Of a stretch of DNA of 64,000 nucleotides, positions 1 to 64,000 are shown one piece after another; position 1 is the first letter of the stretch, and every line of letters begins with the position of its first letter. The DNA lies in contig NZ_CP097349.1 in assembly GCF_023516215.1 (NCBI RefSeq), forward strand, positions 682,001-746,000, written 5' to 3'. The translations under genes were made by a program, and so were the position numbers. Under the pieces are notes generated by a model that was not told where the DNA came from, did not search any database, and worked only from the letters and a program-made list of their open reading frames with translations. The DNA comes from Cytobacillus pseudoceanisediminis (GTDB lineage Bacteria; Bacillota; Bacilli; Bacillales; Cytobacillaceae).

Positions 1-755
1 CTGAATTTGATAATTCGCACGAGATCCAAATTTCTTCTGTAAAATTATCAGCAATAATAAAGCAGACCGTGTTTGCAGCTTCGAAGAATGATACAAGGCC
101 GGTGCTCACAGGAGTGCATATGATTGTTAAAGAAAATCACTTTTCGTGTGCGGCAACTGACTCACATCGTTTAGCGTTTCTGCAGACAAGGATCGCTTCT
201 GCTTCCAAAGGGTCTTTCATTGTTCCAGGCTCGAGCCTAAAGGAACTTTTAAAGCTATTGGCTCATCAGGAAGAAAGTGAAGTACAAATCTTCTCATCAG
301 AGAGCTATTTAGTTTTCAAAACAAAATCGATCATGCTCTGTTCACGGCTTATTGAAGGCAAGTATCCTGATGTAACTGGACTCATCCCGAATGAAGCGAA
401 AACAGTTATAAAACTGGACGCAAAAAAACTATTAAAGGGAATTGACCGTGCCTGCCTGTTTGCCCTCGAATGGAAGAATAACAATGTCCTCCTGGAGATA
501 AAAGAAGGGGCATTGAAAATATCTTCAGTTTCCTCTGCCATTGGAAAAATTGAAGAAACACAGCCTCTGTTAGAAATCACCGGCGAGCGGGAACTATCCA
601 TATCACTTGATGGGAACTTTTTAATGGATGCCCTAAAAGCTATTCAGGAAGAGCATGTACTTTTAAGCTTCAGCGGTTCAATGAAGCCGGTTATAATCAA
701 GCCTGTCAGCGGCGAATCTTATATTCAGCTTGTTTCGCCCGTCCGTTCGTATTGA
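1..755 (+). CDS. DNA polymerase III beta sliding clamp paralogue (5' truncated)
   Basis: The reading frame is open from base 3 and runs in from the left edge, so the N-terminal third of a roughly 375-residue protein is missing. About 250 residues remain. They hold clamp signatures: PVLTGVHM, the VPGSSLKELLKLL stretch, LIEGKYPDVTGLIP, and the C-terminal LVSPVRSY, which resembles the ligand-pocket end of DnaN. The family forms the ring clamp that tethers polymerase and repair factors to DNA. Nothing of the dnaA-dnaN-recF origin region follows, so this is probably a second beta-clamp copy rather than the replicative dnaN; that is inference. A hairpin terminator lies directly downstream, making it the last gene of its unit. 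Confidence 0.85.
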   Translation, partial: EFDNSHEIQISSVKLSAIIKQTVFAASKNDTRPVLTGVHMIVKENHFSCAATDSHRLAFLQTRIASASKGSFIVPGSSLKELLKLLAHQEESEVQIFSSESYLVFKTKSIMLCSRLIEGKYPDVTGLIPNEAKTVIKLDAKKLLKGIDRACLFALEWKNNNVLLEIKEGALKISSVSSAIGKIEETQPLLEITGERELSISLDGNFLMDALKAIQEEHVLLSFSGSMKPVIIKPVSGESYIQLVSPVRSY

Positions 756-800
756 GAGCAGTCTTCTTACAGAATAAATGACATTTCTAAATCACTTTTT

Positions 801-845
801 GCACCATTCACCAGCTGGGACAGCTGGCGGATGGTGCTTTTTTAT
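801..845 (+). terminator. Intrinsic terminator after the clamp gene
   Basis: The arms GCACCAT and ATGGTGC enclose a further CCAGCTG/CAGCTGG pairing, and a run of T follows. It closes the beta-clamp transcript. Confidence 0.85.
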
Positions 846-907
846 GACTTACCATTACAAGTCTATATTTCCATTTCCATCCATTATAAAATAGAAGGGA
901 TGTAAAA

Positions 908-971
908 CTTAAGAAATGCAGATTCAATCTTAAGAAATTCTTAAGATTTCTATTACATTAATGTTAAGATT
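908..971 (+). promoter_or_regulatory. CTTAAG repeat cluster, probable response-regulator operator
   Basis: CTTAAGAAAT occurs at 908 and 929 and CTTAAGATTT at 940, with a partial GTTAAGATTT near 963. Positions 929-945 form a near-perfect 17-bp palindrome. The cluster lies 70-115 bp upstream of the OmpR-type regulator. Direct repeats at 10-21 bp spacing suit dimeric OmpR/PhoB-class binding, so autoregulation is the likely role (inference). Confidence 0.5.
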
Positions 972-1021
972 TTGCGTTTAGTATAAAAATATGAAAAGAG
1001 CACCTTGAAAGCAGGGGGATT

Positions 1022-1714
1022 ATGGATAACTATTATGTACTCGTTGTAGATGATGAAAAAGAGATAAGAGATGCTATAGAAATTTATCTTAAAAATGAAG
1101 GCATTACTGTATTAAAAGCGAAAGATGGAATCGAAGCTCTGGAGATATTGAATGAGAATCAGGTGCATCTGATTATTTTGGATGTCATGATGCCAAAGCT
1201 GGATGGCATTTCAGCTACATATAAAATTCGCGAAAAGAAAAACATCCCGATTATTATTCTGAGTGCCAAAACAGAGGATACAGATAAAATCCTGGGGCTG
1301 CAGGTTGGAGCTGATGATTATGTGACCAAGCCTTTCAATCCTATGGAATTGGTTGCCCGTGTGAAATCACAGCTGAGAAGATATGTGACATTCGGAACGT
1401 TTGAAGGAGTCAAAAAAGTGATTGATCTGAACGGTCTCATGCTGGATAAGGAAGCAAAAGAAGTGAGTGTTAATGGAGAGCCAGTGAAAATGACTCCGAT
1501 CGAGTATAAAATTGTGGAACTTTTAATGACGAATGCCGGACGCGTTTTTTCCATTAATGAAATTTATGAACGGGTATGGAACGAGCCGTACTATAACGCA
1601 GAAAATACGGTGGCAGTCCATATTCGGAAAATCCGTGAAAAGATTGAAATCGACCCGAAAAATCCGAGATATTTAAAGGTGGTATGGGGAATTGGATACA
1701 AGATGGAAAAATAA
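1022..1714 (+). CDS. OmpR/PhoB-family response regulator
   Basis: This 230-residue two-component regulator has an N-terminal receiver domain (about residues 4-118) with the acidic pair VVDDEKE, the phospho-acceptor Asp in LILDVMMPKLDG, and the switch Lys in DDYVTKPFNP. A C-terminal winged helix follows (about 130-229; MTPIEYKIVELL and a recognition helix ending in VAVHIRKIREKIE). The ATG follows a GGGGG-rich ribosome site at about 1013. The histidine kinase starts inside its last codons, so the pair is translationally coupled. The style is VanR-like, but I cannot assign a signal. The CTTAAG repeats upstream are candidate own-operator sites. Confidence 0.92.
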   Translation: MDNYYVLVVDDEKEIRDAIEIYLKNEGITVLKAKDGIEALEILNENQVHLIILDVMMPKLDGISATYKIREKKNIPIIILSAKTEDTDKILGLQVGADDYVTKPFNPMELVARVKSQLRRYVTFGTFEGVKKVIDLNGLMLDKEAKEVSVNGEPVKMTPIEYKIVELLMTNAGRVFSINEIYERVWNEPYYNAENTVAVHIRKIREKIEIDPKNPRYLKVVWGIGYKMEK

Positions 1715-3910
1715 ATTCATCATTGCGATGATAACGGTTTTATTTGCTTACGGAGCGAGCGGCGTTTTGTCTGTTCTAATAAACGGAAGGGAATATGCAA
1801 ACCCGGACTATTTTCACACAAATCAGTTTAGAAGTGATTTGGATCAATATGCCGGATACCTGGAAATGTTCGAACTGAATAACCTTACCCTCGAAAAAGC
1901 TAAGGAAGCCATCGAGGTGTCGGAAGAGGACATCCATGAACATCGCTATCGTTATGGGACTCTGCCTGAACAAATAGATAATATTAGAAGCCAATATGAA
2001 TATAGAATCCAAGAGGCAAAGGACACTGAAAATAATGAATTTGCCAAGGCTTTAACCGATCAGATGAACAAAAGAATCGAGGATATTACGAAGAACTTTG
2101 AGAGCGATGAACACGTACGCCCCAAAGTGATAAAAGAAAAAGAAGAAAAAATAGAAGAGTTTTTCAAGGAAAAAGAACAATTGCGGGATCAGTATGACTT
2201 TTATGAGGATTCATTTACTTATTATTTTGAGGACACTTCCACTGGTGAAGTATACACCAATTTAACTTTGTCCAAAAATGAGTCTCCGGATGAAGTAATG
2301 AAAAAAGAGATGGTTTATCATACCGATTACACCATGGACAAAAATTACTTCCTTCATATTATTATGGGGGGTATGAGGGGTTTGAACAGTCGCTGGTAGA
2401 ATCGCAATCAGGCTACTTCAAAGGACAAATTGGCCTGGCTAAAAATCTTCCTGATTCAAATATGTTCATTGACCAAAATAATCTTTTCAAACAAAAGCAG
2501 ATTGTATTATTAATCTATGGCGGCTCAGCGGTTTTGGCTGTTATCGCTGCATTGATTGCTGGCAGAAGGTCAAAGGCCCTGTCTGCTGAAATCAAAAGGT
2601 GGGAGCCTTTATATAATAAGCTCCCTATTGATTTAAGAATAATCTTCTTGGGATTGACAGTAATAGGGAGCAGTTTAGCTCTTTTTCTGATAAATGATTT
2701 TTTAATAGACTCCTACAATATCCTGCCGCGTGTTATTGAATTGATTATTGTGCTACTTGGAGCATCTGTTCTATGCGGTCTGACAATTGTTCAGCTCAAA
2801 TATATCGCGGGTGAATTTAAGGACTTGGAAAACGCAAAGGCAGTTTTGAAAAAGAGTCTGGTTTATAGAACGGCTGGCGGTTTGAAAACCAGCCTGCAGG
2901 AAGCCTTTTTAAACCGGAGTACAGGAACGCAGCTGTTTGTTGTTCTAATAATCATCTTTGGAATGGGAATGGGTTCAATTGTCATGTTCTTCCATCCGCT
3001 ATTTGCCCTGTTTTATGTAATGCTCTTAGCGTTTGCAGGTATTCCGCTGGTTATGGCACTAATCAGGCGCTTAGGCTATTTCAACCGAATTGTTGAGACC
3101 GCAAATGAATTGGCAACGGGTCACATGGGCCAGGACTTGCCGGTTAAAGGAAAAGGTGTTCTGGCTTCACTCGCAGGAAATATTAATGTATTGAAGCAGG
3201 GCGTCAAAACTTCCCTTAGCGAGCAGGCAAAAAGCGAAAGGCTGAAAACGGAGCTGATAACAAATGTCAGTCACGATCTAAGAACACCATTAACTTCCAT
3301 TATTACGTACACGGAGCTGCTGAAGTCAGGTGAGGTTTCTGAGGACGATCGCTCTGCCTACCTTGAAATCATTGACCGGAAGTCTAAACGTCTAAAGGTT
3401 TTGATTGATGATTTATTCGAAGTCTCGAAAATGGCTAGCGGCAATATTGAGCTCCGGAAGGAAAGAGTGGATCTTATCCAGCTGCTGCAGCAGGCTCTCG
3501 CGGAGCATAATAACGCTATTAATGAATCCAATCTGCATTTCAGAGTAACCAAACCTGATCATCCGGCAATCGCATTTGTAGATGGCCAAAAGCTCTGGCG
3601 AGTCTTTGATAATTTAATTGGCAATATACTGAAATACTCATTGGAAAACTCAAGGGTCTATATTGCGATAGCGAAAGTGAAAGGCCAGGCAGTTATAACG
3701 TTTAAAAATGTTTCTAAATATGAATTGGACGATCAAAGCGAAGAACTGTTCGAGCGTTTCAAACGAGGAGATAAATCAAGGCATACAGATGGTTCAGGCC
3801 TGGGGCTTGCCATAGCCAAATCGATTATTGATCTTCATGATGGAAATCTTGAAATAGATACAGATGGTGACTTGTTCAAGGTGAGCATTTCACTGAATAT
3901 AGAGGAGTAA
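1692..3910 (+). CDS. Membrane sensor histidine kinase (frame broken at a G run)
   Basis: Two adjacent frames make one kinase of about 739 residues. The first (TTG at 1692, overlapping the regulator by 23 bp) has an N-terminal membrane helix and a long, highly charged, coiled-coil-prone external segment rich in Glu and Lys. It stops at 2399, but the next frame already continues the protein from about 2372. The junction is the G6 run at 2366-2371; one more G restores the frame. The second part has about five membrane helices, a dimerisation domain with the phospho-acceptor His (NVSHDLRTP, near residue 527), an N box (DNLIGNILKYS) and a G box (GSGLGLAIAKS). It is the partner of the adjacent regulator. 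The break may be a sequence error. Confidence 0.85.
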
Positions 3911-3926
3911 GGGAAGAGGATGGATT

Positions 3927-4427
3927 ATGGATATTACCGAGCTGTATACGTGTCATTATAAACGCCTTTATCATATATGTTTCTCAATGACAAGAGACGC
4001 TTATCTTGCGGAGGATATCGTTCAAGAAACTTTTATTAAAGCCATGAAGAAAGCGGAAACGATTATCGATGAAGAAAAAGCGGGGGCATGGCTGTCTGTC
4101 ATTGCCCGAAGGACTGCCCTGGACGCTATTCGGAGAGAAAGGCGGAAGGCTGCTGTGCCGATGGAGCAGGACATGCTCGAATGTCTCGGTGTTGCTACAA
4201 AACAGAATGTCGAGCAGGAAGTTGAATCCGGCTTTGCTGCTGAGGAAATCACCGGGGCTGTAAAGAAGCTGACAGGCAGCTATAGAGATATTCTTTTGCT
4301 GAAAATAGACCGGGGATTAAAGGAAAGGGAAATAGCGGCTATGCTTAATTTAAATCCTTCAACTGTAAAAACCAGAATCTTCAGGGCTCGAAAGCAGCTG
4401 AAAATGATGGTGAAAATGGGGGCATAA
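3927..4427 (+). CDS. ECF-type RNA polymerase sigma factor
   Basis: The 166-residue protein has region 2 (about 9-75; AEDIVQETFIKAMKK and the WLSVIARRTALDAIRRERR DNA-melting/binding stretch) and region 4 (about 110-160; the helix-turn-helix LKEREIAAMLNLNPSTVKTR). Such factors redirect core polymerase to stress or envelope promoters. It starts 16 bp after the kinase gene, so it is co-transcribed with the two-component system. No anti-sigma gene follows, and a terminator comes right after, so the upstream kinase system may control it directly (inference). Confidence 0.9.
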   Translation: MDITELYTCHYKRLYHICFSMTRDAYLAEDIVQETFIKAMKKAETIIDEEKAGAWLSVIARRTALDAIRRERRKAAVPMEQDMLECLGVATKQNVEQEVESGFAAEEITGAVKKLTGSYRDILLLKIDRGLKEREIAAMLNLNPSTVKTRIFRARKQLKMMVKMGA

Positions 4428-4431
4428 TAAC

Positions 4432-4470
4432 GAGCAATTGGCCAATAAGATTGGCCGCTTGCTCTCTTTT
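4432..4470 (+). terminator. Intrinsic terminator of the regulator-kinase-sigma operon
   Basis: The arms GAGCAA and TTGCTC, with an inner TTGGCC pairing, are followed by a short T-rich tail. The structure sits just after the sigma stop codon. Confidence 0.75.
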
Positions 4471-4631
4471 ACATTTATCCTTCCGGCATGGGTGTCGTAG
4501 CAGACTCGAATCCGATGGAATTGTACTTCTTCATATCAGGTCAATTGTCTTCGCCTCCTTTGCATAGCAGACGTCCGAATTAGTAAATAATAATAATATA
4601 AACTTTCGAGAAAGAGATATAAGGAATAACT

Positions 4632-5111
4632 ATGATCTTACTTATAGCTTCAATAATCGCCTTTAATATGATTGCCTTCAAAATAAATAAAAAAATGACT
4701 CCCAGCCAAGTATTGCAAATCTGGACTTTTACAATAGCTTTTCAGATGTTATTTGATTTAGTTGTTGAATTTAAACATCATCATTATTGGTACTTTTCTC
4801 CAGGTGTTGAATGGGCAGGCTTGCTGCCGAGGTTATTTTTAATTCCGCCGGTAAACATCATTTTTTTGAACGGATACCCTTTTTCAAAAGGGATTATTAA
4901 AAAAATGGTTTATATGTTTTTCTTTGTTGCGGCAATTATCCTTTATGAAATGGCGGCTCTGCTTCCTGAACCCTGGGGTTACTTTAATTATGGTACATGG
5001 AAAATATGGTATTCGATTATGGTAGATCCATTTCTTCTGCTGTCTCTCGTTTTATTTTATAAATTTATGATTTTATTAGAGCAGAAAAGTTCTTTCCATC
5101 AAAAGTATTGA
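4632..5111 (+). CDS. CBO0543-like integral membrane protein
   Basis: A 159-residue hydrophobic protein with about five membrane helices. Its His/Trp/Tyr-rich motifs (FKHHHYWYFSPGVEW and LPEPWGYFNYGTW) match the CBO0543 family seen widely in Bacillaceae, which has no known function. A purine-rich AGGAATA stretch precedes the ATG. A decayed, apparently related reading frame follows directly, which suggests an ancestral tandem pair. The family assignment rests on recognition only. Confidence 0.6.
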   Translation: MILLIASIIAFNMIAFKINKKMTPSQVLQIWTFTIAFQMLFDLVVEFKHHHYWYFSPGVEWAGLLPRLFLIPPVNIIFLNGYPFSKGIIKKMVYMFFFVAAIILYEMAALLPEPWGYFNYGTWKIWYSIMVDPFLLLSLVLFYKFMILLEQKSSFHQKY

Positions 5112-5129
5112 AACAATAAAAGGCGGTTC

Positions 5130-5669
5130 ATTGTATGTATTGGTTTCCTTATCTTTCCTTGCCAAATAATCTGATAAAAGCTCTTATCGAAAATAGAAAT
5201 TTACGTCAGCTGGGTTGTCATTGCTTTAATTAACTTAAGAACGGATGCAATGCTAAGTTTATATTTTCGCCTATATAAGCTAAAAAGCGGGGAAGCGTAG
5301 CTGGGAGTCCGTATCATTGAACTGACTCTTGAAAGCATCATTTGGGATTATTTTTTTAAATTTCATGCCAGAAAGCAAGCCTCTTTTTTCTTCTATACAG
5401 CAGCCTGGGTCATTTTTTCACTTCTTTTCGACTGGGTTACAGTCAAGAATTATTTCTCCTGTAAAAGTGGTATCATGCCCCCTATTTTTATGTGTTTGAT
5501 TTGCATATTATTAGGTGAAATTAAAGCTTCCTGCTTGTGCCGGAAGCTCATTATCTGTTTGGGAGCCTATCTTTATGCCTGGCCATTCTGTTATCGAACA
5601 ATTTTTTTGCCTCGTGCTTTATCAAACCTCGAAGTGTTGTCAGTATTTTCATGTTTATCACCACTATAG
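5130..5669 (+). pseudogene. Degraded membrane-protein gene, possibly a second CBO0543-like copy
   Basis: Short hydrophobic stretches occur in successive frames: one opening MYWFPYLSLP near 5135, one at about 5200-5300 (IYVSWVVIAL), and one open from 5301 to 5669 (FFFYTAAWVIFSLLFDWV, then MPPIFMCLICILLGE). None has a convincing start and ribosome site, and several stops intervene. Together they look like one multi-helix protein broken by several indels. The position right after the CBO0543-like gene suggests a relative. It fills the otherwise gene-free gap before 5882. Confidence 0.4.
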
Positions 5670-5730
5670 AAATATGCCGCAAAAATCATTCAGTGCAAGT
5701 CCTTATATCTGCTAAGGTGAGGAACAAAAG

Positions 5731-5766
5731 ACTCCTGCTCCGTTAATTAGAGGCAGGAGTTTTTTA
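5731..5766 (+). terminator. Intrinsic terminator
   Basis: Perfect arms ACTCCTGC and GCAGGAGT are followed by TTTTTT. Confidence 0.85.
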
Positions 5767-5881
5767 TTTCATTTTTGGGGAGAACATTCAATTTTCGATA
5801 AAATCCATATTTTCCCCTGCTGAAAAAGGGTTTTTATTATTGATATAATAGATGGATGTGTACAGCGGAGGTGAAAACAGC

Positions 5882-6247
5882 ATGAATGCATTTATTAATG
5901 TGGTTAAAGAATCATTTAATTTCAGCGGAAGATCCAGACGAAGAGAATATTGGATGTTTATTTTGTTTACATTTCTCATCTCAATCATTTTAACTATTAT
6001 TGAGATGATTTTTGGATGGGAGATTACAGAGGACATTGGAGTCCTTACAACTCTTTTCTCTCTGATTATGTTAATTCCGAGTCTTTCTGTAACTGTCAGA
6101 AGGCTGCACGACACCGGGAAAAGCGGCTGGTGGATTCTAATTTCTTTGATTCCTTTAATCGGGGGGATTATAATCCTCATCTTTACTCTAATGGATAGTG
6201 AACCTGGATCAAATAAATACGGGCCATATCCTAAAAAAGCAGTATAA
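5882..6247 (+). CDS. DUF805 membrane protein
   Basis: The 121-residue protein has four predicted helices and the DUF805 layout: an N-terminal NFSGRSRRREYWMF motif, a central TVRRLHDTGKSGWW motif, and a C-terminal GSNKYGPYP end. The start is the ATG at 5882, ten bases after GGAGGTG; an in-frame ATG at 5852 lacks a ribosome site. The function of DUF805 is unknown. It stands alone between two terminators. Confidence 0.88.
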   Translation: MNAFINVVKESFNFSGRSRRREYWMFILFTFLISIILTIIEMIFGWEITEDIGVLTTLFSLIMLIPSLSVTVRRLHDTGKSGWWILISLIPLIGGIIILIFTLMDSEPGSNKYGPYPKKAV

Positions 6248-6254
6248 TAAAAAT

Positions 6255-6281
6255 CTTCAGCCGCCTTGGCTGGAGTTTTTT
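6255..6281 (+). terminator. Intrinsic terminator after DUF805 gene
   Basis: CTTCAGCC pairs with GGCTGGAG (one G-U pair) before a seven-base T run. Confidence 0.8.
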
Positions 6282-6350
6282 TGAAACCTTTTTTTAGAAA
6301 ATTCGTATTACTAATAAGTGGTACTCTTTACCCGGAAGTGAGGAATTTTG

Positions 6351-6895
6351 GTGAGGAATCGAATATTGAAGAGATTTTCCTATCTTTTTACTGGTGAAAC
6401 AACGAGTCTCATAATGTTTGTTTTTGTTAGTTATATGGTGAATTATGCTTATCCTGATCTCCATTTATATTCACTTTTTCTTTCTGGTCATCGTTTCTGC
6501 TGCTGGAGTTTTTACTCCTTCAAGGCTCCATTTATTGGTTTGTAAAATGGAAGCGGTTAAAAAAAGAAAATACAGCTGCTGCACCGATAAGGCTGATTAA
6601 ACAGTTAAGGGCCATAAAAAAATGGAACATTGCTATCATAATAATTATTCCTGCTGCCTTCATAGCAGATTATTATATGTGGCAACCATCAACACCTCAG
6701 GGACTGACTATTGCCGCCTTTATCTATATCTTTGCCATCCTCGAGTATGTTAACTATTTTCATATTCAGTTATCTTATGATAATCGCTCTGACATTAACA
6801 GCCTCAAGCAGTCAAAGCGCTTTAAACAATCATGCTTGAGCAAAGACTTTAAAAGACTGAAAAATTTAAAAGCAAAAAGCAGGAATTTAGGGTGA
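6351..6895 (+). CDS. Unrecognised membrane protein, frame broken at a T run
   Basis: GTG at 6351 opens a frame (SYLFTGETTSLIMFVFVSYM) that stops at 6545. The frame used downstream is already meaningful from about 6473 (FWSSFLLLEFLLLQGSIYWF) and continues to 6895. One extra T in the run at 6475-6479 would join them into a protein of about 180 residues with four helices and a basic C-terminal tail. I do not recognise a named family. Its TGA overlaps the GTG of the following cytidine deaminase by four bases (GTGA), which implies translational coupling. Confidence 0.65.
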
Positions 6896-7301
6896 GCATA
6901 CTGAACACACATGACATGGAAATGATAGAATCAGCAAATAAATTAATGAAGAAATTATACCAGGAAGGAAAACATCATGTTGCCGCACCAGTCAGAACCA
7001 ATTCCGGCAAGGTCTATACTGCGGTGAATCTTGAAGCTTATGTTGGAAGAGCTGCTGTCTGTGCTGAAGCAATTGTACTTGGAAAAGCCATATCAGAAAG
7101 CGATCAGGAATTTGAGACTATTATTGCCGTACTATCAAACAGTGAAGGGTCTGATTCCCGTGTGGTCTCCCCATGGGAATGTGCAGGGAACTGGTGAGCG
7201 ATTATGGGGAAGATATACAAGTGATTCTGCCAGGTAAAGGCGATGTTTTTAGGAAATTTGGGGTAATGGAATTGCTGCCGGATAAGTCTAAAAGAATTTA
7301 G
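6892..7301 (+). CDS. Cytidine deaminase, frame broken at the zinc-site cysteine
   Basis: The N-terminal part matches zinc-dependent cytidine deaminases: HHVAAPVRTNSGKVYTAVNLE, then the catalytic Glu in the CAEAIVLGKA segment. The frame then breaks inside the second zinc motif. At 7171-7178 the sequence reads CCA TGG GA where PCGMC needs CCA TGC GGA, so one base is missing. Beyond that the right frame resumes (GMCRELVSDYGEDIQVILPG) to a stop at 7301, giving about 137 residues. The family deaminates cytidine to uridine in pyrimidine salvage. As written the enzyme would lose a zinc ligand pair. The neighbouring frameshifts suggest a sequence error. Confidence 0.8.
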
Positions 7302-7325
7302 TATATTGGAGGCGGATTTGTATGA

Positions 7326-8161
7326 ATGGGATTATATGCTAAATACAAAGGAAGAGATTCTGAACTTCCGCGACATAGAGAAAGAATCATGCATTCTATT
7401 GAAAAGGATTTGATACTTGATCAAAATGTATTATCTGTTTTTTATGGCGGTTCCATAGGAGAAAACAGTACGGATTTATTTTCAGACATTGATCTGCGGA
7501 TTATCGTGAATGATAAGGTATTTGAGGAATATAGGCTTAATAAAAAGGAAAGGGCGAAAAAATGGGGAAATGTATTATTCTTCGAAGATAATCCCCGCGC
7601 ATCACATACAGTTGCACACTATATTAATTTTATTAAAGTAGATGCATTTTATTATCGTTCCCAACAGCTCCAGCCATCTGTATGGCTTCAGAATATAAAG
7701 ATTGTTCATGATATGGCTGGAGTAATGCTTGCATTATCGGAAAAGTCAAAAGGTTTAACTTACCAGCCCGCTCTTGAGGAAGTAGAAAGCTGGAGAAATA
7801 AATTTTTTGCCTATGTACATGAGATATACAGAAGAGTGAGCCGGGGGAGATATATTATGCTCTGCACTGCCTGGACAATCTCCGGTTATCCATAGTAACA
7901 GCATGGCATATGGAAGCAGGGCTGCAGCCAAATACCTTTGGAGACTGGGCCAGATTGCAGGGAACAAGGAGCAAACTGGAAACCTGGCAGCTAAAACTAC
8001 TGGAGGAATGGTTCAGCAGTCCGGAACCCTCTGAAATTATGAAGGTAATGACAAGCATGTTCCCGGAATTCAGAAGAGTTCATGCATGTCTTTGTCACAA
8101 GGTTGGGCTGGAAGAAAATGATGATGTTTTGGCGGAAAAGGTACTAGGAATGGTTAATTAA
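7326..8161 (+). CDS. Nucleotidyltransferase-domain protein, frame broken at a G run
   Basis: The protein, about 279 residues when joined, starts at the ATG after GGAGGCGG. Near residues 40-58 it carries the polymerase-beta-type site GGS-x-GENSTDLFSDIDLR, with the two metal-binding Asp residues. This family includes aminoglycoside and lincosamide nucleotidyltransferases; the substrate here is unknown. The first frame ends at 7895, but the correct frame resumes at the G5 run 7843-7847 (EIYYALHCLDNLRLSIVTAWHME) and ends at 8161. One missing G explains the break. Confidence 0.8.
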
Positions 8162-8184
8162 GACAAAGAAAGCAGGCGAGACCA

Positions 8185-8538
8185 ATGGCGAAAGTAATCG
8201 GATTTGAATTAAACAGCCAGGATCCGGAAAAAGCAGCTGAGTTTTATTCCAATGTTTTCGGATGGGAGATTGAAGAACCGAATTGGGGATATTGGCCAGT
8301 CAAGACAGGAAATGACCAAAATCAAGCTGTAAATGGGGGCATCAGTAAAGGGCCAAACGATTATCCGCATGGAACCCGTATTCAGATAGAAGTGGAATCG
8401 ATTGACGAATCCATTTCTCTTGCAAAGGAAAATGGGGCAATGGTGGTAAGGGACAAAATGGAATTTGATGATTTCTATCTTGCCTATCTGGTGGATCCGG
8501 TCGGGCTTGGGTTTGGGCTTATACAGAAAAAGGGATAA
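8185..8538 (+). CDS. VOC-superfamily (glyoxalase-like) protein
   Basis: A 117-residue single-unit VOC fold protein: IGFELNSQDPEKAAEFYSNVFGW at the start, a GTRIQIEVESIDESI centre, and AYLVDPVGLGFGL at the end. The pattern is that of small glyoxalase/bleomycin-resistance-like proteins. The metal-ligand pattern is incomplete by eye, so the catalytic role is open. It lies 23 bp after the nucleotidyltransferase gene and is probably co-transcribed. Tandem array A begins about 120 bp downstream. Confidence 0.85.
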   Translation: MAKVIGFELNSQDPEKAAEFYSNVFGWEIEEPNWGYWPVKTGNDQNQAVNGGISKGPNDYPHGTRIQIEVESIDESISLAKENGAMVVRDKMEFDDFYLAYLVDPVGLGFGLIQKKG

Positions 8539-8657
8539 GAGTGATGTTTTAGTGGCGTCCCTCTTGCTTTCTGTCATGATAAAGGAGGTTTTCAATATTC
8601 AGCCGCCTGGTAACGATTCCATGGGAATGGCGGAATACATGATTCAAGAACTAATAA

Positions 8658-9165
8658 CGACGAAAAAGACGAAGGTCGAAGGAAAATGGGAGTTAATCGA
8701 GAAGAATAACGACGAAAAAGACGAGTGTCGAAGGAAAATGGTAGTTAATCGAGAAGAATAACGACGAAAAAGACGAAGGTCGAAGGAAAATGGGAGTTAA
8801 TCGAGAAGAATAACGACGAAAAAGACGAGTGTTGAAGGAAAATGGTAGTTAATCGAGAAGAATAACGACGAAAAAGACGAAGGTCGGAGGAAAATGGTAG
8901 TTAATCGAGAGGAATAACGACGAAAAAGACGAAGGTCGGAGGAAAATGGGGGTTAATTAAGAATAATAACGACGAAAAAGACAGGGGTAGAAGGAAAATG
9001 GTAGTTAGTCGAGATGAATAATGCCCAAAACGACGAGGGCCGAAGGAAAATGGGAGGTAATAAGAAGAATAACGGCGAAAATCCGAGTGTCGAAGGAAAA
9101 TGTAGTTAATCAAGAAGAATAATGACGAAAAAGACAAGGGTAGAAGGAAATGGTAGTTAATCCTG
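8658..9165 (+). repeat. Tandem array A, 52-bp period, about 10 copies
   Basis: CGACGAAAAAGACGA starts a unit at 8658, 8710, 8762, 8814, 8866, 8918 and 8970, exactly 52 bp apart. Degenerate copies follow near 9022, 9073 and 9123. Each unit continues through TCGAAGGAAAATGG and TTAATCGAGAAGAATAA. Copies 1-2 and 3-4 alternate two subtypes (GAAGGTCG...GGGAG and GAGTGT(C/T)G...GGTAG), so a 104-bp dimer was duplicated. There are no unique spacers. Reading frames through the array are repeat artefacts. It fills the gap between the VOC gene and the DUF1572 gene. Confidence 0.95.
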
Positions 9166-9244
9166 CGTCTCTTCAAAAAACGATTTCACAGGTATAGGTC
9201 CTAATGAGTCCCAATCTTACTGAAGTTAAAAAGGAGGCCATATT

Positions 9245-9787
9245 ATGAGTATAGGTGCAAATTATCTAATGATCGTAAAGAAAAGATTCCAGGCAGTGAA
9301 GGAATTAGCGGATATAACCATTCAGCGGCTTTCCAATGAGGAATTGAATTGGGCTTGCAATGAAGAGTCCAATAGTACAGCGGTAATTATCAGGCATATG
9401 AGCGGCAATATGGTTTCACGGTGGACCAATTTTTTGACATCAGATGGAGAAAAGCCTTATCGAAACAGGGATGAGGAGTTTTCAACAGCCACAGCCACAA
9501 AGGATGAACTATTATTGATTTGGGAAAAAGGGTGGAAAGTACTGTTTTCCGCTTTAGATAGTTTAAAAGAGGAGGATCTGCTTAAAAATATCACTATTCG
9601 AGGCGAGAGCCATCTAGTTATGGATGCAATAGAAAGGCAGATGGCCCATTATTCTTACCATGTTGGACAGATTGTTTATATCGGCAAGCTATTAAAAAAC
9701 GAAGAGTGGGAAAGTCTCAGTATTCCGAGAGGGAAATCCGATGAATTTCTTAAGGAAATGCTCGACAAGCACGATGCCGGAAAATAG
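9245..9787 (+). CDS. DUF1572 / DinB-superfamily protein
   Basis: A 180-residue all-helical protein of the DinB/YfiT four-helix-bundle type, DUF1572 branch. IIRHMSGNMVSRWTNFLTSDGE carries a His of the presumed metal triad. The second His region is QMAHYSYHVGQIVYIGKLL near residues 128-146. The family is likely metal-binding and often thiol-linked, but the substrate is not known. The ATG follows AAGGAGG. It lies immediately after tandem array A. Confidence 0.85.
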   Translation: MSIGANYLMIVKKRFQAVKELADITIQRLSNEELNWACNEESNSTAVIIRHMSGNMVSRWTNFLTSDGEKPYRNRDEEFSTATATKDELLLIWEKGWKVLFSALDSLKEEDLLKNITIRGESHLVMDAIERQMAHYSYHVGQIVYIGKLLKNEEWESLSIPRGKSDEFLKEMLDKHDAGK

Positions 9788-9826
9788 GATAGGCAGTGCA
9801 TTATTTGCAATTGAGGAGGGAAATCA

Positions 9827-10012
9827 TTGAGTAAACTAAGAATATCGCTGGCGGCAGGCAACATTTTAATTTCCCTTTATATGTTAATCACCCAAAGCTT
9901 TGATTGGATTCCATTTAGTTCTTTTCTTTTAGGCATGTTAATGCTGGTGATAGGCTGGGAAGAGCTGAAGAAAGGCAAAAGGGGATTCTTTTTCATCACG
10001 CTTCAAACATAA
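9827..10012 (+). CDS. Small two-helix membrane protein (DUF3953-like)
   Basis: A 61-residue protein with two hydrophobic helices (about 5-22 and 28-45) and a basic GWEELKKGKRG tail. The TTG start follows GAGGAGGG with normal spacing. The GWEELKKG motif resembles YczI/DUF3953 proteins, a tentative match. It lies between the DUF1572 gene and amj. Confidence 0.6.
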   Translation: MSKLRISLAAGNILISLYMLITQSFDWIPFSSFLLGMLMLVIGWEELKKGKRGFFFITLQT

Positions 10013-10048
10013 TTAGCCTAATGGTATAATAAGGAAAAATCGAAAGAA

Positions 10049-10873
10049 GTGTTCTTTTTGGATCTTATGACGGGGAAAATCGTGTTTACTTCTTTATTTA
10101 TTATCCTTATACATAGTATTGAAACACTGGCTTATGCAGTCCGATTATCGGGTGCCAGGGTCAAGCTGATAGCATCAGGGCTTTCTTTGTTCAGTACCAT
10201 TGTCATTGTTTCACGAATGGCAAACATGGGGCAGCAGCCTTTGCTTGGCAGTATTATTGATACAGCGCCTGAACAAAACTTTCTCGTTTATGTGGAAAGC
10301 CAATTCAGGGTGTTAATAGGGGCATCCACAATAGGAACCATAATTGGAATTCTATTGCTCCCAACATTCATAGCCATTTTCTCAAGAGCGATTATCCGTC
10401 TTGCCGATGAGGAAGGGTCGGTTCCTTCATTACTGAAAATCGGGTTTAATTGGAAATCGGCAAAGAGAATGGTTAAACATTTTAAAATTCCGAGAATCTC
10501 CTATTTAAATGGGCTTAAACTTAGTGAAATTCCAAAACGGCTATTTTTATTCAATATGTTTGTAACAGCCATATATACAATTGGAGTACTGGCAGCCTTA
10601 TATGCTTCCCTGCTTACAACGGCTAGCTCAAATACTGCTGTAATGGCATCCGGACTCATAAACGGTGTGGCAACGATTCTTCTATCCATTTTTGTGGACC
10701 CGAAAATTTCTGTTATGTCAGATAATGTGGTGCACGGGAAGGCCAAGTATTCGAATTTAAAAGGAATTTCGATTATGATGGTTACCTCCAGATTGATTGG
10801 AACAGTCCTTGCACAAATCATGTTTATACCCGGTGCATATTACATAGCCTGGGCTTCAAAGTTTTTTGTATAA
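10049..10873 (+). CDS. amj: Lipid II flippase of the Amj family
   Basis: A 274-residue polytopic protein. The N-terminal HSIETLAYAVRLSGARVK, the SRMANMGQQPLLGSIID stretch, and the later VDPKISVMSDNVVHGK motif match Amj (YdaH of B. subtilis). Amj is the alternate lipid II flippase acting alongside MurJ in peptidoglycan synthesis at the cytoplasmic membrane; in B. subtilis it is controlled by SigM. I see no clear SigM promoter here. The start is GTG at 10049. The terminator after it is shared with the convergent DedA gene. Confidence 0.85.
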   Translation: MFFLDLMTGKIVFTSLFIILIHSIETLAYAVRLSGARVKLIASGLSLFSTIVIVSRMANMGQQPLLGSIIDTAPEQNFLVYVESQFRVLIGASTIGTIIGILLLPTFIAIFSRAIIRLADEEGSVPSLLKIGFNWKSAKRMVKHFKIPRISYLNGLKLSEIPKRLFLFNMFVTAIYTIGVLAALYASLLTTASSNTAVMASGLINGVATILLSIFVDPKISVMSDNVVHGKAKYSNLKGISIMMVTSRLIGTVLAQIMFIPGAYYIAWASKFFV

Positions 10874-10884
10874 AACATAAATAG

Positions 10885-10912
10885 AAACGGCACTGTCCAT
10901 CCAGTGCCGTTT
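10885..10912 (+). terminator. Bidirectional terminator between amj and dedA
   Basis: AAACGGCACTG and CAGTGCCGTTT form an 11-bp perfect stem between convergent genes. Confidence 0.9.
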
Positions 10913-10922
10913 CCATTTAAAT

Positions 10923-11534
10923 TTATATACTTTGGCTTTTTTTGCGCTTGTTTACATATTTGTAAGTGAACACTATAATGACTGCTGCAATGATGATCAG
11001 GGCTAGAGGCAGGGCATAGCTATTAAAAATTTCCTCTGCTTCTTTGTAGTGAGGGCCCAGTTTATATCCTAAATAAACATAGAATGCGGTAATCGGCAGC
11101 ATTGCGAGGAATGTATAGATAGAGAACTTCCACACATTCATTTTGGCCATCCCGCATGGAATGGAAATCGCAGTACGGACAACTGGCATAAATCGGGCGA
11201 AGAAAGCTACCCCTGCGCCATATTTTTCAAAAAACTTGTCCGAAGCATCAATCTGTTTTTGAGAAACCAAGAAATATTTTCCGTATTTTAAAACCATTGG
11301 ACGGCCGCCATATCTGCCCAATGCATATAAAGTCAGCGGTCCAATCGTTCCTCCCACTGTACCTGCTAATACGACTAAATAATAATTAAAGTCTCCCTGG
11401 AAGACCCAAAAGCCCGCCAAAGGAAGAACCACTTCTGCCGGGATAAATTCAAAGCATAATGAAAGCAAAATACCAAAGTAAGAAAACTGTTTTAAGAAAT
11501 CAATAAAGCTGATAATAATTTCTGACATAGCCAC
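10923..11534 (-). CDS. DedA-family membrane protein
   Basis: A 203-residue member of the DedA/VTT superfamily. It has the characteristic FEFIPAEVVLPLAGF segment, the GGTIGPLTLYALGRYGG motif, and FFARFMPVVRTAISIPCGMAKM, which includes the conserved Arg and Pro. Members act as lipid scramblases or transporters and affect membrane energetics and undecaprenyl-phosphate recycling. Its neighbour amj handles lipid II, so both may serve envelope lipid traffic (inference). Confidence 0.92.
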   Translation of the reverse strand: MAMSEIIISFIDFLKQFSYFGILLSLCFEFIPAEVVLPLAGFWVFQGDFNYYLVVLAGTVGGTIGPLTLYALGRYGGRPMVLKYGKYFLVSQKQIDASDKFFEKYGAGVAFFARFMPVVRTAISIPCGMAKMNVWKFSIYTFLAMLPITAFYVYLGYKLGPHYKEAEEIFNSYALPLALIIIAAVIIVFTYKYVNKRKKSQSI

Positions 11535-11557
11535 ACATCCTGTTGATTAATAAGAAA

Positions 11558-11610
11558 AGCGCAAGCGCCTTGCCCACCCCGACACCTCGAGGGGGCAGGC
11601 TGCTTGCGCT
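11558..11610. repeat. REP-like palindromic element
   Basis: A 9-bp perfect inverted repeat (AGCGCAAGC at 11558, GCTTGCGCT at 11602) encloses a GC-rich loop with CACCCCGACACC and GAGGGGGCAGGC. The GC content contrasts with the surrounding AT-rich intergenic DNA. It resembles the dispersed 'GCGCAAGCGCC' palindromic repeats I associate with Bacillaceae. Only one copy was seen in this window. Confidence 0.55.
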
Positions 11611-11706
11611 GGACAATTCACGAAATTAAAAGATATAAAACGTACATAAGTCAGTCTAACGGGTAATAGGAAAACAATCAAGTATTTATATAGACAGGCA
11701 AAAAAG

Positions 11707-11740
11707 AAACGGCAGCTGCCGTAACCGGAGCCGCCGTTTT
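11707..11740 (-). terminator. Intrinsic terminator of the CNNM/CBS gene
   Basis: An imperfect stem AAACGGC...GCCGTTT, with inner GGCTCC/GGCAGC pairing, has a T-rich tail on the minus strand just past the stop codon. Confidence 0.75.
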
Positions 11741-11742
11741 TC

Positions 11743-13053
11743 CTAGCTTAATTGGGGCTTGCTTTTAAAAACTTCCAGATAATGCAGCTGGTGCCCATCT
11801 TTTTCGTGGACTTTAAATGTAAATCCATCTGCTTCAATCTCTGTTCCTATCTCTGCTTCCATATGCTGTGTCAGGAACCAGCCGCCGATTGTATCAACGT
11901 CTTCATGCTCAAAATCTGTGCCAAGCAGATTATTGACATCGTCTATAAGAAGCTTGGAATCCAGAATATAGTGGTTATCGTTAAGCTTTCTAATTTCAGG
12001 AACCTCATCTTCATCAAATTCATCACGGATTTCTCCGACAATTTCTTCAAGAATGTCTTCGACAGTCACCAATCCGGAAGTTCCGCCATATTCATCCATT
12101 AAAATGGCAATATGGATGCGTTCTTTTTGCATTTTGACTAGCAGGTCATGAATCGGAATGCTTTCAATTACATGGATAACCGGGTTAATAAACGAGTCAA
12201 GCTCAAGATTCTCCGGGGTGATCCTGTTTGTAAGACTGGCCGTCAGAAATTCTTTTACATTAATAAACCCTCGGATATTGTCCTTATCCCCATCTTCCAC
12301 TGGATATCGTGTGTAATTCTCTCTCTGGATTGTTTGCATAATATCTTCTATTGTGTCATCAGAAGCAATCGTAATCATTTCAGTACGCGGAACCATGATT
12401 TCTTTTGCAATTCTTTCATCAAATTCAAAGATATTGTTCACGTACTTTAACTCATTTTTATTGATCTCACCGCTTTTATAACTCTCGGATAAAAGAATTC
12501 GCAGTTCTTCTTCGGAATGGGCGATCTCATGCTCAGAAGCCGGTTTTAAACCAAATATGCCAACCAGTACCCGAGCAGATCCGTTTAAGAACCAAATGAA
12601 AGGGAACATCAAACGGTAGAACCAAATAATCGGCGCTGCGAACGCCATTGTAACAGCCTCAGCTTTTTGAATGGCAACGGTTTTTGGTGCAAGCTCACCT
12701 ACAACCACATGCAGGAAGGTGACTAAAGCAAAGGCTATGCCGAAGGATAAAATATGGGTAAGCGATTCGGCAATCTCAAATCTTTCAAATACCGGGTGCA
12801 ATAACTTTTCGACAGTAGGCTCACCAAGCCAGCCCAGCCCTAATGCGGTAATGGTTATTCCCAATTGACAGGCTGATAAATACTCATCAAGGTGAGTGAC
12901 GACTCTCTTAGCTGAAATAGCCCTTTTATTGCCCTCAGCAATCAGTTGATCAATTCGGGAAACACGTACTTTTACAATCGCAAACTCAGTTGCTACGAAG
13001 AATGCGGTTAATGCTATTAATAGTGCAATCAGTAATAAATTTATGGTTGTCAA
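11743..13053 (-). CDS. CNNM/CBS-domain (hemolysin-family) transporter
   Basis: A 436-residue protein: an N-terminal CNNM (DUF21) membrane domain (about 1-190; [54 protein letters not shown]), a CBS pair (about 205-330; [43 protein letters not shown]), and a C-terminal CorC_HlyC domain (about 345-430). Members related to MpfA/YugS export Mg2+. The annotated start is a TTG with a weak ribosome site. A strong AGGAGG lies instead before a nine-codon ORF ending over that TTG (see next entry), so the true N-terminus is uncertain. Confidence 0.9.
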
Positions 13054-13079
13054 CGAGCAGTCTTACTAAAGTAAGACAT
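13050..13079 (-). CDS. Nine-residue leader ORF, or N-terminal extension of the CNNM gene
   Basis: ATG at 13079 follows a near-perfect AGGAGG. It encodes MSYFSKTAR and stops at a TGA that overlaps the TTG start of the CNNM gene (TTGA). Either it is a coupled leader peptide, or one missing T after CGT breaks a protein that begins [14 protein letters not shown]. The second reading fits the single-base losses seen across the window. Confidence 0.4.
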
Positions 13080-13155
13080 ACACCTCCTAAAATGGTTATA
13101 ATCCTTATAAAGTTCACTACTTAAATTGTGCCCAAATAGATATCCATAATGCTCC

Positions 13156-13178
13156 AAAAACCCAAAAAACGTTTTGGG
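13156..13178 (-). terminator. Putative terminator of the MerR gene
   Basis: On the minus strand CCCAAAA-CG-TTTTTTGGG forms a stem followed by TTTTT. It sits just past the MerR stop codon. Confidence 0.55.
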
Positions 13179-13186
13179 ACAGGATA

Positions 13187-13586
13187 TCAGTTGAGCAATA
13201 AAAGCAATGTTTGAATTAATGATAAGCTTTCATGTGAAATATTCTTTTTGACATATTCGTATTTTTCGGGATCAGATTTTTTAAGCTGTGAAAGTGCTTT
13301 TGTCACATCTTCCTCCAGATCCTGAATTTTGAGCCTTAGTTCAAGAACATCTACCTCTTCAGAAAATCGGCCGATAACTTTTTCTTTATTTCCTCCAGCG
13401 ACAAACCATCCGCTTTACATTTTTCGATAAAAGCAATACGTTCGATGGCGGAATAATCATAATAGCGATAATTTGAAGGGGAACGTTCTGCTTTTAGCAG
13501 TCCGAGTGAAGTATAGTAATCAATCGTTCTCTTAGTAACCTTTGCTTTTTCAGCCAATTCTCCTATTCTTAACTTCTCAGCCCCAT
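13187..13586 (-). CDS. MerR-family transcriptional regulator, frame broken twice
   Basis: The joined protein is about 133 residues. ATG at 13586 has a GGAGG site but stops after a few codons. One more G in its G run gives MGAEKLRIGELAEKAKVTKRTIDYYTSLGLL, the classic MerR helix-turn-helix. A second break at the T5 run 13379-13383 (A5 on the coding strand) leaves a stop at 13351. One more A there continues the protein as a Leu-rich coiled coil (ELRLKIQDLEEDVTKAL) to a stop at 13187. No Cys-rich effector loop is seen, so it is not a typical metal sensor. Its target is unknown. Confidence 0.75.
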
Positions 13587-13696
13587 GAGGATTCCTCCAA
13601 ACTGTTACGTGATGGTTATGAATCTAATTATACTAAAAAATAATAGAAAATCAATGAATTTGAATAATGAAACAAGCAGGGAGGAAGAGATTTCCA

Positions 13697-13725
13697 CAAA
13701 AAAATAACACCGGATAACCGGTGCT
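13697..13725 (-). terminator. Intrinsic terminator of the symporter gene
   Basis: AGCACCGG-TTAT-CCGGTGTT on the minus strand is followed by ATTTTTTT. Confidence 0.85.
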
Positions 13726-13734
13726 ATTTTGCAT

Positions 13735-14956
13735 TCAGGCTTTAACGGCCTCTTTCTTTGCTTCCGTTTCCGCTACAATTACTGCACAGGCAGCATCACC
13801 TGTAATATTAACTGCTGTTCGCGTCATATCAAGCAGACGGTCAATCCCAATGATTAATGCGATACCTTCAACAGGAAGATTGACAGAGTTAAGAACCATC
13901 GCTAGCATAATCAAACCGACACCAGGCACACCAGCTGTACCAACGCTGGCAAGAACGGCAGTAAGGACAACCGTGATTAGCTGTGTCAATGTTAAATCAA
14001 CATTATATACCTGGGCAATGAAAATAGTTGCAACTCCCTGCATGATGGCTGTTCCATCCATGTTGATGGTTGCACCGAGAGGCTGAACAAAGCTGCTGAT
14101 TGATTCAGGAACTTTCAGATTTTTTGGGCCGTATTCATGGAAATCGGCAGAGTCGCATTACTGCTTGATGTACTGAAAGCAACCCCCATGGCCGGCGCAA
14201 AGCCTTTAAAGAACCATAGCGGGTTTTTCTTTGCAAGTAAAGCAATAGAACCTCCATAGGTTAAAATCGCATGTATAAATAACGCAAGAAGAACTACGAT
14301 CATATAAAGTCCCATAGCTTTAATGGCACTTAGACCCTGACTTCCTACAGCAGAAACGATAAGTCCAAACGTTCCATAAGGAGCGAACCTCATAACCAGG
14401 TTAACAAGGTACATCATCATGTCATTGCCTTGTTCAATAAGGTTTAATATACCTTTTGTTTTATTGCCGAGCATGGTTAATGCAAATCCGACAAAAATAG
14501 AAAAAGTGATAATCTGAAGCATATTGCCTTCCGTGAAGGCTTTTACCGGATTGGTTGGAATAATATTTAATAGTGTCTCTGAGACAGGAGGAGCTTCCTT
14601 CGATTCGTACTCCACGTTTGTTACGTCAAATTCACCAACGTTTCCTGGCTGGAAAACAGCTGCCAAAGCAAGACCTATGACGATTGCAATGCTGGTGGTA
14701 ACCAGGAAGTAGGAGATTGTCTTAATCCCAATTCTTCCCAACTTCTTAGGATCACCGAGGCCTGCTGTTCCAAGGGTGATGGAAAAGAAGACGATCGGAA
14801 CAACCAGCATATTGATGAGATTTAAAAAGATTTTTCCCAGCGGAGTAAACAAAAACTTGTCAAGCTCGGGGAAAATGCCAGGTGCAAATAAATTAATCAA
14901 CAGCCCTGTGATTCCCCCGCGATCAAAGCAAGAATAATTTTAGTAGATAATTTCAT
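13735..14956 (-). CDS. Glutamate/aspartate-type sodium or proton symporter, frame broken twice
   Basis: Joined, this is a DAACS-family transporter of about 407 residues. ATG at 14956 follows GGAGGAACGTGT and gives [14 protein letters not shown], then breaks at the C5 run 14914-14918. The middle runs to 14115 ([19 protein letters not shown]) and breaks at the T6 run 14120-14125. The C-terminal part follows ([16 protein letters not shown], then [16 protein letters not shown]). The Ser-rich hairpin and NMDGT motif form the binding site. The Arg in DMTRT matches the residue that binds the acidic side chain in GltPh-type proteins, supporting glutamate or aspartate as substrate. A c-di-AMP riboswitch lies upstream. 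Confidence 0.88.
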
Positions 14957-15069
14957 ACACGTTCCTCCAATGAAATAAATGATGTAAAAAAATGTAAATC
15001 GCGCACAAAAAATATTTTGCCTTTCCTATAATACCCCCAAAAAACATAAACCTAACTAAAAAAGGCAAC

Positions 15070-15098
15070 AAAAAAACACAGAGGTAATAACCACTGTG
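15070..15098 (-). terminator. Riboswitch-linked terminator before the symporter
   Basis: On the minus strand CACAGTGG-TTATTA-CCTCTGTG (one T-T mismatch) is followed by seven T. It lies just downstream of the c-di-AMP aptamer and is the likely expression platform for ligand-induced termination. Confidence 0.8.
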
Positions 15099-15104
15099 CA
15101 TTTA

Positions 15105-15232
15105 TGCAGTGTTCCCTCTCAACACGCTTACGAGGTTAGCTGTCGGGTTCGGGTCTTGAGAGTACCCTACCTGTAAAAGGATTCACCCCAGGTACTTTTG
15201 TTAAAAAAGTACAGTTGGTTCCCCCGCTCAAT
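15105..15232 (-). promoter_or_regulatory. c-di-AMP (ydaO/yuaA) riboswitch
   Basis: Reading the minus strand from 15232, the ydaO/yuaA signature blocks come in order: GAGCGGGGGAACCAA, CTGGGGTGAATCC, GGGTACTCTCAAGACCC, GAACCCGACAGCTAACCTCG and TAAGCGT...GAGAGG. A terminator follows. The class binds c-di-AMP and normally shuts genes off when c-di-AMP is high. It faces the acidic amino-acid symporter that starts 114 bp past the terminator. Confidence 0.93.
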
Positions 15233-15388
15233 TAAGATTAAGCGAAAATTATTAATGTTTTTTTAATATATTAACAATAATCATAAAAGTTGTAAATCAT
15301 ACGATTTTCTTATCTAGGTTTACTAAGGTTACTATAATTCAAATAGTAATTTAATAGGAAAGGTCAATTTGGTTTTTTAGCAATAAGA

Positions 15389-15574
15389 TTAGAAGTTAAG
15401 CCAGCTTAAAAGAGGATGTCTTTTTTTGTCTTTCACTTTCAATTCCTTCTTATTCAGCTTGTCTTCATGTTCGGCCAGCCACTCTTTTAACTCTTCTTTG
15501 TCCTTGCATTGCGTATAATAAGTCTCGCCGTTTTTCCCAGTGGCACTTACAACATATCTGCATGTATTTCCCAT
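15389..15574 (-). CDS. Small conserved-looking hypothetical protein
   Basis: A 61-residue charged protein (CRYVVSATGKNGETYYTQCKDKEELKEWLAEHE) with two Cys and a basic C-terminus ending in LSWLNF. Its composition suggests a soluble globular protein. I do not recognise the family. It stands alone between the riboswitch and an acetyltransferase gene. A short plus-strand stretch at 15645-15770 translates to plausible protein (FGDIADENMPEKIQ) but has no start and may be a remnant. Confidence 0.55.
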   Translation of the reverse strand: MGNTCRYVVSATGKNGETYYTQCKDKEELKEWLAEHEDKLNKKELKVKDKKRHPLLSWLNF

Positions 15575-15771
15575 AAAGCACCCTTTTCAAAGTAATTTCT
15601 TTTAGAATTATAACAAGATTTATGACAATGTCCACCATTATTTTTTTGGATTATGAGTATATTGGCTTTGGGGATATTGCTGATGAAAATATGCCTGAAA
15701 AAATTCAGGTAAGATATCCGCTGAATTATTGTCGCTTCTGCATTTATCCAATTGGTCCGGCAGCTTATTGA

Positions 15772-16355
15772 TTACTGGGAAAGTTTTTTCCTGTTGTCTG
15801 TTCCAGGGGAATGGCCTTTCTTATTTGCGCGGGAAACTGTAATAAAGCCGTCGAGAATCTCATGACTAACAGTAAACCCTTTGCGAGTATAAAATTCAAG
15901 AGCCTCTGTATTCCTATTTGATACATAGATAAAATAATCTTCCACATCTTTGAATTGGCTTAACCATTCCATCGACATGTTAGAAAGAACTGATCCAATT
16001 CCATATGGTCTGTAGCATTTTTTATAAAGAATTGAGATAAGCAGCCAACATGGCTTTTCCCGACTGAAGTCAGATCAAAAAAAGTGGCGAAATCATTGGA
16101 GCTGGCTTCCTTAGGAGAAACATTGGAATAGACATAGCCCGCGATTTCTTCATCGTCCTTAACGATCTCTAAATAATTATGTAAAGCTGATTTTACGGAT
16201 GGAATCATTCTAGTTTCAAAATTCATGCTGTCAAAACGCTCAGGTGTTATATGTGCCTTAGATTTCTGAAAAGCCATCAGCTTATTGCATAAATCCCGGC
16301 AAAGTCTGATTTTCTCTTCTGTTATCACTTCATATTTTAAATTCATCCTATTCAC
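15772..16355 (-). CDS. GNAT-family N-acetyltransferase, frame broken
   Basis: The N-terminal frame (start 16355) runs to 15960 and the C-terminal frame to 15772. Reading the second frame upstream to about 16047 gives KKCYRPYGIGSVLSN, an acetyl-CoA pyrophosphate-loop motif, then SNRNTEALEFYTRKGF, the usual GNAT end. The joined length is about 194 residues. One missing base near 16047 restores it. The substrate is unknown. A divergent GNAT gene lies upstream. Confidence 0.75.
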
Positions 16356-16461
16356 CCCTAGTTAAATTTTAAATTGGAAGGTCTTCATTCGTCCAAAAAA
16401 GAGGGAATTTATCCTTGATAGAGAAGTTTATCTTAAAACTAATATAAAAAGAGGGACCATA

Positions 16462-16911
16462 ATGATTAGGGAAATTGATATTAAAGATCGAAAAGCTGCT
16501 GTGCAAGTTCTAAGTGTCCAGCTTCCTGCGTATAAAATTGAGGCTGAAATCATTGGATGTCCTGATTTACCGCCTTTGAAGGATACGGCTGATGACTTGC
16601 GAATAACCGGAGAAACCTTCCTGGGGTATTTTATAGGTGAAAAATTATGCGGTGTGATTTCTTTTAAAGAGGAAAATAATGTTTTAGATATTCATAGACT
16701 GATTGTGCATCCTGAACATTTTAGAAAGGGAATTGCACAAAAGCTGCTGAACTTCATTGAACTGAGGCCGATGAATGAAAAAATGATTGTCACAACAGGC
16801 TCTAAGAATACCCCTGCTGTCACTTTTTATTTAAAGAATGGTTTTAAAGAGCTGAAGAAAATGGAAATAAATGAATCACTGACTATTACTGCTTTTGAAA
16901 AATATTTATAA
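16462..16911 (+). CDS. GNAT-family N-acetyltransferase
   Basis: An intact 149-residue acetyltransferase: GYFIGEKLCGVISFKEENN (beta 2-4), LIVHPEHFRKGIAQKLLNF (acetyl-CoA loop with the R-x-x-G-I/x-A pattern) and NTPAVTFYLKNGFKEL. The ATG is preceded by AGAGGGAC. The substrate cannot be read from the sequence. It is divergent from the broken GNAT gene next door. Confidence 0.88.
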   Translation: MIREIDIKDRKAAVQVLSVQLPAYKIEAEIIGCPDLPPLKDTADDLRITGETFLGYFIGEKLCGVISFKEENNVLDIHRLIVHPEHFRKGIAQKLLNFIELRPMNEKMIVTTGSKNTPAVTFYLKNGFKELKKMEINESLTITAFEKYL

Positions 16912-17046
16912 AATACTAAAAGATTAAGCGACTCTTTCATTTGGAGGAATCATCCTCTTTAAATCCGTTATATGTTTTTATAGAGTCTGCTATTACTGTC
17001 CCGCATTGCTTTAGGTCAATGGAATATTACTTAAAGGGGAATACTC

Positions 17047-18066
17047 ATGTTATTTAGGGATTATGATAAAAGGTTAAGGTCTGTAATTAAAAATGTTGGT
17101 TTTTCCGGTGTCGTACTTGTTAAAGAAAAGGAGGAATTGATCCTTCAATTAGCAGAGGGGGATGCTGATCGAGCAAACAAAACCCAAAATAATCCAGGTA
17201 CCAGGTTTGGCATCGCCTCCGGGTGTAAGATTTTTACGGCGGTTGGCATTTGTCAATTGGCCGAGAATGGATTCATATCATTCGAAACAAGACTTAATGA
17301 TGTATTGAAGGATGTTTTTCCCTTATTTGATGAGACAATTACCATTCATCACCTGTTAACCCATACATCCGGAGTGCCCGACTATTTTGATGAGTCAATT
17401 ATGGATGATTTTGAGGAGCTGTGGAAAGAAAGGCCAATGTATCTATTAAATCATCTGAGAGATTTTCTTCCTATGTTCCAGAATAAAAAGATGATGTTTA
17501 AGCCCGGGGAGAAATTTCATTATAATAATGCCGGATATATACTTTTGGGTTTAATTATAGAGAAGAAGACAGGACTGAGTTTCCAGGATTATATTCATTC
17601 CCAAATTTTTGAACCATGTGGAATGAAGGATTCAGGCTTTTTCCGATTTGACAATCTTCCTGAAAATACAGCAATTGGTTATATAGATAATGAAGAAGAT
17701 GGGACATGGAGAACCAATATTTATTCATTGCCCATCAGAGGCGGTTCTGACGGAGGAGCCTATGTTACTGCTCAGGATATGATCTTATTTTGGGAAGCAT
17801 TGTGTAATGATAAGCTCATGAGCGGGGAGTATACTGAAAAGCTGATGTCCCCGCATGCCAAAGCAGATGAGAATGAGTATTACGGCTACGGATTATGGAT
17901 CAAAAAGAAAAACGAAGCCATCTTCAAATATCACCTCATGGGCTATGACCCGGGAGTCAGCTTTCATTCTGCCTATTACCCTGAAAGCGGGATAACCCTT
18001 GTGGTGCCATCAAATAAATCATATGGGCCATTTACTGTAATGAAAGAAATTGAAAAGGACTTTTAG
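17047..18066 (+). CDS. Serine hydrolase, class C beta-lactamase / PBP-like fold
   Basis: A 339-residue protein with the SxxK nucleophile motif (ASGCKIF, near residue 58), the YxN motif in FHYNNAGYILLG (near 160), and an HHLLTHTSGVPDYFD segment typical of beta-lactamase-related esterases and peptidases. There is no signal peptide, so a cytosolic esterase or amidase role is likelier than antibiotic resistance (inference). The ATG follows AAGGGGAA. It stands alone, followed about 65 bp later by a DinB gene. Confidence 0.88.
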   Translation: MLFRDYDKRLRSVIKNVGFSGVVLVKEKEELILQLAEGDADRANKTQNNPGTRFGIASGCKIFTAVGICQLAENGFISFETRLNDVLKDVFPLFDETITIHHLLTHTSGVPDYFDESIMDDFEELWKERPMYLLNHLRDFLPMFQNKKMMFKPGEKFHYNNAGYILLGLIIEKKTGLSFQDYIHSQIFEPCGMKDSGFFRFDNLPENTAIGYIDNEEDGTWRTNIYSLPIRGGSDGGAYVTAQDMILFWEALCNDKLMSGEYTEKLMSPHAKADENEYYGYGLWIKKKNEAIFKYHLMGYDPGVSFHSAYYPESGITLVVPSNKSYGPFTVMKEIEKDF

Positions 18067-18130
18067 ATGAGCTAAGTACAGGTGCTTATTTTTTGTATCT
18101 GATCGGGTCTGTTTATAAAGGAGCGGTTAT

Positions 18131-18666
18131 ATGAATTTTAATTTAAGAGAAGCTATTGAGATTCTTGAACGTACACCCCATACGCTGGATGCATTACTAA
18201 GCGGTCTATCTTCGGAATGGCTTAATGGCAATGAAGGGGAAGGCACGTGGAATGCTGCCGAAGTGGTTGATCATTTGATTGATGGCGAGGAGAAAAATTG
18301 GATTCCACGGCTAAAATTTATTCTGCAGGAAGGGGAAAGCAAGCCCTTCCCCCATTTGACCGCTTTGCTCATTTAAATGTGTCAGAGAGTCTATCACTTG
18401 AAGAAAAGCTTGAAGTCTTTAAGACCCTTAGAATGAAAAATTTGGCCATGCTTAGGGGTATAACTGATCTGGAAATTCATTTCGAAAAGACAGGGCTTCA
18501 TCCAGCATTTGGACCAGTCAGAGTCAGGGAATTGATTTCCACTTGGGCTGTGCATGACCTTACGCATATTTCACAGATTTCTCGAGTATTGGCAAATAGA
18601 TACAGAACTGATGTTGGTCCTTGGATTGAGTATCTGGGCATTTTAAAAAGTAAGCACTTTAAATAA
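18131..18666 (+). CDS. DinB-family protein, frame broken at a C run
   Basis: ATG at 18131 after AGGAGCGG opens a DinB four-helix protein ([21 protein letters not shown] carries the first His). The frame breaks at the C5 run 18349-18353; one more C gives [13 protein letters not shown] and the C-terminal half to 18666. That half has [17 protein letters not shown] with the second and third His of the metal triad. The joined length is about 179 residues. Family members bind Zn or Ni and include thiol transferases; the function here is unknown. Confidence 0.83.
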
Positions 18667-18819
18667 ATTGCATCATAGTTAAGTTTGTAAATTCTGTGTG
18701 AAAAGTAAACTTTTGGGACCAAAACCTCATGATATGGCCGAAGGTGTTCATTTATACTTGTATGGGATTGTGACTTTTCTGATTATTTAAGTCCATTCAA
18801 AAAATATGGAGGCGAATGA

Positions 18820-19983
18820 ATGCTGAATCGTAAGAAAAAAGGCCTGCTGTTAACTTTTATTCTGGTTACTGTCATTCTGATCGTGATGCAGCCCATTCAA
18901 AATTCTATAACTAGGGCAGCTGCAGGGGATGGCTCCTGGACATCACCTTATTCCGTATCACAGGGAATCAATACTCAAAACAACTCATCCAAAACTGTTC
19001 AAGGCTATGTGGTTGGACAGCCGACTGCGGCAAATACGGTTATTTCAAACCAGTTTCCAAATGACTATGCTTTGGCCCTGGCGGATAGTCCATCAGAGAC
19101 CAGCACAGCTAAGATGCTTTATGTTCAAATTCCTTCCACGTTTCGCTCTGCTTTCGGCTTAAAATCCAATCCATCTTTGATTGGAGAAAGAATTAAGGTA
19201 ACCGGAACACTTACCGCCTATTTCTCTCATCCCGGGCTAAAAGATGGGACGGCCTTCGAACAAGCTGGTGATGGAACAGTCATTCCCGGCCCTGAACCAG
19301 GAGGATATTATGATGCTGCAAACGGAAAAACAGGGGAGGCTTTAAAAACAGCCCTCCACACTATCATTGATGATCACACGGAAATTTCCTATTCGAATGT
19401 ATGGGAAGCACTGCGCGAGACAGATGAAGATCCTGCCAATCCCAATAACGTCATTCTTTTGTATACTGGCCGCTCTCAGGGGAAATTCACCAATGGTTCT
19501 GGCGTCAATGATTGGAACAGGGAGCATGTTTGGGCTAAATCTCACGGGGACTTTGGAACAGCTATGGGTCCGGGAACAGACTTGCATCATTTGCGGCCAA
19601 CAGATGCTTCAGTAAATAGCTCGAGAGGGAATCTTGACTTTGACGATGGGGGCACCCAGCATTCAGAGGCACTGGGAAACTACTATGATTCAGATTCCTG
19701 GGAACCCAGGGATACAGTAAAAGGCGATGTTGCGAGGATGCTTTTTTATATGGCTGTCCGTTATGAAGGAGACAGCGGAGAAGTGGATCTGGAGCTAAAC
19801 AATCAGGTCAATAATGGCTCTGCTCCTTATCATGGCAAAATGTCTGTCCTGCTTAAGTGGCATAAGGAAGATCCGGTAGACGATAACGAGCGGAGAAGAA
19901 ACGAAATCATCTATTCTGATTACCAGCATAACCGCAATCCATTTATAGATCATCCCGAGTGGGCATCAGCAATTTGGGAATAA
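18820..19983 (+). CDS. Secreted endonuclease I-family DNase
   Basis: A 387-residue protein with a Sec signal peptide (KKKG, then a hydrophobic stretch to about residue 28), an N-terminal OB-like domain (about 35-145; VQGYVVGQPTAAN, GERIKVTGTLTAYF), and an endonuclease I His-Me-finger domain (about 155-385; WNREHVWAKSHG, TDLHHLRPTDASVNSSRGN, RRNEIIYSDYQHNRNPFIDHPEW). It resembles the secreted YurI/BsnA group, with a DUF6359-like N-terminal domain. The role is extracellular nucleic-acid breakdown for nutrient scavenging. It stands alone with its own terminator. Confidence 0.92.
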   Translation: MLNRKKKGLLLTFILVTVILIVMQPIQNSITRAAAGDGSWTSPYSVSQGINTQNNSSKTVQGYVVGQPTAANTVISNQFPNDYALALADSPSETSTAKMLYVQIPSTFRSAFGLKSNPSLIGERIKVTGTLTAYFSHPGLKDGTAFEQAGDGTVIPGPEPGGYYDAANGKTGEALKTALHTIIDDHTEISYSNVWEALRETDEDPANPNNVILLYTGRSQGKFTNGSGVNDWNREHVWAKSHGDFGTAMGPGTDLHHLRPTDASVNSSRGNLDFDDGGTQHSEALGNYYDSDSWEPRDTVKGDVARMLFYMAVRYEGDSGEVDLELNNQVNNGSAPYHGKMSVLLKWHKEDPVDDNERRRNEIIYSDYQHNRNPFIDHPEWASAIWE

Positions 19984-19991
19984 TCTTCAGG

Positions 19992-20022
19992 AAAGCACTT
20001 TCCGTTACTGGGAAGTGCTTTT
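19992..20022 (+). terminator. Intrinsic terminator of the endonuclease gene
   Basis: AAAGCACTTTCC pairs with GGGAAGTGCTTT before a T-rich tail. Confidence 0.85.
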
Positions 20023-20118
20023 TATTTTACTTACTTTGAAAAAAAGATTGACAAGAGATTTCCATGGGAGTAATTTATATTTATTAATTTCATAGTAACC
20101 TTTTTGCTGAATCATTAT

Positions 20119-20276
20119 GAGCGGGGGAACCAATTTTGATAAACCTGGTTTATCTTGGGGTGAATCTTAGCATATTAAGGCTAAGAAGGGATACTCTCAA
20201 TCCCTAATCCGACAGCTAACTCCGTAAGCCGAATCGAGGGAAGGGTTGATGGAAACCATTGGCCATTCTTTTTTTA
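20119..20276 (+). promoter_or_regulatory. c-di-AMP (ydaO/yuaA) riboswitch of ktrAB
   Basis: All class signature blocks are present: GAGCGGGGGAACCAA, TTGGGGTGAATCTTAG, GGGATACTCTCAATCCC, TAATCCGACAGCTAACTCCG and TAAGCCGAATCGAGGG. Beyond 20243 a weak hairpin (GATGG/CCATT) followed by seven T at 20270-20276 is the candidate terminator. The target is ktrAB, the textbook c-di-AMP-repressed K+ importer. Confidence 0.93.
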
Positions 20277-20323
20277 AGAGTGGTTTTTTTGTGTTCATTT
20301 TCAAAAAGAAGGGAATTTCTTCA

Positions 20324-20980
20324 ATGAAAAAACAGTATGCAGTATTTGGTTTAGGCCGCTTTGGCGGAAGTCTCGTAAAGGAATTTCATGAATTGGGAGT
20401 GGAAGTGCTCGCAATTGATGTAGACCAGGAGAAAGTAAATCAATACGCACAGTTTGTGACATATGCAGTTCAAATCAATGGCATTGATGAAGCTGCCATA
20501 AAGCAATCAGGGATAAAAAATATCGATCATGCATTTGTTTCATTTGGTGAAAACATTGAGTCCAGTATATTGACATCCTTGTTATTAAAAGAAATGGGGA
20601 TTCCAAAGGTGTGGGCAAAGGCACATAATGAGTATCATGCCAGGGTGCTCGAAAAAATTGGCGTTGATCGTGTTATCCACCCGGAGCGGGATATGGCTAA
20701 GCGGATTGCCCACCATATTGTTTCGGAAAAAATGATTGATTATATTGAGCTGTCTGAAGATTACAGTATGGTTGAGATTGTGGCTACAGATAAAATTGCC
20801 GGAAAATCCCTTTCTGAATTGAATATTAGGGCTAAGTATGGCTGTAATATTGTGGGGATTCAGCGCGGGAAGGAAATAATCGTTACTCCGTCAGCTGAAG
20901 AGGTTATTTTAAAGGGCGACGTCCTGATTGTAATGGGACACAATAAAGGGATTGGCAGATTTGAGAGGCATGGAGTATAA
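20324..20980 (+). CDS. ktrA: K+ uptake regulatory subunit KtrA
   Basis: The 218-residue protein starts at the ATG at 20324, ten bases after AGAAGGGA; an upstream in-frame ATG at 20246 lies in the riboswitch platform and is rejected. The RCK_N Rossmann domain opens with FGLGRFGGSL and has the acidic end of beta 2 (LAIDVDQEKV). The RCK_C domain occupies about 135-218. KtrA forms the octameric ATP/ADP-binding ring that gates KtrB, and its RCK_C domain binds c-di-AMP in relatives. Thus c-di-AMP may act on both RNA and protein here. ktrB follows 43 bp later. Confidence 0.93.
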   Translation: MKKQYAVFGLGRFGGSLVKEFHELGVEVLAIDVDQEKVNQYAQFVTYAVQINGIDEAAIKQSGIKNIDHAFVSFGENIESSILTSLLLKEMGIPKVWAKAHNEYHARVLEKIGVDRVIHPERDMAKRIAHHIVSEKMIDYIELSEDYSMVEIVATDKIAGKSLSELNIRAKYGCNIVGIQRGKEIIVTPSAEEVILKGDVLIVMGHNKGIGRFERHGV

Positions 20981-21023
20981 GCCTTGCCGATAAAAAAATA
21001 CCAATACAAGGGGTTAGCCCTAT

Positions 21024-22393
21024 ATGTATAAGGAGCATAAAAGAATGAGGAGAATGGGACGTTCCTATAACTGGATAAAAATGAATCCGGCACAAATGCT
21101 TTCGGTCGGTTTCTTAATCTTAATTGGTGTAGGCACACTGCTGCTGATGCTGCCTTTTGCTACGAAAGACAGACATCATTTATCGTTTATCGATGCACTT
21201 TTTGAGGCGACTTCTGCTGTATGTGTAACGGGTCTCGTGGTAGTGGATACCCAAACCACATTTACTGTTTTTGGCCAGATTGTACTGATGGTCCTCATAC
21301 AGATTGGCGGCCTTGGATTTATGACATTTGGGGTTCTCATAGCTATCATGCTTGGAAAGAACATTGGTTTGAAAGGAAGGCTGATGATCCAGGAATCTTT
21401 AAATCAGCTTTCGATTGAAGGGATGGTCAGGCTGGTTAAATTCGTTGTCGGCTTTACATTAATCGCTGAAATGATCGGTGCATTGATATTGGCTATTCGC
21501 TGGTCGTCCGATTTTGGCTTCCCCGCTCATTGTATTATGGCATTTTCCATTCGGTTTCTGCCTTTAATAATGCCGGATTCGATATAATGGGCCAATTCAG
21601 GAGCGTTACTGAATATGCCGGTGATTTTACTGTCATCATGACACTCAGCTTCCTGTTAATAATCGGAGGTATCGGCTATATCGTTGTACTTGATGTAAAA
21701 AGAAACAAGAGTTTGAAAAAGCTCTCTTTGCATACAAAATTGGTCCTCCTGATGACGCTGATCCTTAACATTCTCGGAACAGTATTTATCTTTGCGCTTG
21801 AATATGATAATCCTGGGACACTTGCCAATTTGCCTTTAAAAGATAAACTATTGGGGGCTTTTTTTCATGGTGTGGTCCCGAGAACGGCTGGATTTAATTC
21901 TTTGAATACTGGCGAATTAACTTTAGGTTCGCAGCTGGTAACAATGCTGCTCATGTTCATTGGAGGGGGATCAGGAGGTACCGCCGGCGGCATTAAAGTC
22001 ACTACCTTTGTCTTGATTTTTCTTGCAGTCAGAGCGCTGATAAAGGAAGAAGATGAAGTGAGCCTGATGGGAAGGCGAATTCCAAAGGATCTTATTGTCA
22101 GAGCTTTTACAATAACCGTCTATTCAATAGGATTCATCTTCTTTATCTTATTTATTTTATCCATAACAGAAAATGCTCCATTGAACGTCCTTTTATTCGA
22201 GGTGATATCCGCTTTTGGCACGGTAGGCATGTCGATGGGGCTCACACCTGAATTAAGTGCAACAGGAAAAGGGGTAATTGCATTTATGATGTTTGCAGGA
22301 AGAGTAGGGCCAATCACAATCGCTTTTGCACTTGCCCGAAGAAAAGGAAAGGCCAAATATAAATTTGCAGAAGAGAAAATCATGATTGGATAA
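21024..22393 (+). CDS. ktrB: K+ channel subunit KtrB, frame broken at a C run
   Basis: Joined, this is a Trk/Ktr/HKT-type protein of about 457 residues with four M-P-M repeats. The selectivity-filter Gly motifs are visible: VCVTGLVV, AFNNAGFD, RTAGFNSLNTG and AFGTVGMSMG. The intramembrane gating loop GGGSGGTAGGIK is intact. The first frame ends at 21587; one more C in the C4 run 21521-21524 restores FPRSLYYGIFHSVSAFNN. With KtrA it imports K+ coupled to Na+ across the cytoplasmic membrane. The break in a key osmoregulation gene argues for a sequence error. Confidence 0.92.
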
Positions 22394-22477
22394 GTGAAGG
22401 AAAGTTATCTGGTGTATAGGACAGAATAATTTAGTTTCAATAAAATTTTCCACCATAAATAGGATAGGGGATTTTAA

Positions 22478-22909
22478 ATGAAAACCAGATTTAATGACTA
22501 TATAAGCATTAAGATCCATCAAATAGACCTGACCTTAACAAGCTATATTAAGACTAAATTAGCCCACTTAAATATTGCCCCGGAGCAGAACCTGATTCTA
22601 ATGCTTCTCTGGGAAGAAGACGGATTAAGCCAAAATGAAATCGCCAGGCGGCTGGATAAAGATAAATCTAACATTGCCAGAATGCTGAGCAGTCTTGAAA
22701 AGAAAGGCTTTATCAAAAAAAGCATGAATAAAGAGGACAGCAGATCTCTGAATGTTTATCTAACCAAAAACGGCAAAAATCTCAGTGAACATGTATATCC
22801 CATCACAGAGGAGTTTCACTCAATCGTCACATCGGGTATTACGAAGGAAGAGCTGAGAATTGTTGACGATGTTTTAATGAAAATGAGAAGAAATATGGAG
22901 GGTAATTAG
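22478..22909 (+). CDS. MarR-family transcriptional regulator
   Basis: A 143-residue winged-helix regulator. The DNA-binding segment is GLSQNEIARRLDKDKSNIARMLSSLEKKGFIKK and the wing is EDSRSLNVYLTKNGK. Flanking helices form the dimer interface. No Cys lies at the positions used by redox-sensing MarR proteins. No obvious target gene is next to it; ktrB ends 84 bp upstream, and tandem array B follows the terminator. Confidence 0.88.
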   Translation: MKTRFNDYISIKIHQIDLTLTSYIKTKLAHLNIAPEQNLILMLLWEEDGLSQNEIARRLDKDKSNIARMLSSLEKKGFIKKSMNKEDSRSLNVYLTKNGKNLSEHVYPITEEFHSIVTSGITKEELRIVDDVLMKMRRNMEGN

Positions 22910-22914
22910 CGGTG

Positions 22915-22949
22915 CAGGATAGAGTGGGATGCTTCTATCCTGTTTTTTT
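22915..22949 (+). terminator. Intrinsic terminator of the MarR gene
   Basis: CAGGATAGA and TCTATCCTG form a 9-bp perfect stem followed by TTTTTTT. Confidence 0.88.
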
Positions 22950-22960
22950 GTGAAGGTCAT

Positions 22961-23270
22961 GAAGCCCAAAATGAGAACAGCGCTGAGAAACAGTCGCCAT
23001 GAAGGCTCCATGAACCCGAAAAGTCGTGAAGCGAGAAGAAAACAGTCGCCATGAAAGCTTCATGAAGCCGAAAAGTCGTGAAGCGAGAAGAAAACAGTCG
23101 CCATGAAAGCTTCATGAAGCCGAAAAGTCGTGGAGCGAGAAGAAAACGATCGCCATGAGGCAGTCATGAAGCCGAAAAAGAGAGCAGCGGTAAGAAAACG
23201 GTCGCCATGAGGCAGTGATGAAGCCGAAAATGGGAGCAGCGCCGAGAAAACTGTTGCCATGAATCTATAA
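22961..23270 (+). repeat. Tandem array B, 52-bp period, six copies
   Basis: Units start at 22961, 23012, 23064, 23116, 23168 and 23220. The core is GAAGCCGAAAAGTCGTGAAG, then CGAGAAGAAAACAGTCGCCA, then TGAAAGCTTCAT. Copies 2-4 are almost identical; the outer copies are more diverged. There are no unique spacers and no believable gene. It fills the gap between the MarR terminator and the oxygenase gene. Confidence 0.93.
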
Positions 23271-23437
23271 GAATTTAAAACGGCACTCTAAAGAGAATCA
23301 GTTTATATGCAAATTTGAACTATCTGAGTTACCAGGTAAATCGATTCAGTTCATTCATTAATAATAGTATAATAAAATACATATATTTCTATATCTGGCT
23401 AACGGATGTTTTCATTGAGTCATACAGGGGGAAGATG

Positions 23438-24284
23438 ATGACGAAGATTATGCAGATATCAGATGAACTAAAGGATTGGATTGTGGGTGCGCTAAAAAGT
23501 GATGTGAGTCCGATTGCGCTTGCGAACGCTTTGATTAAGAAGGGTTTCGATAACCGGTTTGCATATGAGACTTTATTTAAAATTGTTGGAAATGAAGCAA
23601 TTAAGACGACAGAAGGGCAGCAGATTCGATATACTTATGAAGTCCCCAAAATAGGCAGGAAGGGGAATATCCTTCATACGAGTGATAAGGACGTAAAAGT
23701 GCTTTCCAGAAATGAAAAGCCATTTGTGCTCCATTTGGATCAGGTGCTCAGCTCAGAAGAATGTGATGAGCTTATCAGTCTTTCAAGGAGCCGGCTGCAG
23801 CCATCCCTGGTGGTGGATAGGGGTTCTGGAGAAGAACGGGCGGGTTCAGGAAGGACAAGCAAGAGCATGGCTTTCCGGCTTAAAGAAAATGAACTGGTCG
23901 AAAGAATCGAAACGAGGATTGCTGAATTGACCGGTTATCCTGCAGAAAATGGTGAAGGCCTTCAGATCTTAAACTATGGATTGGGTGAAGAATATAAGCC
24001 TCACTTTGATTTCTTTCCCCCACATGGCGGATGCCAGCAAAGGCGGACAGAGGGTTGGAACGTTCCTCATCTATTTGAATGATGTGGAGGATGGCGGTGA
24101 AACGGTCTTTTCTAAAGCTGGACTTTCATTTGTTCCCAAAAAGGGAGCGGCCATTTACTTCCATTATGGCAATGCTCAGGGTCAGCTGGACCGATTGTCA
24201 GTCCATAGCAGTGTGCCTGTAAGAAAGGGAGAAAAATGGGCTGCTACCAAATGGATTAGGGAAAGCAATATATATTGCCATTAG
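23438..24284 (+). CDS. Prolyl 4-hydroxylase-like Fe(II)/2-oxoglutarate oxygenase, frame broken at a C run
   Basis: ATG at 23438 follows AGGGGG; an earlier in-frame ATG at 23315 lacks a site. The first frame covers the N-terminal helices and VLHLDQVLSSEECDELI. It reaches the HxD iron-binding motif KPHFDFF, then stops at 24082. The rest (GGQRVGTFLIYLNDVEDGGETVF, then the distal His and 2-oxoglutarate Lys in SVHSSVPVRKGEKWAATKWI) continues in the next frame. Removing one C from the run 24017-24021 joins them, so this looks like an extra base. The joined length is about 281 residues. Bacillus relatives hydroxylate proline in small targets; the substrate here is unknown. Confidence 0.83.
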
Positions 24285-24320
24285 AGTTTTTAAAGAATAA
24301 TCAGAAGGAAGTTTGATCAG

Positions 24321-24590
24321 GTGAAACTCATCAACAAACTATTCTCAAAGCAAAAAACGGCTTCGATTGAATTTTGTCAGCGGAATCTGGATGAATTTTT
24401 AAAAGAAGAGAGTTTGGCTGCATTTAATCAATTTCTGAGCCAGAAGAATATTAACTATAAAGAATACGAATGCCAGAGCAGATGCAAAGAATGCAGGCAA
24501 TCACCTTATGCCCTGGTGGACGGGAAGCTGATTGCAGCGGAGAGTTCGGATGAATTATTGATAAAATTGAAAGAAGAAGTAAAGAAATAA
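24321..24590 (+). CDS. DUF1450 (YuzB-like) small protein
   Basis: An 89-residue protein whose second half follows the DUF1450 pattern: an FCQRNLDEF opening, then YECQSRCKECRQSPYALVDGKLI with three closely spaced Cys, then SSDELLIKLKEE. The family has a thioredoxin-like feel and may bind metal or iron-sulfur, but its function is unknown. GTG starts nearby were not preferred over this frame's annotated start. A terminator follows at once. It is probably co-transcribed with the oxygenase gene 36 bp upstream. Confidence 0.75.
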   Translation: MKLINKLFSKQKTASIEFCQRNLDEFLKEESLAAFNQFLSQKNINYKEYECQSRCKECRQSPYALVDGKLIAAESSDELLIKLKEEVKK

Positions 24591-24620
24591 AAGGAATCGG
24601 AGCAATCCGATTCCTTTTTT
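24591..24620 (+). terminator. Intrinsic terminator after the DUF1450 gene
   Basis: AAGGAATCGGA-GCAA-TCCGATTCCTT stem followed by T residues. Confidence 0.9.
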
Positions 24621-24721
24621 CATACTCTTTTTTTGATGTACATTGAGAATGTGAATGTGCAAATTAATCTAGTATTGATCCTGAAATAGCATCTCCCTAT
24701 TCATATAAAAGAGAAGGAGGA

Positions 24722-26902
24722 TTATTGCTCCTTCCCTGCACCAAGATCTTCTGCCAATTCCATAATCGCTTTATTGATTCTCCAGACGAAATAAAGGTGA
24801 TGAATCAAATCACGCTGGGATTGCTGCCTTGCTGGTGCCAATCGTTCAATTTGTTCCCTTTCATTTTCAAGACTATACACAAGCATGCCGTCTCCGCTAT
24901 CTTTAATCAAATCCATTAATGTCTCAATATTTAATTCAAGCTTTTCTTCAATCCTTATGAAAACATCGACCAGCTCATCGGGATAGTCGAATCCTTTTCG
25001 GTAGGAGGAAGCCACAAGGTGTCTTGCATAATAGTTGATGGCTGAAAATAGTGTAATCCATCTGTTAACGTCAGCATGGCGCGGGGATCCGGGTTTTTTT
25101 ATCAGAGATTGTGCTTCAACGTTTATGGTTTTAAGTTTTTGATCCAATAAGAAGCCTTTGCCTGAAAGCTCCTTAACGTTCACATCTTCCCGGAAGCTTC
25201 TCACATACTCAGTGACATACGGTTTCAGTTCTTGTAAGTAGTCATTTAAGGTATCCGCCACTTTTTCCTTCGTTTTCTTTGGGAAAATAAATAAGGAAAC
25301 TCCGAATGCAATGCCGGCACCGGCAATTGTATCGATTACCCTTGCACTGATAAGGGAAAATGTAATTCCTCCAAGTAAAAGGTCATACATAAAAGCAACC
25401 AGCATCGTTATAAACATGCTCATTAACGTATAGGAGACCTCAAACAAATAAAAGGCGAAAAAAACCGCTGCAAAAATCAGCGTTATTTCCAGGACGGAAT
25501 GGCCGCTGACCACTCTTGCAAGTGTAAATCCAATTACTGCTCCAATAATTGTTCCAACCGACCGCTGAAAACCTTTCGTATAAATGCGCCCGATCGATTC
25601 GGTACCGAGCAAAACAATAAAAGCTGTTAAAAGAACCCAATAAGGCTGGTCAGGCGAAAGAATCTGGCCGGCAATGATGGAAATGATTGCAGCAGTCAAT
25701 GCCTGAAAAGCTTTTTTGGTGGAAGGTTTGATGCCCTTATCTTCTTCAGATGGTTCATCTTCAGTGTCGCCTTCAGCTGCCTCTTCAGATAATTTAATCT
25801 CATTGTCTTTCATTTTATGAAGTGCCTGCTGTATGGTTATGCCGCCCTCGATGACATGGTTCGCAATGGACTCGATCCGCCTGATCAGAAACAGCCATCC
25901 TGCAGGTTTGTCTTCCCGGCTGAACAAATCAATAATAAGCAGGCGGAGGGCCTGAACAGCAAGCTCTGCTTCACGCAGATTTTGTTCTTCATATTGTTGG
26001 GCAAGAACTTCAGCATCGCGAAGAGAACGGGTTACCCAAACCAGGAGTTTTCTCAGCTCATCAATTTCAAGGGCATTTGCTTTTTTTAAGCTTCTAATTG
26101 AGTCTGTCAGTGTTTCAATCAGCATACCTGCATCAAATATATATAACCTCAGCTGAGTAGAGGTCAGCCCAGGCCATAATTTTTGAACATCTTCATCATT
26201 TATATACTCCGAAACCATGACAGCATAATCCCTGAGCTTCAGCACGTTTCTCCCCAATTCCTCCCGCTGCTGAGGAGTCATTTCCTTGGCTTGCATCCCC
26301 TCAATTAAGAGATTGAACGTAAAATTACTTTGGAAATGAAAGGAGCGAATGCTTCTTTTCAGGTTTTTCGCGGTGTCCTGAAAAAGGATGAAATTGAACA
26401 GGAAAGCATACGCGATCCCAATCCAAATGCCGAAGTAGAAGGATGGAAGCTGACTGCCTGATAGTTTTAAAATAGACGCGAAATAAAGTGTCATGAATGC
26501 AATCATGCATAGAGAAAAATACCGCACTCCAAAGCGGGTCAAATAAAAGCTTAAGAAGATTAACAGAACCATTGCAATATCGATAAAGACCGTGCTTCCC
26601 GCCAATAGGGAACCGCTCGATACCCCTGCCATGGCTGAAAGTCCAAGCAGGCCAGTTGTGAGCATTTTACCTTTTTTGGAGTCATCCATGACAATCATGA
26701 TGCCAAGCATGCCTGCCATTCCGGACACTATCGCCGGAGTGAGAGCGGCATCAGCACCAGCCAATTGCATGATGAACAAAGTCGTAAAGACTGAAGCCAT
26801 TAAACTTAAAGTGGCCCGTCCTGCTTTTTGAAATCGGATAAGCCCGGGATCGGATGCCAGCAAACGTCCGAGCCACCGGTGTTTTATAGGAAACTGCTTC
26901 AT
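24722..26902 (-). CDS. FUSC-family membrane protein
   Basis: A 726-residue protein with two membrane halves. The N-terminal half (about 25-170) has six helices and the motif GRATLSLMASVFTTLFI. A soluble helical stretch follows, with an acidic linker (EEAAEGDTEDEPSEEDKG near 372). A second set of helices (about 395-540) has the FUSC motif QILSPDQPYWVLLTAFIVLL, then a long C-terminal cytosolic helical domain. FUSC/YccS/AaeB relatives are linked to efflux of aromatic acids and lipophilic compounds. The substrate cannot be deduced. It stands alone and is read towards the DUF1450 gene. Confidence 0.87.
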   Translation of the reverse strand: MKQFPIKHRWLGRLLASDPGLIRFQKAGRATLSLMASVFTTLFIMQLAGADAALTPAIVSGMAGMLGIMIVMDDSKKGKMLTTGLLGLSAMAGVSSGSLLAGSTVFIDIAMVLLIFLSFYLTRFGVRYFSLCMIAFMTLYFASILKLSGSQLPSFYFGIWIGIAYAFLFNFILFQDTAKNLKRSIRSFHFQSNFTFNLLIEGMQAKEMTPQQREELGRNVLKLRDYAVMVSEYINDEDVQKLWPGLTSTQLRLYIFDAGMLIETLTDSIRSLKKANALEIDELRKLLVWVTRSLRDAEVLAQQYEEQNLREAELAVQALRLLIIDLFSREDKPAGWLFLIRRIESIANHVIEGGITIQQALHKMKDNEIKLSEEAAEGDTEDEPSEEDKGIKPSTKKAFQALTAAIISIIAGQILSPDQPYWVLLTAFIVLLGTESIGRIYTKGFQRSVGTIIGAVIGFTLARVVSGHSVLEITLIFAAVFFAFYLFEVSYTLMSMFITMLVAFMYDLLLGGITFSLISARVIDTIAGAGIAFGVSLFIFPKKTKEKVADTLNDYLQELKPYVTEYVRSFREDVNVKELSGKGFLLDQKLKTINVEAQSLIKKPGSPRHADVNRWITLFSAINYYARHLVASSYRKGFDYPDELVDVFIRIEEKLELNIETLMDLIKDSGDGMLVYSLENEREQIERLAPARQQSQRDLIHHLYFVWRINKAIMELAEDLGAGKEQ

Positions 26903-27005
26903 TGTTTCACCAATCTTTTCAGAGAGTTAAAGATTATTTTACCACTCGTACTTTTATTATCCAAATGAACCAGCTTGAGATTTTGTGCTTTACAGGTTTA
27001 AAAAC

Positions 27006-27019
27006 AGAACAAATGTTCT
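27006..27019 (+). promoter_or_regulatory. LexA (SOS) box overlapping the yolD promoter
   Basis: AGAAC-AAAT-GTTCT is a perfect palindrome matching the Bacillus LexA consensus GAAC-N4-GTTC. It abuts a consensus -10 hexamer TATAAT at 27019-27024, 20 bp before the YolD start codon, where a bound repressor would block initiation. Confidence 0.8.
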
Positions 27020-27043
27020 ATAATAAGAATGGAGGGATTTACT

Positions 27044-27382
27044 ATGCCGCTAAAAGACAGAGGGAAAATAAAATGGCAGCCAGCCCACTTCATGCCGGAA
27101 CACCGGGCGATGCTAAGAAAATTGGAAACTGAACAAATGGCACAGGACAAGCCGCTTATAGATGAATATGAATTGGAGGACTATGAAAACAAAATTCACT
27201 ATGCAATGGAATATGCCTTCTTTCTAATAGTAAAAGTCTGGCGGGAGGGATTATTCCACGAATATACAGGGAGGGTAAACAGGCTGGACGGCATCGGCAG
27301 AAAAATTTATCTGGAATTGGAAGATGGGTTTCTTGAGAAGGTCATGTTTGATGAAATAGCTTCGGTTGAAGTGAAAGAATAG
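27044..27382 (+). CDS. YolD-like protein, SOS-linked
   Basis: A 112-residue protein starting at ATG 27044, eight bases after GGAGGG. It matches the YolD family: DRGKIKWQPAHFMPEHRAML at the start, a central acidic helical stretch, and a C-terminal YTGRVNRLDGIGRKIYLELEDG beta segment. YolD-like genes are commonly paired with Y-family polymerase genes (UvrX/YqjW type) and are thought to assist SOS mutagenesis. No polymerase is adjacent here, so this is an orphan copy. The LexA box directly upstream supports DNA-damage induction. Confidence 0.87.
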   Translation: MPLKDRGKIKWQPAHFMPEHRAMLRKLETEQMAQDKPLIDEYELEDYENKIHYAMEYAFFLIVKVWREGLFHEYTGRVNRLDGIGRKIYLELEDGFLEKVMFDEIASVEVKE

Positions 27383-27488
27383 TGCAGCGAGACATAATTC
27401 AATTTTTGCAGAAAAGTTAAAGCTTTACCATACCCATTATTTGCAATTTTTAGATATAATAGAAAGAAAGCGGTGATCGGAGGTACAT

Positions 27489-27980
27489 ATGAGCACGGAC
27501 TTAGAAAAAGCGATTGTACTTCGCAATCTCGGGAAATACAAAGATTCCAGCCTTCTGCTTGTGAAATTGGCTGAAGAGTATCCCCTAAACCCAGTGATTC
27601 ATTATCATTGTGCCTGGAGTTTTGACGTTCTAGGGGAGGAATCGAAAGCTGTTTCTCATTATGAAAAAGCGATCGAACTTGGGCTGCCTGAATCTGATCT
27701 GCCAGGTGCCATTTTGGGTCTTGGGAGCACATACCGGACTCTTGGGGAATATGAAAAATCAAAGATGGTGTTCGAGAAAGGAATCTCCCAGTTTCCGGCT
27801 AATCGTGCAATCCAGGTGTTTTATTCCATGACGCTCCATAATTTAGGCCAGCACAGCGAGGCAATGGAGATGCTCCTAAAGTGTGTGGCCGAAACTTCTG
27901 ATGACCCGGAAGTTTTGCAATATAAAAAAGCAATTACTTTTTATGCAGACAAACTTGATGAAATATTTGATAAAGATTAG
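27489..27980 (+). CDS. Tetratricopeptide-repeat protein
   Basis: A 163-residue cytosolic protein made of TPR units: YKDSSLLLVKLAEEYPLNP, ESKAVSHYEKAIELGLPES, GLGSTYRTLGEYEKSKMVFEKGISQFPAN and QHSEAMEMLLKCVAETSDD. It resembles the small TPR proteins common in Bacillaceae. TPRs mediate protein-protein contacts; no partner is suggested by the context. The ATG follows GGAGGTAC. Confidence 0.87.
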   Translation: MSTDLEKAIVLRNLGKYKDSSLLLVKLAEEYPLNPVIHYHCAWSFDVLGEESKAVSHYEKAIELGLPESDLPGAILGLGSTYRTLGEYEKSKMVFEKGISQFPANRAIQVFYSMTLHNLGQHSEAMEMLLKCVAETSDDPEVLQYKKAITFYADKLDEIFDKD

Positions 27981-28069
27981 AAAAAGGATTTCCCAAAATA
28001 CATGATATGACGGCGGAGAATAATTCAAACATCTCTGATTTATTAGAGGTAATTTTAATGAATGGTTAA

Positions 28070-28310
28070 TTGCTATAATAGATGATCTTAAAAGGTCAGA
28101 CGGCGGCCGTATCCTTTATCCATTCGATGAAAGAGACTGCTATCTTCAAAATGGAGTCTCTTATATATCTGCAGGTGCCAAAAGCGGAAAATGACCGTAG
28201 TTTCCTCCAATTTGATAAGTGGAAGAGTATGAAAAGAAGGTTTCCAAGGTTATTTCTCAACATGGCCGGAATTTCCTGTGTGCTTATGATAACAGCAGTA
28301 CCCTTTGAAT
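28070..28310 (+). pseudogene. Remnant of a MEDS-domain-like sensor gene
   Basis: Three frames in succession give pieces that read like a single protein: DDLKRSDGGRILYPFDERD with CYLQNGVSYISAGAKSG, then ENDRSFLQFDKW, then EEYEKKVSKVISQHGRNFLCAYDNSSTL. The order and the motifs (a short aromatic-acidic opening, VSYISAG, END.., ICAY) resemble MEDS sensory domains. Linking segments are missing, so this is a decayed and internally deleted copy rather than one frameshift. No start site is left. Confidence 0.45.
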
Positions 28311-28406
28311 TAAAGAATAATTAATACGCTGCCATGATCTGCTTATTACAGATAAAGAATATAAATTTTTGCAAAACTAAAGTGTTTGCTATATTAGGAG
28401 AAGCCG

Positions 28407-29165
28407 ATGGAAAAAATCACTTTTAATAATATCCATAAACCGGGACACACAGTACTGGAAAATGAACTTTTTATTCACAACCATAACCCTGACATGCTCC
28501 TTCAGTATGACAGCAACTTTATTGCTTTTAAAAGAATGCCTTCTGTTCAAGAGTTTGAGGAGGCACATCAATATTTAAGAACTTTTCATCAAAAATATGG
28601 CCAAAAGCATGTAAGATTTTATTTTCCTGATGACGAGGAGCTTACCGGAGAACTTCTGGCCAGCTTTGAGAAGGATGTTGATTTTACGGTTGGTTATTTA
28701 GAATTATTTGCGATTCATCCAGCTGATTTTCCTGATGTTCAGGAAAAGGATGAAATTACTGTCGAAAATGTTACGGATGAAACATGGAATGATTATCTGG
28801 AATTTCAGCATGAGCAGGATTCGGTTTACGGGATTAATTATGCCGAGAAAAAGAAAGGTCAGCATTTAAGGAATTTTAACGATGAAAGGATTAAGCAGTT
28901 CATTGCATATTATAAAGGGAAAGCTGCCGGATCAGTAGATGTAATTATCAAGGAATACACAGCTGAAATTGATGGATTGATGGTCCATGAGGATTTTCAG
29001 AAAAAGGGCATCGGCAGGCGCCTGCAGAAATGCGTGATGGATCAGTTTCAGGATAAAACCATCATACTTATTGCAGATGGAGAAGATACTCCAAAGGAAA
29101 TGTACCGCAGGCAAAATTATCAGTATCTTGGAAAGCAGTATAACCTATTAAAAATATACGAATGA
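28407..29165 (+). CDS. GNAT-family N-acetyltransferase (two-lobed)
   Basis: A 252-residue protein. The N-terminal half looks like a degenerate GNAT-type lobe (HQKYGQKHVRFYFPDDEEL, LELFAIHPADF). The C-terminal half holds the acetyl-CoA site (about 150-240; YKGKAAGSVDVIIKEYTAEI, GLMVHEDFQKKGIGRRLQKCV, then a YRRQNY end). The substrate is unknown. It is a single gene between the MEDS remnant and a terminator. Confidence 0.85.
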   Translation: MEKITFNNIHKPGHTVLENELFIHNHNPDMLLQYDSNFIAFKRMPSVQEFEEAHQYLRTFHQKYGQKHVRFYFPDDEELTGELLASFEKDVDFTVGYLELFAIHPADFPDVQEKDEITVENVTDETWNDYLEFQHEQDSVYGINYAEKKKGQHLRNFNDERIKQFIAYYKGKAAGSVDVIIKEYTAEIDGLMVHEDFQKKGIGRRLQKCVMDQFQDKTIILIADGEDTPKEMYRRQNYQYLGKQYNLLKIYE

Positions 29166-29171
29166 AGAGAA

Positions 29172-29202
29172 GCCTGGTTCTATAGAGAGCCAGGTCTTTT
29201 TG
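29172..29202 (+). terminator. Intrinsic terminator
   Basis: CCTGGTTCT pairs with AGAGCCAGG (one mismatch), followed by TCTTTTT. Confidence 0.75.
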
Positions 29203-29364
29203 TTTAAATAGAACACTGTTTTATAAAGGGGAGTTCATCCTGGATTGATTTCATGGTGTAAAATCGGGATTTTGTCGAAAAACCTCGGAAAAAAATGAAT
29301 AATACAATATTCTTAACGTAACAGTGTTATGTTACAATCATACCATCGGAAAGGAGACCTGGAA

Positions 29365-29988
29365 TTGAGCGATGAATTAATTTCAAAAAAAGAAGTCCTT
29401 GATTTAACTGGAATTTCTTATGGGCAGCTTTATCGGTGGAAAAGGAAAAGCCTGATACCGGAGGATTGGTTTGTCAGAAAATCAACTTTTACAGGGCAGG
29501 AGACATTTTTCCCAAAAGAGAAAATTCTGGAGCGAGTCGATAAAATACAAAAGATGAAGGATAGCCTTTCACTGGATGAGCTGGCAGATTTGTTTTCCTT
29601 GAATGCTTCGAATCTGAAGCTGACAAAGGAAAGCCTGATTGCTAAAGGGATAGCTTCTGAACCGGTTATGAATATCTTTCTCGAGACACAGGGAGAGCTT
29701 AACGAATTCAATTACCATGAGATTTTGAAGCTTTATATCCTTTCCATCCTGCTTGAATCCGGAGATATCCATATCGAGGAAGGGAAAATGCTTCTTCAGT
29801 TATTGAGTGATCATCAAAGTATCCTGCAGCAGCCAAAAGCTGTTATCTGCTTTATTCGCAAACTTGGAATGTCCAGCTGCCTGATTTCGGTTAACGGGGA
29901 ACAAGTCCTGCTTGAAAAAGGAACAAAAGTGGCCGCCACTTTATCGTTAGAACATTGTGCAGAGGAATTAAAATCCAAATTGGTATAG
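29365..29988 (+). CDS. yhbD: YhbD family (DUF4004) protein
   Basis: A 207-residue protein starting at TTG 29365 after AAAGGAGACC; an upstream in-frame start lacks a site. The N-terminal helix-turn-helix stretch ISKKEVLDLTGISYGQLYRWKRKSLIPEDWFVRKSTFTGQETFF is very characteristic of YhbD. The rest is helical. It precedes a bactofilin gene by 13 bp, as yhbD precedes the yhbE/yhbF bactofilin genes of B. subtilis. It is probably a MerR-like DNA-binding partner of the bactofilin operon (inference). Confidence 0.87.
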   Translation: MSDELISKKEVLDLTGISYGQLYRWKRKSLIPEDWFVRKSTFTGQETFFPKEKILERVDKIQKMKDSLSLDELADLFSLNASNLKLTKESLIAKGIASEPVMNIFLETQGELNEFNYHEILKLYILSILLESGDIHIEEGKMLLQLLSDHQSILQQPKAVICFIRKLGMSSCLISVNGEQVLLEKGTKVAATLSLEHCAEELKSKLV

Positions 29989-30001
29989 GGGGAATTTTGC
30001 T

Positions 30002-30721
30002 GTGAATATGAAAACACTAGGGAACTTAATAATTAATGGAGTGGGATCGTCTAATGGAGGTACATATCAGAAGGTTGAATTAAATGGAAAGGGAACGGTA
30101 AACAGTGATATTGAATGCGAGAGATTTCATTGTAACGGGACGGGCACTGTCCTTGGAAACATAAAAACTGAAAAGGGAAAGATCAGTGGTGCAGCAAAGA
30201 TCCATGGAGCTGTTAAAGCTGAATCCCTTGTTATCAATGGCTCTGCCGTCATTTCTGAAGCTGTCAGCTGTCAAAACCTTGAAGTCGCCGGAAGATCCAC
30301 TATCGGAGGCTCTGTAAAATGCGAAGTAATCGCTGTGAATGGGAAAGTAACTATTGAAGGGGACTGTGAAGCGGAGGTCTTCCGTGCTGAAGGGACATTT
30401 TCAGTAGATGGTTTACTGAACGCTGAAACTATTGATATTAAGCTTTTTGGAGACAGTAAAGCGAAAGAAATCGGCGGCAGAAAAATTAAAGTGACACAGC
30501 ATAGAGAAACCCTATTAAAATTAATCAAATCCATTTTTCCCTTGAAACTGGAGGCGGATTTAATTGAAGGGGATGACATCGAACTCGAAGGCACAGCAGC
30601 TCTTGTCGTAAGAGGGAAAAATGTAAAAATCGGCAAAAATTGCGAGATCGGACTTGTGGAATACTCTGGTGTTTATGAATGTGCAGCAGAAGCGGAAGTT
30701 AAAGAACTTCGCAAAATCTGA
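30002..30721 (+). CDS. Bactofilin-like polymer-forming protein (YhbE/YhbF type)
   Basis: A 239-residue protein made of short beta-helix turns with the bactofilin rhythm (LNGKGTVNSDIECE, CNGTGTVLGNIKTEKG, INGSAVISEAVSCQNLEVAGRSTIGGSVKCEVIAVNGKVTIEGD). A C-terminal segment follows, ending in EAEVKELRKI. In B. subtilis BacE/BacF (YhbE/YhbF) polymerise at the membrane and are needed for flagellar basal-body assembly. Only one bactofilin gene is seen here, whereas B. subtilis has two in tandem. It is in an operon with yhbD. Confidence 0.85.
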   Translation: MNMKTLGNLIINGVGSSNGGTYQKVELNGKGTVNSDIECERFHCNGTGTVLGNIKTEKGKISGAAKIHGAVKAESLVINGSAVISEAVSCQNLEVAGRSTIGGSVKCEVIAVNGKVTIEGDCEAEVFRAEGTFSVDGLLNAETIDIKLFGDSKAKEIGGRKIKVTQHRETLLKLIKSIFPLKLEADLIEGDDIELEGTAALVVRGKNVKIGKNCEIGLVEYSGVYECAAEAEVKELRKI

Positions 30722-30944
30722 TAAAAGGAGAGAGGTGCAGGGAAGCAGTTTTTTACATTTTCTTTCGGATAGTCAAATTTTATTTACAGATAAAATGTTA
30801 TAAGCTGTTTTTATGACTGGATAACAGAAATTATTTGCGTACATTGCAGAAATGAAAATGTTATCCTAATAACTAACTTCGAAAAGCATAGTGTACAAAA
30901 TAAGAAAAATATACTGTAGAAAAAATAAAAAATAATTTTAGTAA

Positions 30945-30958
30945 TGTAAGCGCTTTAA
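30945..30958 (+). promoter_or_regulatory. cre-like site upstream of serA
   Basis: TGTAAGCGCTTTAA matches the CcpA consensus TGWAARCGYTWNCW at 13 of 14 positions. It lies about 50 bp upstream of the ZTP aptamer, near where a promoter is expected. The other DNA between 30722 and 30945 is AT-rich with no gene that I can see. Confidence 0.45.
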
Positions 30959-31006
30959 AGGGTTGAAGTTTTCAGAAGACTTTGATAAGATTTAAAAAAC
31001 TGAAAA

Positions 31007-31077
31007 GGCTATGTGTAACTGGCGAAACGCGGATCACCGCGAGGGAGCACATAGTGTCGAAGCCGTTCGCCTGGGCA
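31007..31077 (+). promoter_or_regulatory. ZTP (pfl) riboswitch upstream of serA
   Basis: The outer stem is CTATGTG / CACATAG. The first conserved loop AACTGGCGAAAC and the GCGG/CCGC hairpin with GAGGGAGC follow. The invariant 3' block AGCCGTTCGCCTGGGCA closes the aptamer. These are hallmarks of the pfl motif, which senses ZMP/ZTP, the alarmone of 10-formyl-THF shortage. It turns on one-carbon and purine genes; here the target is serine synthesis. Confidence 0.88.
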
Positions 31078-31114
31078 GAGGTAAGGGATTCTACCCTTGC
31101 CTCTTTCTGTTTTA
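31077..31114 (+). terminator. ZTP riboswitch expression-platform terminator
   Basis: AGAGGTAAGGG pairs with CCCTTGCCTCT (one mismatch) and is followed by TTCTGTTTT. Its 5' arm overlaps the end of the aptamer, as expected for ligand-controlled antitermination. Confidence 0.85.
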
Positions 31115-31150
31115 AAATCTGACAAAGTTAGTTGAAAAGGGGAGAATCCA

Positions 31151-32350
31151 GTGAGTACCATGACTTTAGACAGAGTGAAGACGATTAAAACGCTGAATGC
31201 GATTGCGCCAAGCGGTCTTGAGGTGTTTAACAAGGATCAATTTACAATCGATAATGAAAGCGGCAATCCGGATGCGATAGTCCTTCGGAGCTTTAATATG
31301 CATTCAATGGAATTGGGTGATCGATTAAAAGCAATTGCCCGTGCAGGCGCGGGTGTGAATAATATTCCGGTTGAGAAATGCACTGAACAGGGCATTGTTG
31401 TTTTTAATACACCTGGTGCCAATGCGAATGCAGTAAAAGAAATGGTGCTTACTTCCTTAATGGCTTCATCCCGCAATCTCTTTGCCGGCATCTCCTGGAC
31501 CAAAACGCTGAAAGATGAAGGAGACCAGATTCCTAAGCTTGTAGAAGCAGGGAAAAAGCAATTTGTCGGAAAAGAAATTAAGGGGAAAACTCTCGGTGTG
31601 ATCGGATTGGGGGCAATCGGGGCCCTTGTGGCCAATGATGCACTTGAACTTGATATGGATGTCGTAGGCTTTGACCCATTCATTTCGGTTGACACTGCCT
31701 GGAACTTATCCCGCAATGTTCAGCGCGCCATGACCATTGAGCAGGTGTTTGCAGAATCTGACTATATCACTGTACATGTTCCATTAACCGATGATACAAG
31801 GGAAATGTTCAATGAAGATACATTCAGCATGATGAAGAATGGTGTTCATATTCTGAATTTCTCACGCGGGGAGCTTGTGAATGAATCAGATATGGCAGCC
31901 GCCCTTGAAAGCGGAAAAGTGGGCAAGTATATTACAGATTTCCCAAATGAAAATATCCTGAAAATGAAAAACGCAGTGGCAATTCCGCACCTTGGCGCTT
32001 CAACAAAAGAATCTGAGGAAAACTGCGCTGTCATGGCAGCACGACAGGTGAAGCACTTCCTTGAAACAGGCAATGTCAAAAACTCAGTTAACTTCCCAAA
32101 TGCTGCTCTTCCTTACACAGGCAAGCGGCGTGTCACTGCTTTTCATAAAAACATTCCTAATATGGTCGGCCAAATCACACTTGCTATTTCAAGCTACCAG
32201 CTGAATATTGCGGACATGGTGAACCGCAGCCGCGGTGAATATGCGTATACCATGATCGATATCGATAATAAAGTTAATGGTGATGTCATCCCTGGACTGC
32301 TTGAACAGATTAATCAAATTGAAGGCATTATCAAGTCACGAATTATATAA
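31151..32350 (+). CDS. serA: D-3-phosphoglycerate dehydrogenase
   Basis: This 399-residue enzyme makes 3-phosphohydroxypyruvate, the first step of serine synthesis. The substrate domain includes RAGAGVNNIPVEKCTEQGI. The Rossmann domain has the NAD motif GVIGLGAIG (near residue 150). The catalytic Arg lies in NFSRGELVN, and the Glu/His region in IPHLGASTKESEENCA. A C-terminal ACT-type domain (about 320-399; ITLAISSYQLNIADMVNRSRG) may bind serine. GTG at 31151 follows AAGGGGAGA closely; ATG at 31160 is an alternative. The ZTP riboswitch directly upstream ties serine supply to one-carbon demand. No serC neighbour is seen. Confidence 0.92.
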   Translation: MSTMTLDRVKTIKTLNAIAPSGLEVFNKDQFTIDNESGNPDAIVLRSFNMHSMELGDRLKAIARAGAGVNNIPVEKCTEQGIVVFNTPGANANAVKEMVLTSLMASSRNLFAGISWTKTLKDEGDQIPKLVEAGKKQFVGKEIKGKTLGVIGLGAIGALVANDALELDMDVVGFDPFISVDTAWNLSRNVQRAMTIEQVFAESDYITVHVPLTDDTREMFNEDTFSMMKNGVHILNFSRGELVNESDMAAALESGKVGKYITDFPNENILKMKNAVAIPHLGASTKESEENCAVMAARQVKHFLETGNVKNSVNFPNAALPYTGKRRVTAFHKNIPNMVGQITLAISSYQLNIADMVNRSRGEYAYTMIDIDNKVNGDVIPGLLEQINQIEGIIKSRII

Positions 32351-32356
32351 AAATAC

Positions 32357-32389
32357 AGCCTCAATTCCGCAGGGATTGGGGCTTTTTTT
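32357..32389 (+). terminator. Intrinsic terminator of serA
   Basis: AGCCTCAATTCC and GGATTGGGGCT form an imperfect stem followed by seven T. Confidence 0.85.
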
Positions 32390-32542
32390 AACTGCACGAA
32401 GGAATGAATCAAAAAAGGTATATGACAAGTATAAAATCAGCTATCCTTAGAATAAACTGATAAAAAATATTAATCACCCGTATCTTTTTGTTCTCTTATT
32501 CCGTTATAGAAGCAGAGATGTATTAAAGGAGTGAACAGGTTT

Positions 32543-33217
32543 ATGAAGCAAGGGAAAGTTCAGGCTGAATCAAGGGATTCCATAAAGCAGAAGGAAAGCT
32601 GTATTGCAGATATCTATCCTTCACTGCAGCGTTATAGCCGGTTTCTTGCACAGAACCGCTGGGACGGGGACGATCTGGCCCATGAGGCAATCATCCGCGC
32701 TTATAGAAGCTATTCGCCTGAGAAAATTAATCAGGCTCTTTTAAAGAAGATTGTCTATAATTGCTGGATTGACACTCTTAGAAACAGAAAGCGGGAAAAG
32801 CTTCAAGAGGCGCCGGAACGGGAAATGAAGGAGTTCAGCCCTGATGGCACAGAAGCAATCACCCATCTCCTCAATAGGCTGACATTAAAGCAGGCTGTTG
32901 TTTTCACGCTGAAGGAAGGGTTTCAATATCAAACAAAAGAGATTGCTGATATACTTCGGACCACTGAGTTTGCAGTGAAGTCCTCGCTGAACCGTGCACG
33001 GAAGCAGCTTCAGCACCCAGTGGAAGATGAGGCTGAGGATTCTTTTGCAAATGAGGAAGAAGAAAAGTTATTTCAGCTGCTGCAGCAATCAGTGGCAGCG
33101 GAAGACCCGTCCATCCTGATAAAAACCATACCTTTTCTGCGATCCCTTGAAAGTCATGCCCAGAAGCCTGTACTGCGCGTTCCATCTTCTTCTAATACTC
33201 TCTGTATGGCGGCATAG
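32543..33217 (+). CDS. Sigma-70-family (ECF-like) sigma factor
   Basis: A 224-residue protein counted from ATG 32543, 11 bases after AAAGGAG; GTG at 32531 is too close to that site. Region 2 (IYPSLQRYSRFLAQNRWDGDDLAHEAIIRAYRSY) and region 4 (LTLKQAVVFTLKEGFQYQTKEIADILRTTEFAVKSSLNRARKQL) are clear. A C-terminal tail of about 60 acidic/Leu-rich residues (EEEEKLFQLLQQSV) extends past region 4 and may regulate the factor. A clpP paralogue follows 26 bp later, and no anti-sigma gene is nearby. Confidence 0.87.
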   Translation: MKQGKVQAESRDSIKQKESCIADIYPSLQRYSRFLAQNRWDGDDLAHEAIIRAYRSYSPEKINQALLKKIVYNCWIDTLRNRKREKLQEAPEREMKEFSPDGTEAITHLLNRLTLKQAVVFTLKEGFQYQTKEIADILRTTEFAVKSSLNRARKQLQHPVEDEAEDSFANEEEEKLFQLLQQSVAAEDPSILIKTIPFLRSLESHAQKPVLRVPSSSNTLCMAA

Positions 33218-33243
33218 ATCCGCAATGAACAGGAGGGATACAG

Positions 33244-33824
33244 GTGACAGCAATACCATATGTCATTGAGCAGTCCAGCAAGGGAGAACGTTCTTATGAT
33301 ATTTATTCACGGCTGTTGAAAGACAGGATTATCATGATAGGAGAAGAGATTAATGATGTGGTTGCCAATAGTGTGATTGCCCAGCTGCTATTTCTTGCAG
33401 CTGAATCTCCTGAAAAGGATATCTCCCTTTATATTAATAGTCCAGGCGGTTCGACAACCGCAGGGTTTGCCATCTTTGACACGATTCAATATATAAAGCC
33501 TGATGTGAGAACGATTTGTACAGGAATGGCCGCATCATTTGGTGCGATGCTTCTTCTGGCAGGAAAAAAGGAAAACGCTACAGCCTTCCGAACAGTGAAA
33601 TCATGATTCATCAGCCTCTTGGCGGAGCAAGAGGCCAGGCGACCGAAATCGAGATATCTGCAAAACGGATCATAAAGCTTAGGGAGCATATTAATGGAAT
33701 TATTGCTGAACGAACTGGCCAGCCTATAGAAAAAGTAGCACGGGACACGGACCGCGATTATTTCATGACTGCCGAAGAAGCAAAGGAATACGGGATTATC
33801 GATGAAATTATCTATAAAAGCTAG
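33244..33824 (+). CDS. ClpP-family serine protease paralogue, frame broken
   Basis: The joined protein is about 194 residues. GTG at 33244 follows CAGGAGGGA. The first frame has [18 protein letters not shown] and the nucleophile Ser in [16 protein letters not shown], then stops at 33606. The second frame continues [19 protein letters not shown] (catalytic His), then [22 protein letters not shown] (catalytic Asp) to 33824. One missing G at 33570-33571 explains the break. ClpP is the peptidase chamber of Clp proteases. The pairing with a sigma factor gene, away from the usual clpP context, marks it as a second ClpP. Confidence 0.9.
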
Positions 33825-33831
33825 AAAAAAG

Positions 33832-33860
33832 AAAAAGCAGCCGATGAAGGCTGCTTTTTT
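33832..33860 (+). terminator. Bidirectional terminator between clpP and gntR genes
   Basis: AAAAAGCAGCC-GATGAA-GGCTGCTTTTTT. The A run on one side and T run on the other serve both convergent genes. Confidence 0.9.
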
Positions 33861-33868
33861 CAGTTTGA

Positions 33869-34528
33869 TCATTTTTCCTCGGAGTAGTACTCATCAATTG
33901 CCCGAAGCCAGTTGACGCGTGCAATGTGTCCGGCTTTTTCTCTGTCTTTTTGTTCAAAAGCTTTTAATATATCTTCATGTTCTTCTATTGAACGTTCTTT
34001 CAAAATAATTGTTTTATTGTAGTAAAGCCGCATGACATGAGCCTGAAGCATGGAAGCTGTATTCGAGATATAAGGATTCTGAGCAAGATCTATAATAATA
34101 TTATGAAACTTCTCGTCCTGCTTCAAAGCTGTGAAGGTATCTCCTGCAATTAGAGCTTTAGCGAATTTATGATTAATATCCCTGAGTATATTAATCGTTT
34201 CCTGGCTGATAACAGGAGCAGCCAATTCTGCAGCAAGTGCCTGCAATACGCCTAAAGGGGGCAGGATTTTACTAATATCCTCAGGATTAACTGAAGTGAC
34301 CTGCGTTCCAACTCCGGGAAACATTTCGACGAACCCCTGAACATTCAGCAGCTGAAGAGCTTCCCTGATGGGAGTTCGGCTGACGCCTAATGCTTTTGCT
34401 AGATCGGCATCATTCAATTTTTCTTTCGGCTGGAGTGTGCCGTCAATGATCCACTCCTGGATTTGGGAGAAGGCGCGATCCTTGGCTGACACACGGGTAG
34501 GTGATGAATAATTGGAGGGTATCGGCAT
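33869..34528 (-). CDS. GntR-family regulator with FCD domain
   Basis: A 219-residue regulator counted from ATG 34528 after AAAGGTGG. The N-terminal winged helix-turn-helix (KLNDADLAKALGVSRTPIREALQLLNVQGFVEMF) is followed by an all-helical FCD effector domain (about 80-215) with Asp/His candidates for the metal or ligand site (KQDEKFHNII, LQAHVMRLYY). It is divergent from brnQ. The shared intergenic region carries four copies of an ATATAT-centred palindrome, its likely operators. The ligand is unknown. Confidence 0.9.
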   Translation of the reverse strand: MPIPSNYSSPTRVSAKDRAFSQIQEWIIDGTLQPKEKLNDADLAKALGVSRTPIREALQLLNVQGFVEMFPGVGTQVTSVNPEDISKILPPLGVLQALAAELAAPVISQETINILRDINHKFAKALIAGDTFTALKQDEKFHNIIIDLAQNPYISNTASMLQAHVMRLYYNKTIILKERSIEEHEDILKAFEQKDREKAGHIARVNWLRAIDEYYSEEK

Positions 34529-34552
34529 AGCTGTAACCACCTTTTCATTTCA

Positions 34553-34715
34553 TGCAATATATCTGTGAAATTATAGTTATTTCCAATAGATTATAAATTT
34601 AGTATATAGAAGTATCTTGAAAAATTCAATATATCGCATGATTCGACAAAAAGTTTTGTGCGATATATTGCATAAGTATTTTGGATATGTTATCTTGAGT
34701 TATGCAATATATTAC
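34553..34715. promoter_or_regulatory. Four-site operator region between gntR and brnQ
   Basis: A 14-bp element with consensus TGCRATATATYGCA occurs at 34553 (TGCAATATATCTGT), 34626 (TTCAATATATCGCA), 34659 (TGCGATATATTGCA, the most symmetric) and 34702 (TGCAATATATTACT). Full and half sites flank both divergent promoters. This suits dimeric GntR/FCD binding. Confidence 0.75.
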
Positions 34716-34822
34716 TAGCGTACAAAAATAATAATGTTACAGCGCAATAATTTTTCGGAAAATTTAAATTTAACAAAATAAGTAAATCTTTTAAGACAGA
34801 CAGATTAATAGGAGGAATTGAA

Positions 34823-36175
34823 ATGACAAGCAAAATACCATTCTCATATATTGTAACAGTTGGTTTTATGCTCTTTGCCTTGTTTTTTGGGGCAGGAAAC
34901 TTAATTTTCCCTGCGATGCTTGGCCAATCGGCAGGAACGAATGTATGGTCAGCGAACGCTGGCTTCATCATCACAGGTGTAGGTTTGCCTCTTCTTGGTA
35001 TACTGGCATTGGGCTTCTCGGGAAAAAGTGATCTGCAATCACTGGCGAGCCGCGTCAATCCATTGTTCGGACTAGCCTTCACAGTGGCCCTGTACTTATC
35101 AATTGGTCCGCTTTTTGCCATTCCGAGAACAGCTACAGTGTCTTACGAAATTGGAATTAAGCCATATCTATCCGAAGGAAGCGGTTCAATCGGCTTAATC
35201 GTATGTTCAGTTATTTTCTTTGGAATTACCGCATTTTTCTCTTTAAATTCTTCAAAGATTGTTGATATCGTGGGGAAATATTTAACACCAATTCTTCTAA
35301 TTGTAATCGCGGTTTTAATCGGTGCTGCATTTTTCAATCCAATGGGTGCATTCCAGGCTCCGACTGAAGCTTATATGAATGGTGCCTTCTTTAAAGGGTT
35401 CCAGGAAGGCTATCTGACAATGGATGCACTGGCAGCATTTGTATTCGGTATTATCGTTGTAAATGCTGTGAAGGAAAAAGGCGCAGTAACTAAAAAGGAT
35501 ATCATGTTATCCATTGCGAAAGCAGGTGTGATTGCTTCTGGTCTATTAGCAGTCATTTATACATCGCTTTCCTTTATTGGGGCTTCAAGTGTCAGCGGTC
35601 TAGGAACATTGGATAATGGCGGTGCGGTTCTATCTGGTGCATCTTCCCATTACTTTGGCTCATTTGGTGCGCTGCTATTAAGTGTCATTGTTTTTGGAGC
35701 ATGTTTGACAACCAGCATCGGTTTAATTACAGCTTGTTCTTCATACTTCAATAAACTGATGCCAAGAGTTTCTTACAAAATGTTCGTGATTGTTTTATCT
35801 TTATTCAGCGCAGTTTTTGCCAACTTTGGCTTAAGCCAGCTTATCGCCATTTCCGTGCCTGTCTTGGTGGGAATCTATCCATTGGCTATTGCATTGATGG
35901 CTCTTACTTTCCTGCACCCAATCTTTAAAGGCAAGAAAGAAGTTTATCAGGGAAGCATGCTTTTCACATTTGTGGTAAGTTTGTTTGATGGTTTGAATGC
36001 AGCAGGCATTTCGTTTGCGCCAATCAATGACCTATTCGGTGCGATCCTTCCTTTATATGATGTTGGGTTAGGATGGATTGTCCCTGCTATCGCGGGCGGT
36101 CTGATCGGTCTCGTTGCTTCTGCCATAAAGAATGACAGCCAATCACCTTCGGCTGAAGCAAAAAAAGCAGCATAA
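34823..36175 (+). CDS. brnQ: Branched-chain amino-acid carrier protein BrnQ
   Basis: A 450-residue, 12-helix member of the LIVCS family. FMLFALFFGAGNLIFPAMLGQSAG near the start, PLFAIPRTATVSYEIG, and GYLTMDALAAFVFGIIVVNA are diagnostic. It imports Leu, Ile and Val with Na+ or H+. The ATG follows AGGAGG. It is controlled, by position, by the divergent GntR-type regulator. An intrinsic terminator follows. Confidence 0.92.
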   Translation: MTSKIPFSYIVTVGFMLFALFFGAGNLIFPAMLGQSAGTNVWSANAGFIITGVGLPLLGILALGFSGKSDLQSLASRVNPLFGLAFTVALYLSIGPLFAIPRTATVSYEIGIKPYLSEGSGSIGLIVCSVIFFGITAFFSLNSSKIVDIVGKYLTPILLIVIAVLIGAAFFNPMGAFQAPTEAYMNGAFFKGFQEGYLTMDALAAFVFGIIVVNAVKEKGAVTKKDIMLSIAKAGVIASGLLAVIYTSLSFIGASSVSGLGTLDNGGAVLSGASSHYFGSFGALLLSVIVFGACLTTSIGLITACSSYFNKLMPRVSYKMFVIVLSLFSAVFANFGLSQLIAISVPVLVGIYPLAIALMALTFLHPIFKGKKEVYQGSMLFTFVVSLFDGLNAAGISFAPINDLFGAILPLYDVGLGWIVPAIAGGLIGLVASAIKNDSQSPSAEAKKAA

Positions 36176-36184
36176 TGATCACAG

Positions 36185-36212
36185 CCTCCAGTTTTATACT
36201 GGAGGTTTTTTT
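36185..36212 (+). terminator. Intrinsic terminator of brnQ
   Basis: CCTCCAGT-TTTAT-ACTGGAGG followed by TTTTTTT. Confidence 0.92.
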
Positions 36213-36331
36213 ATGGATGAATATAGTGGAATTACGAATATTAAATAGTTAATATGAACTAAATGTTCGTATTTTAGTTGAAAACCCACGTGCTATTTGT
36301 TATATTGTCATTGTAATCTTACAAATTTCAT

Positions 36332-36404
36332 CACTCGTATATGCTCGGTAATATGGTCTGAGTGTTTCTACCTGGTTCCCAATGAAAGAACCGGACTACG
36401 GGTT
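36332..36404 (+). promoter_or_regulatory. Purine riboswitch, guanine/hypoxanthine class
   Basis: P1 (ACTCGTA / TACGGGT), the J1/2-P2 block ATATGCTCGGTAATATGGTC, GTTTCTACC in J2/3, P3 (CCTGGTTC / GAACCGG) and the closing GACTACG are all recognisable. The specificity position is C (GACTA rather than GATTA), which pairs with guanine or hypoxanthine, not adenine. The downstream gene encodes a lipoprotein nucleosidase. A long leader (about 36405-36495) with an AAAAGGCTG/CAGGCCTTTTT pairing is the candidate terminator. Confidence 0.9.
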
Positions 36405-36547
36405 AAAGTATAGAAAAGGCTGCATTCTTTATGTCAGCTGCTTTAACTCTATGGTCTGGAAGGTAGATATCATTCTGCTTTTACAGGCCTTTTTCTATGG
36501 TTAGAACTTCGGGTGTATCAGACAACAAGAAAAGGGGAGAACGTACA

Positions 36548-37417
36548 ATGAAAAAGAAATTAGCTTCACTCGCTGCGATTGCAGCACTGTCTGCAGCAAT
36601 GCTTGCAGGATGCTCTTCGGCTGCAAAATTAGAAACCGAGGCTGAAGGTGCCCAAAAGCCAATTCTTATCCAAGGGCCAATGCCGATCGAGGCCGAAAAG
36701 TTTGCTGAGCGATTAGATAAAGTTAAAGTAGAAAAATCAGGGAACTTTGTTTTTTATAAAGGAAAGCTGGACAAGTACCCAGTCATCGTTGCTAAAACCG
36801 GAAAAGGCATGGAAAATACGGCGGCTGCCACAGCAATCGCCATCGAAAAGTATGATCCAGCCGCAATCATCAATCAGGGGACTTCAGGCGGCCATGACCC
36901 AAGCCTGAATGTGTATGATATCGTTTTAGGAGAAAGAACAGTCAATATCGGATCATTGAAGACTGGTCATTTGGAAGAAGGGGAAGGGATTGAACCAACC
37001 AATTGGATCCCGATGGACCTGATGGCTTCTGAGGGAAGTGCCGGTGAAGACCCTGATGCAGAAAAGATTCGTTATTATGAGGGAAATGAAGACCTTCTTG
37101 CTGCTGCCAAAGCAGTAAAAGATAAGCACAAGAAGGGCAAAGTAGTCGAGGGGACAATCGGTTCAGCGGACCTATGGAATAATGAAGTTGACCGCATCAA
37201 ATGGTTTCATGAAAACTACGGAACATCGGTTGAAGAAATGGAAGGCGCAGCAGCAGCGCAGATTGCCGGAGCATACGATGTTCCATTCCTGGGAATTCGT
37301 ATTCTTTCTAATAACAAAACAAACGGAGGCCAATACGACCCCAACACTGCTGCTGCAAACCAGGATTACGTATATGAAGTCGTAAAACAGTATATTTCAG
37401 AGATAAAAGGAAAGTAA
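36548..37417 (+). CDS. Lipoprotein of the purine nucleoside phosphorylase / MTA-SAH nucleosidase fold
   Basis: A 289-residue protein from ATG 36548 after AGGGGAG, with a type II signal peptide and lipobox AMLAGC (lipid-attached Cys near residue 22). The mature part has the PNP_UDP fold: ILIQGPMPIEAEKF at the start, KTGKGMENTAAATAIAIEKYDPAAIINQGTSGG, and the substrate/catalytic block SVEEMEGAAAAQIAGAYDVPFLGIRILSNN with the ribose-binding Met-Glu. Relatives cleave nucleosides to base plus ribose. The outward location plus the guanine-class riboswitch suggest scavenging of extracellular purine nucleosides. Confidence 0.88.
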   Translation: MKKKLASLAAIAALSAAMLAGCSSAAKLETEAEGAQKPILIQGPMPIEAEKFAERLDKVKVEKSGNFVFYKGKLDKYPVIVAKTGKGMENTAAATAIAIEKYDPAAIINQGTSGGHDPSLNVYDIVLGERTVNIGSLKTGHLEEGEGIEPTNWIPMDLMASEGSAGEDPDAEKIRYYEGNEDLLAAAKAVKDKHKKGKVVEGTIGSADLWNNEVDRIKWFHENYGTSVEEMEGAAAAQIAGAYDVPFLGIRILSNNKTNGGQYDPNTAAANQDYVYEVVKQYISEIKGK

Positions 37418-37439
37418 ATTGGCTATTTACTTATTAGGA

Positions 37440-37895
37440 CAGGAGAAGGACGAATCCGAGGAATTGAGTCCGAAGTCGGAGCACTTCGGACAGAATTAAG
37501 CAAGAATCCGAGGAATTGAGTCCGAAGTCGAGGCACCTTCGGACAGAAGAAGCAAGAACCCGAGGGAATGAGTCCGAACACGGCCCCCTTCGGACAGGAT
37601 AAGGATAATTCCGAGGAGTTGAGTCCGAAGTCGGAGCACCTTCGGACAGAAGAAGCAAGAATCCGAGAGAATGAGTCCGAAGTCGGAGCACCTTCGGACA
37701 GAAGAAGCAAGAATCCGAGAGAATGAGTCCGAACACGGCCCCCTTCGGACAGAAGAAGCAAGAATCCGAGGGAATGAGTCCGAACACGGCCCCCTTCGGA
37801 CAGAAGAAGCAAGAATCCGAGGGAATGAGTCCGAACACGGCCCCCTTCGGACAGAAGAAGAAAGATTCTGAGAGGATGAGTCCGAACTCGCTCGC
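37440..37895 (+). repeat. Tandem array C, 51-52 bp period, nine copies
   Basis: GAGTCCGAA starts a unit at 37466, 37518, 37570, 37621, 37673, 37725, 37776, 37827 and 37878. Each unit has the inverted pair TCCGAA...TTCGGA around CACGGCCCCC or GTCGGAGCAC, then CAGAAGAAGCAAGAATCCGAG. The two loop subtypes alternate irregularly. Because 51 is a multiple of three, long ORFs open on both strands; they are artefacts. It separates the nucleosidase gene from the convergent HxlR gene. Confidence 0.95.
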
Positions 37896-37934
37896 CAGTC
37901 AAAATAGGAATAAACACGATCAAAGAGATAACAC

Positions 37935-37970
37935 AAAAAAGAGTCTTCCAAATAGGGAAGACTCTTTTTT
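37935..37970 (+). terminator. Bidirectional terminator
   Basis: A 15-bp perfect stem, AAAAAAGAGTCTTCC / GGAAGACTCTTTTTT, lies between array C and the convergent HxlR gene. Confidence 0.93.
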
Positions 37971-37990
37971 GATATATATATAAATTAAGC

Positions 37991-38296
37991 CTATAACCAG
38001 TTCTGCGACCATTTTTCTATTTCCTTCATCAGCGGCTCCATGGCCAGGCCCTTTTCTGTCAGGGAATATTCGATTCTAACAGGAGTTTCAGGGTAAACCT
38101 CGCGTTTTACGACCCCCTCATTCTCCAGGTCCTTTAACCGGTCTGAAAGAACTTTGCCGCTTATCCCGATAGAGGATTCTATACTGCAGAACCGCTGCGG
38201 CCCGTTAAGCAATTGATAAATGATCAATCCGGTCCAGCGCTGGCTCAATATGCCAATGGCTTTTTCAAATCTTGGACAAATTAGCGACTTTTCCAT
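37991..38296 (-). CDS. HxlR-family redox-type regulator (YodB/CatR-like)
   Basis: A 101-residue winged-helix protein counted from ATG 38296 after AAGGAGTG. It has the HxlR core GILSQRWTGLIIYQLLNGPQRFCSIE and the recognition helix ISGKVLSDRLKDLENEGVV. An N-terminal Cys in LICPRFEKA sits where YodB, CatR and HypR use a redox-active or thiol-reactive Cys. It is divergent from a catDE-like operon, the arrangement expected for a quinone/catechol stress repressor. The 147-bp region between them should hold its operator. Confidence 0.85.
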   Translation of the reverse strand: MEKSLICPRFEKAIGILSQRWTGLIIYQLLNGPQRFCSIESSIGISGKVLSDRLKDLENEGVVKREVYPETPVRIEYSLTEKGLAMEPLMKEIEKWSQNWL

Positions 38297-38443
38297 AATA
38301 ATCACTCCTTGTTTCTTATTATAGTCATAAACTAGAAATAATTAAATCACTTTTTATAAAATGATTACTTGACGAAAACAAATATCAATATTATACTAAC
38401 TTACATAAAGTAAGTAACTAACATATGATTCAAGGAGGAAAAC

Positions 38444-38848
38444 ATGAACAAAAACGAATTAGGTCATTTCATTCTGCGTGTGATTTTAGGATTTATTTTC
38501 TTTATTCATGGATTTTCAAAATTTCAGGGAGGAATAAGCAATACTGCCGGTTTCTTCGATAGTATCGGTATTCCTGGTTTTATGGCTTATGCCGTTGCTG
38601 TAATCGAGCTGGCAGGAGGCATAGCGCTTATTTTGGGCATTGGTACAAAAATGGTTTCTGTACTATTTGCTTTCATCATGCTGGGAGCTATCTTTACTGC
38701 TAAGCTGCCCGCTGGCCTGCTTGGGAACGGCCAAATGACAGGATATGAATTAGATTTAATCTTGCTTGCTGCATCGATCTATTTTGTATTAGCAAAGGAA
38801 TCACCACTGTCTCTTGGGAGCAAATTAACACAATCAAAGGCAAACTAA
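38444..38848 (+). CDS. DoxX-family membrane protein, CatD-like
   Basis: A 134-residue protein with four helices. The DoxX signature is LGFIFFIHGFSKFQGG, then the AVIELAGGIALILGIGTK stretch. CatD of B. subtilis is a DoxX protein encoded with the dioxygenase CatE and is linked to thiol-reactive quinone stress. Here too the next gene is a CatE-like dioxygenase, starting 17 bp later. The ATG follows AAGGAGG. Confidence 0.87.
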   Translation: MNKNELGHFILRVILGFIFFIHGFSKFQGGISNTAGFFDSIGIPGFMAYAVAVIELAGGIALILGIGTKMVSVLFAFIMLGAIFTAKLPAGLLGNGQMTGYELDLILLAASIYFVLAKESPLSLGSKLTQSKAN

Positions 38849-38865
38849 TGAGAGGAGAAATTTAC

Positions 38866-39714
38866 ATGAACTTTCATCAAAAACCGATTACCTTTGTAGC
38901 TCAAGTCAATCTGAAAGTACAGGATCTGGAACGGTCACTGGCCTTCTATCAAGAAGCAATTGGCTTTAAAGTGTTAACAAAGACTGACAGAACTGCCCAG
39001 CTTACTGCAGATGGCAATAGTACCTTACTGACCATCGAACAGCCGGAAAATGTTGAACCTGCATTGGGAAGAACAACAGGTTTGTATCATTTCGCCCTGC
39101 TCCTCCCAAAGCGTTCTGATTTGGCTAAGATCGTGCGTCATTTCGTCGAGATTGGGCTGCAATTTGGATCTTCCGACCATCTGGTCAGCGAAGCGCTCTA
39201 TCTCTCGGATCCTGATGGCAATGGGATAGAAATCTATACTGACCGTAACCCTTCCGAATGGACATGGAAAAACGGGGAAGTAAATATGACTGTTGATCCC
39301 CTGGACTTCCCTGATCTGCTGTCAATTGGGCAGCAGCAGTCCTGGAGAGGACTGCCCGGCGGTACGGTCATGGGGCATATCCATTTGCATGTGGCTGAAC
39401 TGGCGAATACCGAAACGTTTTACACAGAGGGGCTGGGATTTGAAGCAGTCTGCCGATATGGCAAACAGGCACTTTTCATTTCGAGCGGAAAATATCACCA
39501 CCATATTGGTTTGAATACATGGAATGGAGTAGGAGCCCCGCAGCCTTCATCGAATAGTGTCGGGCTTCAATCCTTCAAACTCATTTTTGAAAATGAAGCA
39601 GCCAGGGATCAGGCCGTGGGAAATTTGAAAAAGATAGGTGCGGCTGCAGCAGTTGAAAATAATCAGGTGATTACCGAAGACCCTTCGGGGAATCGAATTG
39701 TTTTAGGATTTTAA
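38866..39714 (+). CDS. Catechol-2,3-dioxygenase-type VOC protein, CatE-like
   Basis: A 282-residue protein with two VOC modules, counted from ATG 38866 after AGAGGAG. Module 1 opens VNLKVQDLERSLAFYQEAIGF and has FALLLPKRSDL and DPDGNGIEIYTDR. Module 2 has MGHIHLHVAELANTETFYTEGLGF, the His-rich GKYHHHIGLNTWNG and EDPSGNRIVL. His and Glu residues in module 2 can form the iron 2-His-1-Glu site. CatE degrades catechols by extradiol cleavage. In an operon with the DoxX gene. Confidence 0.88.
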   Translation: MNFHQKPITFVAQVNLKVQDLERSLAFYQEAIGFKVLTKTDRTAQLTADGNSTLLTIEQPENVEPALGRTTGLYHFALLLPKRSDLAKIVRHFVEIGLQFGSSDHLVSEALYLSDPDGNGIEIYTDRNPSEWTWKNGEVNMTVDPLDFPDLLSIGQQQSWRGLPGGTVMGHIHLHVAELANTETFYTEGLGFEAVCRYGKQALFISSGKYHHHIGLNTWNGVGAPQPSSNSVGLQSFKLIFENEAARDQAVGNLKKIGAAAAVENNQVITEDPSGNRIVLGF

Positions 39715-39737
39715 ATTGTCATCAGGTGGTGTGAGTA

Positions 39738-40328
39738 ATGGGTTTTTTAAATCAATTATTTGGAAGAAAATCTAAGGAGGAACAAAAAATGAACGAGAAA
39801 TTAAACATTGGGATTATCTTAGGAAGCACACGTCAGGGGAGAGTTAGCCCTCAGGTCGGATCATGGGTTAAAGAAATTGCCGATAAACGCGGGGATGCCA
39901 ATTATGAGATTATAGATATCGCTGATTTCAAATTGCCATTCTTAGGTGAAGCGGATTCACCGGGAATTGCTGCATGGAATGAGAAGCTTAACAGTCTGGA
40001 TGGATTTATATTCATCGTTCAAGAATACAACCACAGTATTACAGGGGCATTAAAGAATGCACTTGATCTAGCTCGTGAACCTTGGAACAATAAAGCTGCA
40101 GGAATTGTAAGTTATGGCTCAACCGGCGGTGCGAGAGCTGCTGAACATCTGCGCGGAATCATGGGTGAATTGATGATAGCTGATGTGCGCGTGCATCCAA
40201 CATTGTCATTATTTACTGATTTTGAAAATGGCACAGTATTTAAACCTCAAGATCTTCATCTCGATAATGTGAACGCAATGATTGACCAGGTGATATCCTG
40301 GAGCGGTGCATTAAAAACCATTAGATAG
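39738..40328 (+). CDS. NAD(P)H-dependent FMN reductase
   Basis: A flavodoxin-fold flavoprotein: IGIILGSTRQGRVSPQVGSWV is the phosphate loop, FIFIVQEYNHSITGALKNALD binds the flavin ring, and GIVSYGSTGGARAAEHLR continues the site. Two starts are possible: ATG 39738 after AGGTGGTG (196 residues), or ATG 39789 after a stronger AAGGAGG (179 residues); homologues often begin at the second. It follows catE by 23 bp and probably shares its transcript, adding a quinone or nitro/azo reductase to the cluster. Confidence 0.87.
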   Translation: MGFLNQLFGRKSKEEQKMNEKLNIGIILGSTRQGRVSPQVGSWVKEIADKRGDANYEIIDIADFKLPFLGEADSPGIAAWNEKLNSLDGFIFIVQEYNHSITGALKNALDLAREPWNNKAAGIVSYGSTGGARAAEHLRGIMGELMIADVRVHPTLSLFTDFENGTVFKPQDLHLDNVNAMIDQVISWSGALKTIR

Positions 40329-40336
40329 AGATTATA

Positions 40337-40365
40337 AGCAGAACCTTCGAGGTTCTGCTTTTTTA
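40337..40365 (+). terminator. Terminator of the catDE-like operon
   Basis: AGCAGAACCT-TCG-AGGTTCTGCT followed by TTTTTA. Confidence 0.92.
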
Positions 40366-40444
40366 ATCTTATTCTGAATAGCGGTTTTTAGGAAGGATCA
40401 AAAGGAAATAACTAAAGAAACAAGAGAAAATGGAAGGGGTGATC

Positions 40445-41175
40445 ATGATGTGGAATGCTGCACTATGGGGAGGGGTCTCTGGATCAGCTGTCCTTTTAGG
40501 CGCATTGGCAGCCATGTATTTGCCCATCCAAAACAAAATGATTGGTTACATTATGGCATTTGGAACAGGTGTCCTGATTGGTGCTGCTTCATATGAGCTT
40601 CTTGGGGAGTCAGTCCATAACGGCGGCTTACTGCCGACAGGCATTGGATTTGTGGCTGGAGCCATTGTCTTTACCCTGTTTGATATCATGATTTCAAACA
40701 GGGGAGCTAAGAACCGGAAAAGATCCGGCCATAAAGCAGCAGCCAGCAGCGGAATAGTCCTTTTTGCGGGGACCATCATGGATGCCATACCAGAATCAAT
40801 CATGATCGGGACAAGTTTGCTTGAAGGAGGTAAGGTGAGTTTTCTATTGGTGACAGCCATTTTTATCAGCAACTTTCCAGAAGGCCTTTCCAGTACCTCG
40901 GGAATGAAAAAGAGCGGCTATTCAAAAAGAAAATGATCCTCCTTTGGAGTTCGGTATTTGTCATTGCGGGAATTGCTTCGATGGCTGGATACATATTTTT
41001 GGATGGAGCTTCAATAGAGGTCATATCAGGAATTGCAGGATTTGCCGGTGGTGCAATTATTGCCATGGTTGCTTCCACGATGATGCCTGAAGCCTTTGAG
41101 GACAGTGGTCCGATGACCGGATTCATTGCAGCTATCGGTTTGCTGGCTTCATTGGTGCTTGATCATTTTTCTTGA
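40445..41175 (+). CDS. ZIP-family metal transporter, frame broken at an A run
   Basis: The joined protein is about 244 residues with eight helices. The start at ATG 40445 follows AAGGGG. The two ZIP metal-site motifs are present in order: MDAIPESIMIG (helix 4 type) and ISNFPEGLSS (helix 5 type). The first frame stops at 40936; one more A in the A5 run 40924-40928 gives SKKKMILLW and continues to 41175. ZIP proteins move Zn2+ or other divalent metals into the cytoplasm. The His normally found before PE is replaced by Ala and Asn in these motifs, so metal preference is unclear. Confidence 0.83.
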
Positions 41176-41251
41176 AATTTTCCAGAAAACAACACCTATA
41201 TCATGAATGTTTGGCACCTTATGTGGAAAAGACAAAACAGAGGTGTTATTC

Positions 41252-41536
41252 ATGAAGATTAGAAATATTGTAAAGGAACAGCAGGAAGATGTGCATATTG
41301 AGATAGGCGCCTACGAAATGATCATTGAAAAGCGATATAGGGTAGTATCATTTATTAATGATCTGCTTCTGGGTGTTTTATATTTTATCGGAAGTATATT
41401 ATTTTTAACAGATGTCAGCCAGGCGGTTTCGATATCGTTTTTCCTTGCAGGAAGCATTATGATGATCATCAGGGCAGGCTTGAATATATTGAAGGACCTT
41501 CATGTTAAAAAGATAACAGGAACAAAGAGAGAGTAA
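41252..41536 (+). CDS. YrhK-domain membrane protein
   Basis: A 94-residue protein from ATG 41252 after AGAGGTG. It has the YrhK layout: an amphipathic N-terminus with IEIGAYEMIIEKRYRVVSFINDLLLG, two membrane helices, and an RAGLNILKDLHVKK end. The function is unknown. An in-frame extension up to 41207 lacks a ribosome site. Confidence 0.8.
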   Translation: MKIRNIVKEQQEDVHIEIGAYEMIIEKRYRVVSFINDLLLGVLYFIGSILFLTDVSQAVSISFFLAGSIMMIIRAGLNILKDLHVKKITGTKRE

Positions 41537-41639
41537 ATCCATTTGAACATGAATTGGGTTTTACGGAAGGGCGAAACGGCAATACTAGCGACATAGCGAA
41601 AACCAGCTAAAAAATAAAAGTTTTTAAAGGAGAATGGCG

Positions 41640-41847
41640 ATGACTGAAGAAACAGAAAAGGTAAGCAAAGGAAAAAAGCGGATGTCGGCGATACGATCAG
41701 CATTTTAAGCGGTTCTGAAAAAGGAAAAAAGGCAGGGTAATCGTGGTACGGGATAACTCAGTCATTGTTGAGCTTGGAATTAATCCGAAAAAGGATGAGC
41801 CCATAAAAACGGTGATCAGCCACAAGCGCTATAAAGTCGTTAAATAA
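41640..41847 (+). CDS. DUF2187 (KOW-like) small protein, frame broken twice
   Basis: ATG 41640 follows AAAGGAG. As written, the frame stops at 41708. Adding one A to each of two A6 runs (41672-41677 and 41725-41730) gives a continuous protein of about 69 residues: a charged start, then KADVGDTISILSGSEKGKKGR and VIVVRDNSVIVELGINPKKDE, ending YKVVK. This is the DUF2187/KOW-like fold of small Bacillus proteins. Two independent repairs, both in A6 runs, support sequence error. Confidence 0.7.
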
Positions 41848-41863
41848 AAAGGGAGTGTTAAAG

Positions 41864-41977
41864 ATGAAATCTGAGCCAAAAAGAACATCTGCGTCCATAC
41901 CTCCTGACGTCCGTGAAAAGATTATTCAATCGGACAAGGATGAGAAAGCAAAGCGGCAAACAAAACGGCCGCAGTAA
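41864..41977 (+). CDS. Small charged protein, 37 residues
   Basis: ATG 41864 lies seven bases after AAGGGAGTG. The peptide (MKSEPKRTSASIPPDVREKI then IQSDKDEKAKRQTKRPQ) is highly charged, likely disordered, and ends at TAA 41977 just before a terminator. It is probably co-transcribed with the DUF2187 gene. I do not recognise the family. Confidence 0.6.
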   Translation: MKSEPKRTSASIPPDVREKIIQSDKDEKAKRQTKRPQ

Positions 41978-41985
41978 ATGATATC

Positions 41986-42017
41986 CATGACAGCCCAACA
42001 CGCTGTCATGGGTTTTT
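41986..42017 (+). terminator. Intrinsic terminator
   Basis: CATGACAGC-CCAACAC-GCTGTCATG followed by GGTTTTT. Confidence 0.9.
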
Positions 42018-42045
42018 CTGTTGGCTGAAGGGAGTGGAGTGGAAG

Positions 42046-42771
42046 GTGCTAATAGGACATGTTAAAGAGATTGTCCGCTATCCGGTGAAAAGCTTTTACG
42101 GGGAAAGTGTGGAAAAAACAAAAGTAATGAATTATGGCCTGTATGGGGATCGCAGCCATGCCTACCTGGATGAATCAAGGCCGGGGAAGTATTTGACGAT
42201 TACTCAGTTTCCGGAAATGGTCATGTATAAAGCAGGGTTTATGGGAGAGGAAAATGAGAACATGTTTCCTCCAGTAAGAATTACTACTCCGGACGGCAGA
42301 CGGATTCCCTGGGATAATAAAGAATTGCTAAAAGAAATGGAAGAGCATTCTTCCAGAAAAATCACTCCAGTGAAATATAGTCCTGCCCATGTACCTGAAG
42401 GGGCAATTGAAGAAGAAAATATTCTATTAGTGACAGACGCGTCTTTGCAAAGAATGAAGGAGCTGTGGGGCAAGGACAAGCTGGACTTCCAGCGGTTTCG
42501 CCCGAATTTAGTCATTTCCCTATTAAGAGATGAACCTTTTATTGAGGAAAGCTGGTTTGGGAAGACAATGAAGATTGGCAGCGTTGAGATTCAAGTTAAG
42601 CGGCATTGCGAACGGTGTATGATTATTACAGTAGATCCAGAGAGCGGAAAGATGGATCCCAGTTTGCATAAAAAGGTTATCAGTGAAAGGGATAATCACT
42701 TCGGTGTGTATTCCTCAGTCAGGAAAACAGGTGAAATTTCGGCAGGGGATGAGGTTTATCTTTTTGATTAA
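42046..42771 (+). CDS. MOSC-domain protein
   Basis: A protein of about 241 residues with an N-terminal MOSC beta-barrel (IVRYPVKSFYGESVEKTKVMNYGLYGDR) and a C-terminal MOSC domain (RFRPNLVISLL, then VKRHCERCMIITVDPESGK). The Cys-x-x-Cys in RHCERC contains the conserved MOSC Cys. Such proteins handle molybdenum-cofactor sulfur or reduce N-hydroxylated bases. GTG 42046 has better spacing to GGAGTGG than the GTG at 42034. It stands alone. Confidence 0.87.
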   Translation: MLIGHVKEIVRYPVKSFYGESVEKTKVMNYGLYGDRSHAYLDESRPGKYLTITQFPEMVMYKAGFMGEENENMFPPVRITTPDGRRIPWDNKELLKEMEEHSSRKITPVKYSPAHVPEGAIEEENILLVTDASLQRMKELWGKDKLDFQRFRPNLVISLLRDEPFIEESWFGKTMKIGSVEIQVKRHCERCMIITVDPESGKMDPSLHKKVISERDNHFGVYSSVRKTGEISAGDEVYLFD

Positions 42772-42817
42772 GTACATGTAAACTGGAAGCAATAAATGTT
42801 TCCGGGAATGAAAATAT

Positions 42818-43110
42818 GTACGGGCTGGTTTTGCAGAAATTGGCGGAGGCTATTTAATTTGGGAATGGATATGGGAAGTAAGCTTATTCCTGGTGAATCG
42901 GCAAAGCGGGTTCATCTTTGGCATCATAAGGCGATTCCTGGCCTTCCCGTTTTTTGGAAGAGTGTATGCCGCATGTAATGGGGTTTTTATAGTTCTATCC
43001 ATCCTCAGGGGGTAGGGGCATAGACAAGAAGGCACCGGATCTATATGACTGGAATGTTGCATTAGTTTGTCTGGCGGTGGCTTCCATGAACCTCTTCGCA
43101 CCGAATCATC
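42818..43110 (+). pseudogene. UPF0060 (YnfA-family) membrane-protein pseudogene
   Basis: From 42818 the translation reads VRAGFAEIGGGYLIWEWIWE, then later FGRVYAACNGVFIVLSILRG, which is unmistakable YnfA. The frame then stops at TAG near 43014; one frame over it continues DKKAPDLYDWNVALVCLAVA and SMNLFAPNHQ. The first residues of the family are missing (a stop lies just upstream), and the centre is diverged. This looks like true decay plus a frameshift. YnfA relatives are small four-helix proteins, in some cases linked to efflux. Confidence 0.8.
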
Positions 43111-43136
43111 AAGGCTATTTTTTATACCTTTTTATT

Positions 43137-43310
43137 TTAAATGACAGGGTAGTATTGCTTATATGTGGGTTGACAATAGAAAGGAGGCCTCATCCCTATC
43201 ACTGGCAATCGCAGACTCTGAGCATTTGAATTATACATAATCTTCACTTTTTCATCTGACTGGCTGACTAATAAAAATTTTACTTCCGGTGAGTAATAAA
43301 ACGGCTCCAT
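43137..43310 (-). CDS. Possible 57-residue hypothetical protein
   Basis: ATG 43310 on the minus strand is preceded by a very strong GAGGAGGAG at a six-base distance. The frame (MEPFYYSPEVKFLLVSQSDE, ..VKIMYNSNAQSLRLPVIGM, ending QYYPVI) ends at 43137 next to the ynfA remnant. The composition is protein-like. No family is recognised. It occupies the otherwise gene-free gap before the SDR gene. Confidence 0.4.
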   Translation of the reverse strand: MEPFYYSPEVKFLLVSQSDEKVKIMYNSNAQSLRLPVIGMRPPFYCQPTYKQYYPVI

Positions 43311-43447
43311 ATCCTTCTCCTCCTCGGCATCTCTCCATTCACTTTATGCACTTCTGCACGGTTTGATGCAAATTCCCGTATATCGGGAGAACAAATTGGG
43401 CATTTTCCGCATATTTTAGTCGGGAGTGGAATATTAGGAGGGTTTCT

Positions 43448-44358
43448 ATGCCTGATCGGAAAAAGAATATCCCATGCACCCTAATTATGGGAAAATAACC
43501 CGTTATGAAGAAGTGGCGATTACAGTACCGGAGCAGCGGCAATTTCGGCAGCCGGGGACAGAAGGACTAATGGTTCCGAGACCAATCATTGAGAATCCCA
43601 ATTATATTGGTACAGGCAAACTTGCGGGAAAAGTGGCGCTCATCACGGGAGGAGATAGCGGCATTGGTGCTGCGGCGGCAATAGCTTTTGCAAAAGAAGG
43701 GGCAAATGTAGCAATTTCGTATTTGGATGAACATGAGGATGCGAATCGGACTAAATCAAGAATCGAAGAAATCGGGCAAAGCTGCTTATTGCTTCCGGGA
43801 GATGTGAGGGAAAAAGAGCATTGCGCCGACATTGTGGAAAAAACAATCCAAACTTTCGGGCGGCTGGATATCCTTTGCAATCATGTCGGAATTCAGTTCC
43901 AGCAATTAAGCCTGCTCGATATTACGGATGAGCAATTCGATGATACCTTTAAAGTGAATGTTTATTCTCATTTTTACACAACGCGGGCAGCTCTTAGATA
44001 CTTAAAAGCCGGAAGTTCTATTATAAATACATCATCAGTAGTCGCATACTATGGGAATGAGCAATTAATCGACTATTCCACGACAAAAGCAGCTAATGTT
44101 GGCTTTACCAGGGCACTTGCCAATAATTTGGCAGCAAAGGGGATTCGCGTAAACGCGGTGGCTCCAGGCCGTTTCTGGACACCGCTTATTCCGTCCAGTT
44201 TCTCCGCGGACGAGGTCACATTAGCCGGCAACCCGATGGACCGGCAGGGACAGCCATTTGAGCTTGCGCCAACTTTTGTATACCTTGCATCAGATGATTC
44301 AAGATTTGTAACCGGGCAAACCCTTCATGTTAATGGAGGACAGATTACATCCTCATAA
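43448..44358 (+). CDS. SDR-family oxidoreductase (YghA/YdaD-like), frame broken near its start
   Basis: ATG 43448 follows AGGAGGG. One missing A near 43460-43467 breaks the first codons ([15 protein letters not shown]), after which the frame is open to 44358; joined length about 304. Features: the long N-terminal extension of this SDR group, the NAD(P) motif [21 protein letters not shown], catalytic Ser (SSVVAYYG), and Tyr/Lys in [11 protein letters not shown], with NHVG in place of the usual NNAG. Bacillus relatives are general-stress proteins. The substrate is unknown. Confidence 0.87.
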
Positions 44359-44361
44359 AAT

Positions 44362-44393
44362 GGGCCATTCCCCAGGATTAAGGGGAAGGCCCG
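44362..44393 (-). terminator. Terminator between the convergent SDR and MFS genes
   Basis: GGGCC-A-TTCCCC and GGGGAA-G-GGCCC pair around AGGATTAA. A T-containing tail (ATTTTA) exists on the minus strand, so it mainly serves the MFS gene. Confidence 0.7.
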
Positions 44394-44410
44394 TTCTCAA
44401 ATTCTCCTTC

Positions 44411-45628
44411 TTAAACATTTTGACCCATCTGTTCAGCCTTTACCGGCTTTCTCGAAAAGAAAATCACCAGAATGACTGTGGTAATCAGGGACCCATGGAA
44501 TATCCATACCATCTTAGATAATGATAAAGACTCCAATAAAACAGGAGCGACAGCGAATCCGAGGGCAAAACCTAGAGATTTTAAGAGCATGCCTACTCCA
44601 AAAATTCTCCCTCTAATATGATTATCTGTCTTTTGCAGGATTGTCGCATGCAGAGTAGTAAAGCAGGCATCAAAAATACCGGTTAAAAAGGCAAACGGCA
44701 GGATAATCCATAAGCTGCTATTTGAGAGGAAGGTGATAAATCCTGCTGACATAAGCATCGCTGTAAAAAAACAAGCATAATATAAACGGCTCCCCTGCAG
44801 GCTTTTCAGCTTTGGCAGAATCATGGTTGCCAGTACGGAACCAATCCCCCAAACGCCCCAAATCAACCCGTAATAGAAACTTTGTTTGCTGCTGTCGATG
44901 TTTTCAGCGAGCAGCGGAATCCCTAAGTTATGTGAAGCTCCTGCAAATGCGCCTGAGAGGAAGACAATATTCACCAGAAGCAGCATCGGTTTAAGTAATA
45001 TAAACGAATAAACTTCTTTCAAATCCCTGCCAATGCTGGCCAGTTTTTCTTTAAGGCCGCTGCTGATTTTTTTATTCACAGCCGATTCCGACGTTTGCCA
45101 TTTCATTTTTAATAAAACGAGTGCTGAAATGACGTATGTGGCGGCATCAATGATTAAAGTTATCTGGTATCCGAGGAAATCAGTTATGACTCCAGCCCCG
45201 ATAAAACCAAACACCAGACTGACAGATGTTAATCGGGAAATTAACGCATTCGTCTCAAGTACCTTATCCTCGCCAAAAATCTGAGGGATTTCTGCGCTGT
45301 AGCTAACTGCAAAAAAGCTTGATGTCAATCCGATAAAGAAGCAGACAATGAGAATCATGATTGGATTTGGAAAAGGTATTAAGCCTAAAATGATGACTAC
45401 CCGGAATACATCTGTCCAAATCATAATTTTTCGGCGGTCAAAGCGATCGGCCAGAACCCCTGAGAAAAGACTAGATAAAACGCCGCCAAGTGTCCTGATG
45501 GCCATTGTCGCTGCAAGCCAGGCAGAGCTTCCGGTGGCCGCATACATGAGCACATTAATGGCAATCAGGTCCATGAACGTACCCAAATCGGAAAAAGCTT
45601 TTACATACAGAAAAATTTTACGGTTCAT
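44411..45628 (-). CDS. MFS transporter (MFS_3/enterobactin-exporter-like group)
   Basis: A 405-residue, 12-helix transporter counted from ATG 45628 after AGGGAGA. It has the MFS loop motif GVLADRFDRRKIMI between helices 2 and 3, and the mirrored TTLHATILQKTDNHIRGRIFG segment in the second half. This layout is shared by drug and siderophore exporters. The substrate is unknown. It stands alone and is divergent from the NUDIX gene. Confidence 0.85.
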   Translation of the reverse strand: MNRKIFLYVKAFSDLGTFMDLIAINVLMYAATGSSAWLAATMAIRTLGGVLSSLFSGVLADRFDRRKIMIWTDVFRVVIILGLIPFPNPIMILIVCFFIGLTSSFFAVSYSAEIPQIFGEDKVLETNALISRLTSVSLVFGFIGAGVITDFLGYQITLIIDAATYVISALVLLKMKWQTSESAVNKKISSGLKEKLASIGRDLKEVYSFILLKPMLLLVNIVFLSGAFAGASHNLGIPLLAENIDSSKQSFYYGLIWGVWGIGSVLATMILPKLKSLQGSRLYYACFFTAMLMSAGFITFLSNSSLWIILPFAFLTGIFDACFTTLHATILQKTDNHIRGRIFGVGMLLKSLGFALGFAVAPVLLESLSLSKMVWIFHGSLITTVILVIFFSRKPVKAEQMGQNV

Positions 45629-45832
45629 GCGTGTCTCCCTAGTTTTCAAAGATGTTTTCTGTTTTATTTTAAAGATTTTGAATTTAATTCGCAATACGAA
45701 ACTTCAGATCTTTAATTTGCTGATTTGGCATTCTTTATAAAGGATAATCACATAAGAATGTGGAATACATGATTGGTCAAATTTGAAAGCAAGGCTGAAT
45801 TTAAAAGCACATTATACAAAGAAGGTAAGAGA

Positions 45833-46290
45833 ATGAGCAATATATTCGGGAATCGAAAAAAGGACTTGATTATAAAATACGCAAGGGTGCTTACGCTGTC
45901 ATATTCAACCCGGAAAATGAAAAAGTATTAACTGTGCAAACTCAGTCTGGCCATTACTTTCTCCCAGGCGGAGGAATAGAAAAAGGTGAAGGGAAAATCG
46001 AATGTCTGAAAAGGGAAGTACAGGAGGAGACCGGCTATGAGATTTCAAATTTATTCTTTATCGGTAATGCAAAGAGCTATTTGCCGCAGACCAAGAAAAG
46101 GCCAATGCTAAGTGACGGGTATTTTTATCTGGCTAATCTGGCGGATAAAATACAAGAGCCGACTGAAGAAGACCATGCAATAAAGTGGATTGAAACTGAA
46201 AGAATAGCAGAATTGCTGGTTCACAGTCACCACATATGGGCGGTCCAGAAAGGGATAGGATATAAAAAGCAGGAGGGGGAAGATGAATGA
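45833..46290 (+). CDS. NUDIX hydrolase, frame broken near its start
   Basis: ATG 45833 follows GAAGGTAAG. One missing base near 45851 separates MSNIFG from the main frame (KGLDYKIRKGAYAVIFNPENEKV). The NUDIX box is complete: GGGIEKGEGKIECLKREVQEETGYE (G-x5-E-x7-REVQEETG). The joined length is about 152 residues. The family hydrolyses nucleoside diphosphates linked to another moiety. The ending overlaps the methyltransferase ATG (ATGA), so the two are co-translated. Confidence 0.85.
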
Positions 46291-47018
46291 TTGCCTACTA
46301 CGGGGAACTCTGCACTAAGATGTATGAAAGTGATAAATCAATGGCAGAGGGTCCAGAGTTGAGCTTTTACCTGTCATATGCAAAAGGCAGGAAGATGAAA
46401 GTATTGGAGCCGATGTGCGGAAATGGAAGAATGCTTCATTCAGCATGGCGTCGACACTGATGGTTTTGATATTTCAGAAGACATGCTGAAAGTCTGTAAG
46501 GAAAAAGCTAGGAAATTAAACTTAAAGCCTAATGTTTTTCAGAAAATGATAGAAGAGTTTAATAATGCTAAAAAATACGATTTAATTATGATCCCTTATG
46601 GTTCTTTTTCACTTTTGCCTGACTCTCTGGTAAATATAAGTCTTCAAAATTTAAAGAATGCCCTAAATGAAGGCGGTAAAATGCTTCTTACCATTGTAGA
46701 AAAAGATAATGAAATTGAAGAAGCTGCAGAATGGACAGAAACGAACAGGAAGGAATTAGAGGGGCAGACCATTATTGAAAATAGAAAAATAGCTTATGAT
46801 GATGAAACGAAAATCCTGCATATCCAGCTGAAGTATGATGCTGTTGGAGAGGAACCGCAGAAAGAACAGAATTGATGGATTTTCCTATACGGCTCTATGA
46901 TCCAGGTGAATTCAATAGAGTACTCAAAGATAACGGGTTTAGGCAAATCGCCGTTCATGAAGTTAGAGATGGGTACGGAGATGGACAATCTTTTCCTGTT
47001 TATGAATGTACGAAATAA
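46287..47018 (+). CDS. Class I SAM-dependent methyltransferase, frame broken twice
   Basis: The first frame from ATG 46287 gives MIAYYGELCTKMYESDKSMA and the SAM motif KVLEPMCGNGRML, then breaks near 46434 (one extra or two missing bases). The middle frame carries DTDGFDISEDMLKVCKEKA (motif II) and YDLIMIPYGSFSLLPD. A second break near 46870 (one missing base) leads to FPIRLYDPGEFNRVLKDNGF, ending at 47018. The joined length is about 243. It resembles small-molecule methyltransferases. Coupled to the NUDIX gene by a 4-bp overlap. Confidence 0.8.
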
Positions 47019-47110
47019 CAAGCTGTCATCTTGACGGCTTTTTTCAGCTTTGTTGGCGGGATAAGGGGTTTTTTATCAAATTACTAAGTGCCAGCATTCA
47101 TCAGAGAGGG

Positions 47111-48394
47111 GTGCTCATATGGAACTGGAAGAAAAAGGAGTCATCTGAACGTTTGAGGCTGAATAAAAAGATCATGTGGGGAATAACGATTATTTCGATC
47201 CTCTTAGCGATGTTCTATATAGATAAGCAAAAGGTATACAAGGAAGAAAAACCGCCAATGCCCACTGTACTATTAGGGGAGCAGGAGTTACATCCAATCT
47301 TAAGCACTTATACATGGAACGCAGGAAAAATTGAGAAGGAGATAAAAGATCTTACCAAATTGATTGAATATCAGCATGCTGAATTTCGCGAGAATCTTAA
47401 CATAGAATTTCCTAAAGATCAGCAGCCCATCTTCATTGCTAGAGGAAATTACTATAATGGCGGGATTCAAGTAGAGCCTTATCAAACTCTTTATAGTAAT
47501 TTTACACTATTAAGAAACGAATCCCGCAAAGAAATATATTCTATAAAAGCCTACTGGAAGGATGGCAAGCGGGCTGAATATATCATACCTGTTAACATTA
47601 AAGAGGTTAGTCCGGAAAAGAACTATCTGGCAAGGAATAAAGGGTATCATTCACTTCTGATTGTTGGAGATACTGATAAAAATGTAATTGATGAACTCTA
47701 TTCGGAACCATTGCACTTTCTTTTCGAAACAAGCAATTCATTAGGTCTAAAGGATGTAAATGATATTTATCTTGAATTACAAGTAAAGGAAGAGCCAAGT
47801 TATATTTTATTTGATCATACGAAGGAAGTATTTCGCGCAGCTTCTCTAGAAGAGTTATTGAAATATATGAAAGAAAATACGTATTCTAAAAAAAGCACAA
47901 TAGAGGGAAAAGTCACAAAGCTGGATCGAAATTTAGGAGTAATCCAAGTGGATGATAAAATTTTTACTGCTGCAGATATGGAAGAGGTTAAAGTTGGACA
48001 GAAAATCTCTTTAGAGGTGATTCAGCTAAATAAGGACATCCCTTACTATCGAGCAATCGAAAACATCAATGTGATAAAAGCTCCTGACACGGTCTTTTCC
48101 GCTGCTAAATGGCTAGCGAAGGATGCTGAAAAGGTTTCTATTCTTGCTATTGGACCATCTGCCTTTACTGAGCAGTTTAAATCTCCAAATAAGGAAGACT
48201 TCAAGCTGGTGGAAAATATAGAGATTCAAGAGACACTAACATTAAAAAATGGAGAGGCAATCACAGATGCTGCTGTTTATGTATTTAATGATAAGGAATT
48301 AGTTTTTCAGACGGACGAATTTGACCAGCTCCTGAACTATTTATTTGAGTTTGAAATGTTAATGCCTGCTAGAAAGGAAAGAAACGGTCTTTAG
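47111..48394 (+). CDS. Membrane-anchored hypothetical protein
   Basis: A protein of up to 427 residues with one N-terminal membrane helix (MWGITIISILLAMFYID) and a large extracytoplasmic part. The latter has beta-rich stretches, including an OB-like segment (EGKVTKLDRNLGVIQVDDKIFTA). The start is uncertain: GTG 47111 sits too close to its site, and ATG 47174 lies at the membrane helix. An ATG at 47119 in another frame has a better site, so a frameshift at the 5' end is possible. I do not recognise a family. Confidence 0.65.
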   Translation: MLIWNWKKKESSERLRLNKKIMWGITIISILLAMFYIDKQKVYKEEKPPMPTVLLGEQELHPILSTYTWNAGKIEKEIKDLTKLIEYQHAEFRENLNIEFPKDQQPIFIARGNYYNGGIQVEPYQTLYSNFTLLRNESRKEIYSIKAYWKDGKRAEYIIPVNIKEVSPEKNYLARNKGYHSLLIVGDTDKNVIDELYSEPLHFLFETSNSLGLKDVNDIYLELQVKEEPSYILFDHTKEVFRAASLEELLKYMKENTYSKKSTIEGKVTKLDRNLGVIQVDDKIFTAADMEEVKVGQKISLEVIQLNKDIPYYRAIENINVIKAPDTVFSAAKWLAKDAEKVSILAIGPSAFTEQFKSPNKEDFKLVENIEIQETLTLKNGEAITDAAVYVFNDKELVFQTDEFDQLLNYLFEFEMLMPARKERNGL

Positions 48395-48416
48395 TGCAGC
48401 GAAAGGGGAATAAAGG

Positions 48417-48903
48417 GTGACTGCTCCTATTATCAAAACAGACAGATTAATAGCGATCTGTCTCATTTAATGGAAATTTTCTCTGACCCGGTGGCCATGA
48501 GATTTTATCGCTCAAAAAACAAGAGAACAGGCCGAAGAATGGATCAGCTGGACCTTGCATAATTATCGGACGCATGGTGTGGGCCTTTGGGTTGCGGAAG
48601 AAAAACATCCGGCAGGTTTTTGGGGCGGTGCGGAATTACCCCCAGGATACAGGCGGCGTTACAGAAATGGAGATTGGCTATTTGTTTGCCAGGCGTGAAT
48701 GGGGAAAAGGCTATGCGGCGGAAGCGGCATTAGCCTGTAAGGAATATGGGTTTAAAAGCTTAAAATATAAAAAGCTGGTTTCCATTATAAATGTGAAAAA
48801 TTTTGCTTCTATCCGTGTTGCGGAAAAAGCTGGCATGAAAAAGGAAAAAACATTTCTCAGAGCGGGAAATAAGATGTATGTATATTCCATATCAAACGGT
48901 TAG
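48417..48903 (+). pseudogene. GNAT acetyltransferase, multiply disrupted
   Basis: GTG 48417 opens VTAPIIKTDRLI, but the protein is then spread over several frames: DLSHLMEIFSDPVAMRFYRS (from 48455), TREQAEEWISWTLHNYRTHG (from about 48519), a central GFLGRCGITP piece, and DTGGVTEMEIGYLFARREWG onward to 48903. The last part has the acetyl-CoA loop REWGKGYAAEAALACKEYGF. At least four indels are needed and some N-terminal codons seem absent. This is more damage than elsewhere, so real decay is possible. It is of the RimJ/RimL type. Confidence 0.65.
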
Positions 48904-48907
48904 CATT

Positions 48908-49396
48908 TTAGATGATGTTTTTATAATGTTCATTAAATACCTTAAAAAGCCTTTCATCACCGCCTCGGTCTGGATGGAGGGCTTTTAGCAGTTTCTTGAA
49001 TTCTTTACGGATCAATTGCATATCCTCATCAGGTTTCAAGCCCAGAAGCTTTCCAGGCTTGATTTCTTCATCAGCAATCATATTTTGGGCTTGTATCATT
49101 TTCTTCAATGATCTAACTTTGGATTCCTCTATTTGGACTCTAGTATTCAGGATCTCTATTTGTCCTTTAAGGTCTTTAACTTGCACGAGGATCCCTTCTA
49201 GTTTTTGCTGATAAAGCTCTTCATGTTTTTTGATGATGAAATCATTGAGATCCTTCGTCTTAATTGTGTAGCTGATTTGCCTCCTGGGGCTTCGATCCGC
49301 TTTCATTTTTCCTTCTTCAATCCAGCGCTCAATGTCGGCCCCATTCGCCTTTATTCCAGCTTTATGTAATTGTGCCACAGCATCAGTAATGTTCAT
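48908..49396 (-). CDS. Coiled-coil protein with a C-terminal J domain
   Basis: A 162-residue protein. The N-terminal 45 residues look like a MerR-type helix-turn-helix (NITDAVAQLHKAGIKANGADIERWIEEGKM). A coiled coil follows (about 55-105; EELYQQKLEGILVQVKDLKGQIEILNTRVQIEESK). The end is a compact J domain (LIRKEFKKLLKALHPDRGGDERLFKVFNEHY) with the HPD tripeptide that stimulates DnaK ATPase. J domains usually sit at the N-terminus, so this order is unusual. It may recruit DnaK to a bound target (inference). Confidence 0.78.
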   Translation of the reverse strand: MNITDAVAQLHKAGIKANGADIERWIEEGKMKADRSPRRQISYTIKTKDLNDFIIKKHEELYQQKLEGILVQVKDLKGQIEILNTRVQIEESKVRSLKKMIQAQNMIADEEIKPGKLLGLKPDEDMQLIRKEFKKLLKALHPDRGGDERLFKVFNEHYKNII

Positions 49397-49603
49397 GCTT
49401 CATGCTCACTCTCTATAAAATCTATTTAGCATTCAAAAACATCATATCACTGAACACTTTCAGAAAAATAACAAGCAGATAACATAGTATTAAAGTTTAT
49501 TTACACTGGTAACGCCATCATTTCGAAGAACTGGAATTATTAGAAAATTAGGTGGAATCTTGGTATAATGTAAAAAAATGGATGAGGAAGGATGGGGATA
49601 ATA

Positions 49604-49732
49604 TTGAAGAAAATGTTTAAATTTGCAGTATGGGTCGCTGCTTTACCGTTTATTCTGCTGTGGACAATCTTTTTTGATTCGAGCGGAAACTCTGCCATGT
49701 TTGTGAATGATGTATTAAATGATAAAAAATAG
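49604..49732 (+). CDS. Small membrane protein, 42 residues
   Basis: TTG 49604 or ATG 49613, after an AGGAAGGATGGGG stretch, encodes a peptide with one strong hydrophobic helix (FKFAVWVAALPFILLWTIFF) and a short polar tail ending DVLNDKK. A TATAAT-like hexamer (GGTATAATG) lies about 40 bp upstream. No family is recognised. Confidence 0.5.
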   Translation: MKKMFKFAVWVAALPFILLWTIFFDSSGNSAMFVNDVLNDKK

Positions 49733-49881
49733 GTTGAAGAAATCCTATGTTTAAGTTTGATTGTTAGCTGAACCAATCGGACCGTATGGGCAGCTGGACT
49801 CCCGTACATCCTCAGTTGAACCTTTGAGTGAGGGAGTCTTATGCCCGTTAGACTGCTGTAAAGTGAAACTTCAACAAACAA

Positions 49882-50124
49882 TTACTTTATAGGGCGCTCG
49901 AGAGTCAGGATTTCATCCTCCATTGAAGCATATTGCTGCTCCACTACATGCTTAACATCTGAAATTGCTGCATTGTAAAAATGCGGGGCCAATGACTCTT
50001 TAACAAAATCCAGCACCCTTTCTGCACCGAACTCAGATATTTCCTCATCTCTTTCTTCAGAGAAAAAAATCTGGATATCCTCGATCATCTTTTGCTGCTG
50101 CTCTTTTGTTATTTTTAAAAACAT
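49882..50124 (-). CDS. DUF2164 protein
   Basis: An 80-residue protein counted from ATG 50124 after GGAAGG; a longer in-frame reading upstream has no site. The sequence (LKITKEQQQKMIEDIQIFFSEERDEEISEFGAERVLDFVKE, then FYNAAISDVKHVVEQQY) follows the DUF2164 pattern closely. The function is unknown. Confidence 0.83.
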   Translation of the reverse strand: MFLKITKEQQQKMIEDIQIFFSEERDEEISEFGAERVLDFVKESLAPHFYNAAISDVKHVVEQQYASMEDEILTLERPIK

Positions 50125-50241
50125 GCCATGCCTTCCTTTCGGTTTTGGATACATGTTACTATACACGGAAATTTTATCAAAAGGGAGGCTGTTATTTTTA
50201 AAAGAAATATGTACAGCAGGAAAATGGAGAGTTCCTGCCAA

Positions 50242-50418
50242 CTACTTATGTGATGATTCATCGCCATAGACATCAAAGAGAAGGCTGTAATAATCTTTTA
50301 CATAAATGTCTTTGTTTGCAGCTTTCTTTTTCGGATAGAGAGAAATAGGGATAGATGACAAGGCAAGAATCGAGCTGCATAATAGAACCAGATATAATAT
50401 TCCAGATAGAATGAACAT
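50242..50418 (-). CDS. Small single-helix membrane protein, 58 residues
   Basis: ATG 50418 follows AAGGAGGTATCC. The peptide has an N-terminal membrane helix (ILSGILYLVLLCSSILALSS), then a basic stretch (YPKKKAANKD) and a soluble end (YYSLLFDVYGDESSHK). It lies 117 bp upstream of the DUF2164 gene on the same strand. I do not recognise the family. Confidence 0.6.
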   Translation of the reverse strand: MFILSGILYLVLLCSSILALSSIPISLYPKKKAANKDIYVKDYYSLLFDVYGDESSHK

Positions 50419-50456
50419 TTAGGATACCTCCTTGAGTTGTTAAAAAAGCTTAAATT

Positions 50457-50472
50457 ATGAAACGCATTTCAT
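50457..50472 (+). promoter_or_regulatory. Palindromic operator upstream of the LacI gene
   Basis: ATGAAACGCATTTCAT is a near-perfect 16-bp palindrome 33 bp before the LacI-type start codon. Its size and symmetry suit LacI-family binding, so autoregulation is likely. It is also cre-like in its flanks. Confidence 0.6.
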
Positions 50473-50505
50473 AGCAAGAAAAAATGAAAAAAATTAGGTG
50501 GTTTT

Positions 50506-51468
50506 ATGGCAAATATAAAAGACATCGCTAAAAAGGCAGGAGTTTCAGTTACGACCGTATCCAGAGTGCTGAATAATCATCCTTATGTAAGTGAGGATAA
50601 AAGGGAAGCTGTCTTGCGGGTGATGGAGGAATTCAATTATCAGCGAAATATTAATGCAGTCCATTTAAGTAAAGGGGAAACACTTCTTATAGGGGTCGTA
50701 GTTCCTTTTACCAATCATCCTTATTTCGGCCAGCTGGTAGAAGGGATTGCAAATGAGGCCATGAAAAACAACTATAAATTAGTTCTTTTTCAAACAAATT
50801 ACGAGGAAGACAGGGAGATTGAAGCTCTAAAAATGCTTCAGCATAAACAAATCGACTCTTTAATCATCTGTTCCAGAATCTGCGAATGGGATGTCATCAA
50901 TCAGTTTACCGAGTATGGCCCCATTGTTCTCTGTGAAGATGCGAGGAATCGTAATGTATCATCTACTTTTATCGACCATTACATGAGTTTCTCTAATGCT
51001 TTAGAGTATCTGCATAACAAAGGGCATCAGAAAATCGGGTATTGCATTGGAAGAAAGACTGGTGCCAACAGCAGGCAGCGCGGAAAGGCTTATGCTGATT
51101 TTTTAAAACGAATTGACGAACCATATAAGGAAGAATTTATCTTCTATGAATGTCTGCATTTTGAGCATGGCGAAGAAGTGGTCCGGCGATTATCGAACAT
51201 GGATAATCCCCCATCTGCTCTGCTGGTAACAAATGATTTTGCTGCTGCCGGAATAGTAACTTCCTGCAGGGAAAACGGCATCCATATTCCGGATGATCTG
51301 GCAATCATGGGATTTGATAACCAGCCAATAGCCAAAATCATGCACATTACAACACTTGAAATTCCGCTGGTTCAAATGGGAAGGCAGCTGCTTCTTCAAG
51401 CGATTGATGGTAAAAAGCACACACATCAGGAGATATCGGTGAAGCTGATCGAACGGCAAACCGTATAG
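50506..51468 (+). CDS. LacI-family transcriptional regulator
   Basis: A 320-residue repressor. The N-terminal helix-turn-helix and hinge (IKDIAKKAGVSVTTVSRVLNNHPYVSEDKREAVLRVMEE) are followed by a periplasmic-binding-protein-like domain (about 60-320; LIGVVVPFTNHPYFGQLVEGI, VLCEDARNR, HQKIGYCIGRKTGANSRQRGKAY, PPSALLVTNDFAAAGIV, DLAIMGFDNQPIAK). The effector is probably a sugar-like ligand but is not identifiable. No transport or catabolic genes are adjacent. Confidence 0.92.
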   Translation: MANIKDIAKKAGVSVTTVSRVLNNHPYVSEDKREAVLRVMEEFNYQRNINAVHLSKGETLLIGVVVPFTNHPYFGQLVEGIANEAMKNNYKLVLFQTNYEEDREIEALKMLQHKQIDSLIICSRICEWDVINQFTEYGPIVLCEDARNRNVSSTFIDHYMSFSNALEYLHNKGHQKIGYCIGRKTGANSRQRGKAYADFLKRIDEPYKEEFIFYECLHFEHGEEVVRRLSNMDNPPSALLVTNDFAAAGIVTSCRENGIHIPDDLAIMGFDNQPIAKIMHITTLEIPLVQMGRQLLLQAIDGKKHTHQEISVKLIERQTV

Positions 51469-51482
51469 CATTAAGTTGTTTG

Positions 51483-51508
51483 AAGCGGCTGCCCTCAGCC
51501 GTTTTTTT
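51483..51508 (+). terminator. Intrinsic terminator of the LacI gene
   Basis: AAGCGGCTG-CCCT-CAGCCGTTTTTTT. Confidence 0.88.
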
Positions 51509-51559
51509 ATTTATTTGTTTTTGCAATTTAAAGATATCAGAGGGTGTCCATTCTGACAG

Positions 51560-51850
51560 CTGAAAGAGAAGTCTTATGAAATGAGTCTGAACAATGCTTA
51601 TCTTCGGACAGGAGAAGATGTAATCCGAGGGAACGAGTCCGAACATAGCACATCTTCAGACAGAAGGAGATGAAATCCATGGAATGAGTCCGAACAAGGC
51701 TCATCTTCGGACAGGAGAAGAAAAAACCCGTGGGAATGAGTCCGAACAAGGCTCATCTTCAGACAGAAGGAGAAGAAATCCGAGGGAGTGAGTCCGAACA
51801 TAGGACATCTTCAGACAGATGAAGAAGAAATCCCTGGGAGAGAGAAATCC
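51560..51850 (+). repeat. Tandem array D, 51-52 bp period, five copies
   Basis: GAGTCYGAA or the CGAGTCCGAA variant begins units at 51583, 51635, 51686, 51738 and 51790. The unit (GAGTCCGAACAAGGCTCATC, TTCGGACAGGAGAAG, AATCCGAGGGAAT) is the same design as array C, with the TCCGAA/TTCGGA or CTTCAGACAG inverted arms. It lies between the LacI terminator and the membrane-protein operon. The small ORFs within it are artefacts. Confidence 0.93.
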
Positions 51851-51938
51851 ATAGAACGGGTCGAACCACAAAACAACCATCAGAATAATTGTCAATTTCC
51901 AAGCCAATACTAACAAAAAAGTATGGGACTGATGTTAC

Positions 51939-52412
51939 ATGGGATTTGTACTTATAGTTTTTCTAGCCTGGCTGGTGCTAATGCTGTTTACATCGATGAA
52001 TAAAAATCTGACATTTATTGAAAATACCTTCGTCTATTTGGTGGCGTTAGTCATTAATATTAATTTTACATGGATTGTGTATGAAGAGTTGAATATGGCG
52101 AAGATTTCCGAGCAGATCTTAGATAATTCCGCGTTCTTAATACATAGAAGTATAACCCTTCCGCTCACAGTTGCTATCACACTGAATTTATTCAGGACAG
52201 CGCCTTCCTTTGGTTCAAAAATTTTTAAAACCATCCTGTCAGTGTTGTTCCTTGTTTTGGCAGTGGTGATTGCCCTTTATTTTGACATTGTGGATTATAG
52301 AAAGTGGAATATCGGTTATGAAATAATATATTTATTCCTCCTGCATTTAGTGGTTCAATCCCTGCTGAAGTATTTTGGACAGCTTAAAACTAAAGGGGTG
52401 AACGAAGCATGA
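51939..52412 (+). CDS. Integral membrane protein, first gene of a three-gene overlapping operon
   Basis: A 157-residue protein with about five helices (VLIVFLAWLVLMLFTSM; FVYLVALVININFTWIVYEE; SITLPLTVAITLNLF; ILSVLFLVLAVVIALYF; IIYLFLLHLVVQSLL). I do not recognise a family with confidence. Its stop overlaps the next ATG by four bases (ATGA), so the genes are translated together. Confidence 0.72.
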   Translation: MGFVLIVFLAWLVLMLFTSMNKNLTFIENTFVYLVALVININFTWIVYEELNMAKISEQILDNSAFLIHRSITLPLTVAITLNLFRTAPSFGSKIFKTILSVLFLVLAVVIALYFDIVDYRKWNIGYEIIYLFLLHLVVQSLLKYFGQLKTKGVNEA

Positions 52413-52705
52413 AATTATGGGAGGATTTCGGCGGCAATGAGCTCTTTCTCTTATTAACTGCTGCTGCTGCCTATCTTGTATATTTTTTACTTATAAGAAG
52501 GCCGGATAAGCTGGCCAAACAAATCAGAATCCTGAGCCTGCTTTGGGGAATGTCCATTGGCATTCTATATGATTTCACAATAGGCGGAGGCAGGACTGAT
52601 TTTTATAAGATAAACGATTTAAATAATTATGAAGTGACAGATGTTCTTTATTATTTATTATTCGCGCCATTCGGCTACTTCTTTTTTATTTTTATGAAAA
52701 AATGA
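52409..52705 (+). CDS. Integral membrane protein, second gene of the overlapping operon
   Basis: A 98-residue protein with about three helices and a short polar loop (GGGRTDFYKINDLNNYEVTDV). It overlaps both neighbours by four bases (ATGA at each end). The family is not recognised. The tight packing suggests a membrane complex with fixed stoichiometry. Confidence 0.7.
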   Translation: MKLWEDFGGNELFLLLTAAAAYLVYFLLIRRPDKLAKQIRILSLLWGMSIGILYDFTIGGGRTDFYKINDLNNYEVTDVLYYLLFAPFGYFFFIFMKK

Positions 52706-52917
52706 AGATGGGCAAAAAAACATTCATTATATATGTTTTGGTATGGGCGTTATCAGGTGTTTTCTTTCAATGGGTGTTAACTGCTGCAGGTATCATTACC
52801 CTGCAGAAAGAGTATCGGATCGCGCACTCTTTTCCTATCTTTCTGCTGACTCAAACACTGACAGGAGTTTATATCCAGGTGCTCAAATCCAAAGAACAGC
52901 TTTCAGCAGGAGAATAG
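52702..52917 (+). CDS. Integral membrane protein, third gene of the overlapping operon
   Basis: A 71-residue protein with two helices (TFIIYVLVWALSGVFFQWVL and SFPIFLLTQTLTGVYIQVL) and a short polar tail. ATG 52702 overlaps the previous stop. A terminator follows. The family is not recognised. Confidence 0.68.
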   Translation: MKMGKKTFIIYVLVWALSGVFFQWVLTAAGIITLQKEYRIAHSFPIFLLTQTLTGVYIQVLKSKEQLSAGE

Positions 52918-52927
52918 ACAAATGAAG

Positions 52928-52957
52928 GCGGCCACATCAGGGATGGCCGCATTTTCT
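52928..52957 (+). terminator. Intrinsic terminator of the three-gene membrane operon
   Basis: GCGGCCA-CATCAGGGA-TGGCCGC followed by ATTTTCT. Confidence 0.8.
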
Positions 52958-53013
52958 GTTTTTCATGAAACCTTTTCCGGCTTCTGCTCGTATTTAATAT
53001 TATCAGTAGCAGA

Positions 53014-53207
53014 ATGGGAGAAAAAAATGTCCTAAGTGCGGATCTAGTGAATTGGGGAAAGGGAACCATTCGGGTTATGGAGTTATGTTCCCTGTCAACA
53101 AGATGAGCATCGGTTCTGATATTGAATATCTTATTTGCACCAGCTGCGGTCTTATCATTGAAGGGTACGTGAAGAAGCCGAGAAAATTTATAAGTTCAAA
53201 ATTTTAA
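53014..53207 (+). CDS. Small zinc-ribbon protein, frame broken at an A run
   Basis: ATG 53014 opens MGEK but the frame then derails. One more A in the A7 run 53021-53027 gives MGEKKCPKCGSSELGKGNHS, then PVNKMSIGSDIEYLICTSCG, ending KPRKFISSKF at 53207. The two CxxCG knuckles define a zinc ribbon of about 64 residues. It may bind nucleic acid or be a metal-binding accessory protein. No family name is assigned. Confidence 0.65.
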
Positions 53208-53330
53208 AAAGTCTTTTTAAATTATGAAAAATGCTTACCAGGAAAATTAAAATTCTAAGGTGTATAATAACTATTCTAGAGATTCAATCTCAATTAATCT
53301 GAAAAGCTATAGGAGCACCAAGATAAGATC

Positions 53331-53531
53331 ATGAAAAAATATAATTTAAAGAACCATTTTAAAGGATTAAAGAAGGGAACGCACTTTTACCTGATTGCTG
53401 AATCTGAATTTATTGGCATTAAAGAGTATGTTTTGCGGACAAAAGACTTAGCGGTCAGGATTTCCATTAATGAAAGCGAGCTGAACAGGCATTTTACTTT
53501 AATGCACAGTTATGCATCCAAAGAGGATTAA
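53331..53531 (+). CDS. Small hypothetical protein, 66 residues
   Basis: A soluble, basic-to-neutral protein (KYNLKNHFKGLKKGTHFYLI, then AESEFIGIKEYVLRTKDLAVRISINESEL). The ATG lies some 11 bases after AGGAGC. The pattern of alternating hydrophobic residues suggests a small beta-rich fold. I do not recognise it. Confidence 0.6.
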   Translation: MKKYNLKNHFKGLKKGTHFYLIAESEFIGIKEYVLRTKDLAVRISINESELNRHFTLMHSYASKED

Positions 53532-53584
53532 TTCCTCCACTTTATTGTGCTGTAACATAATAAAAAAGCCCCGTATAGGCGGCC

Positions 53585-54541
53585 TTAAATTAGTACTCTC
53601 GATGTTTGACCCCAGCGCATGACAATGGCTCCCCAGCCGAGACCTGCACCATATCCAGCCAGTACAACTACATCCCCGTCTTTTATTTTGCCTTCCTTCA
53701 CTTCTTCATGAAGCCCAATAGCTATCGTAGGTGCAGAAGAGTTTCCGTAATATTGTATGGTTTTGGTATGAACTTTTTCCATAGGAAAGCCGAGGCGTGC
53801 TGTACCTGCTTCAATGATACGCAAGTTGGATTGGTGAGGGATGATGAAATCCACTTCTTGCAGGCTCAGGCCAGAGAGTTCCAAAACTTTATGAACCGCT
53901 TTGGGAAATCTGTCTACTGCAAATTCAAAAACGGCTCTTCCGTCCATCTTGATGTGCTTGTTTTCATCAAGATGAAGATATTTTCCCCCGCTTCCATCCA
54001 TTTGCATATGGATGCCGAGAATACCATTGCTTTTATCCACCTGCCCTAAGACAACAGCAGCAGCTCCATCTGAAAACAGCAGCGCCGTCTTTTTATCCAT
54101 CGGATTCAAGAGGGAGGAGCATTTGTCGACAGCAATGACTAATACGTTTTTATACAATCCTGTCTGAACAAATTGGGCCCCGGTTGCCAGGGCAGTGATA
54201 AAGCTGGAACAGCCTGAATGAAGGTCCAGCCCTGCACAATGTGCAGCACCGATTCTATCCTGAACCAGCGCAGCCGTAATGTGGGTGTCATGTGTGTTTG
54301 TTCCAATAATGACCATGTCAATATCCTTCGGGTTGACCCCTGCGTCTTCTATCGCACGTTTTCCAGCAATTTCGCACATATCTGTAAGTGATGAGTCTGG
54401 AGATTCGTAGCGTCTTTCCAGTATGCCCGTTTTTCTGCATATTTCTTCTTGTGTAATACCGAAACGTCTGGCAATCACCTCATTTGTTATAATATTTTCT
54501 GGAATGTTTACACCGATTCCTAAAACACCTGCACTGAACAA
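53585..54541 (-). CDS. 3-oxoacyl-ACP synthase III (FabH) paralogue
   Basis: A 318-residue ketoacyl synthase III. The start is TTG 54541, seven bases after GAGGAGGT; the longer in-frame reading has no site. The catalytic Cys lies in GLDLHSGCSSFITAL, the His in DFIIPHQSNLRI, and the Asn in IQYYGNSSAPTIA. The LFSDGAAAVVLG and VVVLAGYGAGLGWGAIVMRWG segments are standard. It condenses acyl-CoA with malonyl-ACP to start fatty acid synthesis. No fab cluster is nearby, so it is probably a second, stand-alone FabH. Confidence 0.92.
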   Translation of the reverse strand: MFSAGVLGIGVNIPENIITNEVIARRFGITQEEICRKTGILERRYESPDSSLTDMCEIAGKRAIEDAGVNPKDIDMVIIGTNTHDTHITAALVQDRIGAAHCAGLDLHSGCSSFITALATGAQFVQTGLYKNVLVIAVDKCSSLLNPMDKKTALLFSDGAAAVVLGQVDKSNGILGIHMQMDGSGGKYLHLDENKHIKMDGRAVFEFAVDRFPKAVHKVLELSGLSLQEVDFIIPHQSNLRIIEAGTARLGFPMEKVHTKTIQYYGNSSAPTIAIGLHEEVKEGKIKDGDVVVLAGYGAGLGWGAIVMRWGQTSRVLI

Positions 54542-54633
54542 AGCAATGACCTCCTCGGATGAGTTAATTTTTACCATTACATTTTATCACATAATTGGAC
54601 AAATTTTGCAATATTGAGAGTTTTATAATTTTA

Positions 54634-54665
54634 TAAAAAAATGCTCAGAGCATTTCGCCCTGAGC
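54634..54665 (-). terminator. Terminator of the VWA lipoprotein gene
   Basis: On the minus strand GCTCAG-GGCGAAATGCT-CTGAGC is followed by ATTTTTTT. Confidence 0.82.
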
Positions 54666-54687
54666 AATCTTCATTTCATAAGTTCTT

Positions 54688-56113
54688 TTACCAGATGTCA
54701 CCGCGCTCTTTTTTTAGAGCCTTCATTTTTTCAACCCATTCGTCGACTCTCAGCTTGATCTCATCACTTTCCGCCTCAGCTGTATTTCGGTTTTTTTCAT
54801 AGAGTTCTAAATAGAGGTCCTTCATTTGCTCGCTTCGTTCATAGCCCCAATCACGTAGCTCTGATCGCTGCTCATCAGTGATCCAGCCATTGTCTCCCAT
54901 GACTGTAACAGCATCAAGGATTCGATGTGCTTCACGCCTGCCGATCGTAAATAATTGGCGGGGATAAATTTCTCCGAGTTCATACTCATCCATCATTTCC
55001 CATGGGCTTGGCGACAGTGTAAATGCCCAGGCCAGGTCGCCGGCAGAAGGAAGCCACTCGTATTGGATCGTGTTTTTCAATTCATCCGGGTTATCCGCTT
55101 TTAAATATTCCCCATTGCCGGCTTCGGCTACTGCTTTTAATTGGTTCTCGGCTTTTCCATCTACACCAAACCCTATGATATTCACACTATTGCTGCTGTT
55201 GTTTTTTACAAGGTTTTTACTGGCCGAGACGGGGTCGCCATCACATGTTTCGGCACCGTCACTGACAATGTAGATCGTTGTGGATCCATCATAACCGCTG
55301 CTCATTTCTGCAGCCTTTTGAATGGCACCGGCAAGAGGTGTCCAGCCTTTGCTTTCAAATGAATCCACTGCTTCGTGGAACTCTTTCTTGGAATATTTCC
55401 CCATCGGGTAGACTTCCTCTACTCCTGAGCAGGAAATTTCTTTATCAGCGTCCGCTTCAGAGCCTTTATGGCCATATACAACTAGGGAAACTTCGCTGCT
55501 TTGGCCAATTGTCTGGGCGAAACTCTTTACGGCACTTTTAGCAATATCCATTTTCATTTTGCCGCCTGCCTGCAGCAGCATGCTTGAACTGGCATCAAGA
55601 AGAATAATAGCCTGTTCTGATGCCTTTTTTCTTCCCCAGGTTCTGATTTAGTGGGATCCGGCAGGTAAGGCTCTTCAAAATCTGGTTTGTAGGAATTGGA
55701 CTTTTCAATGATGTTTTTATAATTCGGACTCGCCAACAGGGAAAGAAGCCCTTTTTTAATCGAGTCTGTATCTTTGGCTTCTTTCGTCAGCTCCTCAAGT
55801 TTGGGGGTCATCTTGCTTATAAGCTCAGGATCAGTTTCAGGCACATTGAATTCAATGGCCTCAATGTCCTTCTCGTATGTGAGCCCTTCCATTAGTGTTC
55901 CAGGGGTCAATTTCAGCAGGCTTTCTTCTGAAACCTCCAAATTAATATTCTCAGATTCTGCTAAAATGCTTTCCTGCTTTTTTCTTCCTTGTCTTCTTGT
56001 TTTTGTTCTTCTTTACCTGATGAATCAGCTTCCGCTTCCGCTTTCTCTTTGTCATTGCTGCATGCTGAAAGAATCAATGCGGCAAACAGCAGCCATAACG
56101 CATAACGTTTCAC
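54688..56113 (-). CDS. Lipoprotein with von Willebrand factor A domain, frame broken twice
   Basis: GTG 56113 after AGAGGAG opens a lipoprotein signal peptide (RYALWLLFAALILSAC) followed by a Glu/Lys-rich linker. The frame breaks at the T6 run 55978-55983 and again at T6 55625-55630 (A runs on the coding strand); one A at each joins it into about 475 residues. The VWA domain has the MIDAS motif LLDASSSM and IVSDGAETCDGDP. A C-terminal helical region follows (WGYERSEQMKDLYLELYEKN). It is lipid-anchored outside the membrane, and probably binds protein through Mg2+. Partners are unknown. Confidence 0.83.
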
Positions 56114-56258
56114 ATAAATTCTCCTCTTTATTTAAGTTTTACTAATAATAGAGTTTAACATGGATAAAGCTGGGTTTGAAGTAATTTCCATATGATAGGA
56201 TTTTTTTACAGCATTTTGGTATAGTTGAAGGAAGATATAATGCAAAGGAGGCAATCCG

Positions 56259-56801
56259 TTGGAAACAGTATTTCCGATCCTTGAAACAGAAAGATTAATT
56301 TTAAGAGAAGCAACTGAAGAAGATGCAAAAGATATGTTTGTATACCTGTCAGATCAACTGGTTGTAAAGCATATGGGAATCTCGGCCTGTGAATCTGTCG
56401 AAGAGGTGCTGGATGAAATAAAGTGGTATAAATCCATTTACAAAAATCGCACTGGAATGCGCTGGGGCATAACCCTAAAGGATTCCGGGAAGGTCATAGG
56501 GAGCTGCGGTTTCCTAAACAGGAATCCCAGACATTTCCGAAGTGAAGTCGGTTATGAATTAAGCAGAGAGCATTGGGGAAAAGGGATTGCCAATGAAGCT
56601 CTTGAGAGAGTTTTAAAATTCGGATTTGAACACCTTGAGCTTGAAAGGATTGAGGCCCTGATAGAACCTAAAAATCTCTCATCCCAGAAGCTGGTTGAAA
56701 GGCAGGGATTCACGAGAGAAGGTTTGCTGAGGCACTATGAATATACAAATGGAAAATTTGATGATTTGTATATGTACTCTATTTTAAAAGGGGATTTGTA
56801 G
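56259..56801 (+). CDS. RimJ/RimL-type GNAT acetyltransferase
   Basis: A 180-residue enzyme starting at TTG 56259 after GGAGG. It has the family opening ILETERLILREATEEDAKDMF, a GKVIGSCGFLNRNP strand, the acetyl-CoA loop YELSREHWGKGIANEALERVLKFGF, and NLSSQKLVERQGFTREGLLRHYEY. Relatives acetylate protein N-termini or small amines. The substrate is unknown. Confidence 0.9.
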   Translation: METVFPILETERLILREATEEDAKDMFVYLSDQLVVKHMGISACESVEEVLDEIKWYKSIYKNRTGMRWGITLKDSGKVIGSCGFLNRNPRHFRSEVGYELSREHWGKGIANEALERVLKFGFEHLELERIEALIEPKNLSSQKLVERQGFTREGLLRHYEYTNGKFDDLYMYSILKGDL

Positions 56802-56869
56802 AAGGGCTGGAGTTAGGAATACATATTGAGTTTGAGTGAAAAAACCAATCTGCTGGGAGGATTATTTTT

Positions 56870-57211
56870 ATGAACTACAATGGCCGTACCTTTGTTTCTG
56901 TTCAAAATACTGAGAATGGTGAAGTATCATCAAAAACCTTTTTTCAGTATAAACAGGAGGGAAACATTATATCTGCTGATTATGGCGGGGGAGAGATTAT
57001 TCAGGGGACACTTATTGGAATTGTAAATGAAGATGGCAGTTTAGAATTTAGATATAACCATGTGAATAACAAATATGAAATACGCGGAGGAAAATGTCAT
57101 TCAAAACCTGAAAAGCTGCAAGACGGCCGCATCAGGCTATATGAAAAATGGCAATGGCAGGATGATGAAGGGACGGAAGGTCATTCGATTATCGAGGAAG
57201 TAAAAAATTAA
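56870..57211 (+). CDS. Conserved hypothetical beta-rich protein
   Basis: A 113-residue protein: [59 protein letters not shown], and [25 protein letters not shown]. The alternating pattern predicts a small beta barrel. Close relatives in Bacillus are often misnamed 'n-acetylglutamate synthase' in databases, a label this sequence does not support. The ATG follows TGGGAGG. Confidence 0.8.
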
Positions 57212-57243
57212 AGTTTAATAGGCGGCATGGGAGCCGGAGGGAA

Positions 57244-58477
57244 TTATCCCTCCGCATGCAGCTTCAGGTTCTGTCTGCTTCTTTTTGTTTTTTCTTTCGT
57301 TAAAGTGAAGAAGAAAACAAAGCCGATGAATGATGTAATAAACAATATGGCACCCATTGGTACCGCAGTGGTTTCATCAATGCTCACCAAAGGGGAAACA
57401 GCAGAACCCAGCACTAAAGGAAGCATTCCAATAACGGCGCTGGCACTGCCGGCACGATGCCCCTGATTTTTCATGGCCAATGTAAACGAGCTGGTAATGA
57501 TCATTCCCATTGAAGTCATATAGATAAAGATCGGAATGACAAGCATGAATAGCGGACCATTAATGATGGTCATGATTAAAAGTAACGAAGTGGCACTGAC
57601 GGCAAGGCAGACGGCTGTCCGGAGCAGGCTTCTTTCCGGAATGACACCTGCCAGGCGGCCAATTAGAAAACTCCCCGTAATGATGGCCAATCCATTAATG
57701 CCAAACAGGATGCTGAACACCTGAGGCGATACACCATAAATCCCCTGATAGACAAAAGGTGTCCCCGAAACATAAGCAAAGCTTCCACCATGTATAAATC
57801 CTACGATAAGGGCATACCCGATGAAGGAACGGTCCCTGAAAAGGCCCCCCATGCTTTTAACGGAATTTCCAATGGAGCTTGGGACCCTTTTTTCTGGAGG
57901 AAGGGTTTCTTTTAATCGGAAATAGATCACAATGGTAATAAATAATCCCAAAAAGCTTAGAAAATAAAATATGGTTTCCCAGCTTGCGAAAGGAATCAGA
58001 AGCAGGGCACCGCCTGTCATTGGTGCGATCATCGGAGCTGTTGCATTAATGACCATAAGCAAGGCAAAAAACTTCGTGAGCTCTTTACCGCTGAACACAT
58101 CACGGACAACTGCCCGGGATAGGACAATTCCAGCAGAGGCGGTTAATCCCTGCAGAAATCGGGCTGCAATAAAGGCTCCGATATTTGGTGAAATGGCGCA
58201 TAAAAGGGAAGATACGGCAAAGAGAGATCCCGATAAGAAGAGGCTTTCTTCTTCCATGGGAATCACTGAGCGGTCCGACAATAACCTGTCCAGCCGCAAG
58301 TCCAATCAAGCAGGCTGTTAAACTCATCTGAACAAGTGAAGCCCGGGCACTGAAATCATCAGCGATTTCTGGGAAGCCTGGCAAATACATATCAATATTA
58401 AATGGCCCCAATATTCCAAGCATGCTGAGGAGAAATGCCAGCGCAAGCCTCTCTTTTCCAGTAGGGTTGTGAATCAT
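57244..58477 (-). CDS. Bcr/CflA-type multidrug MFS transporter, frame broken
   Basis: ATG 58477 opens LLSMLGILGPFNIDMYLPGFPEIADDF, the diagnostic Bcr/CflA opening. The loop VIVGPLSDSHGRRKPLLIG follows, then the frame breaks near 58219-58221. The remainder (LFAVSSLLCAISPNIGAFIAARFLQGLTAS) continues in another frame to 57244. Removing one base, or adding two, joins them to about 410 residues. This group pumps drugs such as bicyclomycin and sulfonamides; the substrate here is unknown. Confidence 0.88.
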
Positions 58478-58613
58478 GTTAAACACCTTTCTTTCTATGA
58501 AGCTGTTAATCTTTTACATAAATATGGCTAGTATACGCCAGGTGCAGGGGGATGTCCAGCGGAGAATGCTGTAAATAAAAAAATCCATGGCGGAATAGCC
58601 ACAGATTTAATCA

Positions 58614-58997
58614 TTAACAATTGCAGATCATCAATACATTTCCATCCAAGTCCTGAAAGTTGAAATAGGCAAAATCTCCAATACGCTCAATTTCCTTTAC
58701 AATGGTGATTCCCTGATCTTTAACAAACGTGTATGCCTCATCAATATCCTGGACGAAGAAATTAAATAAAACGTGACCGGAAGGATTTAAGGTAAAGGCT
58801 GGATCAAAGGTGTGGTCATCCAGTGTAAGACCGGTTTCAGAGGTGACAGGAATGTTGTATACCGGGGATTCTACTGAACCCTTATGAAAAGGCAATCCAA
58901 GCAGTGTGCTATACCATTCAGCCGACTTTTCCAGGTCGCTGACATGAATAAAAACATTGTTCACTTTGCCTGCAATCGGGGAAGCAATTGATTTCAT
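58614..58997 (-). CDS. VOC-superfamily (glyoxalase-like) protein
   Basis: A 127-residue VOC protein: NNVFIHVSDLEKSAEWYSTLLGLPF at the start, FNFFVQDIDEAYTFVKDQGI in the middle, and YFNFQDLDGNVLMICNC at the end. The first His (in FIHVSD) is in a metal-ligand position. The substrate is unknown. It stands alone. Confidence 0.87.
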   Translation of the reverse strand: MKSIASPIAGKVNNVFIHVSDLEKSAEWYSTLLGLPFHKGSVESPVYNIPVTSETGLTLDDHTFDPAFTLNPSGHVLFNFFVQDIDEAYTFVKDQGITIVKEIERIGDFAYFNFQDLDGNVLMICNC

Positions 58998-59060
58998 ATA
59001 CTCACCGCTTTCATTGTGATTATTTTACCAATTCTCCATACGCAGGAAATCTCCTTTAAT

Positions 59061-59786
59061 TTAAGGGTTCAGCCTGTGTATTTCCCTGGCGACAGCTTCC
59101 AAAATGTACACAACTGGAACTTGAGTCGTAATATTGGACTGCTCAAACGTTTCCTCTGTCACATAATAGGCGATATTCAAATCTGAAACTTTCGCAATTG
59201 TTGAAAGCCGGCTGTTTGTGATGCTGATGATTTTACTGCCTTCCTGCTTCAGCTGGTTAAGATGGGTGACTGTAAAAGGAGTTTCCCCTGAGACAGATAA
59301 GGCAATCGTGACACTGCTGCTGCGGATGCTGGAATGGATCGGAAAATGGGGATCCTTGATATACAGTGAAAACTTGCCAAGACTCGAGAAATATCTGGCT
59401 CCGTATTCAGCCAGTATGCCTGAGCTTCCGATCCCTATAAATATAATGTTATCTGCCGTATTTATAAGTTCTGCTGCCTCGATGATTTTTTCGTCTAAAT
59501 CACCTCTTAGCGTTCGCTCGAAAAACTCGACGATGGATTGCTTGGAACCTTTTATAGAGGTCTTTTTATTTTCCTGCAAATATAATTTAAACTTTATCTT
59601 AAATTCAGTGAAACCCTCACAATTCAGCTTCCTGCAGAACCGCAGGATGGTGGCCGTCGAAACATGGGTTTCATCTGCAAGTTCACGAATCCGCATATAA
59701 GGAATCTTTTCTTTGTTTTGACAGATGTAATGATATATGGATGTTTCTAAATCATTGAAAGATGCGATGATTTCATTTGAAAACAT
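59061..59786 (-). CDS. MurR/RpiR-family sugar-phosphate-responsive regulator
   Basis: A 241-residue protein: N-terminal helix-turn-helix (about 20-75; RIRELADETHVSTATILRFCRKLNCEGFTEFK) and a C-terminal SIS domain (about 95-235; IIFIGIGSSGILAEYGARYFSSLG, IALSVSGETPFTVTHLNQLKQEGSKIISITN) that binds phosphosugars. It is divergent from the GH1 6-phospho-glycosidase gene, so that gene is the probable target. The operator may be the GTTAC/GTAAC repeats in between. Confidence 0.9.
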   Translation of the reverse strand: MFSNEIIASFNDLETSIYHYICQNKEKIPYMRIRELADETHVSTATILRFCRKLNCEGFTEFKIKFKLYLQENKKTSIKGSKQSIVEFFERTLRGDLDEKIIEAAELINTADNIIFIGIGSSGILAEYGARYFSSLGKFSLYIKDPHFPIHSSIRSSSVTIALSVSGETPFTVTHLNQLKQEGSKIISITNSRLSTIAKVSDLNIAYYVTEETFEQSNITTQVPVVYILEAVAREIHRLNP

Positions 59787-59848
59787 GATTCAGTAATCCT
59801 CCGTTGAAAAAATAGATAGGCTTATTTTATCACAAGGAGAAACAATAC

Positions 59849-59864
59849 GTTACTTTTATGTAAC
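59849..59864. promoter_or_regulatory. Inverted repeat between rpiR-type and GH1 genes
   Basis: GTTAC-TTTTAT-GTAAC is a 5-bp inverted repeat. A related GGTAACATAAAA lies near 59957. The pair flank the presumed divergent promoters and are candidate operators. Confidence 0.4.
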
Positions 59865-59990
59865 AAATATCAAAATGCCGTTAAACAAGACTTAATTAAC
59901 TCTATTTATTTACATACCCTTCGACTCGCTTTAAGCTTCTTCTATATCCCTTTTCGGGTAACATAAAAACTCCATTTAAACAAATATTAA

Positions 59991-61452
<1,462 letters not shown>

Positions 61453-61463
61453 AATATTTAAGC

Positions 61464-61486
61464 GGGCTGCCTGAGGGCAGTCTTTA
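61464..61486 (+). terminator. Intrinsic terminator of the GH1 gene
   Basis: GGGCTGCC-TGA-GGGCAGTC followed by a short TTTA tail. Confidence 0.7.
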
Positions 61487-61660
61487 CTTGTTTAGAAAGT
61501 TAAATGTGCAGGTGTTATTATGAGAAATTTACACATGAACTAATGAAAAAATCTTTATGGAGTAAAATATGAATTAAGTCCAGGAAAATGATATTTCAGA
61601 GGAGCTAATAAATAATCCTGGTGTTCAGGAAGTCTAATGAATAGGGAGATGAAGCAGGTG

Positions 61661-62164
61661 ATTTATATCTACCATGATTTTGGGGGAACTCATACAACAT
61701 CTCTGGCAGCGGCATACCATCTAAAAATCATTCGTCACCGCAAACTCGAAAAAGAAGAAATAAGTGAGCTGCCGTATTTTAATAAATTGACAAAGAAAGA
61801 TGCAGGAAAATTTATTTTTCATGGTGAAGATGAGGAAGGAAATCCGGTGTACACCCTTGGAAGAAGATCTTCTAAGCTGGCAGTTGAAACACTGCATCAT
61901 TTTTGCCATTTATTAAATAGTCATAAAGGAATTAATGATAAAATCGTCCTCTCTGATACTTCACCTGCAGTACCGCTTTCTCTGACTATAGGTGGATTCA
62001 TATCCAAAGGCTTAGGACTGGACAGATTAGGGACTCCACTGGTTATTAAAGGAGCACAGAAATGCAGCGGAAATATTCTGGAGCTGGTGAACGAAACGAA
62101 AAAAATTGCCGCCGGTTCTAATTCTGCTATAATTAAAATTGATAATAAGGAGTTTCAGGCATAG
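61661..62164 (+). CDS. DUF3189 protein
   Basis: A protein of about 167 residues that fits DUF3189: IYIYHDFGGTHTTSLAAAYHL at the start, then EISELPYFNKLTKKDAGKFIFHG and GRRSSKLAVETLHHF. GTG 61661, which matches the family's usual N-terminus, follows AGGGAG; ATGs at 61649 and 61637 are in frame too. The opening resembles a nucleotide-binding loop, but the function is unknown. Just upstream (61575-61636) lies a short non-genic fragment reading DISEELINNPGVQEV. Confidence 0.8.
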   Translation: MYIYHDFGGTHTTSLAAAYHLKIIRHRKLEKEEISELPYFNKLTKKDAGKFIFHGEDEEGNPVYTLGRRSSKLAVETLHHFCHLLNSHKGINDKIVLSDTSPAVPLSLTIGGFISKGLGLDRLGTPLVIKGAQKCSGNILELVNETKKIAAGSNSAIIKIDNKEFQA

Positions 62165-62168
62165 ACAG

Positions 62169-62203
62169 TAAGAACCACCCTGATATTCAGATGGTTCTTT
62201 TCT
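62169..62203 (+). terminator. Intrinsic terminator of the DUF3189 gene
   Basis: AAGAACCA and TGGTTCTT flank CCCTGATATTCAGA; a T-rich tail follows. The remainder of the gap to 62434 is AT-rich and shows nothing else. Confidence 0.8.
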
Positions 62204-62434
62204 TTTGCAGGTAACTATCCGGACAGAAAAAGCCTAGTTTCTTAATATAAATATAGTATCAGTCTGTCGGTCTTAAAATTTCCAGCAGCAGCTCTAACAG
62301 CTCTTAAAAACTTATGGAATGTTAGTTTTGCAGGAGTAAGCAAATAATAAAAAGTATTATTAAACCCCCATAATATAAAGAATCTCCTTCGTATTCTTTG
62401 AATATAATCAATCAAAAGTCTCGAGGGGAAAAAT

Positions 62435-63052
62435 ATGAAATCACCAGCTAAGGGGGCCCTTGCCATGGTATTTGCAGGGGCTATAACGTTTTCTGTTGCC
62501 AATGGCATGCTGAAAGCTACTAAACTTTTTTCAGAGGAACACTCTTCTGTTTTATCAGGTATTCAACAAAAATCTGAAGTAAACAGACAAATTGATGAAA
62601 AGTCAGAAGCAAACATACTGGCTGTGCAAGAGAATGCGAAACAAAAAACGGTTACAGAAGATGCTCCTGATTTTGAAGAATCATTAAAAAAGGAAAAGAA
62701 TAGCGATAAGATGATTGTTGCTGTTCATACGAATACCGAAAAATCCAATCGGAAACCTGCTGTAAATCCTGTTTCAAAAGCTGTATCTGTCTCAAACGAA
62801 AAACCTTCGGCACCGGAGCCTGCCTCTGCACCTGCGGGAAGCAAGACAACAACTGAAGCATCAAAACCTGAGACCAGCACACAAGATCCAAACACACCTG
62901 CCTCTGGCACGGGAGGAGGAAGCATAATAAATCCTGCTGCAAAAACACTTAACCATGGCCAGCAGGTTTCCCAAGCCGCAAAAGAAAAAGCTGAGAGTAA
63001 TCGGGTTAGCAAAGGAAAAGAAGACAAAGAAAACAATGGGAAAAATCATTAA
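62435..63052 (+). CDS. Secreted or anchored low-complexity protein
   Basis: A 205-residue protein with an N-terminal hydrophobic signal or anchor (AKGALAMVFAGAITFSVANG), a Glu/Lys-rich stretch, then a long Pro/Ala/Ser/Thr/Lys region (EKPSAPEPASAPAGSKTTTE) typical of extracytoplasmic linkers, and a basic charged tail. No catalytic domain is seen. It lies convergent to a glycosyltransferase gene that probably makes an extracellular polymer. The function is unknown. Confidence 0.65.
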   Translation: MKSPAKGALAMVFAGAITFSVANGMLKATKLFSEEHSSVLSGIQQKSEVNRQIDEKSEANILAVQENAKQKTVTEDAPDFEESLKKEKNSDKMIVAVHTNTEKSNRKPAVNPVSKAVSVSNEKPSAPEPASAPAGSKTTTEASKPETSTQDPNTPASGTGGGSIINPAAKTLNHGQQVSQAAKEKAESNRVSKGKEDKENNGKNH

Positions 63053-63116
63053 ACCTCAGGAAGGATCATCAGGAGACGGTGGTCCTTTTTCCTTTATAGG
63101 TATTAGATTATACAGC

Positions 63117-63144
63117 AAAAAGGCCTTCCCCAAATGGGAAAGGC
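63117..63144 (-). terminator. Terminator of the glycosyltransferase gene
   Basis: On the minus strand GCCTTTCCC-ATTT-GGGGAAGGC is followed by CTTTTT. Confidence 0.85.
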
Positions 63145-63152
63145 TCTTGAAT

Positions 63153-64000
63153 TCATTTAATATTCATAATGGAATTATCCTGAGTTACATTGCCTTTTCG
63201 TTTAAGTTTATTCCAGCCAACGGCTACTCCTTTTATAGCGGAGAAGATCGATTTTACCACAACATAAGTCATCAGCTGTTTATATAAAATTCGCTGCAGA
63301 AACAATGAGACTAGTGGTTTAGGGCTTTCTTTCTCCAGCCTGAACGCATAAAGGGAGGCGAAGAAATCCATCAAGTAGAATAGGACAAATCCAATGGCTG
63401 CTTTTTCAGGGTTTGGGCTGAAAAGGGCAAAGATGAACAATATATCTGCAATAGGAGAAATGGTTTGATAAACATATTGAAAAAGCCACATGTTAGGCAA
63501 GGCTACATATCCTAATGAATGATGTTTTTTGTTAAATAATGCCGCGCGATGTTTCCAAAGGCATTGGAGAGTGCCATATACCCATCGGTAGCGCTGCTTT
63601 GCCAGGCTTTTAATATCTTCAGGCACCTCTGTATAAGCATAAGCCTTTTCTTCGAACTCAATTTTCTTACCTTTGCGCAATAGTGCAAGTGTGATATCCG
63701 TATCTTCTGCAAGGGTATCCTCTCTAAAGTAACCAGCCTCTTCAACCGCAGACTTTTTCCATGCACCGATGGCACCTGGTACTACGGTAATGCAATTAAG
63801 AGCCGCAAAGGCTCTTCTTTCCAAATTAAAGCCTGTCACATATTCAATATGCTGCCAATTCGTCAGGAGATTCCCCTTATTCCCAACCTTTACATTACCT
63901 GAAACAGCAGCCACTTGATTATCTTTAAAATGGCTAACAAGTAAAGAGATGGCGTTTTCAGCAATGAGTGTATCGGCATCTAATGCAATTACTATTTCCC
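63153..64000 (-). CDS. Family 2 processive glycosyltransferase (truncated at the right edge)
   Basis: The frame is open from the right edge to a stop at 63153, giving about 282 C-terminal residues. The visible motifs are those of processive GT2 enzymes such as PgaC, hyaluronan or cellulose synthases: the DADT metal site (EIVIALDADT), VSGNVKVGNKGN, the catalytic Asp in TLAEDTDITLALL, and QRYRW (Q-x-x-R-W). Two to four C-terminal membrane helices follow. It likely polymerises and exports a beta-linked polysaccharide. The N-terminal part, including any fused domain, is outside the window. Confidence 0.88.
   Translation of the reverse strand, partial: EIVIALDADTLIAENAISLLVSHFKDNQVAAVSGNVKVGNKGNLLTNWQHIEYVTGFNLERRAFAALNCITVVPGAIGAWKKSAVEEAGYFREDTLAEDTDITLALLRKGKKIEFEEKAYAYTEVPEDIKSLAKQRYRWVYGTLQCLWKHRAALFNKKHHSLGYVALPNMWLFQYVYQTISPIADILFIFALFSPNPEKAAIGFVLFYLMDFFASLYAFRLEKESPKPLVSLFLQRILYKQLMTYVVVKSIFSAIKGVAVGWNKLKRKGNVTQDNSIMNIK

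Follow-up and report, generated by a model that had tools for sequence, protein, structure and literature searches.

The four intergenic tandem arrays (A to D) found in the window, i.e., the whole 64,000-nucleotide stretch of DNA analysed here, are members of a published class of 52-nt intergenic repeats, and the phenomenon as such was already known from the description of repeats of constant length in Bacillus and its relatives by Subirana and Messeguer in 2021 (PMC8161180). New in this analysis are two properties of these repeats: their polarity with respect to the replication fork, and a 25-bp GTC..GAC geometry. The explanation that we tentatively favour, while holding it with somewhat less than even confidence, is that the arrays could be helically phased, fork-oriented, putative protein-binding sites that would have grown by tandem amplification.

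The arrays of the window and their class

Tandem Repeats Finder and a lag scan of the window (lags 10-259, 80-base windows, 65% identity) both recover the four intergenic arrays, repeating every 51-52 bp, that the original prediction had described; the lag scan flags nothing else, and Tandem Repeats Finder adds one further short 23-bp repeat at 30881-30931. As delimited by Tandem Repeats Finder, and all on the + strand, array A (8653..9162) comprises 9.9 copies of a 52-bp unit of family 2 (AACGAC..GTAGTTA), array B (22957..23263) 5.9 copies of a 52-bp unit of family 3 (GTCGCCATGA..TCATGAAGCC), array C (37437..37887) 8.8 copies of a 51-52 bp unit, 51 bp in the program's output, of family 1 (GTCCGAA-N10/11-TTCGGAC), and array D (51576..51839) 5.0 copies of a 52-bp unit that also belongs to family 1. 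Whole units are 81-90% identical within an array, and the purine fraction of the + strand is 0.76, 0.68, 0.65 and 0.64 for A, B, C and D, respectively. According to a simple in-house gene caller, all four lie between genes, and no ORF of at least 100 aa is present in A, B or D; a mechanical listing of ORFs places three on the minus strand across array C. On one side of array C lies a nucleosidase-like gene (36497..37417, + strand), whose best match is 5'-methylthioadenosine/adenosylhomocysteine nucleosidase, with an NF004079 match below its cut-off, and which served as the marker of the C site in relatives; on the other side lies an apparent terminator, judged by eye. By the same kind of judgement, array B is found directly 3' of an apparent terminator at about 22917-22951, and array D is likewise 3' of a terminator.

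A search for the same period over 2.64 Mb, the examined half of the chromosome, yielded 34 arrays of 50-54 bp; of 122 merged tandem repeats, 34 have a period of 51-52, 52 being the commonest period. Fifteen of them belong to family 1, nine to family 2 and five to family 3, the other five being unassigned; a possible tenth family-2 array, at 3791383, matches poorly. None of the 34 has more than 30% of its length inside called genes, and length is much steadier than sequence among them, both as had been proposed for the window. The host is closely related to the environmental species Cytobacillus oceanisediminis. Like the 52-nt Bacillus satellites, arrays A to D combine a length of 51-53 nt with at least four copies, fall into several families of equal length but different sequence, and are non-coding and intergenic. 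Moreover, Table 1 of PMC8161180 contains the C/D and A families of oceanisediminis as 79_52_5 and 96_54_4, in whose reverse complements the family-1 and family-2 dyads are found.

Circular alignment bears out the shared unit of C and D (p<=0.003), which thus form a single family, and the separateness of B, whose units align with those of C or D no better than shuffles do (p 0.46-0.63). The latter result was also obtained for A against C/D (p 0.46-0.63), where a resemblance had been claimed that does not extend to homology of the whole unit, while A and B align weakly (p<=0.023); all these p values are uncorrected and derive from mononucleotide shuffles. What A and C/D have in common is geometry, in the form of a dyad of 25 bp that most 52-bp units contain. 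A regular recurrence of the arrays about every 14 kb had been suggested as well. The gaps within the window are 14.2, 14.6 and 14.0 kb (post hoc p of 0.005 under uniform placement and 0.021 under gap permutation), but those in the first 1.68 Mb of the chromosome range from 0.4 to 427 kb, and the C-D gap amounts to ~10.4 kb and ~11.6 kb in two sister-species genomes (G018 and G032, respectively), in which the C site was confirmed by its flanking gene and D was taken as the neighbouring family-1 array, with its flanks unchecked. The 14-kb spacing thus looks accidental.

Dyad geometry and orientation to the fork

Representative 25-bp dyads, all on the + strand, are found at 8741..8765 in array A (GTAGTTA-N11-TAACGAC), and at 37520..37544 in array C and 51688..51712 in array D (both GTCCGAA-N11-TTCGGAC). 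The inner units of array A follow its pattern with 0-3 mismatches, both edge units being poor, and the right arm reads TTCAGAC in three of the five good dyads of array D. Array B fits this geometry merely as an imperfect dyad (for instance 23045..23069, + strand), and family 3 fails the unconstrained test. In that test, which allowed 23 spans, 15 of the 34 arrays have a best dyad with a span of exactly 25, eight of them from family 1, six from family 2, which is unlike family 1 in sequence, and one unassigned. Taken on its own, the dyad reaches p<=0.05 in just 13 of the 34 arrays; the six span-25 arrays of family 2 all miss this level individually (p 0.13-0.39), and perfect-arm inverted repeats are significant mainly in family 1. 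The loop measures 11 in 94 of 112 family-1 and 100 of 111 family-2 dyads (9-13 allowed), and 5 in 34 of 36 family-3 dyads (3-7 allowed). Among 27 published consensuses, GTC-N19-GAC, a motif chosen after the units had been viewed, occurs in seven, against 0.19 expected, and span 23 occurs in three. A weight matrix of GTCCTTCAT dyads from other genera placed three of its top 100 sites in arrays, which is no better than permuted matrices (0-5), so that sequence kinship across genera is unsupported for these families.

Of the 97 arrays counted among the matches listed for six genomes of the genus, 91 have the same direction as the replication fork, orthologous arrays of different genomes not being independent in this count, whereas 79% of genes are co-oriented with the fork. 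For this purpose, match rows were collapsed by hand into arrays, whose orientation was set by alignment to their family, unlike in the census, where it was set by purine content; one genome with no dif hit (G007), contigs without dnaA (e.g., C2 and C4 of G034) and other genomes of the genus with matches were left out. In this genome alone, the polarity differs from the 79% gene co-orientation with a p of only 0.017, and three of its 26 arrays rest on weak matches (E of 0.0005 at 1418174, 0.08 at 3493278 and 0.94 at 1595132). Outside the genus, polarity is weaker (7/9, by dnaA). Between convergent genes, each of the nine arrays with a clear orientation follows the fork, and the array at 3935952 still follows the direction of replication despite being flanked by two head-on genes. 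One long family-2 array, of ~16 copies at 3332619, points the wrong way and has likely counterparts in G020 and G018. As for the common orientation of A to D, which had been noted at the outset, it fits their location on a single replication arm.

Arrays are also enriched in convergent intergenic regions (10/34 against 170/1357, Fisher p 0.008, length uncontrolled). Their leading strand exceeds a purine fraction of 0.62 in 24 of the 34 cases, compared with 0.8% of 842 ordinary intergenic regions, and its GC skew averages 0.19, being positive in 28 of 34. A dispersed 104-bp element lies with the leading strand at one of its seven sites and opposite to it at the other six, which makes it unsuitable as a neutral orientation control.

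Possible functions and origins

Each unit corresponds to about five helical turns of DNA and, in families 1 and 2, comprises a 25-bp dyad, whose half-sites are separated by about two turns, and after it a purine-rich spacer of about 27 bp. Under the protein-binding explanation, a dimeric DNA-binding protein may occupy the dyad, in which case the fixed period would align one dimer after the next along the same face of the helix. Located between genes and holding one orientation to the fork, the arrays expand and contract by tandem duplication, as is seen in their copy number at the C site, and we infer that they may act directionally as protein-DNA complexes, for instance by insulating a leading-strand gene from head-on traffic or by forming a roadblock between the two. 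In family 1 it is the fourth pair of the dyad that breaks most (CG 78, CA 20, TG 5, AG 5; n=112), and in two relatives, L177 and L210, GTCAGAA faces TTCGGAC in most units; judging from these sequences, both features would suit a protein reading better than base pairing. A bolder version, which appears improbable to us, would make the 52-nt repeats of the Bacillales one ancient class, known by its geometry (25-bp GTC..GAC dyad, five-turn period) and not by its sequence, and acting as fork-polar barriers at gene ends that pass co-directional traffic and stop head-on traffic.

Alternatively, though this seems to us rather unlikely, the arrays could be selfish or neutral satellites, made and homogenised by replication slippage with a preferred step of about 52 nt, and oriented through strand-dependent stability at the fork. 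Such an origin would agree with the variation at the C site, where copy number ranges from ~1 to 9.8 among relatives and where, in four of them (L172, L173, L177 and L210), array units are 75-77% identical to those of this genome beside a protein that is 90-97% identical, as well as with a polarity that tracks replication even between convergent genes and at 3935952. However, slippage alone would not be expected to give units of unlike sequence a common 25-bp span and GTC..GAC ends, and the wrong-way array of ~16 copies persists.

Still less probable is an RNA-level element, a reading of the 52-nt repeats suggested by Subirana and Messeguer, in which transcribed 3' UTRs or small RNAs would carry repeated hairpins as sites of protein binding or of pairing to mRNAs. 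Array C does have a stop codon on one side and an apparent terminator on the other, PMC8625621 records published RNA-seq matches to 52-nt repeats in B. coagulans, and folding z-scores are negative (mean of -2.2 for the sense strand, 25 shuffles each). Yet the antisense strand folds equally well (mean of -2.5), arrays B and D appear by eye to follow terminators, and it is not obvious what a five-turn DNA period would mean at the RNA level. Broken pairs on the purine-rich strand are more often C-A (37, 20 of which fall in one column) than G-T (19); a hairpin in sense-strand RNA was rejected for want of a G-T excess over C-A and for its near-symmetric fold scores. A one-way Rho valve, in which pyrimidine-rich head-on transcripts would load Rho and transcription against the fork would end, is in accord with the leading-strand GC skew and the enrichment in convergent regions, but it is very unlikely overall: array C has C-rich loops on its sense strand, hairpins would hinder Rho, and the 52-bp length is left unexplained.

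Should the polarity have a function, intergenic satellites would add a directional level to the organisation of the chromosome in many Bacillales; should it be mutational, the arrays would preserve a natural record of how repeat instability differs between strands.

Comparison with known repeat systems

With CRISPR, the arrays share a palindromic unit and an evenly spaced intervening sequence; here, the spacers are similar copies instead of unique ones, and Cas1 (PF01867) was not found in this genome. SpoIIIE recognition sequences are likewise purine-rich and fork-oriented, but the recognition octamer, GAGAAGGG, occurs 0 times on either strand of ~13.3 kb of array sequence. REP/BIME elements, as described in PMC3733652, are palindromic units of intergenic DNA, commonly located 3' of genes and between convergent or unidirectional ones, and sometimes in tandem; the head-to-tail 52-bp period sets the present arrays apart from them. 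Mobilisation of the REP/RAYT type was discarded, as the Y1 transposase RAYT (PF01797), found in 5 of 14 control genomes, was not found in this genome.

As for the 52-nt satellites themselves, the main text of PMC8161180 contains the word 'orientation' 0 times and 'replication' once, and no paper on their polarity was found among titles and abstract openings, a coverage that does not extend to the J. Bacteriol. paper published by these authors in 2020. PMC8161180 did not report sequence conservation, while noting that a short signal and its reverse are frequently present within one repeat; in its Table 4, B. subtilis 168 has no 51-53 nt entry. The arrays described here share with these satellites a constant period of 51-53 nt, a variable sequence, several families per genome and a non-coding nature; for repeats reported until now as being of fixed length, without known function or sequence conservation, polarity and a common dyad geometry make function easier to test.

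Arrays in the window and along the chromosome

The predicted 51–52-bp period of four intergenic arrays was borne out by Tandem Repeats Finder (TRF), which places them at 8653–9162 (A), 22957–23263 (B), 37437–37887 (C) and 51576–51839 (D) and which reports an extra short 23-bp repeat at 30881. All four arrays sit between called genes. A lag scan (lags of 10 to 259 bp, 80-base windows, 65% identity) flagged A–D as the sole places in the window. The window occupies positions 682001–746000 of G000:C1, the chromosome under study, in a genome of 5.69 Mb. A census covering 2,635,864 of the chromosome's 5.35 Mb, window included, yielded 34 non-overlapping arrays with units of 50–54 bp and at least 2.3 copies: 15 of family 1 (the C and D type), nine of family 2 (A type), five of family 3 (B type) and five unassigned, two of which are poor (633465, 72% matches; 1456177, 58% matches). 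In the merged list, the period is 51 or 52 in 34 of 122 repeats and 103–104 in a few.

The original prediction had the arrays recurring about every 14 kb. The p-value attached to the three equal in-window gaps is post hoc (0.005 or 0.021), array-to-array distances in the first 1.68 Mb vary between 0.4 and 427 kb, and C and D lie about 10.4 or 11.6 kb apart in two sister species; given the post hoc p and these sister distances, the 14-kb rhythm is regarded as accidental. The arrays are clumped, with gaps below 40 kb in 18 of 24 cases versus 10.9 expected.

Several other elements were observed. Four arrays have a 103-bp period, about twice 51.5 (G000:C1 307551–308034, 533542–534111, 1371421–1372031 and 3221929–3222200), with 21-bp sub-repeats inside three of them and CGCGCAAA-like motifs in two; each of these unit lengths is close to a whole number of helical turns. 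A dispersed element, GTCCCTAGGAGCCGCAACTAGACAAACCGAAA.., occurs at G000:C1 286047–286235 and at six further census sites, six of the seven opposite to the leading strand. The window also holds two c-di-AMP riboswitches, at 15109–15254 (-) and 20095–20245 (+), the latter upstream of a stretch including a TrkH-like ORF (21530–22393), and a ZMP/ZTP riboswitch (31005–31083) upstream of an ORF at 31151.

Unit geometry and turnover at the C site

The dyads of all three families span 25 bp: GTCCGAA-N11-TTCGGAC in family 1, GTAGTTA-N11-TAACGAC, with one mismatch, in family 2, and the imperfect GTCGCCATGA-N5-TCATGAAGCC in family 3. A loop of 11 is found in 94 of 112 family 1 units and 100 of 111 family 2 units (9–13 allowed), and one of 5 in 34 of 36 family 3 units (3–7 allowed). 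Since these motifs were picked by eye, an unconstrained test matters, in which the best dyad of each TRF consensus was sought over spans of 15–37 in the 34 arrays. That dyad spans exactly 25 bp in 15 arrays (8/15 in family 1, 6/9 in family 2, one unassigned), a result that family 3 fails to give. Singly, only 13 of the 34 dyads, which are not independent within one family, reach p ≤ 0.05, and none of the six family 2 arrays with span 25 does so.

Such a dyad might be a DNA site read by a protein or a strand-specific RNA hairpin. Broken pairs in family 1 concentrate at the fourth pair and, on the purine-rich strand, are more often C-A (37) than G-T (19); at two related loci (L177, L210) a left arm GTCAGAA faces TTCGGAC in most units; and fold scores are negative to about the same degree on either strand. 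These observations favour, but do not prove, the protein-read DNA site.

The gene adjoining C, nucleosidase-like (36497–37417), encodes a protein identical to one from Cytobacillus oceanisediminis 2691; a purine riboswitch (36315–36418) lies directly upstream. Copies 3' of this gene number 8.8 both here and in strain 2691 (L171), 4.0 in L172, 3.2 in L173, 4.3 in L177 and 7.7 in L210 (L254 and L256 are possibly the same strains as L172 and L173), and 9.8 and 8.8 in the sister species G018 and G032 (L252, L253). By eye, L174 has about 2.5 copies, L175 about one and L178–L181 none, while the contig of L176 ends at the site. Unit consensuses are 75–94% identical to our genome's. The site lasts, while its copy number and sequence turn over. 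L181 contains, by eye, a stretch resembling the dispersed element.

Orientation relative to the replication fork

With dnaA at 4.151 Mb and dif, placed by its motif, at 1.695 Mb, 25 of the 26 counted arrays of families 1–3 in our genome run with the fork by alignment orientation, one of them (1595132) resting on a match with E 0.94. Across six genomes of the genus the figure is 91 of 97: besides our genome, 20/21 in G020 (listed as the same species), 16/17 in G018, 7/8 in G009, 18/19 in G032 and 5/6 in G034. Six arrays are exceptions. Three are of family 2, one each in our genome, G020 and G018, and may represent a single ancestral array; the others occur singly in G009, G032 and G034. A long family 2 array of about 16 copies (G000:C1 3332619–3333459) runs counter to the fork and also to the genes that flank it; G020 and G018 probably contain its counterparts. 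In five genomes outside the genus, 7 of 9 arrays fit the fork, the terminus being assumed opposite dnaA.

The leading strand holds 1988 of 2509 called genes, and the polarity in our genome has p 0.017 against this rate and 4e-7 against 0.5. Fork and transcription are separable by intergenic context: judged by purine content, agreement with the fork is seen in 9/9 clear arrays that lie between convergent genes, 4/5 between divergent and 15/16 between tandem genes, four arrays of unclear purine orientation standing outside these counts and one of the tandem set (3935952) having two head-on flanking genes. Clear exceptions by this measure are 3332619 and 1594658, the latter agreeing with the fork solely via the weak 1595132 match. 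Leading-strand purine content is 0.523 (sd 0.04) in ordinary intergenic regions and exceeds 0.62 in only 0.8% of 842 of them, versus 24 of 34 arrays; the arrays are therefore not merely local skew.

We favour the reading of the arrays as a DNA element. Putative protein dimers would sit on the dyads, held to one helical face by the five-turn period, and the element would be oriented to the fork and placed where genes end. Convergent sites are enriched (10/34 arrays versus 170/1357 regions of 100–3000 bp, p 0.008, length not controlled). The polarity may be selected, or it may result from a stability that depends on the strand.

Relation to the published 52-nt repeats

The arrays belong to a known class, the 52-nt tandem repeats, fixed in length but variable in sequence, that Subirana and Messeguer (2021; PMC8161180) describe in about 30% of species in a set of 176 Bacillus genomes. 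Table 1 of that paper includes the oceanisediminis families 79_52_5 and 96_54_4, which in reverse complement carry GTCCGAA..TTCGGAC and GTAGTTA..TAACGAC and correspond to family 1 (C, D) and family 2 (A) here. As to function, the paper offers a nucleoid protein or small RNAs as possibilities, leaving the matter open; RNA-seq hits to 52-nt repeats are described in B. coagulans (PMC8625621).

With the coagulans family 8 unit as query, related arrays were found in at least 34 of 397 genomes of the order and at least 18 of 135 genera (lower bounds, two candidates being scored per genome), so that species-specificity is too strong a statement for this family. TRF calls an array at 22 of 26 loci, and 19 of these 22 carry GTC..GAC with span 25, as does the query itself. 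At loci with tandem flanks, 10 of 12 agree with the flanking genes (longest ORF); six others lie between convergent ORFs, three are divergent, one is cut and four are without an array call. The typical dyad, GTCCTTCAT-N7-ATGAAGGAC, does not recover our genome's arrays above control, and the link to them is thus one of geometry only. In a post hoc test, the motif having been formed after family 1 and the published table had been inspected, GTC..GAC occurs among 27 published consensuses from 13 species with span 25 in seven, span 23 in three and other spans of 15–36 in three, versus a shuffled expectation of 0.13–0.22 per span. The seven with span 25 come from five species: coagulans (2), litoralis (2), oceanisediminis, thermoamylovorans and alkalitelluris.
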